This document shows, piece by piece, positions 1 through 64,000 of a stretch of DNA of 64,000 nucleotides; the stretch's first letter is position 1; every line of letters starts with the position of its first letter. The stretch is from Tetradesmus obliquus. Lineage: Eukaryota; Chlorophyta; Chlorophyceae; Sphaeropleales; Scenedesmaceae. Location: assembly GCA_030272155.1 (NCBI GenBank), contig CP126195.1:4881001-4945000 (forward strand). Direction: 5' to 3'. Under the pieces are notes generated by a model. It searched no databases and had not been told where the DNA came from. It worked only from the letters and a program-made list of their open reading frames with translations. Position numbers and translations under genes: made by a program.

Positions 1-263
1 TGGCTTCAGGCAGAGTGCGTGTGGGCATGCACAGATGAAGATACGCAGTACAGTGGTGTGTAAGTGTCTGCAGCTTGAACCATGGCCTGGCGCTAGTTTC
101 CGCCCGTCGCCGCCTCCCTGACACCCCGTCATCCTGTGCAGGTGTTGATGGCAGGAGATGTGCAGGCGCATGGGGTATCCCTATCATCACACACACCCCT
201 TGCTTGACTTAAGCATCAACACATCACGCGTAGCTCATTTATTCATTTATTTATTCGTTGCAG

Positions 264-3200
264 GTGTTGAGGCCGGCAAGACGGTGTTCTACCGTGTGGG
301 TGACCCACGCTACGGCTGGTCCGACATCCGCAACTTCACATCCACACCCGATGCCTTCCCCTTTGCCATCACAGTCATCGCAGACTCAGGTGCGTGTATA
401 TGAGTACCGGCATTCCCCAAATTCCCCAACTCAACCAGACTGCACAGCCTGCTTGTGATAGCTGCTGCCAGTTGCCAATGGCTGTGCGCTAGCAGTGTCA
501 GATTAGCAGGCTATGCTCGGATGCTGCCACCTGTACACACGTCTAGTTCAGTGCACTGTACTGCACTGCCGTGGGTGCACTGGCTGTACAGCCAACATTT
601 TGGCATTGCCGTTGCTGGCGCTCAGCTGCTAACTTCACAAATACGAGCATGCTTGCTGCTTGCATGGAGCATAACTGGGCCTGACAGGTTGACCTGAACC
701 GTGGCTTGCACATGTGATGCTGTGCACAAGAACCGAGGCAGTTGGAACTGCCCAGCACATGCTGCTCTCAGTCCCATTTGTTTCTCCTACATACAATGGT
801 GCCGGCTTTGATGTGTCCATGCAGGCCAGACTCCCAACACAAGTGCTGTTGTTCAAGGTGCCCTGGCAAGGAATGCCAACCTGTTGCTCAACGTGGGGGA
901 TCTGGTGTACGCAGGCAAGTCAATCAACTGTTGATGCCAGTGCCGTGGACTCACCTTGCAGCAGTGAAGCTTCAGCTGGTGCACCAACAAGTGCTACAGC
1001 ACGCTTTGCTGTCAACTGCAACCCAGAGCTGTCATTATAAAAGCAAGCTATACAATGATCCCTTGAAGTCCAAGGCTGGTACTGAGTATGTTGCTTTGGC
1101 TTATTTTGCCTGAGGCCTCCAGCCAGGTAATACCCACACAAAGATTCGATGTGCTCATCACCATGTTGATAGACCACTGATCGTACTTCCATCGTGCAGG
1201 CAGTCTGCCACGTTGATGCCACTGCAACTGACAACCTGAAAGCCGTTAGAGTCCGCCTTGAACAGAGCCCTCTTATCAGCAGCTGAGCCTGTACACATGT
1301 ATGCTGCCGTTTGTGACTGCTGTCCCTACAGACACCTTTTCCGCCTATGGTCAAGAGGTGTGCTGGCTGCGCAAGCTGTTCAATGTCAACAGCAAGGCCT
1401 ACCACCTGGATCCCATCCCGGGGCCGTGCCCTGCAGAGCCCAAAGTGATCATCGAGGCCCCAACAGTCTGTGAGTAGCAGCATACTGGCCGAACCCACAG
1501 GTTGCTCTCCAGAGGTGGATGCAGCCACACCAGACATGATATTTTACACATGTATAATGTGCAGCAACACATGCACAATGTTTCCATTGGCAGGAAGCCT
1601 GCATTGGGAGCTGCGCCCTAGTCTGGATGTGGCGAGCTATTCACAGCTATCCATGTGCTGCAACATACCAGCTCAGGTTATTGCTTTGACTGCCTGCTGC
1701 TGTGTGCTGTCGTCACGCAGATTCGCCTAAGTGGGACACTTGGTAAGCCTCGCGCACTGAATTGCCAGAATCCCCCTATACAGCGCATGCTTGGTCAACC
1801 TTACAATGGCAGATCACATGCTGCTACCTGTCTGAACTTGTGGTCATGGCATGCCTTGTCGGTAATGCACATCACTGTTGTCTAGCTATAGAAGTGCAAA
1901 GATGCTGCAGTTCTCTTACAATCATAGTGCCGCACGCAACCGGCTGTGCAGCGTGACGAGCAACCTCAACAGGCCTTGGATATGTGCATCGCTGCTTTGC
2001 AGGGCCCGTCTGTTTGAGCCACTGTTCTCCCACATCCCAATCATGCAGGCAAGTTCGACCTTCTTGACACCATGCTGGCCTGTTGTGCTGCAGTAGCGCA
2101 CATGCCCCTCTGCTCATAAGCCTGGCCACAGCAATGAAAGATGCTTACAGATGCATACGGATGCATTACCAGCAGTGGTGTGTTGGCAGTATCGCATACA
2201 ATATTTGTTGAGCTGGGACGCGGTCCACACACGCAACAACATAAATCATGCACCCTTTGGGCCCTACCCCACCCTGCAGGTTGCTGGCAACCACGAGATT
2301 GAGCTGCAGCCTGACAACCGCACCTTCACAGCTTACAACACCCGCTACCCTCAGCCTCAGAACCCTGGCTCCTTCCAGATCAACACCAGCGCTGTCCCCG
2401 CCAACGTGAATGGCAGCGACAACAACCTGTACTCGGCTGCTGTCGTCCCAGGCATTGCAACAGTGGTGAGCTGTACTTTGTTTTATAACAACACAAATAT
2501 GCAACAGCGTGTAGTTGGATGCATGATGCCAGGTCAGCTCAGTGTGCTTCAGCAGAGTCTGGATGCAAATGTCTAGCATGGTGCCTGAATTGCACATGGT
2601 ACACATGCCATGCTATGCCAAGCGTCTGCTGCAGCAGTGCGCAACTTTGACCCTGGTGGGTCACGCACTGCGACGGCATGCTGAGCAACAATCCCTTGTT
2701 ACCGATGTGTTCAGTTGCATATATGTTGAGGCACGACCCTAACACCGGCAGAGGTCTTTCGTGCAGCTAGGCAACAATCCTACGGCATCGCATACATATG
2801 ACCCACCCCCAGGTTGTGTACACATGTGCTGCCTCCTCGCAGATCATGCTGTCGTCTTTCCAGCCCAACGTGACCTTTGGTGGTGCTGATGACCGCCAGC
2901 TTGGCTGGCTCAAGCAGCAGCTGGCTGCAGTGGACCGCAGCAAGACCCCCTGGCTGATCGTCAACTTCCACGTGCCATCTTACAGCACTGATGCGTGAGT
3001 GACGCCGCTGCTGGAAACAGCATCTTGGATGGCCAGCTCAGTTTTCTGCTCAGTTTTGCACAGGCACACACTGCTGTATGTCACCTAGCAAGAACTGAAC
3101 CGATGGCAATGACTTGGCAAGACAGCAGTTTGATTTGGCGTGCAATGAATTGGCGAGCAAGAAAGTTGATAACAGCAAACAAGTCAAAGGTAGAATCTGG

Positions 3201-5882
3201 TACCTTCATATGGAAATCTGGTACCTTCATATGGAAGTTGTGCTCATGGCCAATGCTCACTCTCTCATTCTCTGACAACTGCATCTGTGCTTGCCTTGCC
3301 TGATGTGGCAATCCTCAGGGGCACCTACAAGATCCTGGACTGCATGAGGCTTGCCTACGAGCCCCTGCTGCTGGAAGCCCAGGTGGATGTGGTCTTCAAC
3401 GGCCACGTGCATGTGAGTGCTGGCAGTGCCAGCCTGTACTCTAAATGAATACAGTGTAGCCCAGGTGGATGAAGCCAGCCTGCCTGTAGCCCAGGTGAAT
3501 GTGGTCTTCGACGGCCACGTGCATGTGAGTATTGTTGGCCACTTTCCAGTGCATACCTGCCGTGTACTGGCGTGTGATCCAGAGGGTGACGTGATCATCA
3601 CTCGTGTGATGTTTACACCAGCTTCCAGTGAATTCAGCAAGTACTGCCACTGCTACAGAGCAATCAATCACCTTGGTCATGATGCGGCATGGCATGACCC
3701 ATGCGGCACGCAAACAACCAGAGGAGTCAGAAATACTGCCAGAGTGGTCTGTGGAAGCCCTGGCAGGGGACTTCCCTGTCAACTGTTGACATGGTTCTGA
3801 CCATTGCAACGGGCTGCCAGACGTGAGAAACACTTTTCTGAACACAGCTGCTGGTTAATTTGCTATGTTGGATTTCTGCTATGGGCTACGCATGCTGTAG
3901 CCTTGGAATCATGCTACAAGATGTGATGCACATCTGCGCTGCCAAATGCTGAGTGCAAGCGGGTGTGAAAACATAACTTGCATCATTGCCCCTCTTGCCC
4001 CGTGCCTATGCCTGCAGGCCTATGAGCGGACCTACCCCGTTGCCAACTTTTCACGCAACGACTGCGGCATCGTGCATATTGTGGTTGGATGTGCTGGCAA
4101 TGATGAGGGGCTGAGCAATGTGGAGGGATGGATTGATGAGGTGGGGCTCACATGTGTATACAGCAGCTGCAGCTCAGCTCATTTTCAATACAGCGGCTGC
4201 AGCTCAGCTCAGTTTCATTACAGCGGCTGCAGCTGTCGACTGAACACAGGTGTGATACCATTGCTGGCTGTCAGTACAATTGTACCGGTGCACCCTGGCA
4301 GCAGGATCATGTCATGCTGATGCTGTGATGACACATGAGCAGCTGTGGGCCATGGTTGTGTCAGTGTGTGTGTGGGGGGAGGGGGGGGGTCAGCTACTGC
4401 CAGTTCATAGCCTGCAAATTGTCGGCCCTTTCTGTTCCAAGTACACTATCACTAGCAGTGCACGTATGGACACGAAAGGGCCTTGCACTGCACAGCAGAT
4501 AGCGACCACACTGCTGAGCATTTCAAGTTATGCCACACGAACTGTGTACACGTTTGATGTTGATCATACTTGTACAGATGATGCCGCTAGGGTGGCAAAC
4601 TCCAATGCAAGCTAGCTCACATGTGTGTGTACAGCTGTGGCAATATCTTCTGTGCCACTAAAAACATGTTTTGCCACCATGCTTCCCACCACAGGTCGCA
4701 TCCAACTCCTCAGGAGCTGCCGCCTACTGCACCAAGGGCCCCCAGACCCGCAAGTGGCCCAACTACCAGCCCCAAAAGTGCCTCACCTTCCAAGAAGACT
4801 TGCCGGGCCCCTACCACTACTGCCCCTTTGAAATGCCTAGCTGGGCCGCGTACAGAGACACCAGCTTTGGCTCGGGCACGCTCACCCTGCACAACAGCAC
4901 CACGGCCACCTGGGAGTTGTGAGTGCGACTGATCATAACATTACATTACGTTACATTACGTTACATCACAATACATTGCATTACATTACATCAGCAGCTG
5001 TCAGTCACTGGGCTCATGGCAGCATACACACAAGGGCATGAAAAGAGCCACATTTGGTTGCAGGAGCCACAATGCATGTAAAATGACAGCTTCAGGCGTG
5101 GAAATGCACAACTGCATGTCCTCCCTGTGGAAACTGTGTACACAAATAGTGTTCAATGGCCTGTGCATGTTCTCTCTGCCAGAGTCTGGCTAGCCCAGCA
5201 AGGCAGGCATGCTGCGACAGCCTGAATGTGAATGTCACACGACGGGAACGTTGCCCATTGCCAGAGTATTTATATCCCACAGCACTTCCTGGCATGCAGA
5301 TTGCTACAGCATCTTCATACATCAATCCAGCATTCTGCCGTCCTGTGCATCAGCTCACACCGCGCTTGCTCCTGCTACTTTTGTTGCCGCTTCACTTCAA
5401 ACGTACCCTCCTCCACCTTGACCCACAGCTATCGCACACAAGATGGCGCCAACACTGTCGCTGACCGCATGACCCTCACACGCACCCCAGACAAGTGTAA
5501 GGACGCATTCAAGGCTGCAGGCTCTCCTGCTTCATCCCCTCAGCCACCCTCCAGCCCAGCCAGTCCCTCCTCCGGCAGTAGCAGCACTCCCTCATCACCC
5601 TCATCTGCATCTCCCTCTGTCTCCTCACCCCCTGGTCCAGACAACAGCGACCCACCAACCTTCCAGCCCCTGCCTCCTCACCCGCGGCCCCTGCCTCCTC
5701 ACCATCTCTCGCCTTGGCCCCAGCGCCCCAATCTGATAGCACTGCCAGCAGCGGCACTGCTGGTGGCAGCGCTGCTATTGGCAAGTGAGGCCCTGCTGTA
5801 CTACAGCATATGTACAACGACGAATTCTGGACAAAGCCAGGATCCCAAAAGACGCTGGTCATGTGTCACAGTACTAGTGTGA
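264..5882 (+). CDS. Purple acid phosphatase (metallophosphoesterase), 5'-partial, multi-exon
   Basis: Dinuclear-metal phosphomonoesterase, normally secreted or vacuolar, releasing phosphate from organic esters. Exons read: 264-389, 835-914, 1332-about 1470, one or two unclear exons near 1594-1676, 1721-1742, 2003-2048, 2280-2465, 2843-2994, 3319-3412, 4018-4140, 4695-4918 and 5429-5882. The metal-ligand motifs appear in order: IADSG (exon 264), GDLVYA (exon 835), GNHEIE (exon 2280), VNFHVP (exon 2843) and GHVH (exon 3319), then the usual C-terminal YERT/CG-VHI/PSWAAYR blocks and a YRTQDG segment. Exon phases agree except around 1470-1721, where I could not settle the model. Two introns use GC donors (CAG|GCAAGT at 915 and 2049). 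The N-terminal domain and start lie left of the window. The tail after about 5515 is Ser/Pro-rich. In the frame used it ends with a hydrophobic Leu/Ala stretch; a second frame is also open and ends earlier in SAAIGK-stop (about 5788). Family identity is secure; substrate and location are inferred. Confidence 0.93.
3194..3235 (+). repeat. Two tandem copies of a ~20-bp unit in a PAP intron
   Basis: Perfect tandem duplication of a 20-21 bp unit containing GGTACC and CATATG, inside the intron between exons 2843-2994 and 3319-3412. Confidence 0.85.
3486..3530 (+). repeat. Echo of the GHVH exon end plus its 5' splice site
   Basis: Copy of 3374-3418, offset 112 bp, with two substitutions over the 43-bp core and an intact GTGAGT donor after the CAT of GHVH. 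Both substitutions change residues (D to N and N to D around VVF) but leave the metal-binding GHVH. A shorter third copy of the AGCCCAGGTGGATG core lies at 3456-3470. The copies sit in the intron downstream of the real exon. Confidence 0.85.
4159..4238 (+). repeat. 30-bp tandem repeat, ~2.7 copies
   Basis: Units at 4159-4188, 4189-4218 and a partial unit at 4219-4238, each starting TACAGC(A/G)GCTGCAGCT. They lie just downstream of the donor ending exon 4018-4140. The intron also carries a GT run followed by a G-rich tract near 4368-4390. Confidence 0.85.
4936..4993 (+). repeat. Pentanucleotide ACATT/ACGTT repeat
   Basis: About ten degenerate copies of a TTACA/TTACG pentamer immediately after the splice donor ending exon 4695-4918. 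Simple sequence repeat within an intron. Confidence 0.85.
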
Positions 5883-6020
5883 CAGATGCGTGCAGGTGAT
5901 CCTGTGCCCCTGCACCTCAGGCTGGTAGCCCTGCCAGCAGCGGCACTGCGGGCGGCAGCGGCAACCCCTCTCTGTCCACCCCTGCTGGCAGCGCTGCTAT
6001 TGGCAAGTGAGGCCCTGCGG
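5739..6020 (+). repeat. Duplicated 3' end of the PAP coding region
   Basis: 5739-5800 and 5928-6020 share a GC-rich segment that in one frame encodes ASSGTAGG...SAAIGK-stop. The second copy has an extra ~33 bp in the middle and follows a plausible acceptor (CCTCAG at about 5919), so it could serve as an alternative last exon. The tract after each copy (GTGAGGCCCTG) is shared too. Confidence 0.7.
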
Positions 6021-6189
6021 CGCCTGCAGCTGCTCAGCATAAGTTGTTGTGTGATTGACCCGATGAATGGGGCAGATTGGATCCATGGCTTGCGGTTCTG
6101 TGTCATGCGGTTCTTGAGAGGCGTAGATGCCTTCTGCCTGAGGCACTGCACTTTGTCAAAGTTGGCAGAAGCCATGAGTTTGGAATGTC

Positions 6190-6760
6190 ATTGAGGGCGA
6201 ATTGTTGATGTCTCCTTTGTTGCTTGATGTCTAGGCAGCAGTTGCTTTTAAAACCATAAATTTATGGTCGCGACGTGAATGTTGCTAGTGGTTCATTGGT
6301 GGTCTCGTCATAAATAACTCTAGATCTAGCCCCTAGTTCAGAAGCATATGCAGTGTTTGTCAGCAGAGAGTTTCTGCGGATGCATTTTGAGCACGCACCA
6401 ATGCTTCTTGTTTGTAAGTATGCTACATAACGGATTGCTTGCTGTACTACAGCATCTGTGACAGAAAAGTGCAGATCATTGGGGGTGCATTGTTGATGCC
6501 TCCAGGGGGAAATACTTGGTTGGTTGATGGCTAGGCCACAGTTGCAGTGATGCTCACCGTGAGCATCATGACGGCGTCATAATCAATGCTAGTGGTCATT
6601 GATGGTTTCGTCATAAATTAGTCAAGGCCTTAGTTCAGCAGCATATGCAGTGTTTGTCAGCAGAGAGATTTTGCGGATGGGTTTTCAGCATGCATGTATG
6701 CTTCTTGTTTATCATGTGCTCAATGTAGGATGGCTGCTGTACTACAGCATCTGTGACAAT
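6190..6760 (+). repeat. Two ~290-bp tandem units downstream of PAP
   Basis: Units at about 6190-6480 and 6482-6760 share an opening (TTGTTGATG...TTGATGTCTAGGC), a middle (AGCATATGCAGTGTTTGTCAGCAGAGAG) given here only by position 6342-6370 and 6640-6667, and an end (CTGTACTACAGCATCTGTGACA, near 6443 and 6733). The end segment also occurs at about 5798 after the first PAP stop, so the array probably grew from the gene's 3' end. The tract could be 3' UTR. Confidence 0.7.
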
Positions 6761-7649
6761 AAGGTGCAGGTGACTGATGCTTCTGACATGGTGCTGTTAG
6801 TTGTCTCTGGCAATATTTGGGTTTGCAGGCTGGCTGCTGGATTGATTGCTGACTACCTTGTGCACACCTTATCCTTGCTTGGAGCTGTACAGCTGTACAG
6901 CACAAGTGCTCCCTCCTCATCCCCCTCACCCTGTCCTTCTAGCCGCTTCTGCAGCTGTGGGGTGCGGGGCCGATGGCCACGTCAGCTACAGCTTGAATGG
7001 TAACAAGCTGATGATCAAGCTGATCCGGATCCTCAGCATGTCGAGTACTTGATAGCAAGCCGTCATGAGAGTTACCCGGCACACAAGGCCTCAACGTAAG
7101 AACGAGCATGTAACCAAGACCAATAACACCTGCCAGCCTGCAAGCCAGCTGGGACAGCAGTTGCAACTGCCAGTAAAGGAATACAAGCAGCTTCTGAGCT
7201 GCCACAGTCCTGTTAACTCCTGCAACGTTGCAGCTGACTTGGCTGCGTAACATGCGACATCTTGTCAACAAAAACAAAATGACACAGCTGCAGTCACAGC
7301 AGCAACTTAATGCTGCACTGGGAGAGTTCGGTGTCCGAAACTGCCTGCCTTGCAGCAAACAAAAGCACGTGCCCTGCAGGAACAAGAACCGGTTGCTTTG
7401 CAGGAAACACAAACGCTGCAGCGCGCTGTGCAAACAAGATGTGGCAGTACGTTGCAGGATGCTGGCCACACCTGCACCCACAGCACCACATCACACAAGT
7501 TTCCACTATGCAGCAGTTGCTACAGTTGCTCGCAGACGTAGCACAGGCACTGCTAGCCAAGCATAACGCACGCTTGCTTGACTGCTGCTCAGCAGAATAG
7601 CTACATGCAGCTGCAAACAGCGCCTGCATGGCTGCACGGCCACAACCTC

Positions 7650-7650
<1 letters not shown>

Positions 7651-7703
<53 letters not shown>
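7651..7703 (+). repeat. (CTG)n trinucleotide run
   Basis: About 17 uninterrupted CTG units between PAP and the Tic20-like gene, outside any coding exon I can support. Confidence 0.95.
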
Positions 7704-7704
<1 letters not shown>

Positions 7705-8600
7705 ACACACTAAACCCCTGACCACCTTGTAGAGGCGTAACACCAGCACACCCAAAGGCCCTGGCAGCGCCACCACCACCCAAGGTCATTAGCAGTCGCA
7801 CATGCGCCTCAACCACCGGCACACTTGCCGCAACCTCCACTTGCATTCAAGGCAGCAGCCCCTTGGCTGCTCGCCAGCCCCATTCAACCTGCCCAGTAGC
7901 AGCTGCAGCAGACGCCCGGCTTCTGCTGCTGCTGTTGCTAACTTCGGCGGCAGCTGCAGCAGCCAGACGTCCTGCTGCTCCCCAGCCCAACTCCTGGCGG
8001 CACAGCTGTGCTTGCTGCTGCTGCTGCCGCTGCTGCTTTTCAGAGCAACCTGCAGCTGCTGCTTTAGGCCCCCATCTGCTCTGCCTGCTCGATCTGCATG
8101 TAGACTCCCTCCGAGATCAGCGGGATCTCACAGTACCAGCCCCTGCGGCAGCAGCAGCGGCAGCAGCAGCAGCGGCATCAGCAGTGAAGTGTTGTCGCAA
8201 TTTTGCCGCAAAGTTGTCACATGCAAAGGACGTGTGTCAAGCGATGCTGTTGACACGGCTGATGCAACTTGCAGCAGAGCCCCATGCCACTACTTGTGCA
8301 CAAGCCCCTGAAAAGATGATGGAAGATGATGAGGCTTTTGTTCCTGCTGTCGGGTGTGTACATGATGAGGCCAGCGGTTTCTTCAAGTACACACCGAACA
8401 GCAGGAGCACAAGCAAGCCGCCAACCCGACTGCACTGGCTCAGCCAACACCTGCCAGCATGCAGCTGTACTTCCTTGCCGCCATCACACCCCCTAAGCTA
8501 GAGGCTGGCCTGGTGCCTTGGCTGCTCTCACAATCCGTACTACCATAAAGGCTAATGTGCCCTTCCTCATCCCTCTCATCCATCTCCCCTGCTGCCATTG

Positions 8601-8650
8601 TCTACTGACATCAAGCAGAAAAAGAGGCACTACATCAGCAGCAGCAACAC
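8601..8650 (-). repeat. Decayed echo of the end of Tic20-like exon 4
   Basis: About 50 bp resembling 8721-8770, the last codons of the gene and the stop/donor, offset 120 bp. The copy has an in-frame TAG where the gene has TAC and a GTCAGT where the gene has GTGAGT, so it looks non-functional. Confidence 0.65.
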
Positions 8651-8725
8651 AACCCCCACGCCCTCCCTTCCCCACCCGCATCCCCTGGCTGACAGCCCAC
8701 CCCACCCCTCCTTCTCCCGCCTCAC

Positions 8726-10999
8726 TCACATGAAGCAGAAGAAGAGGCAGTACATGACCAGCAGGAACACGAACCAGAACATGAGCGCGTAGAAGAGGTC
8801 GGACCAGGGCGTCCACAGCACGCCAAAGGGCAGGTTCTCCTCAACCACGATCAGGATCATGGCCACGATGTCCAGCATCACGCCCTGTACGGCAGCAGCA
8901 GCAGCGGCGGCATGTCAGTCCCGTCAAACAGCGCACGCAGTGTGTACTCAGCGGAGAAGCCATGCTACAGCATGCGTCACAAAGCATGCAGCAAAGCACA
9001 AGCGCAGGTGATGTTGTCTTCCTAGCGGTAGTAGCGCGCTGTAGCAGGGTGCACCAATGAATGCTTGAAACCCTGATGCTCCTCCATAGACGCGCTTAAC
9101 GTGCTCAACCCTCACCATCATGATGTGGTAGCGCGCCACGTGCGGGATCTTCTTGTTGCGCACGATGCCCAGGTAGGTGCCGAAGAAGATGATGAGGGGG
9201 GCCCACTCGTGGATGTAGAACCAGTGCTCAAAGGGCTCTGGGGGAGAGAGAAAGAGCAGGACAGTGATACAACAGGTTGTGAGCAGGTGGATGCAGAATC
9301 AGTGATCAGACGGCTCTGGGGGGCAGCGGTGAGGCGACAGCACAGCAGGACAAAGACAAGCGGCAGAAAGACGTCAAAAAGACGAGCAGTCAGGCCAGTG
9401 CTGAAGCAGCCGAGATCGTGAGGTAGTGAGGAACTCAACAGGCAGGCAAGCTGTCCAGCTGTCGGTGGGGCAACACTGGTTCTTTTCAACAAAGCCGCCA
9501 TGAACGCATCAGGCCCACCTGTGAAGTACTCGGTCCACGCAAACACCGGGAAGCGCTCAATGAAGTAGACCGTCTTCTCCGTCACATCCACCCAGGGCAG
9601 CATGTACAAGATGGCGGCACACAGCTTCCGCACGCCTTGATCACCTCTCACAACATTTCAGACCACTGTGACCCTCCCAACACCAGCCCAGGCCCACCCT
9701 GAAAAGTCTTATCAGAATATCACCATGAACTCTGAACTCAGCACCATGAACATCCCATCAAGCACGCACCTGTGAAGTACTCGGTCCACGCAAACACCGG
9801 GAAGCGCTCGATGAAGTAAACTGTCTTCTCCGTCACGTCCACCCAGGGCAGCATGTACAGGATGGCCGCACACAGCTTCCAGCCCCATGCCATGCCCCCT
9901 TCATTGCGGCCAAACTTCCAGTCCTTCTTCTGCTCGTCATCTTCATTCTCTGCAGCATCACCCGCCTGGCGCACCACCACGGTCTGCGGATGGGAGGTTA
10001 GACGCCAGCGGCGGCAGCAGCAGCAGTAGCAGCAGCAGCAGCAGGGACGGTGGTGCAAAGTACGAACATGCTGTTGGGTTATGCATGCTGCTGGTTGGTT
10101 TGCCCAGCACAGCCATGGGCTGCAGTTGAGCAGGAATGCCTACCAGCAGCAACAGCAGCAGAAACTGATGTTGCATGCGGGGTCAATCAGCTGCAACACT
10201 GCTTGGCTGCTGTACAATCAACACACAAGATCTACTGGGCTGCTGCGGCATGTTGATGATGAGGCATTTCTGATTGCTGAGCCTGGATGCAGCCTTTTGC
10301 TACAACTGCCTGCCACTGGACAGTGGGTGCAGCTGATTTGCCATTACACTGTTGCTGCTGCACATCTGTTGAACTATCAGCCATTTCACATAGCTGCATT
10401 TGCTTGCACAAGAACTAGGACACAGTAACTGGGACTCTGCGAGCCGCAGCGCTCTTTTTTAAGTAGCGCTGACTGCATTGAGATGCACCATTTCTTGTGA
10501 CACTTCAGCACTGCCTGGTGCTGCAAGTGCTGCAGCATTGCTGTATGTTGCACTGACATCCCACGCTGCGCACTGCCTGAAGCTGCTGCATCTGTTCAGT
10601 CCAACAGCAGCCAAGCGACCTCTACTAAATGCTTTGAACGCCTACTGCTCACCACAAGCCATTACCAACATAACAAGAGCAGATAGTACAATTGCAGTCG
10701 TATGCTGCTGGTGTGCTCACCTTTCTGCTGGAACATGGTTGCCGCTGCTGCAAAAGGCTGCTGTGTCTGCTGCTGCTGAGGCCTGAGAGCAAACAATCAT
10801 TAAAATTAGTCCAATCCTGCACCCCAAGCGTATTGCTGCAGCTCCTGTGTGCGGATGTACCTGTCTGCAGTGTGCTGCTCCTTACTCCTGGGCACAGTGC
10901 TGCTGCTGGCCGAAGTGGCTGCCTCGCTACCCTAGATCCAACACATTTATTTGCTAGCTGCATGCCCGGCCTGCAGCCCAGCACCCCGCTGCAGGCCAT
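8726..10999 (-). CDS. TIC20: Tic20-family chloroplast protein-import membrane protein
   Basis: Four exons on the minus strand: 10999-10721, 9983-9770, 9237-9116 and 8884-8726. They join in phase to 257 residues, about the usual Tic20 length. Exon 1 is a basic, Ser/Arg-rich presequence typical of a chloroplast transit peptide. Exon 2 opens with an acidic linker (ENEDDEQKKD), then the first membrane segment. Exons 3 and 4 give the remaining segments, with the diagnostic YLGIVRN followed by a RYH-MM stretch equivalent to RFNAMQ in Tic20. Tic20 forms part of the inner-envelope TIC channel for preproteins. The last codons FCFM-TGA coincide with a perfect donor (CAT|GTGAGT), so a further exon is possible, though I found none. 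A second copy of the core of exon 2 lies in the intron at 9519-9627. The specific Tic20 subtype is not determined. Confidence 0.82.
9287..9324 (-). repeat. Decayed echo of the start of Tic20-like exon 3
   Basis: Resembles 9209-9246 (exon 3 start plus its CCCCCAG acceptor), offset 78 bp, with roughly six mismatches. It lies upstream, in sense, of the real exon. Confidence 0.65.
9519..9627 (-). repeat. Duplicate of Tic20-like exon 2 core, synonymous changes only
   Basis: 109 bp matching 9770-9878 with six differences. All six are synonymous in the Tic20 frame (ATC/ATT, GTT/GTC, ACA/ACG, GAC/GAT, CTG/TTG, GCG/GCC). The donor side remains splice-like (ACAG|GTGGGC versus ACAG|GTGCGT). Upstream of the copied AAG the match stops and I see no strong acceptor. 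Offset between copies is 251 bp. Confidence 0.92.
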
Positions 11000-11990
11000 G
11001 TTACTGTGCGATGGCAGTGCACGCCGCCCGTTTCCGGATCGAGACCAACTCGATACAGCTTGTCACTGCATATACTCGCATACGTATTTGCTGTCCATGG
11101 TGAGAGCCCCGGGACTTCTACGGCTTATGGTCTGCTGCCGAGATTTATGAGGAGGGTTCTGCTGTCGTTGCAAGCAAGTGCCTTGCGCATTGCTGGCTGA
11201 ACACGAGCAATGGCCTTGATCACCACCTGCAGTGTCGCGTGTGACTGTGCTGCTGCAGAAGCTGGTCAATGCGTGATAGTCAACAACACTGAAGTCTGCT
11301 GACTGTGACCAGCTGCAGCAGTGAACAATCGCCCTACGCGATCCTGCGGTAAAGAACCGCCGAGGCCTGCAATGACGCAAGCTATCAGCCACCTACGAGC
11401 GCAAAAACACTGATTACCCAGTCAAATATCCAGTAGCAATTCATCAGCATGCTGATCAGCATCATGGATCAGGCTGCTGGGTCTTCCTGCCAGCACTGCT
11501 GCTGGGCCAGCAGCAGCCCTCCAGCAACTCAACCATTGGCACTACGACGAACATGCAGCAGCAGTTGAAGGTGCTAGTGCGTCATCACGCTGATAGCTCG
11601 GCAGACCTGTGCACGAGACGTTGCAATCTGTTGTGGTGTTCGCATCAGCCGCACACCAACTTGGTTGAACAAGTATAGCTGCACATCCACAGCAGTGGCA
11701 CTAGCATGCAGAGTCAGGGCAATGTGCAGGATGACATCCCACATCAGCCTGGGCACCAACCAGGCAACCGATGTGTCAGCAGCTGCCACAGCACACCACA
11801 GCCGCTGCTGCCAGCAGCAAGCATCAAATAAGCATCACAGCCAGTCACATACTCAGCTGCTGCGGGCTTGATTGATGGGCCAGGGCTCATGCAGGTATCA
11901 AGTGCTTGTGTCAGCAGCTACCACAGCACACCACAGCTGCTGCTGTCAGCAGCAAGCAGCAACACAGCCATCCACGTGCTCAGCTGCTGC
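11000..11990. other. Spacer between the Tic20-like gene and its upstream neighbour
   Basis: About 1 kb between two minus-strand genes; it must hold the Tic20-like promoter and the 3' UTR of the next gene. Short CAG-rich repeats occur near the right end (11774-11826 and 11909-11960 share a CAGCAGC-ACCACAGCACACCACAG core). I see no coding exon. Confidence 0.6.
11872..11908 (-). repeat. Echo of the terminal-exon end
   Basis: Resembles 12010-12048 (codons for the PYDEPWPIKK region), offset about 138 bp. It lies downstream of the stop together with the flanking CAG-rich block, so the duplicated unit extended past the gene end. Confidence 0.7.
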
Positions 11991-14246
11991 TCAGCTGCTG
12001 TTGGCTTTCTTGATGGGCCAGGGCTCATCGTAGGGTATCAGGTGCTTGCCCTTCTGGAAGCTCAGCACCAGATCGGGGCTGTTGCGCAGCGCCTTGGCAA
12101 TGTCGATCTGCGGCATCATGCGCTTCGCGTCCTGCAAGCAGCAGCAGCAGTAGCAGCAGCGGCGGCAGCAGCAGCAGCAGCAGGGGCAGCAAGAAGCATC
12201 AAATCCACTGTTGCTGCTTGAAACGTGCCGCGGTCTAGGTTTGTGGTTTGTTATTGAACTGCTGCAGCAGAAGTGGTCAGGGAAGTGCTCAAAGGCACAG
12301 CAGCAGCAGCAGCAGCAGCAGTAGCAGTGCAAGCTGCAAAGCTCTGAGCTCGGGCTCGCCACACTGCCCATGCGCTGGCGCCAACACCAGCACGTGTCTC
12401 TCAGCTGCCGTGGACTGCAGTGTCCTTCAACAACAAGATGGTTTGATGACTCAAGACCTGCCCTGCCAAGTTGTCTCTCCTTCCACTCCATGCACCGCAA
12501 CCATCTGAGAAACAAATCCCAGGCACTTCAACCGCCTCCGCAAAGTCCTGCACCTCCAGCACCCGCCCCGCCACACCTCCACTGTTACACCTGATGCGTA
12601 CAGTTGACACTGCAGCAACAACAGCTGGCCTGCACGCACACACACCTCAATCCCCTCCGCAAAATCCTCTACTTCAAAGCACCTGCAGCTGCCCTGCCAC
12701 ATCTCAAGCGCCACACCTTGTTGCGCATCACATACTGCAACAACAAACCAGGCGCCTGCAAATCACCGCACCTCAATTGCCTCTGCAAAGTCCTCTACTT
12801 CGAGCACCTGCGGGTGCTCCTGCACAAAGACATCCACCAGAATGCCCGGCAGCAGCGGCTGCAGCTGCACCGCTGCCTCCTCAACAGCATCTAGATCATC
12901 TTCCAGCAGCAGTGACAGCCGCCGCTCGACAAGCAGGCTGACATTGGCCTGCGGCGTCATCAGCAGCAGCCGACAGCAGCAGAGTGCAGCACATGGGGCA
13001 GCAGTGCAGTACAGTGCTGTGCAGGATGCGCGGCAACAGCAGTTAAGTGCTGTGACAGCTGCCGTTCGACAAGCAGGCTGACATTGGCCTGCGGGGGCAC
13101 AAAAGGTGACAGCAGCACAGTTTTGGTGGCTGCTGCTGCAGGACGACTCAGATGCTGTTGAGGCAGCAGTACTGCAGCGACAGCCGCGCATCAACCAGCA
13201 GGCTGATGTTTGCCTGCGGGGCCCATTGAACGACAGCAGCACATCCAATCTGCGGTGTCAGGCTGTGATGTATGCTAGCAGGCACCAGCAGACCAGTGTG
13301 GAGGAAAAAGAACTGCGGTAGTGACTGTGTTCAGCTGTCACTGTTGACTTGGATGACAGCTGCACAGTGCAGGTTGCGCCACACACACAGCACATGCACA
13401 CAAATGCAGCAAGGCAAACAAGCAGTCGCTGCCTTAAGCTGGTGGACGGTGGGGACCGCCAGTTGCGTCCTGCTGCTCACTGCCTTTGAAGCCGCTGTGT
13501 CTTGCTGACTTCAACACACCCAGGATGTCTAACATCAACCACATATACACAGCGTACGACCCACAAATCAGCAAGCAATCACCTTGGGGAATATCGTCCG
13601 CAGCCGCAGCAGCCGCGCAGCCAGCGTGTGCGTGGCAGCAGCCAGCTGTGCCAGGCGCTGCGGGGGTGCCTTGGCCAGGCGGGGCGCCAAGTCAGGCAGC
13701 AGGTTGCACAGGGTGGCTAGGCAGTCCTCAAATTCTGCTTCTGATATGCCCAGCTCCTGCGAAGCTATGCGCTGCATGTGTTGTGTGGTACGTGTTGTGT
13801 GTGCGGTCAAAAGGGTTGCAGGAGAGGAGCAGGAGCACAGGCGGGGCAGACAGAGGAAAGCAGCAGGGGTACATGACATGTCAGTGTCAGCTGTGCACGC
13901 GTACGGGCAACTGTGCCAATGCATTATTGTGTTGCGTGACGCGCTGCAGCATTGCTGTCCTGCAAGCATGCCAGTCACCATGTGGCATTGGCTTTTAACA
14001 CCTGCAAGCAGCCTTCGTCATTCACCCCCACGCAGCAAAAGCCGCAGTTCATGCAGGCCTGCCGTACAACAGCAACACCTTGCACAAGCAAGATACTGAG
14101 CTTGGCAATAGCCAGCGGCTACCTGCTGTGCTTGCAGCAGTGGCTCAAGCTCAGCTGTTCTCACAGTCATTGCCTGCTGCAGCTACGATGCTTGCAGTTA
14201 GCTGCTGCTGTTGCTGCTGCTGCCGCTGCTGCTGCTGCTCCTGCTG

Positions 14247-14287
<41 letters not shown>

Positions 14288-14806
14288 CACCTTCACGAAG
14301 CGCATCTTGATGTCATCGTTCCACAGCAGGTTCTTCTCATTCACCTGCCACCCCACTCCCCAAGGCTCAGCACCCTCCTGCCCCGCAGCGGCAGTAGGCG
14401 CTGCAGCGCCTTGCTGGAAGTGCTTTGCTGCATCTGCTGAGAAGATACAATCAAGCGATGCCTCCTGTCCTGCAGCTGTGTCTTGGCCAAAGTGGTAGGG
14501 AGCGCCAGGCTCGCTGCTGCTGCTGCTTGCTGCGGCTCCTGCTGCGTGGCAGCAACTATGTTGACGTCTGGACACTTGCTTGGAGTTGAGTTGCAGTGGT
14601 GATTCTCGCCTGCTGTACAGCTGCCTGTGCAGTACTGTTGCTGCTGGTGATGCTGGATACTGCTCCGCTCCGCTGCAGTGACAAGTGCAGCACCTCTTGA
14701 CGCTGAACTGCAAAATGCCAGACATGTGGATGCAGCTGTAACTTGTGGAGCTATGAGAGGGCTGGAGTGCAGCAGCAAGCAGTGAAGTGTCTGTGATGGA
14801 GTGCAC
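11991..14806 (-). CDS. Conserved helical protein of unknown function, likely plastid-targeted
   Basis: Exons on the minus strand: 14806-14291, 13771-13583, 12948-12772 and 12131-11991. They join in phase to 340 residues. The first ~130 residues are Ser/Ala/Cys/Gln-rich, like an algal transit peptide plus linker. From there: a WNDDIKMRFVK block, a helical stretch with LPDLAPRLAK, an IFPK-ANVSLLVERR repeat-like motif, a LLPGILVDVFVQEHP motif, and a C-terminal MMPQIDIAKALRNSP block ending in IPYDEPWP. The repeated pattern of a Pro-containing turn, a valine/leucine helix and a conserved polar pair suggests an alpha-helical repeat protein. I recall similar motifs in plant and algal plastid proteins of unknown function but cannot name the family. 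A later start at residue 28 (MSGIL, 14725) is possible. Confidence 0.72.
12521..12686 (-). repeat. Two echoes of the exon 12948-12772 end
   Basis: 12643-12686 and 12521-12567 resemble 12769-12811, which encodes QVLEVEDFAEAIE and the splice donor. Translated on the minus strand the copies still read EVEDFAEGIEV and EVQDFAEAVEV. They lie in the downstream intron with a period near 125 bp. Confidence 0.85.
13052..13219 (-). repeat. Two echoes of the exon 12948-12772 start
   Basis: 13052-13094 matches 12912-12954 over 43 bp with about two mismatches, including the acceptor side and the first codons (ANVSLLVER). A more diverged third copy sits at 13178-13219. Both lie in the intron upstream of the real exon, at offsets of about 140 and 265 bp. 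Confidence 0.85.
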
Positions 14807-16495
14807 AGGAACGGTGAGCGTGTTGCGGCGTCGCTGGCAGTTGGACTTTCAACACGGAGATAATTGAGCTAATTGAGCGCGTTCCCTCGGATCTATTCCC
14901 AGCAGCGCTGTTCCGAAACAGACGGTGACTTGAAAGTTGCGATGGCTGCCTAACGATACAAACAATTAAAGTCGAGTAAAGTGAGTTTGAGTTGTTGGGA
15001 AAGTCTTGTCGGCCATGGGTGAAAAGTTGTCAGCATGTCGACAGGCCTGGTGAAACCTAATCTGCTGTTGGTGGTCCTGACGACGCCCCTGTCCAGCTCA
15101 AGCCAGCATCAGCCTGGTTCCAGCACTAATCAACGGCACAGTTACTTTTTCCTGAACCTCAGCTGTTCAGGGTTGCTCCTGCTGTTCATCAGGTGCCACC
15201 TGCAAGCACATCATGTGATGTTACAAACACCTAGTAGGTCAACACACACTGCAAGTCAAACGGGTGAGCAGACAGACTGCTGACGAACACATGAATACTG
15301 CAGCCGTACAGTTACACGAGCTTGGTAACGTTTTGGACCCGGTCATCCTATGAATACCGTGGCAAGCAAAGCATGCAAGTGTGCTCCTGGCAACCTCCTC
15401 AGCTGCAAATTTTGACCTTGCCTGAGCACCGCTGCGGTTCACTCTGTGTGGCCTGCTGAACCGATAGGCATATCCAGTGTCATAATAGTTTGTTTGAGGC
15501 ACCTGTTGACGGTTAAAACTATCTCTGGGTGTCAGTGCATGTTACACCAAAGCTGCTCGGACACCCACAGCAGCGCTGCTCATTGCTGGAACACAACACG
15601 TGGACCTAGCCCAAAGTACAGGACTTGCCACAAATTATCAGAAGCTAAGTTGCAGGTCCAGTGCAGCACATGGAAACTGGCGCTGCGCAGCACCCCAAGC
15701 CTGGATGTAAGATGACGAATTCACAAGGGAGCACCAAGGTAAATGCATAGCGACGCATCTTGATGTGCCTGAGGTAGTACTGCCACCAATGGCGTTGAGG
15801 TTCAATACATATATGTATCTATATAGTGATCTATATATAGATACTCCAACTTGTTTGTATCAAGGTGTGCATGAGTGCACTGTCACTGAGAGTGTGCAAA
15901 GAGGCCCCCAGTGGCGTGGGTTGAACACTGCGCACGTGTGTGACAAATGAACAGACAATACAACAGGGACTCTGACAATACAACAGGGACTCTGACAATC
16001 ACAACAGATGGCAGCAAGCGCCTGTTTGCAATCCGCTCGGAAATACCCCCGTCACGGCTGCCTTGAGCTTGCCACAAACCAAAGCCACCTAAAAGTTTAG
16101 TATGTTGCAACATTGAGGGCCCTTGCCAACACCAGTGACCAGCCTTGACATTTCAGCAACCAAAATGACAGGCAGTCTCAGTTCTCTGCCAAATTGCTGT
16201 TCAGTGTGCTGCACAACTCTGAAACACTTGATTCACCCAAATCAATCAATGGGATATGGTATAAGGGCACGTCACCGTCAACACTAGCGCAACCGCCCGT
16301 CACGGGCACCAATTTCACTCAACCGCTGCAGAGGCACATGAGGCCCTATCATGCAGGCAGGCGTCAACACGCACGCCCAAGAATCAGCACAGCGCAACCA
16401 TACAGCACAGCTAACTCCTGCAGCAGGAATACAAAGGCGTGCGCAGCAAACTAGCAAACACAGCAAAGCCAGCTTCCGCAGCGGCATATCACCAG
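14807..16495. other. Intergenic region with small repeats
   Basis: About 1.7 kb upstream of one minus-strand gene and downstream of the matrix glycoprotein. It contains an AT-rich imperfect palindrome near 15808-15845 (TATCTATATA ... TATATATAGATA) and a 20-bp tandem repeat at 15954-16007. No convincing coding exon on either strand. Confidence 0.6.
15954..16007 (+). repeat. 20-bp tandem repeat, 2.7 copies
   Basis: GACAATACAACAGGGACTCT occurs twice in tandem (15954-15973, 15974-15993), followed by a partial third copy. Confidence 0.9.
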
Positions 16496-19400
16496 CTAAG
16501 GGAATCCGCCTATGTGCACCTGCCAGGCGTTGCTGGCGCTGCTTTCACCGCCGCTGCTGCTGCTGCTGCTGGTGCTGCTGCCACTGCTGGGGTTCACGGA
16601 CGCCCTTCCAGACTCCTGCAAGGCAGACATTGATGCAACAGCGGCGGGGGCGCGAGGCACAGGTGGTGCGGTGAGTTGGCATCACACTGCAGCGACTAAA
16701 CTGAGACAAGCACAACCCAGGCATGCAGCAACCCACAGCTGCTACGCCACAGCAGATTCCTGCAATTGCATCACAAAGTGCACATCCACGCATGCATGCA
16801 GACCACAAGGCATCGACGGCCACAATACAGCTGCGGCATGCACGTCCTGCATATGGACAGGGCTCAGCTACATACCTGCATCCCCTGACCGGGTCCTGCT
16901 GTGCCACCATAAGATGCAAAAGCAGCTCCTCCAGCACTAGCAACACCACCACCACTGCTGCTGCTGCTGGTGACAGGTCCAACTTGCAGGTTGTAGGTGA
17001 TTTGGGAGCTGAAGCACAGCTGCCCACTGGGTGGCAGCTCACTGGTGGTCAGCAGCACCGGCTGCGGCAGTGCTGCGGTGCTGTTCCCGCCACTGGCTGG
17101 TGCTGGTGTGTTGGGTGTAACTCCGGCAGCGGTGAGCTTGAAGCTGCTTGTCACTTTCAGGCACTGATCCACCTCGATCTCCTCTGCATCTGACAGCAGC
17201 GCTGTCACTGGAGCAGACTGCACTGTGATTTGTACCGTAGTTGGTGCGGGAGCGACTGCGGTACCGTTGCCTGGTGCAGTACCATTGCCTGGTGCGGTAC
17301 CGTTTGATGCTGTACTGTTGCTGCCAGCTGGGGGTGTGCTGGTGACATTGCCACCAGTGTCACTAGCAGGTGTTGGTGACACCGCAGGTGGTGGTGGGGT
17401 CGCAGTACCATCTGCAGTACCACCATTTGCTGGGGGAGCATCGGTACCATCTGCTGCTGGAGCCGGTGACACATCTGCAGCATCAGCTCCATCTGCAGGT
17501 GTTTCAGCACCTCCGTCTGCTGCTGCATCTGCCCCAGTGTCAGGCTCTTTGTAGTCACCAGCTGTATCTGTCACATTTGTGGCCGGCACCGGCGGCTGGC
17601 TCACAGGCGTAACTTGCATGAAAGATGAGCCAGCTTGCGCAAATGACGCCGGCTGCTGTGGCGGCGAGTCCGCTGCACCACCTGCTGCGTCACCTGCTGC
17701 GTCACCAGCTGCATTTGGGTCAGCAGCCGGATCTGTGGTGTCACCCGCTGCATTGGCGTCACCCGCTGTGTCACCGGCTGTACCATCAGTGGTCGTTGTA
17801 TCGCCTGTATCACCCGGGGGCGCTGTACCGCCGGTGTCACCAGCTGGCGGCGGTACGTCACCGCCGGGAGCCGGTGACGCCGGCTGTGGGCTGCCAGGAG
17901 GTGGCGGCGGCGGTGGAGGCGGTATCACTAGCGTTGCAGTTACATTTGCAACGATGTAACCAGCCGCCGCATCTGTCAGGTTGACGCCAGCAAACTCAAA
18001 GCTGCATGTTGCCGGCAGCTTGATCTGGGTTGCATTGGCATTGCAGCCGCTGATGTTGCCTTGTGTGGCACCGCCACATGGCTTCACCAGGTAGATCGCC
18101 AGCCCACTGACAAACTCAACCTGAGGCGCCAGCTCAGGTTTAAGCAGCCCTAAACCTGAACCGCTGGCATCTGCAGCTGACCGGGCCCTTGCCGGATTCA
18201 CCTGCACCTGCAGCTGCCCAGTGATCTTCCCAGCAGCTGGCAGCGCTGACTTGATGTGCTGCGCAACGAGTGTGAGTGTTGCTGCGCCGCCGCCGGCTGG
18301 CAGTACGATAGTGTCACCCGCCGCCGATCCATTGGCAGTGACAGGCTCAGATCCCAGTGTGAGGTTTGAGGTCCAATTGTACTGCTGCACCTGCTGCGCC
18401 TTCACATCTGTCACCAGAAGCTGCACCGGAGGGCCAGCTGGTGGGGCCAGCAAGCTGCTGTTTGTTTTTGCGGCTGTGGCGTTTTGCAGGCGTGCTGCAA
18501 TGTCTGCTGCACATTGCAGGCTGGAGATGGTCAGGTCACTGCTTGTGGTGACAACTGCTGGGCTGAGTTTGCCTTGGCCCTGCCAGCCGGCGTTGTCAGG
18601 CAGGATGGCGCCAACACAGGTCACCTGCAGCAGCATTACATGAGGCACAGAAGCAGTTTCAGCCGCAGCATTCAAGCATCAGCAACAGGTTGCAGTCGCC
18701 GCGCAATGCACACAGGCACTTGCCTAAGCAGTTGAGTACAGTGAACGAGGTGAAAGCCAAACGTCCGTTTCCTGATGCAGCTGGTGGTGCACTGCACAAG
18801 CACCAAAGCACCCGCAATTAGCAGCACGCAAGCAAACAAGCACAATGACGTGTGCGCAGTCATGCAAGCATGTGAGCAATATCTTGCTGCCAGCAGCACC
18901 CCTTCTATAAGGCACACCACTCTCTATCACACAACAACATCATCGATGATATCGCGCCCCACACGTGCCCACCTGTGTAGTGCCGCACTGCTGCTGCGCA
19001 TAACCTGTCAAAGGCGCCATCACCGTCACATTTGTGCCGGCCGGAAACTCCAGCCCACACACCCTCAGGCACTTGCCGCCCCTGCCATCTGCCGTGGTGC
19101 CGTTTGCGCCTGCTGCTGCCACTGCTGCTGCCTGCGCAGCAGCATCCACTGGAAGCTCCTGAGCCACTATCACACCAGCTGACAAATCTGCGCAGCTGCC
19201 GACAGCCAAGTTGCGTATGCCGGAAGGCGTTTCAGCAGTGGCAGTGACAGGGCCACCTGCGCTGGTCCCATTGGTGCTGCTGTTGCCGCCTGCTGCTTGT
19301 GCTTGGAGCTTGGGAATGAACTCGTAAGGGAAGGGAGGGCTTGGCACATCCTGGGTAGCTGCACCTGCTGCTGCTGCTGCTGGGGTGCTGGGTGTTGGGC

Positions 19401-22400
19401 TGTTGGGGTTGGCTGCTTCCACTACTGCTGTTGCGATCAGGTTGCCAGTCAGTGAGCGAAGAGGCTTGCCCTCAATGGAGGCAGAGATCTTCATCTCAAA
19501 GCTGCAGGCAGCAGACAGACAAGCAGGCAGGCAATAGGCAGGCAGGCAGGCAGGCAGGCAGGGAGGCAGGCAGGCAGGCAGACAGGCAGGCAGGCAGGCC
19601 ACGCTGATGTTAAGTATAAGCAACATTGCAATTGCACAGGTTCGGGTATATTCCTATGAAGATGTACTGGTACCAGCACATGCACTGATCAAGCTGCACG
19701 TCACTACACCACCAACAGCGCGACAGCAACAGAAGCAGGCACACTCTTCTTGCGCTATGCTTGCCAACCCCATCTTGCAGACATATGCAAGTAACACTTC
19801 ACCCACAGCATACCCCTGCAAGCCAACAAAACCTTCATCTCTCAAAACCAGTGAACACCACCTGCAGTTTGTGCGCCTCCAGGGCATCAACTCCAGCGCC
19901 CCGCCTTCTGCAGTACCCCTGCACTGCGCCACAGCCGTCACATGCTGCAGCCTTCCCTCAGTCTCACTCAGCACATCAGCAGTCACAGTCACAGATCTAA
20001 CACGTATCACTGCTGCATCTGCATCTGTAACCCTACTGGGATTGCCTAGCCGTAAGTTGCCAGTCAGCAGCTGCCCGGTTTTGCCTTGTTCCCTAGCAGC
20101 AATCAGCTGGCAGCCGACCATTGTGACGTTGCCGACTTGCTGTGCGACTGGCTTGCTGGACAGTGACCAGGGGTAGCTGCTTAGCAGAGTAGGCTGCACG
20201 TTTAAGATTGTAACACGCAGCTTGGATGGTGGCAGCGGTATGGCTGGGGAAGCGGGAGGCAGAGAATTGTTTGTTGCATTGCCAGCTGCTGTCGCATTGA
20301 TGCTGCTTGCATCGGCGGGCGGGGTGACCGCTGCTTGTGCAAATGACGCAGTAGCTCTGCCGCCAGCAGTGCTTGCAGGTGCTAGAGTGCTGTGTGTTTT
20401 AGCTGCTGCTGCCTCACTGCTGTAATCTGCGTCTGTGTTGTATGAGCCGACTTCCAGCAACGCCTGCTCTGCTGGAACTGGCACGGAGTCTGATTTATCG
20501 CTGCTGCTGCTGCTGTCGATTGCAGGACCATAGAGCCGCGCTGCGCTGCTGCCCACACGAGCTCCACTGCTGCCACTGCTGCTGCTGCTGCTGCTGCTGG
20601 CGCCCCCCGCCGCCTCCGGCCTCACAGCAGCGCGCGTGTGCACCGCTGCATAGCTGCTGCTGAGTGGCGAGTACAGCCGTGCTGCCTCATTGCTTCTGAA
20701 GTTGGAAAAGCTCAGCTGTGCTGGACCTGCTGGTGCTGCTGCTGGCTGAGGCACTTCTGTGGCTGCAGTGCTGCCAGCAGCACCAGCTGCAGGGTTTATG
20801 TCATCTACTGACCTGAAACGCAGGCTGCCAGATGCAGCAGCGGCTGCAGCTGCAGGGTCTGCAACCGGGCAATGCACTGTGAGGTAGGAGTAGGTGGTGT
20901 GGTTGAATGCAGGCCTGCTGCTGTCGGTGTAGGCTGCTGCTGCTGTGTTGTGCACCTGCAAGGGGCACGACAGCACGGGCAGGCAGCCACCAAATCAACG
21001 CAGGCAGGTGAGGCGTGGTTCAGCCTGGTGCAGAACCCTTGAGCACTGCTCCCTGTAATTTACTTCACAATCGTCAAGGCTTTACTTGTACTGCCTGGGT
21101 CGCTGGCAACAACATGCTTGTTTACACTTGCTGGCAGCTCACCTCAAAGATGCCGCAGGCCTCAGGCATCAGCGGCCCAAAGATCATTGAAAATTGGAAC
21201 GGTTGGCTTTCACATATCTTTTTGGGCGGCACTGCGCCTGACGGCGTGCCGTTTATGCCCACCGGCGGCCGCACACCAACCACTTGTGGAACCGGCCATT
21301 TAAATTGATTGCCGCGCTGTGAGCCGGCAGCAACAGGGCCACTCAGTGGCACCTGCTGCAGGACACGCAGCGCTCCACCTGCTGCTGCTGCATCTGCTGG
21401 TGGAGTTGCCTTGCCAAGCAAGCTGCGCCGCCACCGCTGCTGCTGCTGCTGCTGCAGCAGCAGCCTGCGGCGGTTCCACCAGGAAGCATCTGGCAGGTCC
21501 GCAATGCTGGCTCTGCCGCTGCTGCTGGCGGCTGTATCTGCTGCTGCTGTTGCATCTGCTGGCAGGGTTGGCTCACTGCGTGGCGGCCCTTGTGTGGATG
21601 ATCCCCAGGGGGTTGCGGGGTTGTTGCCAACAGCAAAGAGCTGGCTGCGAGGAATCTCCCCAGCTGCTGCTGTGCCTGCTGTGTCTTGGAATTTGTTTTG
21701 GATGTAGCTTCCATCTGTGATGTACACGCAGTCGCCAGAGTTCTGAATTGTGCAGGTGACAGCGGTGCCTACAGGGACTGTGGTACTGCTGCCCAGGCTG
21801 CTGAAAGATGTGAGGCCGCTGCTGCTGCTGCTGCCGCCGGCGCTGCTGCTGCTTCCGCCGCTGCACGCTTCAAATGAAAACGGCACTGGGTCTGCAGCGA
21901 CGCGGCTGCGGGCAGTTTGAACAAACCCGGTCAGCTGTGCGGCGCCCGGTGACGTTGTTAAAACCAGTTTGAACGGGCATTTTAGCGTCTCGACTGGCTG
22001 CATGGTGTAACTTGTCCTTGGCATGCCTCTGCACACTGGGCTGGTTTCTGCTGTCCCGACAAAGACGGTGAGTGACAGCAGCGTGAGCTTGTCGACGCCG
22101 CTTAGGTTTGTGACGTCGGCTGAACCCTCGACGACAAACTCGCGCTTTTGCAGCACCCTGGTGTAGGTCAGGGTGTAACCTGCACAATACAGTTGCGTGT
22201 GTGTGCGTGTGAGAAACTCTGTCTATGGGGTGGATGAGATGGAGGCGTCAACTGCTGCTCAGACACCGGATGGTGATGGAGAAAGTCACTTTACGGTACA
22301 GCAATAGCTGTCAGGGAGAGGCAGTGTGCAGGTGAAGGTAGTGAAGGTGCATGTGATACACCTGCTGCCGTAGGCGACTGATGGTTGCAACAGCATCAGC

Positions 22401-22947
22401 TTGCATACACATGGAGCATAAAGGCAACAACTGCAGCAGCATTGCCAGTACCTTGCTGCTGCTATTGCTGGTGTTGCAATAACAAATGCTAACGCCGCTG
22501 CTGCTGCTGCTGCTGTTGCTGTTGCTATGACCACTGCTTGTTCAGTGATGCTGCTGCTACCTCTGGCAGTTGTCCCGCTCACCCATCTGCTGCCGCTCCT
22601 GGCCATTTGCAGTAAGTGTCACGCCGCCCGCAGTGGCCTGCCGGCTGATCTGCCACTCATATGTGTTCACCACGGTTGCTTTGACGCTGCTGATGAAGAA
22701 CTTTGGCGGCTGGTAGCTGGTTGCGCCCTGCAGCAAGCTGCGGGAAGGGCCTGCAACCTGGGCAGTAGTGCTGCTGGGTGTCTCACGCAGCAGCGTCTGC
22801 TGCTGCTGCTGCTGCCGTTGCCGCGCAGTTGACAGCATGTTGGTAGTATGCTGCTGCAACTTTGCGCTTCTGCCTCTGCCGCTTGCTGCTGCAGCATGGG
22901 TGTGCTGCTGCTGCGGCTCGCGCCATGGCGCAAAGCTGCTGCTGCTG

Positions 22948-22978
<31 letters not shown>

Positions 22979-23078
22979 GCACTTGCTGCTGCTGTGATGC
23001 ACTTGAGAAAGTTGAGGCAGAATCAAGCGCCCCCAGTAGCAGAAACACACCTGCAGGCAGAACATGCAAGCAGAACAT
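16496..23078 (-). CDS. Large secreted extracellular-matrix / cell-wall glycoprotein
   Basis: Six exons on the minus strand: 23078-22583, 22179-21143, 20955-19862, 19501-18973, 18624-16876 and 16615-16496. Phases agree at every junction, giving 1674 residues. The start chosen begins MFCLHVLPAGVFLLLGAL, a good signal peptide; an upstream in-frame ATG at 23145-23147 is the alternative. Three regions share one pattern: an aromatic-x-W strand, a GG/G-rich strand, a YTLTYTR-like strand, then VxGxxxV-N and paired cysteines. They begin at NTYEWQISRQ, SSYPWSLSSK and QQYNWTSNLT, and resemble beta-sandwich matrix domains of algal wall proteins. Many N-x-S/T sites occur. A PPPPPPPPPG spacer and a long Pro/Ala/Asp/Thr-rich region (roughly 17890-17230) suggest hydroxyproline O-glycosylation. 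The protein ends in a Ser-rich tail. I infer a structural wall role; I do not recognise a named protein, and it lacks a clear pherophorin domain. Confidence 0.8.
19504..19600 (-). repeat. CTGC tetranucleotide tract abutting a 3' splice site
   Basis: On the coding strand this is (CTGC)n with CTGT/CTCC variants, running directly into the CTGCAG acceptor of exon 19501-18973. It provides a pyrimidine-biased tract and is probably length-variable between strains. Confidence 0.85.
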
Positions 23079-23147
23079 CAGCAGTGCACTGCTGATGACA
23101 CGTATCACCCAGCAAGTGAACCAGAGGTATGGCAGCTCATACAACAT

Positions 23148-24033
23148 GTTGCAGCTGGCACCCCGCCTTGGTAGTGGTATCTTAGCATTCATAGTGTCAT
23201 TTGCGATTGCCCGAGACACGCTTGCTGCAGAAGCTGTGTGTTCCCGTGCCGTGCAACGCAGAGTGTGCAGGCTTGCCGTATGTTGTAAAGCACAGACGTC
23301 TGACCGCGAACATCAAACAGCTGAAATTCTAAACCAAAATGACCATGATGTCGGCCGTGTAGGCCTCTGTTGCTCCGCATCGGTTCACTTTGAAGGGCGC
23401 CCACTTGACCAAACAACTGCAAGCTTTCCACTGCCATGCGCATACTTCAATAAATGTATTCAACATAAATTACTATGGTTTCTGATTGTTGAATGGGGCG
23501 TTCAACAAGCGACTCACCCAGAAGCCAAGCAAAATTGCATCTCGCAGCACTCGATCTCGCTCCACTCATCGTAAGAGACTAAAAATCATTTTTATTTGCA
23601 TTTAATCTATGCTGTAATGATCTGAAACGGCAGGAAGTGACTCCGAAATCAGTAATGTACTCGCTTCTGTTTCACTGTTTCATCGGTCTGAACAAACAAC
23701 GTGTGCTTGAGTCTTGGTTGTGACGTTCGCGAGCGTGTGGCCTCCCTGTCCCCTGGGGCTTTGGGTGTCTAGTGACTGAGTGACTGTTACTGCTGCTGTT
23801 ATCGGTGGCAGCCTGATCGACGAAGTTCAAGCAGCCACGGCTGCACAAGCTCACTCAACAGCGTACTCTCAGCACATCTCCAGCAGCTGCAGCCACATCT
23901 GCTGCTTTCACCCAGGCAGTATCCTTGTGCTTTGTCACTCTGCCCTCTCCATCAGGCTGTCCTGCAAGCTGCTGCTCACCAACTGATTTGCCTGGTTACT
24001 TTACCAACTTACAACCACGACGAGCATAGCAGC
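23148..24033. promoter_or_regulatory. Shared 5' region between divergent genes
   Basis: About 0.9 kb separate the starts of the minus-strand matrix glycoprotein and the plus-strand WDR53-like gene, so both promoters must lie here or in their leaders. AT-rich stretches occur near 23445-23475 and 23580-23620. I cannot assign specific elements. Confidence 0.45.
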
Positions 24034-24742
24034 ATGTCTAGCAGCTCGCCAGTTGCAGCTGCAGCTGCAGGCAATGGCAGCAGCCCCAGCATGCGGCGCA
24101 TAGCTCTGCTGAAGGGCCACACAGATGCGGTGGCTTGCCTCGCAGCAAAAGCAGACGGCTGCATACTGGCTTCAGGGGCAGAGGTGAGCAGCAGCATCAG
24201 CATCTGCTGCAGCTACTTTTGGCTTGTGTCACGGCAGCCCACATAGGAGAGCTTGGAGCTTTGTCCTGATAGGATAGTGCTCAGCACCACAAGTTGTAGG
24301 AAAGCTGCAGCAGGCTGCAGCAAGCAATTGTCACCATCATTTCTACATCATGTTTGCTCACGCACCGTGAGGTAACCTTACGTCTGCTGCAATATTTGCA
24401 GTACTGTTGCTGCGTATCACAGTTGTTGCAGTGCAGTGCGCCTGACCATGGACTTTCCTGTGCCTGTTATTCGCTGGTACCTGCCTTGCAGGATGGTGCA
24501 CTCTGCCTGCATTCGCTACTGAGCTGGCAGCTGCTTGCCAAGGCGCAACTCTCAGACAGCGACGCTGTGGCAGCAGTTGCATTCCACCCTGCAACACACC
24601 CCAGCAGCAGCAGCAGCAGCAGCAGTGGCGGGCACAGCCTGGTGCTGTTTGCTGCTGCAGGGCGGGAGCTGCAGCAGCTAGTAGTAACCGTGCCTGCTGG
24701 CTGGCAGGACCAGCAGCAGCCCAGCAGCAGCATTGACCCTCA

Positions 24743-24787
<45 letters not shown>

Positions 24788-25584
24788 TAGCAGCGTGCAG
24801 GAAGGCAAGCCTCCAGCAGAGCAGCAGCAGCAGCTAGAGCTGCAGGTTGTTGCAAGGCAGCTGGTGTCACTGGATGACATCAGTGCACTGGCTGTCAACC
24901 ACCAGGGGACCTACCTGGCAGCAGCAGACGACACAGGTGCGCTGCAGTGTGAACTTCAAAACCTGGGCATGCCTGGGACTGTGAGCTTCCTAGCATGTAC
25001 ACTTCTGGGACCGTAAAGTTTGGACAAGTCGTCAAGAAAGCTAAGTCGTCAAAGCATTATGCATGCTGCACATGGCAAAGAAGCAAGCGCCTCCCCTCTG
25101 CAGCTGCTGCAGGTCCAAGGTACAACCGCAACAGCGTCGTTGCGCTGTCTGTGTTTGCTGATGCATCCCCCATCTCCGCAGTGGCACTCACAGCTGCTGC
25201 TGCTGCTGCTGCTGCTGCCTTTGATCCGTGCAGGCGACATCAACCTGTTTGACCTATCAAAGCTGCAGCTGCAGCTCCACAAGCAGCCGCAGCTGCAGCC
25301 AGTGCGCTGCATCAAGGCAGCACACGAGCCACTCGCATCCGCGGTGTGTTTTAGGCGCCATAAGCCCTGGCAGCTGCTGTCAGCTGGGCTAGACAGCAGA
25401 GTGGCCTGCTGGGACTTCAGCAGATCACGCAAGTGCTGCGCTGCTTGGAATATGATAGAAATGACACCCGGCAATAACAGCAGTGACTGCAAGGGCGCGG
25501 CAGCAGCAGCAGCAGCAGACGAAGACGCAGCACGTGGGCAGATGTGGAACCCACCAATGGTACATGCTATGGCAGTACCACTAG

Positions 25585-25644
<60 letters not shown>

Positions 25645-25982
25645 TGCAGGCCAGCTTGCAGCAGTTGCCGCGGCTTGAAGCAGCGCCTACTCTGCTAAAG
25701 CGCATTGCAGCAGTGGCTAGGGGCGATGGCATCGTCGCTGTCTTTGACGCTGACGGGCATTCAAAGCCAATTACTTCCGCAGCCAACAGCAACAGCCGAG
25801 TGGCCAGTGCTGCTGCTGCTGGTGAAGGCGTGGCTAATGGCAGCAGCAGCACGCGGAGCACGTCGCAACCAAGCAAAGCTACAAAGAAGGGCAGCAGCAA
25901 GTCACTCAAGGCACTAGCAGCACAGCAGCCTCTAACAGTGCACAAGATGCCTGCAGCATCACCAGCTGCTGAGAGCCCTTCT

Positions 25983-26016
<34 letters not shown>

Positions 26017-26202
26017 TGCAGGTTAACCAGCAGCAGCCGCTGCAGCTGCAGCAAGGGTTCAGTGTGTGCTTAGGTCCTAGCCAGGGAGGCCACTCGCTGC
26101 CGGCGTCTGCAGTAGTGTTCTTGCCGTGGCGGGGCGGCTGCCGCTACTTGCTGAGTGGCGGGGAGGATGGCAGGCTGCTGCTGTGGGACTGGCAGGCAGC
26201 CA

Positions 26203-26256
<54 letters not shown>

Positions 26257-26630
26257 ACTGTGGCAGCTCACAAGGGCCCCTCAAGGCAGCTACTTCAGAG
26301 GCAGCAGCACAGGAGCATTCTGAAAGCAGTGGCAACAGCAGCGGCGGCGGCGCTGGTGTGCCAGGGACGCCAGACAGTGGGACGTCACCCGCAGCAGCAG
26401 TACCACAACAGGGCACACCTGCAGGTGATGCTGCTACAGCGGCTGCAGCATCTACAGCAGCAGCTGGTTCTGGATGCGCACAGAGCAGCCGTTGTTTGCT
26501 GGTAGATCGGCAGCACAAGCGCAAGGTAAATGCGCTGTGCTGTGTGCAGCAGGCTGCGGCGGGGCGCTGCTTGGTGGCAGTGGCAGACACGTCACGCACT
26601 GTGTCGGTGATGCTTATGCTGGGCCCTTGA
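24034..26630 (+). CDS. WDR53: WDR53-like WD40-repeat protein
   Basis: Exons 24034-24183, 24492-24936 and 25234-26630 join in phase to 663 residues. The WD blocks follow the order of animal WDR53: LKGHTDAV...LASGAEDG at residues 25-53, a SLDDISALAVN...LAAADDTG block, HEPLASAVCF...SAGLDSRVACWDF, then the family-typical WNPPMVHAMAV (about residue 301), FLPWRGG...LSGGEDGRLLLWDW (about 490-518) and a final VNALC...VAVADTSRTVSV strand. Human WDR53 is near 358 residues; the extra length here is low-complexity inserts (poly-Ala near 24750-24785 and 26206-26253, poly-Ser 25590-25641, poly-Gln near 25984-26016). WDR53 has been described as a substrate receptor for DDB1-CUL4 ubiquitin ligases; that role here is inference. 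The family call is mine from memory of motif order. Confidence 0.78.
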
Positions 26631-27695
26631 ATTTGAACTCATGGTGCTGCCTAAGGTGTGGGTGAATTGAACTAGTGACACAGGCTGTATGAGTTCTGCC
26701 TACACATTGCATAGCTGAGCTTATTGGTGTACTGCAGATTTGGAAGTACAGTATGTGCTTCAGTGCACTATGCTGGGACGCGGCAGCAACGGTGCACGCT
26801 TTGCAATTTTTGTGTCCTTCGTTTCACTCGTATGCTGTTGTTAGTGCTTTTGCTGCAGTCACTGCCACGATGGCCCACCGGGCGCATTGCGCAGCTCTCC
26901 AGCCCCGACTGTGTTGATTCCAGGTCCAATGGCCACCAGAGCCATGTCAAACTGGTTGAACCATTGCACGTCATGTTACTAAAGCAGTGGAACCAAGTCC
27001 TGGGCTGCTATCTACAACTTCACAGGTTCGCAATGCAGATCGCAGCGAAACTCACCGAGACCGAGAAAGGTTGACCGAAGCAGAAGGTCGAACGCAACCA
27101 GCAAACAAGACAAGCATTCTCAGCGTTTGCGTTGTCTACCAATTGTATCGTTGTGGCTTGATGAAGCCCGCCAGGTAAACTCAGCCCAGCTGGCGCTCGC
27201 AGCAACGTCAGTTCTGAAGTCATAGCTATACATAAGGGCACCAAATGTGCGTAACAAAACTGAGTCAGTTTAACTGACGGGCGACGGCAAAGGGCTCTGC
27301 AATGTCTCGCTGGGCAGCTCCTTGTTGCACGACCAATTGATCTGTTCGGGGTTGCTGGACACGAATACTTTGTCATGTAGATGATTTTAAATGTAACACC
27401 AAGAGAAAATTTCTAAATGTTTCAGTGGCAATACGGGCGGTGGCGAGCTACAGGAAGCTGCGGCGACACTGTGGTTTTGATGTTGCACGTTCGGACGGCC
27501 GCTCTCTTGTCAGTACATGATCATGCGGTATATAGGCTTGGCATTTTCATGTCTAGCCAGTCAAAGCAATTACACGCACTTTCCTGCTGCCAGCTGCCAT
27601 CAAGTCAGTCAACAACACTTGCTCCCAAGTGACCAGGCAGACGCCTTACGATAAACGCTTCATCGATCACAGTATCTCAATCAAATACCTTCAAA
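26631..27695. other. Intergenic region
   Basis: About 1.1 kb between two plus-strand genes; 3' UTR of the WDR53-like gene and promoter of the next. No convincing exon. An AT-richer stretch at 27370-27420 is the only compositional change I noticed. Confidence 0.55.
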
Positions 27696-28997
27696 ATGAT
27701 GCGCGCGGCAACCTTTGCATTCCTGGCCCTGCTGTTCTGCGCTGCCAGCGCTTCCTGGGATAGCCTGGACAGCATGAACCTGCCCGCAGAGCTGGAGCCA
27801 GTGAACGAGGACATCATTCCTCGCCTGCTGCAGGAGGTGCTGGGCGATGCTGCTGTCCCGGGCGCATACGGGGTGAGTGCATCGGTGCTGCAAGCAGGCA
27901 GGCTGCTGATGGCGTTCTGCTAAGTAGCAATCAACAATTCAATCTATTAGACATTATTCGCGGTACCTGGGCTGGCGAATAGTGTCAGTCACCAGCAATA
28001 GCGCGCCATCACTGCCACCACATGTTGGAAGCCCAGCACTGTTCATTGTGCAGCAAGCGACGCGCCTGCAGTACCAGCTCTGCATTGTGTTACGCGAATC
28101 ACGATGTTTTCATGTTATTTAGGGCCTGGCCTGTTACCTACAGCTGCTCTTCAACGAAAGTCTTCTGCAGCAGTGCCATGCACCATCTTACACTGACTCC
28201 CTGCGTCCCACATTGACTGCTCTGACTGCACCATGCAGGCTGTTGCACCAGCAGCAGCAACTGTGGAAAAGGCGACCCCTGCCGCTGCCACCCCTGTTGA
28301 GGCCCCTTTGACAACTACCACTCCCGCAGCTGAGCCCACCACTCCCGCAGAAACCCCTGCTGCAGCACCTGCAGTGGCAACCCCCACACCTGCAGAGACC
28401 CCCGCCACCACCACCACATCTGTTGAGACCCCCGTCACCACTGTGGTGCAGCCAACACAGCAGACCGTGGTGGAGGCCCCTACCCCCGAGCCTGCAGTTG
28501 CCACTCCCGCAGAGACCACCCCAGCCCCCTCCACCACTGAGACCACCACCACCGTCACCACCACCACAACCACCGACGCTGCTGCTCCTGCAAGCGTGGC
28601 TGTCATCCCTGCAGAGGCATCTGTGTGCCCAGCCGGCTCCAAGCGTGCAGACTACAGCTCTGGCACTATGTTCTGCGTGTTGGCAGCTCAGGGAGATGCC
28701 AAGGGTGAGCTGCACATCTCGAACGGAGCGGGCAAGGCCATTCCCTCCGGCAACTCCTGCTTCGCTGCACCCTGCGCCGCACCCAGCAGCAGCAGCAGCA
28801 GCAGCATGGGCCGCAAGATGCTGAGGTGGCTGCATGCCACTGAGTCAGCACAGGCAGCACAGCGTGCAGAGTTCCTGCCCTTCCTGCTTGCCATTGCACG
28901 CGCAGTGCAGCCTGTGCAGATGGATACTGCTGCTACACTGGCACACTCCAAGTGCTTCTATGTGTGCGAGGCAGAGGCGAACAGCATGGGACACTAA
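27696..28997 (+). CDS. Secreted Thr/Pro/Ala-rich (mucin-like) protein
   Basis: Two exons, 27696-27872 and 28239-28997, joined in phase (TACGGG|GTGAGT ... GCAG|GCTGTT) to 311 residues. The N-terminus MMRAATFAFLALLFCAASAS is a textbook signal peptide. A short acidic/amphipathic segment (PVNEDIIPRLLQEVLGDA) follows, then about 110 residues of PAETPAA / TTTTTT repeats suited to dense O-glycosylation. The C-terminal third is globular-looking with cysteines (VCPAGSKR, FCVLAAQGD, CFAAPCAAP, CFYVCEAE) and could be a small disulfide-bonded domain. Third positions are strongly G/C, as in a highly expressed algal gene. I do not recognise the family; an extracellular role is inferred from the signal peptide and mucin-like spacer. 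Confidence 0.8.
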
Positions 28998-31636
28998 GGT
29001 GTTTGATTGCGGCTGATGCCTGATTAGTTGTTCAGCAGTACGCTGTTGTTGAACGATAGTGCAAGTAGTAGAGATTGAACCGGCTGCCTTGTTTTACAGG
29101 CAGGTTAGACGCAGCTGGTCATAGCTGATGCACAAGCATTTGGTAGCTGGCGGCATGCTGCTGCTGCAACAGCAGCGGCTGCTGTGATGTGGCAGTAGCA
29201 CTGCACTGCCTCATGTGCATCCTCCAGCTCATTGGTGCTGTTGACAGTTGAACCACGACGTGTAGCAGCCAGCCAGCTGCAGTCACACAAACTTATTGCT
29301 GTACAGCTGAATGTATGGGGCTTGCTGTGTGTCAGCAGCAAAGCCAAGCAAAACATGGCATGGAGATGCTGATGCGACCCGCTTTGCTAAGGATGATGAT
29401 TATCCGATGACGCAGTGAGAGAATTAGGCAGCAGTTGCTACGCATGCTACAGCATGTGCCTGGCCAGCTTCAAGCTGCGTATGTGCGAGCGTCACTTGCA
29501 CAGCAGTTGGAGTTGGGTGTGCGTGTGGGAAGGGCCACAGCTTCATTCGTAACGCTTTAATGCATGGCCACAGCCATGCAAGTAGTCCATTCGCTTGTGT
29601 GTCAGCTGTCAGTGAAGGTCAATGGTGTCTGAGACAGCGGCACGTACGCTGCATGCAGTTGGCATTGTGAGCCAGCACAGAATTATTGTGTGGTTGAGTC
29701 ATCACACGCATGCTGTGCATGTTCTATCATTCTGTCAAGTTGCTGATCAAACTGCCTAAGCACCAAGTGGTAGGCAATGTCTGTGCAGCAGCTTTCCAGT
29801 GAAACACAACCGGTACTACGTGTGTGTAGCGCTGCTAGTTGCAGTGCTGATGCTTTGTGTGCAAGGCTTTGTAGGTCCAGCAGTGAGACAGGTAGGCAGC
29901 AGCATAGGCCTGTGCTATTGGTGTCTGGAGCGCTTCCTGTTATGCAGCTGTTTGTGTGCAATGCAACCTCAGCAGCCAACTTGGCTGCCTTGGTAGACAT
30001 GCATGAGCAACGCCGTTGCGCTAGCAGCAGAACAGTCAGTAGTGGATTTGCAGTGGTGTGCTGTTCAGCTGCTCCTTGTACATGCAGAAGTCATGATAAA
30101 GCAAGCATCATGCTGTTTCAGTCAGCGCCCATGCATTTTCGTTGCATTATGCTGCAATGATGGCACGAGGCAGTGCTTGGCACTTCTGTTCAAGCAGTGC
30201 TGGAGCCGGTGCAGTGCTGTTGTCTTGCCCCTGGGACAGCCAGAGCGGCTGCGTACTGCACATGCACGTTATCACCCTTGAATACTGTAGTGCACAGCCG
30301 TTATGACGACTCTGGCAGTGCAGCCTAGCGTTGCAGCGTTCTGTGGCATATGTTGCCTTGGCAGAGATGAAACGCTTGTCGATACAGGTGCAGTTGCACT
30401 GTGCAGTCTGGCAGCACAGCATGGGCATGAGTGCATTGATGTAATACACTTCAACGTCTGTACAGCACGGCATAGAGGAGATGACGCACTGTTGCAGTGT
30501 GCTTGCAAGCACTGATGTCATCTTGCCAAGATCTTGCCGAGTTGGGACGCACTGCGGCAGCCCTAGTCCTCTAGCTAGCACGCGACATGCTCCACCCTGC
30601 TTCCTCCCATATGTTACTAGAGAACCAACCTTGTTCTACTACCAAGATGATCGGACAGCCATGGTAGAATGTTCAAGTGCATTGATTACCAGCAGGCATA
30701 CTCGCTTCTAAAGGCTTCACAGGTGGTAGGCATAGCGCTGTTGAAGTTGGTTGTTGCTCAAGCCAGATCACGCGCACCACCTGCTGCTAAAGGCCGCCTT
30801 TAGCAGCAGGTGGTGCGCGTGATCTGGCTTGAGTAACAACCAACTTCAACAGCGCTATGCCTACCACCTGTGAAGCCTTTAGAAGCGAGTATGCCTGCTG
30901 GTAATCAAGACACCCTAAGCTGCGGCAGCACTGCATGTGTGAATGCAAATCTCAGTCGCTGACAACACCAGCATCAAGACACCCTAAGAAAGATGCATTG
31001 GACACCACAGTAACAGCATGCGACATGGACAACTCTTGAGCCCTTGTGGTTGGTGCACAGGTCCGCCTAACTGAACCCAAGCCGCTTGGGTTATTGCGGC
31101 AATAAAAACCTGTGTACACCTGCTTGCTACTAGCTACGACAATGCTGACTCAGCTTCCTGGCAGCCACACGAGCTGCTCTGCACACGCTCCGGTCAGAGA
31201 AGCCACAATCTACTTGTAAGGCTTCGCTCTACTAGCAGAGTTGGAAGGTGCACTATTGCAATGCCCCAGATCAAACGGCCGTGGCTGCACACACCCCAAA
31301 AAGTGTATGCACGCTCCATACACTGCAGCACTGCGATGGCAGAGCGCTCGGTGCAGGGCTTGCAATGCCTGGTCGGCATGCAGGCACCCCGTGCAGTGTA
31401 CATGGAACTCAAATCTTGCAAATGACAGACACTCCCCTCAGAAGGAGGGGCACATGCTGCAAGCTGCTTCTCCCTGATCAGTGCTGCCATTGCCTGAGCA
31501 GCGCATAACTCGCAAGTCTTCATCACCAACAAACCAGGTGCTGCCTTGCTGCTACTGTTGCTGCTGCTGCTGCTGCAGCAGCAACCATCAGCAGACGGCT
31601 CAAGAGCTGGAGCTGAACTGCTGCCTAGCCCTGCAC
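28998..31636. other. Gene-poor region containing a long palindrome
   Basis: 2.6 kb between convergent genes (secreted protein + and gamma-glutamyl hydrolase -). Open frames are short and have no exon-like composition. The notable structure is the inverted repeat at 30682-30908, listed separately. Confidence 0.6.
30682..30908. repeat. Near-perfect 227-bp palindrome (113-bp arms, 1-nt spacer)
   Basis: Left arm 30682-30794, right arm 30796-30908. Reading base by base I find one mismatch (G/A near 30750) and a single C between the arms. If transcribed it would fold into a ~113-bp hairpin with essentially no loop. A 16-bp direct repeat (ATCAAGACACCCTAAG) starts at the right edge (30904) and recurs at 30973. 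No terminal repeat or coding content suggests an autonomous transposon. Confidence 0.95.
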
Positions 31637-34600
31637 TCACAACTCCGCAGCCGCCGCCCCGCGAGCACCCGCCAGCTCCTGTACGCGCTGCGCAACCCGC
31701 GCAGCAGCAGCAGCGCCACTCCCCGCCTGGCCAGCAGCCTTGCTGCTGCTGCTGCTCACTGCCTTCCTCCTGGCATCGGGTGCAATGGAGTCCAGCCAGT
31801 GGCGGCCTGCCAGCTCTGCTCTGTCTGCAAGCAGGTCGCTGTAGTTGCGCCAGCTGGGGAACACGTAGGCCTGCTCCGCCCACACAGGGTCCTGCAAAGG
31901 AGCCAACACAGCAGCCCAGGCAGTGTGCAGACGATACAACCTCATTGTAAGAGATGAGCACCGCGCTGATGTGGGTGTTATTTCTGCTATCACAGGCCAG
32001 GTGGATGTGTCACAGGGTCGTGTTGCTGCTGTACGGTGTGGAGTGTTGTGTTGTGTCGATGCTGCGTCAGATGCATGTACAGGCATGCACTTGCATCCCA
32101 TCGCAACATCTAGATTTCCAGCCGTACGCTGGCAAACATGGAGCGCTGTGTTTTATAACAGTCATATAACACTCACGTCCTCGTGGATGTGGCGGCCGCT
32201 GAAGGCCAGCTTGTCATTATAGATGATCCAGATGTCCTCGTCAACAACGTCGTTGAAGCTGGTGTAGCTGCGGCGCGTCTCGTTCACGTAAAAGCGCACC
32301 GTCTGCAGCCGGGGCACGAGGAAGGCAAGAGATGGAAGCTTTGCAGCAGCGCAACACGCATGGAGAGCAGCAGGTGCGTAACGAGGAGGATGGAAACAAG
32401 GGAGCATACCCATAGCAGCTGAGGCACGTGGGTGGGGCTATGCAGGAATTGGCATTAAGAAGCAGATAAAGCAGAGATGAGAACAATCACAAGGTGCAGA
32501 GCGCACAAAGCAGGCTGCTGCATGGGCGGCATACTCACCTGGTGGGTGATCTCCGAGGCCCAGTAGCCGTGCGGGATGTTCTTGTGCTTGGTCCACTCAA
32601 AGGTGTTCTTCTCAGGGTGCCACTGCAGCCCCAGGATAGGGTACTCCTTGGCTTCCACAGTGCTGATGTACACCTGCAGCACAGATGAATCAAGGGTAAC
32701 TGAAGTCACAGCCGCTTGTGCCAAGCATCTAAGTGTTGGCTTCCATGATGGGCTGCTCCTTGGCCTCCACAGTGCTGATGTACACCTGCAGCAGCACGGG
32801 GGCAACCATGACCAGTGTGATTAGCACTGCTGAACTCGAGTTTTTGACATTCAAAGGCGGCAGCAGGTAGGAGCATGCGAAGAAGCACAGCACCTCACCC
32901 TGCCGTCCTGTTGCTTTCACCGGCTGCAGCCTTCAAACCGCTGCGCAACCCGGACCCAACAGAAAGAACACAAATCAACACATGCTCCTTCAAGGCATAC
33001 GTTATGCCCTTGTTCTAATCAACGGACCCACATATGCTACACCTACAATGTGCATCACAACAGTTTTGCTAAGTCCGCACTGGTACATAACCTTGCTTCC
33101 TTGTGCAGAAGAGACATGCCATGAAGTTACACATGTCAACACACACACATACACACCCCACCTTGCCCTCCTTGTCCAGGCTGAGTGTGAGCGGGTTCAT
33201 GAAGGCAGCCAGCTCCTTGCTCTGGTAGAAGTCCTTCAGGCTCACGCCGCTGCTGTGGCTCTCACGAGTCAGCGGCGTCTGCGCCAGCAGCCACAACACA
33301 GCACGACCTGAAGCACATGTGATGCACCTGAGGTGGCAACGCATAGTGCTAGATCGCCAGGAGGGATGTACATGTACTGCATGGTGTGCAGCAGTGCAGC
33401 GGCCATGTGTTTGCACTATGAATGTCAACCGCAACTGCACATGTGACAAAGCAACTGCAGCTGGAGTAACCTTGCAAATCAATATACACCAATGTTTACC
33501 TATCGCAAAGTACAAGCACGTAAGAAGGCAAACAGCCGCAGCTGCTGATTGTTACAGACGCACCTGCAGCACATCAAACACAAGGTCCAGGTCCCAGGAC
33601 TGGAAGAAGCGGGAGTCTGGTGCATCAGCGGTGAAGTACAGCTGTGCTGCCATGCCATCGCTGCTGTATGGCTTGAGGATGTCGTGGTTACCTGCAGCAG
33701 TAAAAGGCAGTATAGGGCACTACAGTTGCCACACAATTTCAACAGCTTGCTCAGCTGGCTGTTTGCTGCTGTAAGACTTGATGGCATGATTGCCTGCAAA
33801 CACAGAAGCCGTACCCTGCAGCTGGCCGGCAGCATGACAAAAGAGGCTGAAAGTTTGCAAGCCATCACGGGACAGCAGCACACGAGGTGGTTGTGTCGGT
33901 TGAACAAACACGCTGCCACTTGCTTGACACACTTGTGCCTGTAACTTTGAAGGCACTTCTGCTAGTTGCCGGCTGACGGATGGCTGTTGCAGATAAGATG
34001 GTGATGCCATTGCACACGCATCCACGCCAGAGGCGCACGTTTGCAGGAACTCTGCTGCTGCTCTGTGTGCCGCTGCAATGGCTGCAGTCTCCGCTGCCAA
34101 AACTCAAACTTAACCTCTGCTGCTGGTAGCAGTGCTGAAAGCGACCCCTCAAAGCAACCCCTTGACCCCCTGGCACCCGCTGCGGCTGCTGGTCAACACA
34201 TCTATGCGCAGCCGCACCTGCTGCACAGCTGCGCCAAGAACATATCCATGCGCAGCCGCACCTGCCGCACAGCTGCGGTACACAACACGCCCGCACCGCC
34301 GCACCTGCTGTGAGCACCATCAGCGTTTCAAAGCCCAAACAGATGCCCATCACAGGAAACACGTTGCCGGCGTCATTGCTGCGCAGCGCAAAGTCCAGCA
34401 CGCGCGCTGCGGTGTCGAAAAAGTCATGCCCTGGCCGCAGGTTTGCGGCACCTCCAGGGATGAGGAATCCATTCAAGCGGCCGAGCAGACCCTCCAGCTG
34501 CAGGCAGGGTACGTGTGCAGCGCAGGGGAGGGTGGTTTGTTAGCAAACATGGGCGGTGGCAGGGTTTGAGGGGCTTTGCAGCTGCTGCGGGGGGGTGTCT

Positions 34601-35034
34601 TGCACTGCTGTGTTGATGCAAGAAGCGGGTGGGATGTATAAACAGCAGGGTTGGCATGGTGTAAAAAAGCCGTGTTTTGGCGGCAGGTTTGCGGCACCCC
34701 CAGGGATGAGGAATCCATTCAAGCGGCCGAGCAGACCTTCAAGCTGCAGGTGTTGATGGATACATTGCATTTGGCATGTGGCAAGCATGGGTGTGAGTGG
34801 GTGATTGGGGGTTGTTTGATTGGCAAGGGCAGGCGGCGGCAGGGTATGGAGGGCATTGCAGCTGACACAGGGCAGGTGGTATGTGTTGCTGCTGTGAATG
34901 CAAGCATACTGGTGTGACGTATGCGCTGCTGCAGTGCGGGTTTGGCGGTGAAGTGGTAACTGCATCCTTACACTGCAGCCGTAAGGCTTTGCAGTCAAAC
35001 AGCACCACTGCTGGTGCTACCCCTGCTGTGCAAC

Positions 35035-35084
<50 letters not shown>

Positions 35085-35531
35085 TGTAGCGGTTGTGCTG
35101 CAAGCAGATGTGGTTGACCACATGTGCTGGTGAGAGGGCTGTGCACGTACTACTAGCTATGAACTGTAAACCGATTCATCCAACTGAAGATTTCAGGACA
35201 AGCATCCCTGCTACTGCCTGTATGTCACTTTGCAAGCAGCAGCATCACTTACCACATCAGGTGGAGTGTCAGCCAGGACAGGCACCACTCGCGCCCCTCC
35301 AGCCTCGACGAACTTCACGTACGAAGCTGCAATGTATGTTCCATCTTTAGGGACGAACTTGTCTTCCTCTAAGCCCGCTTGCGTAAGGATTCCGATGATG
35401 GGCCTGTTGTTTAACTTGCTGCTGTCAATCGGAGCTGCTATGGCGGAGTGCTGGCTCCCGAGCCTGATGGCAGTGGCCCATTGGAGGCTAGAAGCAATCA
35501 GAAGCGCGTGCAGAGCGGCATACAGGGCCAT
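31637..35531 (-). CDS. GGH: Gamma-glutamyl hydrolase (folate polyglutamate hydrolase, peptidase C26)
   Basis: Seven exons on the minus strand: 35531-35253, 34497-34305, 33691-33564, 33278-33162, 32673-32539, 32302-32177 and 31891-31637. They join in phase to 410 residues. The enzyme removes gamma-linked glutamates from folylpolyglutamates in the vacuole or outside the cell. Residues 1-21 form a signal peptide ([20 protein letters not shown]). Family motifs follow in order: [39 protein letters not shown], the nucleophile loop GICLGFE with Cys at about 146, and QWHPEK with the catalytic His at about 258, then the IPHGYWA and FYVNETRR segments. The Ala/Ser-rich last ~45 residues are extra relative to animal and plant enzymes. 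Introns carry echoes of exon 2 and exon 5 starts (separate entries). Confidence 0.92.
32753..32794 (-). repeat. Echo of GGH exon 5 start with acceptor
   Basis: About 41 bp matching 32642-32682, offset about 112 bp, with about three mismatches. It preserves GCAG|GTGTACATCAGCACTG and reads [12 protein letters not shown] versus [12 protein letters not shown]. It lies in the intron upstream of the real exon and lacks the catalytic QWHPEK that follows in the real copy. Confidence 0.9.
34203..34277 (+). repeat. 44-bp-period direct repeat in GGH intron 2
   Basis: ATGCGCAGCCGCACCTG followed by C(T/C)GCACAGCTGCG occurs at about 34203-34233 and 34247-34277, next to the donor of exon 2. Confidence 0.8.
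34664..34748 (-). repeat. Echo of GGH exon 2 start with acceptor
   Basis: About 85 bp matching 34420-34505, offset about 246 bp. It copies the acceptor and the codons for [20 protein letters not shown] almost unchanged, then diverges. It lies in the intron just upstream of the real exon and keeps a usable CTGCAG acceptor and open frame for about 40 codons, but lacks the Cys nucleophile loop. Confidence 0.9.
35038..35082 (+). repeat. (CTG)n run in GGH intron 1
   Basis: About 15 uninterrupted CTG units on the plus strand (CAG in the gene's sense), within the intron between exons 35531-35253 and 34497-34305. Confidence 0.95.
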
Positions 35532-36301
35532 GGCTGATCACGCCCACCAACCAGCAACGTGAAAAGATTCCCAGCCAACTGGCTACAGCAAATTGAATGC
35601 AAGAAGCGCTTTTGTAATGTTGACTTATAACGATTTGGTTATGTTGAGCAGCATGCGCAGGCTTTGTGACGGGCTAACCAGACACTCTGCCTCGCAAAAC
35701 ATCGACCGCCAACCAACAGACAGTAAGAAGGCCACGAACAGATACACATTTTCATACCTGAAACATCAGTCACCACAACTGCAGCTGCAACTGCCAAATC
35801 GGTCGTGAGAACGAATCCTTGCTGTCCTGCAGCAGTACACACATGGGCCCCACGCCTATGCTTTCTGAATCTCGCAAAGATACCGACCCACACCCCACCG
35901 TTGAAACGGCCTAGGCCCAAGATTCCGAGACTACGAAACCCTCAGCAACAGACCACTGCTTCTTGACCCAGCACATATGTGTCCGATGTATGACACGTTG
36001 CAAGTCTCAGGTCTTTGCAGCAGCACCACAACAGTGGCTACCACGACAGACGAAGCTGGCAGCTGCCAACAGCATCTGCTGCCCTGCTGTACTGCTGCCA
36101 ACCGCGTGCGCTGACATGCTGGTGATGCATAGTGCAAGCTGCCGTTTTGCGCGTGCATATCCTCACAATTTAAACCTCACAACAAAGTAAATAATCCTCC
36201 ACGGCTGCAGCTGTGCACAACCCCGTGAAGTAGCGACAGCTGTTGGCCCCACCATGTGCTAGCACTACAGCTGCCGATGCAAATCTATACTTCCAATACT
36301 T
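35532..36301. other. Spacer between GGH and the dehydrogenase gene
   Basis: About 770 bp: promoter side of the minus-strand hydrolase and 3' side of the next minus-strand gene. No exon seen. Confidence 0.5.
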
Positions 36302-38403
36302 TCACCAGGGGATCTTCTCTCCCTTGAAATCATACCACTCCCCATTCAGCGGCTTGCTGCTCTCCAGCACGCCCAGCATGCCCGCCACGCTCTCCTGCAC
36401 ATCTATCAGGCCCTGCCCGCCAGTCATGTTGGTGCGCACATATCCTGCAAGCAGCAGCGGCAACAAGCAGAAATGCATAAGCAAGTGACGGCTGTCAGCA
36501 ACTCAAACAGCCAACTAAGCATTTTGGTGTGCAAGGGGCAAACGGCAGCATCTGTGGCTGCGGGTTGCATATGCAACACTCCCGGCATGGCACCAGCTGA
36601 AGTTGCGACAGCACGCCTTGCATGATTGCTGTTGCCAATCGCCCTAACAACACCCTCACCATGCGAACAGCACAACCACCTCTGGTTGCATGCATGCACA
36701 ACACATAAAACAACAACGCGCAGGCTCACCAGGGTGCAGCAACACACACATGACGCCGTCCCCAGCCAGTTTACTGAGCACAACTGACTGCATTCAGCTG
36801 CATCAAGCCAACCGTGCCAAAACATGTGTGCTCACCAGGGTGCAGCAGCACACATGTCTCATGTGACATGAGACCCCGTCCCCAGCCAGGTCACTGAGCA
36901 CCGCTAGCTGCATGCAGCTGCATCAAGCACCCATGCAACAATCTGTATGCTCACCAGGGTGTAGCAGCACGCACGTGACGCCATCCCCAGCCAAGTCGAT
37001 CGACATGCTTTTGTTCACGATGTTCAGCGCCGATTTGCTGGCCCGGTATGGGTAGCCGCCGCCACCCCTGTTGTCATCCACTGAGCCCACTTTGCTGCTG
37101 ACATTAGCGATCAGCGTTTTGCCGCCAAAACCGCCGATGAGGCCCGCAGCCAGCAGCTGCTGCACCACGACCAGGGGCCCAATGGTGTTGACCTTGAAGC
37201 ACGCGATCATGTCTTGTTCGGTTACTGTTTTTAGGTCCACTTTCGATCCGTACACGCCTGCGTTGTTTATGAGCACATCCACGTGCCGCAGCCCCCTGCA
37301 ATTGTCCCTCAAGCTGCAGTCAGTGTGGTGCAGTCAGTGGGAAGCAGGCGGCACAGGTGGGGCGACAACAGGCATAAAGATCAGGAACATGGAGAACCCA
37401 AGTGAGCACACCGGCAACACAGCACGAGCAGGGAGTCTGTCCCTGGCTGCTGATACGGCAGACCGGCAGAATCGCGACACGAGATGTGTGACTGCTGCAA
37501 ACGGCTGTGCCTTCATCAGCTGTGGCGCGTGTGAGCATTTCACACAACCGCGCATCCAATGCTGTGACACGCCGGCATGCGCTGCTTGACAGCCACACTG
37601 CCACAGGAGCGGCTGCAAACATCTGATGAATGGCGTGCTGGAACACCTCTGGATCAGCATTGCTTGCAAGTGAACGGTTGTGCTTGTACCATGCCTAAAT
37701 TTGTCATTTTACACCTGCTTCATATCAATTCACGGCAGTGCCTGCAGCATCTCCTGCGCCGCAGCAAGTAACACACCATGTAACCCCTCTGTCTATGTAT
37801 CCGCAGCCACCTTCCGCAGCTCACCCGCCAGCCCAGCGTGTGATGGATGCTGTTGAGGACACATCCAGCTGCGTCACGTGCAGCCTACCCTCGGGCGCTG
37901 CCTGCTCCAGCTGCAGCAGCCCTGCAGAGGGGTTGCGCACCGCTGCCACCACTGTGTTGCCCTTGTCCAGAAGCTGCTTCGTGAACTCAAGCCCCAAGCC
38001 CTGCGGATCAGAGTTGTGCTGTCAAGTGTGTGTTGCTTTACTGGACTGTACTATGTTGAGCACTGCGTGAGCAGCAATTTGAGCACTGCAGAAGTTGAGC
38101 AGTTGGGCCAAGGGTCACTTGCAGGAGATAGCAGTGAGCAGCTTGGATGACTCCAAGCCGTCGCTGTCAAACGTGCTTTCTGCTATCTGTAAATGAGAGT
38201 TGCTGCTGAAACAGCACATGCACTTCATCCTGCCCACTGCCCAGCCTCACCTGTGATGCTCCAGTGACCACCACCTGCTTCCCTTGAAGAGCAACGCCTG
38301 CCATAACTGCCACGCGCGCCTTTGGTCGCACTGCGTAGTTCGAAGGTGCTGTCGGCCCCCTTGCTGCTGTGAATGGGCGCCTTGTGGGGCAGGAGGCTAA
38401 CAT
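36302..38403 (-). CDS. Short-chain dehydrogenase/reductase, probable plastid presequence
   Basis: Minus-strand exons: 38403-38251, 38000-about 37811, about 37295-36955 and 36444-36302. An NAD(P)-dependent oxidoreductase with a Rossmann fold. The cofactor motif VVVTGASQGLGLEF spans the exon 1/2 junction. NNAG, a NVSSKVG serine strand and the catalytic YPYRASK (Tyr-x-x-x-Lys) lie in exon 3, and the C-terminal HPGYVRTNMTGG...WYDF-GE-IPW runs into exon 4. Total about 275 residues. The first ~34 residues are Arg/Ser/Ala-rich, consistent with an organellar presequence. Junctions 1/2 and 3/4 are in phase. At 2/3 the best-looking donor (AAG|GTGGCT) and acceptor (GCAG|GGGG) differ by phase, so that boundary is uncertain. 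Members close to this C-terminus include C-factor/sniffer-type reductases; substrate unknown. Confidence 0.86.
36724..36931 (-). repeat. Two echoes of the SDR exon 3 end plus donor
   Basis: 36724-36775 and 36829-36895 resemble 36947-36998, the codons for LAGDGVTCVLLHPG and the GTGAGC donor. Flanking sequence (ACTGAGCAC ... CAGCTGCATCAAGC) is copied too, so the unit is about 105-120 bp and occurs three times. Each copy keeps CACCCTG|GTGAGC. Confidence 0.88.
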
Positions 38404-38732
38404 TGCTGTTGCGGTACTGACACAGTGTCCACACCTGTGATAGCAGAGGCTGAGCGGTGATCACGATGTAATAGCGAACATCGTGTTGGATGTAACCGTT
38501 TGCATCACTTCGTCGTATGCCTGAAGCCTGAACGCCACAACTGTTACTTACGAAACGACGTGCAGTCCACGCTGCACAGGCACCTATACGCTGTGCGGCA
38601 CACAGACACGGCAACTGCGAAATGTCCGAATAAACTTCAGGTCATGGGTGAAAATGTGCCTGATCTAGTTGTACCTTGGATCACTGTCAACGCTGCTGGT
38701 GTCGGAATGAGCTAACCTGTGATGCTGAGACG
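38404..38732. promoter_or_regulatory. Short divergent promoter region, SDR(-)/UGT(+)
   Basis: Only 329 bp separate the two start codons, so the genes probably share a bidirectional promoter. I see no TATA box I would defend. Confidence 0.5.
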
Positions 38733-40957
38733 ATGCAACCGTTTAAAACAACAGCCAAGTCCGTCTTTAACTGTTATGTGTGCTGTTCACTGTGGCTGAG
38801 TTTGCTTGCTGGCGTCCAATGTGGCAGCAGTGCCAGCAGCAGCAACAGGCCTGGGCCCCTGAAGTTCCTGTTTGTGCCTTTGCTGGGCAACAGGTGATGC
38901 GGACCTCTTCACCAATCGTTAGGCAGTTGATTTTGCATTCTCCATGTGCATGTATCTTTGAAAAAAGCACCAGAAGCACGTTTTCGCAAGCAATGATAGA
39001 GTGCGCCTGAGTCGCCAGCCACAACCACACCCACTTGACCCATGTTTTCGTCTCATCGCCTGGTGCTGTCTGCTCTGCAGCCCAGCAATCGACATGATGG
39101 GCGTGGCTGCTGAGCTGCGCAGCAGGTGCGGCGTGCAGCTGCAGCTCATTGCCAACACGCTGCTGCACCATGCGTGCTGCGCATGCCATGCAATGCAATG
39201 CCATGTAGCGGCGGCGCTTCACACGGATTGGCTGCCAGCCTCTACTCCTGACCCCATACATGCCCTGCTGTCGAATGCATATGGGCTGCGTGCAAAGAAC
39301 AAGTTGTCCAACCACCCCATCATCCTTCTGGACTGCTCAGCAGTTCAAGTTGAACTAGCTTGATCACTATCGCGTGCCTGTGTCACGCACTTTGACGCTG
39401 CAGAGGCCAAATGTCCAACATTTGTCATCGTCCAATGACTGCTTGAACTAGCATGATTACCATAAGTGACTGTAATGCATGTGATGCTGCAGGGGCCATG
39501 CAGTGGCTGTCGTGGCGGTGCCCGCAGCACTGCCTTTTATGAGGCAGGCTGTTGCCCGCTACAGCGACGACGCAACAGCGGAGCTGGTTGAGTACATTGC
39601 AGCCGACCTGGGGATGCCGGTGAGCACGCAAGCAAGCCATGACAACTGCTGTGAAAGATGTGGCTGTTGAAGAGGGTTAGTTAGCGTGTGGTCCGTGCAC
39701 CACCTACAGTAGAAGCGGGTCACAACGGACGGACACATCGCATCAAATGGCACTGTTGATTGGGGTAGCCATCAGGAACTGCTGTGCTATGTGACTCAAA
39801 GGCTGTCAAACTGGTTGTGTGTCTGCCCCACCAGGCCAGGGAGGCTGCGCCGGAGCAGATGAAGGACGCTCAGCGCACAAGCAAGCCCTACCAGCAGAGG
39901 TTCACTGGTGAGGCGCATCAGCAAAGCACCTAAATTCCTGTCAGCAGCTCTCCTTCCAGGGCTTAGCAGCCGCTTTATAAGACTTGCTCATGAAACAAAA
40001 CTAAAGTGAATGTGCGCACACCACTTTCAGCGCTCTGAGCATGATTCTGCGGTACTGTGCTCCTCACTCTGTTACGCCTGGAACGTGATTGTGTACAATC
40101 TGGCTTGTGCTGCTGCTCATGTGCAGTACCGCAAAGTCGCTTGCGCTTCCTCACTGTCGGCCTGCAGCTGCTGCTGACAATCCAGGACAACGCGGCTGGC
40201 CCTTGCAGCAAGGTCTTAGCCGACCCTGCCCTGTTGCAGGTGCGGCTGCTGTCTGTGGTGTGGTTGTACATGCCGGCCAATATGGCGGCAATGCGGTTGA
40301 TGTTTCAGCAGACCAGGGCCAGCCCCTGTTTGAAGCCCTCTGCAGCCATATCAGTGCACAGGCAGGGTTCAGTTGACACTGTTCATCAGTGTATGCTTAC
40401 ATTGACTCAGCACGCCAACTAGCCATCTTGCCTGCCATCTTGGCCAGGCATGCGCTGCTTAACAATTGCAAACACTTTGCCTTTGCATCGGCAGCTGCAG
40501 CAGCAGCAGCAGCCTCCCTCCCTCTGTACCGCCTTCAATGCTCCCTTGCATGACGCTCAATCTGCTTGCTGCAGCGGCTGCGCAGCTTTGCGCCGCATGC
40601 TGTGCTGGCTCTTGGGCTGCCTGTGGCGTCAGGCGCTGCGAGTGACAGCTGCGGCTGCCTGCTGTCACATGCGCTGGGAGCGCCGCTGATTGACCTGATG
40701 GGTGTGGTGTGGACTGGGCCCAGCAGCACGCCGCAGGTGTGTTGGGAATGGTTAGTTATTTACAGCTGTGGCTGGCAGGGCCGTTAATTGTATCGCACAT
40801 TTAGAGTGCAGGACAACTGCATTGCAGGCAGGAGCAAATTCTTGAAACTGATGCTGCGGATGACTGGTCAGTGGGCGGGTGCCTGCTGTCCATCGGCAAT
40901 GTACAGGATCTTAACAATCAGCTTCACCACTTCTGCCACAGATGTTTGAGGTGCCTC

Positions 40958-41038
<81 letters not shown>

Positions 41039-43780
41039 ACGCTTGCAGTTTGGTTCCGGCGTGACTGTCGCTGACCTACAAACCGCCAGCGGCTACCTGC
41101 ACAACCTGGCAACCTGGGTAGTGCTGCAGCTGCGGCCGCTGCTGGCTGCACTGCGAACAGACCCTTGGCTGTCTGCAAGGCAGCAGCTGGGTCTGCCAGG
41201 TGTGTCCACCAGCTGCCCTCTGTCCAATGCAGTGGCCTGGCTGAAAGGAGTGAGGCGCTTTGAAAAGTGTGAGGGAGTGCTGGATGTGGTACTGGCGAGC
41301 TGGGTGCTGGAGCACCCGAGAGGCCTGCAGCCAAACCAGGTGCTGGTTGAGTTGTGAACGCGTGCTCTGCATGGTGTTGACATGGGTGATGACACACTGT
41401 ATTGTGTGCGAAGTTTTACTGATGGTTGTAATTCCTATTTGGAGCTTGAAGCGTCCGAAGGCTGTGCAGCTCTCTACAGGTCGCTCCCGTGCAATCTGCA
41501 TGCTGCTGTGCTGCTTCTGCTGTATACCATCCCCAATCCTGAGAGCAGCAACTGCTGCCTGTGATGCGAGCAGGTGCTGGTTGGTCCAGGCACGCCCCGC
41601 CCTGCCCAGCCCATATCTTCCCCACCCGATGTGGCAGCTTTCATCGCATCCGCACAACCACTAAGCGCCAATGACAATGCCAACATAAACAAAAACAAAG
41701 CCACTGCCAGCAGCGGCGGCTTGATATTTGTCGCCTTTGGCACCAGCCTGGCATTCACCAGCTGGCTGAGCAGGGAGGATTTTGTGCAGCTGGCGCTAGG
41801 GTTTGGCGCGCTGGCGCCTGCCAAGGTTTTGTGGAACTTGCAGGAGGCTGGGCTGCCGCATGGGCTGAAGCTGGCAGACCTGCCTCTGGCTGACAACACA
41901 AAGGTGTGTTGTGTTGTTGATGCATGTCAACGGTGTTGAAAGAGCTGCGCGGCACAATTCGTTTGCTAAAACCAGGTTCAAGAGTTAGTGCTGCATTTAC
42001 TGAGTGCTGCATTTACTGGGTTGAGCTGTGAAGTTTGGTGCTGCAGCTACCAGTAGCGCGCAAACATGCCGGTCTGTGTGCCTGCTGTTTTGCTGTCGTA
42101 CGGAGCGCAGCTGTCTTTGCACATCACACTGACGTTAATGTTTTTTTTGTGGCTGCGCCCGCCTGCACTTACTGCCAGGTGGTGGACTGGGTGGATTACA
42201 ACGTGAGTGCAGCCAGGAAGGAGAGTCATACCTTTTTCTGCTGGCAAATGCTTGCTTTGTGGTGCTTGACCTGGCTGCCAGAGGCATGCCTGCTGTACTT
42301 GTGCATGCATGTTGTGTCGTGCTCTGCATACAGCGCACGGACACATGCAGCAATGCCTGTCACACAGTGCTCAGCAGTCACAGGCCTGTCACCTGCATTC
42401 TCTGCTGCGCAGAACACCTCACACTTGGCCGCAAGCAGCACAGCACACATTTACTCTCCGTGTTCCCAACCGCAGGATGTGTTGGGCCACCCTGCAACTC
42501 GGCTGCTGGTCAGCCACTGTGGGCTGCACTCTATCTATGAGGCGGCCTTTCATGGCGTGCCAGTGGTTGGGTTGCCCTTCATGTTTGAACAGGTGCGTGC
42601 AGCAGCCACAGCGAGTGAGCTGCATCAGGGGATTGTGGTCAGTACGACAAGCATGCACTGTGGTTGGTCAGATGTGTAGTTTATGCATTACTTTACTTGG
42701 TCTGATGATTCACAAGCCACCAGCCTCTTTGGTGTTGTCACCGGCATACATGCCTGTAGGTGCTTCCGCCGCTGCAAGGCAAGAAGCGTGTCTGCAGCTA
42801 TGTTGTGCGCCAGTGGAGCAGGGCCGGTTACAAAAGGCAGCAGTTTTGTGTTCTGCTGCATCCATGCGGTGTGCTGTGTTGCGCTGCACCTGCAGGCTGA
42901 CAACTGCATGAAGCTTGCAGCCAGGGGTGCAGCCGTGCTGTCCCAGCAGGCACCGGCATTCAGGTGCTACAATGACAGCGGGGCCAGTAGCAGCAGCTAC
43001 AGCAGCCAGCACCTGGTGCAGCTCATCAAGCAGGTGAGAGCGTTGATCATAGCAGGCACCAGCATTCAGGCAATACAATGGCAGCAGTGCCATGGTTGAG
43101 AGGAGAGCGTCGGGGTTTTCAGGAGTTTGATTCAAATCTCTGCCCCTGAACGTCAACAACGTAAGGGGAGGGCGTCAAAAACACACGAGGCAAGCATGTT
43201 GATGACGTTCACAGAGAGTTTGCATATGGCATGTAAGCATGTAGACATCCTGATGTGCGTGGAATCAGTGTTCACATGCTGCTGTCGTGCAGAAAATAAA
43301 ACAGCCATTGTCACCAGCAACGCCAGCGGACATGGGAATAGGCAGCAGCGAGTAGCAGTGTGTGTCTCAATGCCTTGTGTGCTGCTGCAGGTGCTTCACA
43401 CCCCTGGCTACGCTGCGGCTGCCAGGCGCCTGTCAGGTGCCCTGCAGGCATATGCAGCAGCACGACACCCCTACAAGCGAGCAGCAGATGAGATGGAGCT
43501 CGCGCTGCATTCGCGGCATGCGCAGCAGCTGCAGGCGCTGAGCTCAGACATGGAGGCCGGGCGGCCGCAGCAGCACTCTGGGAAGCAAGCAGTCTTGGAT
43601 CCCACAACAGACAGGCAGGAAACACACCAGCCACAGCAGGATTATCAGCACCAGCCTGCAGATATGTTGGAGCCTCGGCTTGTGGAGGGTGAGCAGGGCA
43701 GTGGAACGCAGCAGCCACTTGAGGACAGCGCAGGCCGCACCGGCAGTGCAGACGGAGGCCGTGATCAGCAAGAGCTGTAG
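38733..43780 (+). CDS. UDP-glycosyltransferase (GT1 family)
   Basis: Twelve exons in phase: 38733-38893, 39081-39125, 39493-39619, 39835-39907, 40127-40239, 40575-40736, 41049-41339, 41574-41903, 42179-42202, 42476-42592, 42896-43033 and 43391-43780; 656 residues. It transfers a sugar from a UDP donor to a small acceptor. The N-terminus (MQPFKTTAKS... LWLSLLAGVQC) looks like a signal peptide or anchor. The N-terminal Rossmann domain shows FLFVPLLGNS and AAELRSRGHAV. The donor-binding domain shows FVAFGTSLAF, VVDWVDYN and, in exon 10, SHCGLHS-YE ... GVPVVGLPF ... EQ at about residues 454-481, which satisfies the classical UGT signature. The last ~100 residues are a Gln/Pro/Asp-rich tail instead of the membrane anchor of animal UGTs. 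The acceptor cannot be predicted. Exon 9 is only 24 bp. TGTAA, the algal polyadenylation motif, occurs at about 44146. Confidence 0.9.
40961..41037 (+). repeat. (CTG)~25 run just upstream of a UGT 3' splice site
   Basis: The longest uninterrupted triplet run in the window. It ends 11 bp before exon 41049, separated only by CTCACGCTTGCAG. Confidence 0.97.
43053..43090 (+). repeat. Echo of part of UGT exon 11
   Basis: About 38 bp resembling 42947-42985 (CAGGCACC(G/A)GCATTCAGG...TACAATG), offset about 106 bp. It is located 20 bp after the donor of exon 11. Confidence 0.75.
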
Positions 43781-43819
43781 CAAGCATTGGACTTGAGATT
43801 GGAGTAATGCATGCCATAG

Positions 43820-44137
43820 TTGACAGACTCTGGTGGCAGTGCCACACTGAGTGCTGGCGGGGGTGGTAAACGTTTTGAGGCCACTGCTCAGGTTGATCAG
43901 GCTGACTGGCCGGTGGGCCTGACGACAACTGTTGACCAGCGGCGTTACCAATGCGTCCTTGCCGAAAGTGCACGGACCGAGAGTTTCATCCGCGACATAT
44001 TTGGAAGCCGTGCTCCTGAGCTTCTGAGGTGGCAGGCGATGACCTGCCTATCAGTGGTTGGCCACGTCCCATGGGACCAAAGCGGTTTGAATGGCAGTGC
44101 TGAGGCCGGCTCCCTTTCGATGATGGACTTTCGATGA
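43820..44137 (+). CDS. Possible small ORF, 105 residues
   Basis: ATG-to-stop frame 40 bp after the UGT stop. Composition is ordinary (YQCVLAESARTESFIRDIF, APELLRWQAM) rather than low-complexity, which is why I list it. It may be a downstream small gene, a pseudogene fragment or chance within the UGT 3' UTR. No family recognised. Confidence 0.25.
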   Translation: MTDSGGSATLSAGGGGKRFEATAQVDQADWPVGLTTTVDQRRYQCVLAESARTESFIRDIFGSRAPELLRWQAMTCLSVVGHVPWDQSGLNGSAEAGSLSMMDFR

Positions 44138-44990
44138 GGTCTTAATGTAAGTTGTTCTGAGCCACAGCAGAGTGTTGCTTGACCCGTGGTGGTTTGCTGA
44201 TGCCTATTACCCAGCGTGACAGTCACGACCTCCAAGCCTACTTGTACAGGGCCATCGGCAGCCTTCTTAGTGAGTCTTGAACAACGATACGGCAATCTTC
44301 TTCTGTACAAGTGCATAGGGTGCCCTATAGGGCTTCTTCTAGCATTTTTCGTTTCACAACAACAGCGCAGCACAGCCAGCCACAGCGTATCATAAGCATA
44401 TTGTATAGGGTAAAATTGTTTTCTAGGCTGCACCATCGGCAGTCCCGCTACCTAGCCCAGCATTCGAAAGCATGGCCACGGCAAGGCTCAGCCAAGCTAC
44501 GGCAAGGGGCGTGAGTGACTCCTTGGGTATTATGGGTGAGTACATGGCACGTCTGCGGCTGATACGCTGTACTGGATGTGGCAGCCATGGGCTCACCATC
44601 CTTGTTCGCAACTTGTTCCCGGCTTTGCAGGTCCCGCTCGCAAGGCCAGGGAGCCTGCTGCAGGTGAGAACGTGCCCTAATTTACAGTCACGGCGCATCG
44701 CTGGCCGAAACTGCAATCGGTGATGCTGCGTGACGACCGGCAGTTGTGCCAGCTGATTGCGTGGGATTTCCCACCGCCGATCGCCCAGCTGGCTGTCTTG
44801 TCTGCTTTCCGATGCGATGATTCATAGGTTGCGTCGGCCTGAGGCAGGCTGGCGCACACGGTGCCTGCTGTAGCTTTGGCATGCCAGCAGCAGCAGGCCA
44901 GTGCATGGTGCATGGCGGCTAGCCAGCTGCACTACTCAGCTACTTCTCACTTACATCTGACCTCATCCGCTGGTCTGCCTGGCTTGCAGG

Positions 44991-45254
44991 AGCAACCACG
45001 GTAGCTCTCAGCAGCAGCCCTGGGCTGCCTCTGGCGGCGACAGCGGCATGCTGGTCCGCATGCGGGCAGTGCTGCACCGCCACCAATGCGGCTCAGAGCA
45101 GGAAGCAGTCAGCGTATGCATGCGCAGTGCTAGGATTGCCGGGCAGCCCCCTGTTGCCAGCGCATCCTGCGAGCGCTACATCAACGCGCTGCGGTACTGC
45201 GAGCATGCCACGCAGCACCACAACTTCCCCTCATTCGCCAACGCGATGTACTGA
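44991..45254 (+). CDS. Possible terminal exon of an unrecognised gene
   Basis: Follows a good acceptor (TGGCTTGCAG) and reads to a TGA with protein-like composition: MLVRMRAVLHRHQCG ... CERYINALRYCEHATQHH. Upstream candidate exons are 44472-44533 (ATGGCCACGGCAAGG...) and 44632-44664. Their phases fit a different frame of this exon, so no consistent model emerges. Function unknown. Confidence 0.3.
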   Translation, partial: SNHGSSQQQPWAASGGDSGMLVRMRAVLHRHQCGSEQEAVSVCMRSARIAGQPPVASASCERYINALRYCEHATQHHNFPSFANAMY

Positions 45255-46537
45255 GGCCCTGGCTGCTGCTAGCACCTGGCTGTGGTGCGCAAGGATAAGG
45301 ATAAGCATGGAATGTTGGGGTGGTTGACGCAATTGCATGTTGATGACTGGAGGCTGCAGCACAGCGTTGGGTTTGTGGCTGCTGGTGCACGTACAGCGAT
45401 GCTGCTGCTTGGCTCACCGTCATGTTTTGTGGCGCAGGCAAGCAGCCCAAATGTTCCTGCAGTAAGCGGGTGCGTGTATGTAGCAGGCAAAGCAATGTCG
45501 TGCGTGCCGCCTAGGCCGCAAGGAGTATCTGCAGCGGCCTGTTCAGTTGCTGCCCAGTGCTTGCAGACAATTGCAGTTGGCAGCGCTCCCATGTGGGCGC
45601 ACTGCTGCTTTTGGCATTGTATTCTGCACGGCAACTTATACAGATGATTGCACAACACAGCGTTGCACACACTGCATGCAGCATATGCACTGCAAGTGCT
45701 GCGTGGCAGGTACAGCTGTCGGTGCATTGTTGATGCGAGCAGTCGCCAAAAATATGCATACACTGAGCGTGTGTGTGGCACGTCGCATGGATCGTCAACT
45801 GTAGCATGCGTCAAAGATGGGTTTGGCGGCAAGGTTCGGGTCACTGCCACAGCACAGCTGCATGCGTGCATCCACAGCACCGGATTGCAGGCTCAAGCTG
45901 GTCGTAAGTGGCATGCGCTTTTGTGTATTGTGTGCAACGGTGCGTGCGGCACGGACCGTCTCGCAAACGAGGCGATCTGCGGTGCGGCTGCTGACCTGCT
46001 GCCCCTTTTGTGTCATGAGGTTGGCAGGCAGGGCCAGGCTTGCACTTCAATACCTGACAATGGCTTGACAATATGATACCGATTGACTGTGTGCGTTTTT
46101 GGTTCGGCTTTGTTACTCGTGTGCTGGCACACCCTCGTTGTGCGGCATGTTTGTACCTTTAGCAGCGTGTGCGTTGTGGGGTGTTCGAGGTGTGTGGGCA
46201 TGCGGGAGTCCCACTTTGATGGGATTTGTATGGGTTGTCAAGGGGACAAAGTGTCAGGCAGGGTTGGCAGCACAGACCAAGCTGCCTGGTGTGGCGTTTG
46301 ATGCCAGAAATGAAAGCAGCAGCTGTGGGGACACTGGCTTGAGGATGGACATGCGGGCAGTGCCTAGATGAAGCTGACAGGTTAGGGCTGCCTTGACGGC
46401 TGCGTGTATGTGTGTGTGCATGCACGCTGTTCTACGCGCAGCAGGCATGTGCGCTACTGCTTACAGTTGTCCTGCAGGTAGGCACGCAGCAGTGTCGATG
46501 ACTCGATTGGCAACGCAACGCATGGGCAATAACAACA

Positions 46538-46561
46538 GTAGGCCGCGCTTGCGCGGCCTAC
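46538..46561. repeat. Perfect 11-bp-arm palindrome with TT loop
   Basis: GTAGGCCGCGC-TT-GCGCGGCCTAC, a GC-rich stem-loop in the gene-poor region. It has no adjacent gene and no T-tract, so I do not call it a terminator. Confidence 0.9.
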
Positions 46562-49500
46562 GTGTGCTCTGCTTGCATGTGTGTCAAGAACTGCATGTGG
46601 GCAGTGCAGTGCTTGTTGCTATCAAACGCTTTGCTGCCGCAGCCTTTCGATCCTCGCTGATTACTGCAGCAGTCCTTGGTGCGAGTGCGCCGGGCTGCTG
46701 CTGGTGGCCTTGCAGCTAGCAGTACAGCACAGCAGCAGCAGCGGCAGCAGGCTCAGCAGCAACTGACAGGCACTGCACTCGCCATGCCTCACGCCAAGTA
46801 CTGCACAAGCTATGGCCGCAGTGCATTGCATTGCATCTGCGTCCTGGCATGTGGTAGGCTGGCAGACCAGCAGCAGCACGCAGCTGGTAGGCCTTTGGTT
46901 GTATGGGGTGGTTGTATGGGGTTGCAGCCTGCATTGTGAGTCAGCTGACACAACACATTGCGTGGTGAGCCGCCGCCAGGTGCATAATACACTCAAGGTC
47001 GCCAGCAAGTCTACACAGCAAGTGTGTATTGACTCGCCTGGCGCAGTGCAGCACCTGGTGGCTGGCAGCATCACTGATACGGTACCCCAGCCTAGTGTGT
47101 TGTCAGTTGTCGCGTATGCTTGCCTAGCTCAAGGTAGGCAGCAGCAGTGAGGCTGCCGCCTCTCCTTTGCCATCGCCAGGAAATTGCGGCTTGGTGTCAC
47201 ATGTTGATTCTCCACAGCGTGAGGTGTCTCTTGCGTGTGTGTTTTCAGCCTGTGTTGGTGTGTTTTGCAGGCAAGCAAGGCCGAGCTGCTGCAGCCACTT
47301 TGATTGGATGCAGTCACGGCGGTCGATGCTGCATGGCCTGTGTTTGTTCCGAGCACTTGGGCGCACTTCAATGTGATGTGATGTGATGTGTTTTGCTTGC
47401 TAGGTATGGTACCTGCAGCACGCGGTTGGCCTGCATTATTTGTGCCATCGCGTGCCGCTGTCGTATTGGTACATGCTACGTAGCAGCAGCAGCAGCCACG
47501 CACAGGGCGCGTGTGGGAACATGCGCTCAATAAACAACTCAGCACCTGCTTCACAGCTGTGTCTCGAGTATTGATTGTGAAGCACTTTTCTGGGTTGTAT
47601 CGCGTGGCAGCTTTGCGTGTTATGCTCTGACAGGATGCTCTCAGCGCTCCTACTGCTGCAGCAATGCAGTGTTCTCTGTGTGCGCCCAAGTGACCCGGGA
47701 CTCTTTGCATTACTTTTGTGTTTGGTCTGAGCGTAGGATGTGAGCAGGTCTCCTGACCTTTTTACCTTCAGGTATCACACCCCTTGCCGGTTCTTTTTGC
47801 GGGCACATTGTCCCATCCAAAACACTGCACCCCTGCCTTGTGTGGAGTGAGATTAAGCACCACTGCTGTGCTGTTCCCAGCCGAGCCCTCAACTCAAGCC
47901 TTGTTATTGCAAAGACCAACGCACCCGTGTGATGTTGCGAGATGCGTCGTGAGAGGGGCTGGACTGGGAACAGCAGCGTCACACCGTGTTGTGCGGCAGG
48001 AAACTCATGGTTGTGACCATTGCACCGCATGCATTTGGCGGTGGTGGCCTTCTTAGGCAGGGGGGCGTCCGCATTGGATGGGATGGCATGGGGGTGGGGT
48101 TAGCGTGAGCTGGCCCCTGCATGGCGTCCTGCGCTCTTCTGGTGCCGTTGTAGCTGCTCTTTTGCTGGTGTTGTAGCTGCTCTGCTGGGGAACTAGCTGT
48201 GCATAGCATGCTGTATCAGGTGCTGGTGACTCAGCTGCTTTTTGTCACATGGTGAGTGGTCAAATACTAGCCGCTGGCGCCTGAACCGGCTTTTGTTGCT
48301 GTTGTTGCTAGGTCTGGGTTGGGGGCTTAGTGGTAGGGTTGCTGAGCTGTGTTGGTCGAAAGGGGTTGCACGGCCCTCGCTGCATCTGGGGCATAATACC
48401 GGTGTTGTTTATGTGGTACTGCTTGTGGTACTGCTTGCAGGAGCATACTCATAGGCTGGCTTGCAGGGGTTTGTGTATTCCCATGGCATTAGAAGGGCAT
48501 GTGGTGCTAGGGCATGTGCTGTTAGGAGTGCACCTCAGCATCGGCAGTTGATGAAGGACCTACTTCAACTAGTGCTGCGGTTTGTGTAGCGAATTGCCTG
48601 GTTGCTAGCTGAGCCGCTTGTCTTGCTGAAGTGGCAGCAGCGTGTCGCGGCCTGTCTGTTCGCGATGACGCCTGTCACCTTTTGTCCAATGTTGCATCTT
48701 GCATCCTGCCAGGATGTGGGTTACCTTGCTTTCTTGTCGCAACTGGTTCCATCGTGGCAGCGTATTTGCTGTGTTGAGTCGTGCTTGTCAACAGCTGCGT
48801 AGGCACATCAGCATAGCTCCGTAAGGCTTGTAAGATTGACTGGTTGGGGATGGCGATGGTTTTGCGCTGACGGCTGAAAGCGTGCTAACAGTGTTGCTCG
48901 TACATGGCGCCTGCCGGTTTGTTGCAGCTGATTGTGCTGGTTTGCAGTGCAGTTCTGGTGCACATCAACCTCACCATGTCACCATACCAACACCAGGCCA
49001 GGTGTACTTGATCCGCAGTTGCATGCATGCAGGTTCTTTTGCTTCTGGTGTTTGGCATAACAAGAAGCTTCTTGTTATCGGTGCACAATGTCCAGGCGGC
49101 GTAGCTGCTTGCCATGCATGCGGCAGCAGCTTGTCCCATATTGTGCTGGCGCGGAAAGGGACGGCGTGCATGTGCTTGCCGTGTAACAACTTTACTGTGA
49201 TGGCTCTGAGCTGTGCAGGTTCTGCTCGCTGTACATATGCTGACGTCCTTCAAAAGATCTAGATGCTACTTCATTGGAACACTGATGTTACCTCAAGGAC
49301 ATCACAGCACTGCCAACGCCATCACCTAAAGGACATCAAGTTGGTGCTCATACGCGTAATGGATCCGCTTCAACCAACTCGGCAGTGCGGCTCACACACG
49401 TTGTTTGAAGCCCCCACATACTGCTGTCAATGGTGGTTCACCGTGTCACCTGCCAGTCACAGCCCGCAAACAAGCAGGAAGACTAATGCCCAGTGCCACA

Positions 49501-49938
49501 CTGGGTTGCACTGCCATACGCTGCACAGTGTGCATCACTGACGGGGTATGCCAAAAATGTTAAGCATGTCAGAAGTAAACCAGCTGTCAAGCAACCTGTG
49601 TCTGCAGAGTCAGGTAAAGCAGCAGCCGCCGCCTGGGCGAATCGCTGTTCTGGGTGCAAGGTCCATCCCTGCTCTGTACTAGCCGTCAGGTCAACAGTAC
49701 TTGTGCTGGAACAGTGCGCCTTATAAGAAGCTGCCCTGATCATAGCAGCAGCGCCGAAATGCTGACTAATCTAAAGCTAACCATTTGGCTGAAACTACAG
49801 CTACGTCCTAAAACTACTAGCTGCACTTGCTGCTCTGGCCACATCTGCAAAACGGCCAGGCACGCACAGCACAACAGCACCACAGACTCCCCAGCATATG
49901 TTCGGCATCACACACATGATGTGCAAACAAGCTGAGCA

Positions 49939-50753
49939 CTACATGGCTGCCAGCACTGCAGCCGTGTCCTGCAGCAGCCCCTCCCATATGGCTGCCTCCA
50001 CAGCCAGTGCCACCTCAGCCTGCGCGGCACGCCTGTCAGCCCAGGAGCGCTCCACCTCCTGAGGGGGGCAGCAGCAGCAGCAGAGGATGCGACAGCGGCA
50101 GCAGCAGTAGCAGATGCGTCAGCAACAACGGTGTTGATGCATTCACCAGCTACAGCAGCTGCAGCTGTTCGGCTCATCTACTTGAAAGCAGCGAGTCAAT
50201 TGCCCAACCGGATCGCATACGCGTCTGGCTAGCAGTCACATCGGTCTGTTATGATTTGTATCTGCTCCTTTCGCCCCCTCCCCACATGCAATCTTTCTGG
50301 CACCACACACATACACACGCAGCACACACCTGTGCATCCTCGCCCAGCATCCTGTCCAGCCCCAGCTGATCCCGCACGCGCTGCTGTTGCACAAGCACAC
50401 TTGCCTGTCCACCCTGTCTATCTCCTGCCTTGGCTGTAGAGACAAATGCTGGTAATCTTCCTGTCTGTGAGCCTTCCCCCCCCCCCCCCCCCCCCTCCCC
50501 TCCCCCCCCCCCCCGCCGCCTGCCCAACAATCCAACCTTATTATGGTCACATATTAGGCTGCAACCCTCATCTGCCCACCTGTGCATCCTCGCCCAGCAT
50601 CCTGTCCAGCCCCAGCTCATCCCGCACACGCTGCTTGGCCCAGCCCGCCACGCGGCCAGCCACCTGCGCAGCCAGCTGAGGCTGCGGCGGCAGCGGCCGC
50701 ACCGCGCGCGGCTCACCGGACGCAGCCTCAACCGCCGGGTGCAGCTGCACGAC

Positions 50754-50804
<51 letters not shown>

Positions 50805-52948
50805 CAGACGACATTGTAGAGTCAGAGGCCGGCACTAGGTGTTTGGCTTGGCGCGGCTCCCCAGATGCAGCCTCGCAGGCAGGGTGCAGCTGCACACACA
50901 GGGCGGCACAGCAGCGGCACGAGGGACACCTGCAGAACCAGTCAGAGGTCGAATGCCAGCCAGGTGTAGCAACCGAGCAGGTGGTAGGGTAGACAATCGA
51001 GCATGAGATGTATCAATCCAGCTGTCAACCAAGTCAAGCAACCCACCTGCAACCGGCCTGCCGCCTCATACGCCTGGCCCAGCGCCTGATTCGCTGCATC
51101 ATACAGCGCCTTGTGCCAGATGTGGCGCTCATCGCTGTCCCTGCCATCCGCCAGCTGTGACCACTCCGGCTTGAAGTCCCGCTCCAGCCACAGGTACCCC
51201 GCCAGGCTCAGCGGCGGCTCCTCGCCGGCCGTTATAACGTCAGGAAGTAACGTTACATTTGGCAGGCTGCCGGATGTGCCCGGGTCCTCTTCGCCGAGTG
51301 TGGCGGGCTGGCTGAGTGCTGCTGTGATGTATTCGATGGTGTGCTGGGGTGAGTCGTCCACGAGGGGTGGTGGGGGTGACGGCGTGCGGCGGCGCGGCAG
51401 CGCTGCAGCCGGAGGCGCAGCGGAGAGCTGCCGAAGACAGCAACAGGTGCGGGTAGCAGGGAAGACATCGTTAGTTGCAGGGCTTGCACTTCATGGTGAG
51501 TGATTGCGCATGCAAAGCGCATTGAGTGCAGAAGTGCAGGGACGGCGGCACTGCAAAAAGAATCAAGCAGGAATGAAACTTGTCAGGTGTGTAGCAGTCA
51601 TTGTCACTTTGCATGGTGCGCAGGCACATGGGTGGATGGGAGAAAAGCTACGGCAGGCAGACCAAAATGCGGCTGGTACACCTACACAGATCCCCCTGTT
51701 TGCCGGCCTGCCGGCTGCCACTGAGGCTTACCTGCTGTGTGTCAGGCCAGTCAAACTCCTCGTCATCGTCAGCAGCTGCACTGCTGCTGTCGCTGCCATC
51801 AGCTGCACGCGCTGACGACAGCGGCAGCCCAACAGCAGCAGCAGCTGCTGATGCCTCATCCTCATCCTCCTCACTGCCAGCAGCTGTGGCATGAGCGGCA
51901 CTGCCAGCATCAGCAGCTGCTGCAGAGGAAGCTGCTACAGCGCTGCTATCTGCAACAGCTGCTGCCTCAGCGACTGGCTCCCGCTGCTCCTCCACACCTG
52001 CTGCTGCTGCTGCGTCGCTTTCAGCCGCAGCTTCTGACAGCAGCGAGTCCAGCTGCCTCACAGTGCCTCCAAGCCCCAGCTCCAACTCAGCTGCAGTGTC
52101 ATCTGTTGCCGTCACAGATGAGCCAGCACCATAGCGTGAGCTGGCAGCTGCCTCCAGCGACCAGGGCGTCGCAAGCTCATCTGACAGCGGGGTCCAGTCA
52201 GTGGGCGGGTGGCTCACTAGCCACTGCCGGCTGCTGCCGTCTGCAGCAGCTGCTGCTGCTGCTGCTGGTGGTGATGCGGGTGCAACTGCATCTGAGTTAG
52301 AGCCGGCCGCAGCCGCATTGGCGGCAGCAGCAGCCGCTGCTGCTGCGCGCAGTGTCATGGGGCTCAGATGAGGCGGTGGGCTGCCGGGGGAGGACTGCCA
52401 GTCAGGCTGGATGCTCTTGCTGCCGCTGCTGCTGTCTGCCGTGTCTGCGGTTTCAACGCTGCTGGCGCTGGCAGCAGTGACACCTGTTGCTGCTGAGAGC
52501 TCCTCCTGCTGCTGTTGGTGCGGCTGAACTGCAGGGGTGGCTGCATGTTGCTGCTGCTGCTGCTGCCAGCTGCTGTGGCTGCACATGCCTACTGCATCAG
52601 ACAGCACCTCTGCCAGGACCGTGTCAAAGGCAGCAGAGCAAATCGCATCTGCGAGGTCCTCTGCTACCTCTCCCTGCTGCTGCTGCTGCTGCTGAGCAAT
52701 GGCCCCGCCCAGCTGCTCCTCCATGAGCTGCTGCTGCTGCTGCTGCTGCTGTGGGCTGTCCTGTACCTCCTGTGCCTGCTGATCCTCTGCCAGGGATGCT
52801 GCTGTCTCTTCCCTGAGCCGCTGCGTGTACTTGAGCTCTTCAATCAGGGGGTCAAACTTTGACCTGAAGGAGGGCCGCACATGGGACAGGTCAGGGCTGC
52901 CGCTGCTGCTGCTGCTGCTGCCCTGACTGGCCACGCCAGCTGCTTCAC

Positions 52949-52987
<39 letters not shown>

Positions 52988-54363
52988 GTGCATAAGCAGC
53001 AGGAGCTGATGCTGCGAGCTCTGCTAGCTCATTCAGTGCAGACTGCTGCAATGACGTGCTCGCAAATTCCATGGAGTATGAACAGTTATCTTCAGCAGCG
53101 GCTGCAGCAGCTGCCTCTGCATCTGCTGCAGGCAGCACTGCTGCGACTGCTGATGCTGCAGGCAGCGCCACTGCTGCCAGCTGCAGCGGCTGCAGGTCCA
53201 CTGCCAGGTCGTAGCTGGGCAGGGCAGCAGCGCGCTCCGCCTGCTGCTGGCTGAGCTCCCAGTCTGAGTACTCCAGCTCAATGCTGTCGCCTGCATGCAC
53301 CAGGAGAGGCACGCAATGCATCACGTCTTCATGCAGTTATGTTACAAAAGAGTTGTGCGGTGTGGTCTGGCAACTGCGTTGTAACAATGTGTGATGGAGT
53401 GTACAGCGTGCCTCATCAGAAGATCAAGGTGTGGGCCAGCAACGCAGCAGGTTGGGCATGGCTGCCACCTGCAACAGGGACCAGCAAGACACCGCAGCAC
53501 CAAGCGGCTTGCAGGCTAGGGATGCTCTGTGTGGGGGATCTAATCCCAGTGCATGCAGTGCGAAGGGAACACATGGGGGAAGACAGGAGAGACATCAATT
53601 TTTGCGAAAGAAAAGAAGCCCACCTGTTGTCCTGCTCCTGGAGCCGCGCCGGGTGCAGACATGCGCAGCATCCGCCTGCTGCTCCGCACCCAGCAGCGGC
53701 AGCAGCTCTGCAGCGCTAAGCTGTGCTGCCTTGTCGCCTGCGCATGCATCAGCAGCAGCCACCGCACCGCTGCTGCCAACGGCAATATGGATGCTGCCAT
53801 CTGCTGGCAGCGCACCTGCTGCTGCATCTGCAGAGTGCTGCTGCTGCTGCTGCTCCTGCAGCTCAGCCCTCGCAGCAGCCTCCAGCGCGTCTGCTGGCCA
53901 CTGCTCTGCAGCTGCGTCCTGTAGCTGCTGCTGTGCAATATGCTGCTGCATCAGCAGCGCCTGCAGCTGCCCAGAAGATTCACTCGCAGCAGCAACAGAG
54001 GCAGTGAGCGCAGCTTCGTCTGCATCACTGCCCTCTGCTGCTGCTGCTGCCATAATGTCCTCATCCTCCTCAGCTACCGACTCGGCTACCGACTCGACAG
54101 CTGCAGAGCTGCTCAAGCTGCTGCTTAATGCACCGTGTGGCACAGCAAGCCCCTGCTGCTGCTGCTGCTGCTGCTGCTGCAGCTCGTGCTCATCTGCCTG
54201 CTGCCATTGCTGCGCAGGCTCACTGCCTGCTTCAGCTGCATCACTAGCAGCCACATGCAGCGCCGGCTCCTGCGCAGCATCGCTCTGGCTTCCTACAGCT
54301 GTAGCCTCTCCACCCTCATCCAGACGCACCACCTCCCAGCGCCGGCGGCGCTGCTGCTGCTCG

Positions 54364-54396
<33 letters not shown>

Positions 54397-54880
54397 GCCT
54401 CCAGGTCACACCTGAACTGCTGCCGCAGTGACAGCTGCTCCAGCTGCAGCTCGGTTGCCACTGGATCACTAGAGATGGTGCTGCTGGCAGCAGTTTCCAC
54501 ACCCCAGCCGGTGCATGGCTGTAGCCCGCACATGTCCAGCGCATCTTCTGCTGTTGCTGCTGCTGCTGCTGCGCCTGTGATGCTGCTGCTGCTGAAGTCG
54601 ATGGTGTACTGCTGCTCCTCAGCAAGCACTTGCTGCTGCTGCTGTAGGTCTTCTTCCTGTGAGTGCAGCTGGTGCCTTGGTGCTGCCTCTTCTAAGCCCA
54701 AATGCACATCCACCTCTGCTGCTGCTGCTGCTGCTGCTTGGGTGTGCTCTACCTCAAGCTGCTGCTCATCTTCTGGCATGACCAGCTTCACTTCATCATC
54801 AAGCAGCTCCTCACTGCTGACTTCAGATGCTGACAATGCATACGATGACACCTCCACAGGGCCAAGCACAGCAGCAACCT

Positions 54881-54914
<34 letters not shown>

Positions 54915-57807
54915 TGCAGGTGCTTGAGATGCCACCTCAGCTGCAGCTGCTGCTGCTGCTTCTGCCAGGCTTGACTCCAGCTGGGAGATTGCTGTTGCGG
55001 CTGCGGAGAAGTCACTGCAGAACTCGTCAGCTGTGTAGCCTTGTGCTGAGTCAGCTGGTGCTGCTGCTGCAGGCTGCACTGCACCATAATCCTGGGCTGC
55101 TGCAGCCCCCTCATCCTCATCCTCCTCAGCTGCTGCTGCTGCTGCTGCTGTTGCTGCTGCAGGTGATCCTGCTGCACTGCCGACCTCGATCTCACTGGCA
55201 CTCAGCAGCTGCTGCGACAGCTGAGACGCAGACAGCGACCACTGCTGCTTCAGCAGAGCCTCTTCGTCCCCTACTGCTGCAGCGCTGCTTATGCTGCTGG
55301 CGAGGCTGCTGGCCGAGCTCAGTGTGCGGCCTGCAGGACTCCTGTGCAGCTGCTCAGCAGGCTGCTGCTGCTGCTGTTGCTGCTGCACGAAACCATCCTG
55401 TGGCCTCCACAGAGGCAGGTCATCAACATCCTCGTCAGGCTCCGCGTCACTCTGCTCCGCTGCTGCCATTGTGGTCGCAGCAGCAGATGCAAAGTCCTCC
55501 GAGTAGCTGTCAGGGATCTCACTTGCGCTGCCACCAGCAGCAGCTTCTGCTGCTGCTGCTGCTGCTGCCATACCGTGCTGCCCTGCTGCTGCCGCAGCAG
55601 CAGTGACGGCTGCACTGCTGGCCTGCTGCAAGCCAGCAGCAGCCAGCAAGCTCTGCATGTCACCAGCGGCTCCAGCTGCTGCAGACTCCGGCTGCAGCTT
55701 GAGCTGCTGCAGCAGCTGCTGCAGCGCCGCCTGCTGCTGCCCCAGCTGCTGCTTCTGCAGCTCCCTGGCTACCTGCTGCTGCAAGGTGGCCACCTGCTGC
55801 TGCTGCAGCTCCAAGCTGTCTGCACTGACACGCGTATCACCTGCAGCTGCTGCTGCTGCTGCTGCGGCTGTAGACCTCAGCACGCTGGCAGATCCACCTG
55901 CTGTGGTTTCAAAGTCCTCTGAGTAGCCTTCAGCACCATCGGAGCTGCCCACCTCGGATGCTGTGCTTGCTGCTGCTGCTGCAGTTGCTGCTGCCAGCAG
56001 CGAGCCGTCGGCCACTGAAGATGCTGGCGAAGCACTGCTGTCATCCACACCAGCGGCTGCAGCAGCAGCTAGCGGCTCTTCCTCCAAAATGCCATCCTCC
56101 TCCTCATATGCAGCCTCATATGCAGCAGATGGTGCCTCTTCAAATACCTCAGGTACCTCAGCTGCTGGTGCTGGCACTTGCTGGGGCTTCTGCCACTGCT
56201 TCCTGCGCTCTGGCCCTGCTGCTGCAGCAGCACCGGCTGCTGTGGCTGCTGCTGCCTGAGCGAGGAAGGCTGCTGCAGCACCTGCTGGCTGCTCCAGGTC
56301 AGCTGACTCGCTGTCTGCCAGGCTGAGCTCCAGCCCCAGCTGCTGGCGCAGCCGGAGCACCATGCCCAACAGCTGCTGCTGCTCAGCAGCAGCCTGCAGC
56401 CGCAGAGAACAACAGCAGAAATATAAACCAGTGTTAGTGTGGTGTTAGGAGCTTCACATGCTGCTGCATTCACCATGTTTGAGTATGCAGAACGCTGCCG
56501 ACAATGCTGCTTGTAGTTGCTAGACAGCGAAGACGCCACTCCCCAAAGTCCTTGATGCAGGCCACCTGCAGTTCATCATGCTCCTGCCAGCCCTCAACGC
56601 ATCACCACCCACACGTTACCAGCTGCTGAGCCACTGCACATCCACACAGTGCTCGAAAGCACTTCCTGCTGCACGCACCTCCTGCTGCTCCTTGAGCGCC
56701 TGCTGGTGGATGGCTGCCTGGCGTGCCTTGCTGCCGGCCTGTAGCGCCTGCACCGCATAGCCCAGCATGATGGCCTCTACGTGGCGGTTCAGCGCTGACA
56801 GCTGCGCCTGCGCATCAGCCAGCTGCAGGCCCAGCAGCAGCAGCAGGAGGAGGGGCAGGGAGCGTTTGTTTTAGCAAAACCGAGTTGGCATGAAGGACAG
56901 CCGTGCACGGTTATGCTTTTCCAGATGGAAGGCAGACAACGTGTTGTGCAGTTGGCTGTGCACGCACAGCTGTCTTTACTTTTGTTGGTAAGGTATGTGT
57001 TGTGGCAGCGCACAGAAGGCTGAACAGTGAAGAGCGGAAGAAAGCGCGCGCAATGAGTCAAGCTTACCTGCTGCTCAAGCAGGCTCCTGTTGGGCTGCTG
57101 CTGCTGCTGCTGCTGCAGCGGTCTGCTCTCCCCATAGCTCTCAAAGCTGCTGCTGCCATACTGCTGGCTGCCGCTAGCCACCTCAGCAGCAGCTACAGCA
57201 GCAGCAGCGCCAGACAGTTCTGCCAGCTGAGAGTATGCGCCTAGCTCCTCGCCCACTGTTGACACAGCACTGTGCTGCGCACTTGGCAGCTCGCCTGTCA
57301 TGGCCTCTGCAATGCTGCTGCTACTGCTGCTGCCGCTGCGCAGTGCTGCTGGCGCTGCTGCTGCTTGTGCCGTACGCTTTGACATCAGCTCGCTGCTGAT
57401 TGAAGCGGGCACAGCACCTGCTGCCTCAACCTCAAACACTTCGCTGATGTCCTCAGCTGCAGACTCAGTGCAAACGCCAGCTGCAGCGAAACCAACAGCA
57501 TCAGACACATCAGCTACCTCTGCTGCACTGGGCTCTCCAGCCGCTGCTGCAGCTGCTGCTGCTTGCTCTGCCTGCAGCAGTGCCTGGAAGTGCAGCACAG
57601 GATGCGGCTCGTCTGCTGGCAGCACTGCAGACCAGCCGCCAGGTGCTGCTGCAGCTTCCTGCTGCTGCTCCTCTGCGTCAAAGGCATCCTGGCTATAGCC
57701 TGCTGAAGCAGAAGCAGAAGTTGCCTCTCCTTCGTGCTGCTGCTGCGGCTGCTGCAGCTGCTCTGCTGGGGCAGCTGGCTCCTGCAAACCATCCGCATCT
57801 GCCGCCG

Positions 57808-57839
<32 letters not shown>

Positions 57840-58326
57840 TCTTCGCTAGCCTGTGTGCCGCAGCTGCGCCTGCTGGCGTCACGCATGTGCTGCGCAAAGG
57901 TAGACGTAACCTCCTTGAGCTGGCCAAACGCATCATCTAGAACCCCCTTGGTCACGCGCTGGAACAGCCCGGCGCTCTGCTCCACCTGCAGCAGCGCGGC
58001 AGGCAGCAAACATCATGCAGTATGTCTCAAACATGCCATACTTGGTGCGGGGGTATGGATTGCCTGTTAATTTCCAGCGCAAATGTGAACTTCAGCCAGT
58101 GCATTGAGCTGCTGTGCACCACGTGACGCCTTACAGCATGCAATACATGCAGACTGCGCACCTGTTCCTGTGCAGCGGCCTGCTGCTGCTGCTGCAGCAG
58201 CGCCAGCAGCTGCTGCTGGTCCAGCTCTCGCGCCACGCGCACAGCCTCCTGCTGCATGTTGACGCGCTCCTGAGCCTGCTGCAGCAGCAGCAGGTCCAGC
58301 TCAGCATCCTGCGCCGTCTCCAGCCT

Positions 58327-58364
<38 letters not shown>

Positions 58365-59013
58365 CACATCGTCATTGCAGCAGCAGCAGCAGTAGGAGCA
58401 AAATGGGCTTGCGCTGGGCTCGAGCTATGCAGGCTGTCAGGCACTCCATGTCTGATGTTGGAGCTGGGCCAGGCAACAAAGGGGATTGTGCAGACACAAA
58501 GCAAACAGTGCTCAGCAAAAGCTGCTAGTTGGCAATGCGCAAGTGCATGAGGCACGGTCTACAACTTTTGTGCTGCATGCACCACATAATCACACACGCA
58601 GGCAGACTCACTTGGCGAGGCTTTCTTGGTGCATGCGCTGCAGCGTGTCTGGTGACAGCCTTCGGCGCTGCCGCTGCTGCTGCTGCTGCTGCTGTTCTGA
58701 CTCATGCTCAGCAGCCGGCCCATGCTCCATGTCACGCAGCATCTGCTGCTCAGGGCCCCACCCAGCATACTGCTGCAGCCACTCCTGCTGGCTCAGCTCA
58801 GCATCGCCTTGCTGCTGCACATGCCATTCCTGCTGCAGGTGCTGTTGCATGTCACCATCGTCATACTGAGCAGCAAAGGAAGCCTGCACCTCTGACGGCG
58901 ACACCGCACGCAACTCAGGCAGCTGCTGCTGCCCAGCCATCTCAGCAGCTCTTTCTGCTGCCACTGCTGCTGCTGCTGCCATGCTGGACACTGTCTGATG
59001 CTCAGCTGGAGAG

Positions 59014-59045
<32 letters not shown>

Positions 59046-59173
59046 GAGCAGAGCCAGCAGCTCGTCAGCCATTTGCATAGGGCCCTGCAGGGACAGGCGA
59101 GCCAGCTGGGCGCTGCCTGCAGCAGAGCTTACTTCTATTGCATGTGCGTGATGCTGCTGAGCCTCGTCATCCA

Positions 59174-59211
<38 letters not shown>

Positions 59212-62200
59212 TGCAGCAGCAGCCGCTCCTGCTCTTGCTGCTGCTGCGCTGCCATTCGCTGCTGGCGCTGCTTCTCCAGCAGGCGCTGCTGCTGCCGCTG
59301 CTGCTCCTGCTCCTGGCGCTGCATGTGCAGCCTGAGGAACACGTTGATGATGCTGTTGGGGTCGCCTGCAAGACAAGCACCACACAACACGCATGTTCCC
59401 CTGAGCTTTGCTGAGCAAGATGCTGAAGCACACGTGTATCAAACGCTGCATGTCACACCACCGCAAGGCTGTCTGCTGCATGAGTGCCTGGCACACAACT
59501 GGTGTGAAGATTTGGTGCATATAGCTATGCAAAACACAGCATCACATATCTGCATCTCCACCTCCACCCTCCAGCGCGTTACGTAACACGCAGAGGTTCA
59601 AGACCAGCACAGGCAAAACAAGTGCCCACACACGACCCGCACCTTTCTTAGCAGGCTGCTCAAACTGCAGCGCCAGCGCCCGCTGCTCCTCAGCATCCGT
59701 CTCATCATCGCTGCCGCCAGCCATGCCCCGGATCGCCAGCCGCGCCTGCTGCGCCTGGTGCCTCGGGTCTGCTGCAAGCGCCTTGTCGCGGCGCGGCAGG
59801 CACGCCAGCTGCTGCTGCCTCTGCAGCGCCTCGTGCTGCTGCACCAGCTGCTCGCAGGGCAGCGCTGCGGCGGCTGACCCGTCATCGCTGCTGCTGCTGG
59901 AAGAGAGCGTGTCCCACCTGCGCGGATGCGCACAAGCAAACACAGCAACAAAACTTTCTGCAGTAATATTTGCATTCAAGCTCCAGCAGGACTATACATT
60001 GTGGTCACCTAGGCTGGCCGTATGTTATTCTGGCAAAGCAACAGCAGGCAGGCAGCGGTTACAGGGCGAGATCGCCGGCTCGCTAACATACACAACCGGC
60101 CCAGCTGCATTGCAGCTTACCTGTAGCCGCCCAGACCAGCAGCAGCCCAGGAGGGCCTGGGAGACCAGCGCGGCACTGCCTCCTCATCCTCCTGCATTGC
60201 AACATGCTGCTGCTGCTGCTGCTGCTCGTGTTGTTGCTGCTGCTCTGCCTGCTGCAGCTCCAGCAGCGCACCCGGCTCCAGCTGCTGCGAGTTGCAATCC
60301 CAGCGGCGCCGCTGCCTGCTACTACTGCTGTCGCTTGCTGTAGCACTTACTTCAGCTGCTGGTGCTGCTGCTGCCAGACCTGTACCAAACTGCTCATCCT
60401 CATCCTCCTCAGCATCATACTGCAGCGCTTCTGCCCCAGCACCGCCCACACCAGCAGCAGCAGCAGCAGCAGCATCCACGCTAGCTGCAGCAGCCATGCG
60501 TGCTGCTGCTGACCTGCCAGCTGCCCGCAGCATAGCAGTGGCTTTGAAAGACTCCTCACCCTGAGGGCTAGGGGGCTCAGGACTGCCAAAGTCAATTGAA
60601 CCACCCACAGCGCTGTACCACGTCACAAAGTGGTCGCCCGCAGCAGCACGATGGCTGACAGCTGGCGCTGGTGACTCCTCATGTGCTGGCAGCTGCTGCT
60701 GCTGCTGCAGCTCAGAGTCGGCTGCTGCTGCTGCTGATGCGTTGACGCTGAAGGAAGCACGTAATGGCTCGCCCCTGCCAATGCCACCTGCGCTGCTGCG
60801 CCGCAGCTGCTGCTGGAACGACAGACTGATCTCATTGTTAGGACCAGCCTGGCCGCACCCTGCTGATGCTGGGCCTGCCGCAGCTGCCTCAGCTGCTGCC
60901 TCCTCAAGATGGTCAAATGCACCAATAAATGACATCTGCTGCAGCTGAGAGCTGCGCCCCGCTGCCGCAGCACTGTGCTGACCATTCAATGGGCTGCTGC
61001 CAGCACTGCTAGCGCTGTAAGCGCCACTTTGCTGTGCTGGCGGCATCAATTGCTCGCCTTCATCGCTGCTGCTGTCACTAGCATAGCCCCAGGTAGGTGC
61101 ATATCCAGCACTGCTGCGCACGCCCCTGTGCCGCACATGCTGCTGCTGCTGCTGCTGCTGCTCGCCCTCAAAACCTGCAGGAGAGACTACCCCAGCACCT
61201 GAGCGCAGCGTGTCATTCAGGTCCAGGTTTAGTGTCTCGGCAAACCTCAGGCTGTCACAAAAGCCCTCGATGACCTCATCAGGAGCAGTGCTGATGACGT
61301 AGCCGCCGCTGCTGGTAGTGTTGCGCTGGGAGCGCGGCAGCAGGTCTGAAATGGGCGGCAGCTGGCTGTGCTGCTGCTGCTGCTGCTGGAGATGGCTTTG
61401 CTGTGCTGCTTGGCCATGCAGTGGCACCTGCAGGGGTTTGACATCCAAGGGTGTGACCATGTAAGCGACAGATTGCACATACGCATGATGAGCATTGGCA
61501 TGCTAAACGCCACGGCAGACAAACAAGTTGCAGCTGGCTACAACCGATGCACCGCCTGTGGCGACGTACATGGCTTACTTCATACTGCGAGCACACAACA
61601 TTGGATACCAAGCAAAGCTAAAACCGTAATGGGGATGTGTCTGCTCACCTTCACCTTGCTGCTGCGTGACTCCACACCAGCTGGAGCCTGGTCTAGTACA
61701 CCAGCAGCTGTGGCTGTCACAGCTACCTGCTGCTGGTGCTGCAGCTGCTGCTTGAGCCCACTGTCACCAGGCTCAGCACTGCTGCTGCCAAGCAGCTGCT
61801 CACGCAGCTTCTGCTGCCATGCCTGGCTGCCTTCTGCTGAGAGCTGACCGCTGCGCTCAGCAGCAATCGCTGCTGCTACTGCAGCTGCAACTGCCACAGC
61901 GCCGCCCTGCGCTGGCGCATGTCTGCTGCTGCCGCCGCTGCTTGTTGGTGCTGCTTCTTGCAGTGCCTGGTGTGTGGCGTCATTCCGCTGAGCCTCTTCA
62001 GCTGCTGCTGAAACCTGGCGCTCTGCCGGCACCTGCTGCTGCTCCTGGTCTAGCAGCGCCAGCAGCCGGTCAGCTAGCTCCTGAGGCCTCTGCAGTGACA
62101 GGTCAGGCAGCTGCGCGCTGCCAGCTGCCAGGCTGACATGTGCAGCACGTGACAGATGCTGCTGCTGCTGCTGCTGCTGCTGCTCCCCGAGCAGCTGCTG

Positions 62201-63778
62201 CTGTTGCTGCTGGTCGCTGAGGATCTTGCTGCAGATGCGTTCCATGCGCAACCTCACCTCCAGGCTTTGCTGCCTGAGCTGCTGAATCATGGCGTTGCTG
62301 CTGGCATGCCTGCGGTCCGCTTCATGCTGCTGTGCCTGCGTGCACATTAACACCAGCACAGTAGCAAGTCGCTGAGTAAGATGAGGGAGATAGGCTACAC
62401 GTATCGAGTCAGGCACATCCGTTGCGTATGTCGTGCCACAATGCACGACAACAAATTGCACCACATAGTACAGGTTCAGCAAAACCACAAGAAAAGAACA
62501 TTTGCGGTGATAGACATCACGAAATTGCACGGCTCCATGCAAGCTAACAGCACCCACCCAGAAGCGTGCAGTAGCCAACATGGACTCTGCTCCAAATGCT
62601 GCGGCAGCAGCAGCAGCAGCAGCACTACTGGCAGGCTGCTGGTCCTTCACAGGGGAAGGGCTCCTGTCAGCAGCAGCCTCACTGTCGCCCTGCTCATCAC
62701 TGCAACCCTCGCCTTCATACTGATCTTCATAGTCCTCGTAGTCTGAATCACCCTCCTCGCCCAGCGCACACTGCTGCTGCTGCTGCTGCTGCAATTGGCG
62801 CCGGCGGCGTCGCTGGCCAGACTGTGGCTCCTCTGCTGCATTAGTGTGGCCGCGCTGCAGTCTGCTGCTGCGTGTCCTCCTGGCTGAGCCAGGTGTGCGT
62901 GGGCCCCGCCTGCTGCTGCCGCTGCTGCTGCCACTGCTGCGCAGCGCAGATGCCGCTAGCCGCTTCAGCTTCTCAGGTGTCAGCTTCATTGCTGTGCTGC
63001 CGCTGTCGATGGCGCTGCTGAGCATGCCTGCTGCTGGCGCGCCAGGTAGCACTGCTGCTGCAGAGTAGACAGCAGTAGTTACAGCAGTGCGCGGTACCAC
63101 GGCTGCCAGGTGGCCAGTGTCGAAAGCATGGCTGCGAGCCGGTGGGGATGATGCAGCTGCTCGACGTGTGGGGCTGCGCTTGGTGTTGGCGTGCAGGCGC
63201 TGCTCATAGTCGAGCTTGGCCATGCGATTGGCGGCTAGCATTGCTTGGCGGTCCTGCAGGTAAGCCTTGCCTGGGGACACATCCTGCAAGCAACGCGGCA
63301 TAAACCAGCAGTTCAGTACGATCCAAAGGCTACAAGAGGACAACCAGCATGTATCTACGAAGCAGTGGGTGGAAGGAGGCCAGGGCAACGCTATGGAGCG
63401 CAGGTTTGGAAGGGGAAGATTATGTTGCAGAACACGCAGCGCTACAGTGAGCGCCCCAGGCCAGCATGGATGCGGAATGAACCACACTCACCCTAGTGCG
63501 TTGGGAGCCATGCGGCAGCCCACCCCCTGAGCTGCGCAATGAGCGGCGCATCGCCCGCTCAGGGCTAGCACTGGCTGCCCGGCGCTCCATGCTTCTGCGC
63601 ATCTCCGTGCTGCTACGCATGGCGGCTGCTGGCTGCAGCGCTGAGGTAGAGCTCCGCACAGCAGCAGCCCTATCAATGGAACGCACAGGAGACCACTCCT
63701 GCTGCTGCTGCTGCCAGGGCTCAACAGGCATTGGCGGAGCTGACGCCTGCCAGTGCTGCTGGTGCTGCTGGTCATGTA

Positions 63779-63810
<32 letters not shown>

Positions 63811-63938
63811 CAGCCGTCATCCTTCAGGGACAGCCGTGAGCCCTCAGAGCTCGGGGTGAGCACGCCGCGCCAGGCGCGATCAGGCTGCCAGCCAGCCGCC
63901 TCGCGGGCAGCCAGCTGCTGCTGATGCTGCCGCGCAGC
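49939..63938 (-). CDS. Giant Q/A/S-rich coiled-coil scaffold, CEP350/TRM-like C-terminus (5'-partial)
   Basis: Fourteen minus-strand exons join in phase: 63938-63492, 63283-62558, 62335-61649, 61427-60121, 59917-59643, 59365-58612, 58324-58162, 57985-57068, 56822-56679, 56393-53624, 53290-51732, 51427-51047, 50744-50580 and 50058-49939. That is 3471 codons to the stop; the start lies beyond the right edge. The protein alternates coiled-coil segments (LETAQDAELDLLLLQQAQ; AQAQLSALNRHVEAI) with poly-Gln/poly-Ala. Short acidic-aromatic motifs recur: YSEDFA, YSEDFE, YSMEFA, YTIDFS, EYSDWE. The C-terminus (HTIEYITAAL ... LWLERDFKPEW ... HIWHKALYDAANQAL ... ERSWADRRAAQAEVALAVE) resembles DUF4378 of plant TRM proteins and the related end of centrosomal CEP350. 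On that basis I infer a basal-body/microtubule-organising scaffold, with moderate confidence. Exons 62335-61649 and 59365-58612 share an internal repeat. Confidence 0.72.
50329..50392 (-). repeat. Echo of the scaffold exon 50744-50580 end, exon-like
   Basis: 64 bp matching 50579-50643 with about three to five differences. It has its own AACAG acceptor and GATGCACAG|GTGTGT donor. The enclosed 54 bp are in frame and read QRVRDQLGLDRMLGEDAQ versus QRVRDELGLDRMLGEDAQ, so it could be a cassette exon. Confidence 0.88.
50476..50514 (-). repeat. Poly-C/poly-G tract in a scaffold-gene intron
   Basis: 39 bp with only two T interruptions; on the transcribed RNA it is a G-run able to form quadruplexes. 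It lies between the real exon 50744-50580 and its echo at 50329. Confidence 0.9.
50755..50803 (-). repeat. (CTG)n tract at a scaffold-gene 3' splice site
   Basis: About 16 CAG units on the plus strand, (CTG) in the gene's sense. The run ends about 10 bp before exon 50744 and takes the place of a normal pyrimidine tract. Confidence 0.93.
50851..50908 (-). repeat. Echo of the scaffold exon 50744-50580 start
   Basis: About 50 bp resembling 50704-50755: acceptor GTGCAG and codons LHP-x-EAASGEP. It lies in the intron upstream of the real exon, offset about 147 bp. The real copy has GGTGAG where the echo has GGGGAG. Confidence 0.75.
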
Positions 63939-64000
63939 CTGCAGGAAAGCAAGGCAGAGCCGTGCCAAAGTATGCTGCATTACAATGTGTCCCTGTTGAA

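Follow-up and report, generated by a model that had tools for sequence, protein, structure and literature searches.

Introns in a 64-kb window of the Tetradesmus obliquus genome (C5:4881001-4945000, within an assembly of 104.66 Mb in 17 contigs) hold short direct copies, here called echoes, of the edge of an adjoining exon together with a few bases of its splice signal. We think it probable, though well short of certain, that echoes arise by short-range tandem duplication over exon edges, followed by faster loss of the intronic half of the duplicated unit, with the echo perhaps refreshed by gene conversion.

Repeats were surveyed by self-BLAST, after masking of simple repeats, in the window and in random 10-kb stretches. 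The pair survey covered 304 kb (the 64-kb window plus 24 random 10-kb stretches) and took pairs lying no more than 1200 bp apart; clusters of pairs were compared between the window and 200 kb of random sequence (20 of the 10-kb stretches). With pairs inside arrays counted separately, the 304 kb contained 223 local direct pairs and a single inverted one, and one Markov-shuffled version of the same 304 kb contained no local pairs. Besides the window, 17 of 20 random stretches had direct repeats; of the full 24, three had none. The initial annotation had treated echoes as a trait of the window and had warned of the outcome that they might be no more common than duplication elsewhere. That outcome is the one found: the window is below average, with 22 pairs in 64 kb against 201 in 240 kb of random sequence (by clusters, 16 in the 64-kb window and 56 in 200 kb). 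Of 82 clusters, 58 had a smallest offset of 75-149 bp and 78 one of 75-274 bp, with fewer at 200-275 bp. Should such rates apply to the whole genome, local duplication would be a major route of intron growth in this alga. Two spacers between copies were searched against the whole genome and proved single-copy but for one 40-bp match, which argues against a mobile element as the spacer in these two cases. The cluster tests described below (junction placement, coding, splice signal, simulation and spacing) used one pair per cluster; 40 of the 82 clusters hold more than one.

Exon structures of Tic20, PAP, and GGH were established by placing the homologous proteins P0001, P0093, and P0096, respectively, with tblastn. 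P0001 is annotated as Tic20, and two Tetradesmus obliquus records match the window Tic20 protein at 96% identity over a 173-residue query. P0093 is taken to derive from a spliced message because its source contig, at 2475 bases, is shorter than the gene; the longest source contig for P0096 (3617 bases) is likewise shorter than the GGH gene. Gene labels at the random loci came from a home-made HMM trained on the same sequences and are noisy: it missed true exons, such as the GGH exon at 34.4 kb, it labeled echoes as exons in PAP and Tic20, and by our reading it did the same in several random genes. If repeats are as frequent throughout the genome, other gene predictors can be expected to call false repeated exons in the same way.

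The three protein-mapped genes contain six junction-spanning echoes, one at a donor in PAP, two at donors and one at an acceptor in Tic20, and two at acceptors in GGH, and all six are missing from P0093, P0001, and P0096. In PAP, the functional exon tail, which runs to 3412 and is followed by 6 bp of donor (3368-3418, plus strand; self-BLAST, P0093, and HMM), recurs in the intron at 3480-3530 (plus strand; offset 112, 90% identity), and P0093 joins GHVH directly to AYER. Tic20 lies on the minus strand. Its exon tail and 5 bp of donor at 8724-8775 (donor 8729; P0001 mapping) are echoed at 8604-8655 (offset 120, 83%), where intron-flank homology is left over (p=0.004). The exon start and acceptor at 9209-9244 (acceptor 9238; P0001 mapping and HMM) are echoed upstream in the intron at 9287-9322 (offset 78, 86%), and the exon tail and donor at 9744-9880 (donor 9771; P0001 mapping) are echoed at 9498-9629 (offset 246, 90%). 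A genome search with this last echo returned two places, both at its own locus. In GGH, also on the minus strand, two functional exon starts with acceptors mapped by P0096, at 32631-32681 and 34418-34504, are echoed at 32743-32793 (offset 112, 90%) and 34664-34750 (offset 246, 90%), the intron flank still being homologous in the second case. Thus, self-BLAST and protein mapping together bear out the initial proposal that introns of these genes hold copies of exon edges with their splice signal.

Further repeats lie around the PAP gene. The coding end with its stop codon (5712-5796, plus strand; functional copy by P0093 mapping) is copied in two pieces past the stop at 5901-6018 (plus strand; offsets 189 and 222). 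Since the pair 5755-5796/5977-6018 spans the stop codon and P0093 ends in AIGK, this echo lies past the coding end and is no splice-junction case. A contiguous tandem duplication with a 288-bp unit follows at 6188-6776 (unstranded; 73% identity). Separately, a dispersed repeat of ~110 bp at 147-262, within the first HMM intron of PAP, ends just before the acceptor; it carries an ATTC-repeat tail and has at least 39 other matches in the genome, at 74-80% identity and on both strands. Searches of the window against Rfam and for tRNA genes gave no match.

In all, seven of ten genes in the window had been proposed to carry echoes, nearly always across a junction, and beyond PAP, Tic20, and GGH the proposal held for SDR, by reading of the sequence, and for the scaffold gene, by HMM label and reading. 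The SDR gene, which matches Pfam adh_short, has an exon tail, donor, and intron start at 36899-36993 (minus strand), taken from our reading as the functional copy, and, downstream, a contiguous array at 36677-36890 (minus strand; approximate limits) with two echoes of tail and donor at offsets of ~106 and 222. We place the donor at 36955 by reading, and the HMM put that exon end elsewhere. In the scaffold gene, on HMM labels and reading only, we assume that the exon tail with 3 bp of donor at 50577-50635 (minus strand) is the functional copy and that 50327-50385 (minus strand; offset 250, 97%) is its echo, with weak intron-flank homology (p=0.004). The remaining two genes fared less well. In UGT, which matches Pfam UDPGT, an intronic copy does exist: exon-interior sequence at 42945-42979 recurs in the next intron at 43051-43085 (both plus strand; offset 106, 86%; self-BLAST, HMM, and reading), but the pair misses the HMM donor at 43033 and so spans no junction. 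For the helical protein we found by self-BLAST only an adjoining tandem array (12513-13221, minus strand) with units of ~119-140 bp. CAG/CTG triplet runs are dense on both strands of the window, the longest perfect run being 77 bp (40961-41037).

Echoes of the same kind occur at a random locus, L010, in a gene that we take to resemble Lon protease. The gene is of the AAA+ family (PF00004), and its borders are HMM calls. One intron, in the region 7907-8439, carries echoes of both the upstream exon end and the downstream exon start, and a third echo lies at another donor; one of the three blocks ends ~11 bp before the junction. At L022, several copies of a ~140-bp unit that by reading comprises an exon and a short intron span 1228-1994, with one pair 94% alike, and this array is possibly a set of alternative exons. 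L029 contains a 23-bp satellite (3945-4204; unit by reading) whose copies are 99% alike.

The initial annotation placed copies of exon starts upstream of the exon and those of exon ends downstream of it, and this was so in all nine exon-edge cases (six in PAP, Tic20, and GGH and three in the AAA+ gene), as tandem geometry forces it to be. Its further claim of a local duplication process whose unit often straddles a junction is also supported. The claim that duplication is biased to splice junctions, or retained there, stood in part. Of 72 clusters, 23 spanned a junction by the HMM labels, which are imprecise and include echoes among the exons, and random placement of the clusters on those labels gave 24.3. 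In a label-free test on 52 short blocks whose copies were at least 84% identical, we scored splice signals within 14 bp of a block end, exon side inward, in either copy. At threshold 2 such signals were present in 33 of the 52 blocks, against 20.1 ± 3.6 expected (wrong-way control, 20 against 22.2), and at threshold 3 in 13, against 5.4 ± 2.3 (wrong-way control, 4 against 6.3); a lax threshold of 1 gave no clear excess (40 against 37.0 ± 3.3). The two tests therefore indicate that duplications are not placed preferentially at junctions, and that the sharp blocks that survive often end there. Retention of the exon half accounts for part of this excess of splice signals. In 44 block-junction cases, with the copies of one pair counted separately and an exon side of at least 12 bp required, the median intron side was 11 bp and the median exon side 39 bp; the intron side was 9 bp or less in 18.

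Traces of tandem duplication in the intron beyond the block were found in a minority of cases. Of 21 hand-picked pairs, 19 were testable; UGT, which has no junction in its block, and SDR were left out, and L012 5687 has no usable flank. Intron-flank homology at the same offset was detected in 4 of 19 at p≤0.004 (the second GGH echo, the scaffold, one Tic20 donor, and an AAA+ donor) and this footprint was absent from the other 15 exon-edge cases; for exon-interior flanks the figure was 2 of 18 (p<0.05). In mixed repeats, with array pairs counted separately, 23 of 31 pairs had higher identity in the HMM-exon part than outside it (mean difference 0.064), which is the direction predicted by constraint on one copy. 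The likeness of the exon parts and the intron-flank matches favor an old tandem duplication. Contiguous repeats of exon plus other sequence occur in L022, L025, L030, and other loci, and the same-offset intron footprints and the contiguous arrays, including the three-copy SDR array, support our reading of echoes as products of tandem duplication.

Spacing between copies is harder to reconcile with decay. Among clusters with at least 84% identity and an offset below 400 (n=51), 39 pairs were spaced: 30 of 34 exon-labeled pairs and 9 of 17 others. The labeled split overstates the contrast, because contiguous unlabeled pairs at L012 6138 and L022 1231 look exon-bearing; two of the nine spaced unlabeled pairs are missed exons (GGH 34.4 kb by protein and L012 5687 by reading). 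We simulated tandem decay with one copy constrained, using the HMM labels and constraint values of our own choosing. With indels set close to the rate observed, 15% of the simulated cases came out spaced; for exon pairs the share was 44% at an indel-to-substitution ratio of 0.3, nearly three times the observed rate, and 69% at a ratio of 0.6, over five times that observed. The observed ratio was ~1 to 9.4 in contiguous non-exonic repeats, where aligners tend to undercount indels. Plain tandem decay was thus rejected as the whole account, since at realistic indel rates the simulations stay below 30 of 34. Decay would also struggle to produce the scaffold block, 97% identical with hardly any intron homology. 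The excess of spaced pairs and the blocks that often halt near a junction could reflect gene conversion, selection, or copying limited to exons.

The sequence of events that we favor would begin with short-range tandem duplication throughout the genome, by a unit that starts in an exon and finishes in the adjoining intron. The copy attached to the exon body would stay functional, and the other would be stranded in the intron. The intronic half of both copies would then diverge freely, the functional copy would keep its exon edge and splice signal, and the exon edge of the echo may be renewed by gene conversion from the exon, so that the part still recognizable consists of the exon edge and a few bases of its splice signal. 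The duplications probably stem from unequal exchange or from fill-in of staggered breaks. Gene conversion is our preferred addition, and would be the reason that exon edges persist so sharply. The sharp splice borders also make it possible to gauge, in a natural setting, how long exon copies without a function last and whether conversion keeps them up. A bolder form of the idea, which we regard as doubtful, is that a process copies or homogenizes exon edges up to the splice-signal border and not the intron beyond, filling introns with splice-competent replicas; DNA-level homogenization limited by splice-site constraint, or RNA-linked copying, would fit such a process.

The strongest rival to tandem duplication, though on balance unlikely, is that a repair or RNA-linked event pastes a 30-140-bp exon edge into the adjoining intron without the intervening intron sequence. 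It would explain at once the short intron sides, the right-way splice signals at block ends, and the preponderance of spaced pairs among exon-labeled ones, but the last of these contrasts is overstated, and such copying does not predict the same-offset intron footprints in 4 of 19 cases, the copies that directly adjoin each other in SDR and elsewhere, or the placement of all nine echoes on the side that tandem duplication allows. Moreover, no mechanism is known to us by which the borders of splice signals would be recognized in DNA. Selection that keeps echoes because they act as decoy or alternative splice sites, or because they supply alternative exon ends, would account for block borders that coincide with splice-signal borders, and some echoes do look constrained: in the large Tic20 echo (9498-9629) all six differences in 36 coding codons are synonymous, as are all four and both differences in two AAA+ echoes. 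Across eight traced echoes, however, 21 synonymous differences stand against 19 non-synonymous ones and two echoes carry stops, which amounts to no coding constraint and leaves the shortfall of the decay simulations in place (the count leaves out the second GGH echo, missed by the HMM). An annotation-free coding test gave p<0.05 for 8 of 53 blocks, where 2.6 would be expected (12 more clusters had no usable block), and mismatch phase over 197 pairs was 0.333. On these last two results coding constraint on echoes is not general. Partial exon ends could not be swapped as cassettes, and the earlier suggestion that echoes could provide splice sites finds no support in the available PAP, GGH, and Tic20 proteins, which skip them. 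We therefore consider selection an improbable general cause.

Two other explanations carry far less weight. Joining of second-haplotype pieces beside the first during assembly would produce synonymous-only differences and diverged introns much like those of Tic20, but it accounts poorly for preferred offsets, for the many pairs outside exons, for arrays of more than two copies, and for megabase-size contigs, and we judge it very improbable. The proposal that echoes stem from intron creation, in which exonic AGGT segments are duplicated in tandem, is the least credible. That model does require local duplication beside splice sites (PMC4974935, PMC3443670), but in its precise form the offset should equal the intron length, and here offsets of 78-246 bp accompany introns of ~480-750 bp: 112 against ~605 bp in PAP, 246 and 78 against ~532 bp and 120 against ~587 bp in Tic20, and 112 against ~480 bp and 246 against ~750 bp in GGH. 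Intron creation was thus not supported in any of the three genes. We return to short-range tandem duplication, with the intronic half lost faster, as the preferred reading. Literature searches, which were partial, not aimed at echoes in this alga alone, and had most subscription papers outside their reach, turned up no account of such echoes in T. obliquus.

Patch-mediated tandem duplication in plants yields short direct duplications near their source. The echoes appear similar to these in being short, local, direct copies, but in T. obliquus unrelated DNA often seems to lie between the copies. Introners (PMC9860276) also place repeated DNA within introns; they form a genome-wide family, whereas the Tic20 echo, the sole echo searched, matches its own locus only. 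In potato, according to a review (PMC3443670), a short tandem duplication across an intron-exon boundary gives a new, spliced intron. The starting event resembles the one proposed here, but the outcome differs: the potato intron is new and spliced, whereas in T. obliquus an old intron is lengthened and the echo is skipped in three protein-backed genes. Tandem exon duplication and mutually exclusive exons (PMC9741552, PMC9013439) likewise double exon sequence beside itself. Mutually exclusive exons need the copy to be an entire exon, open in frame and flanked by both splice sites, whereas the PAP, Tic20, and GGH echoes have one exon side only; as part-exons with one splice signal, the traced echoes are therefore unable to replace the exon. 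Arrays such as that at L022 may come closer to mutually exclusive exons.
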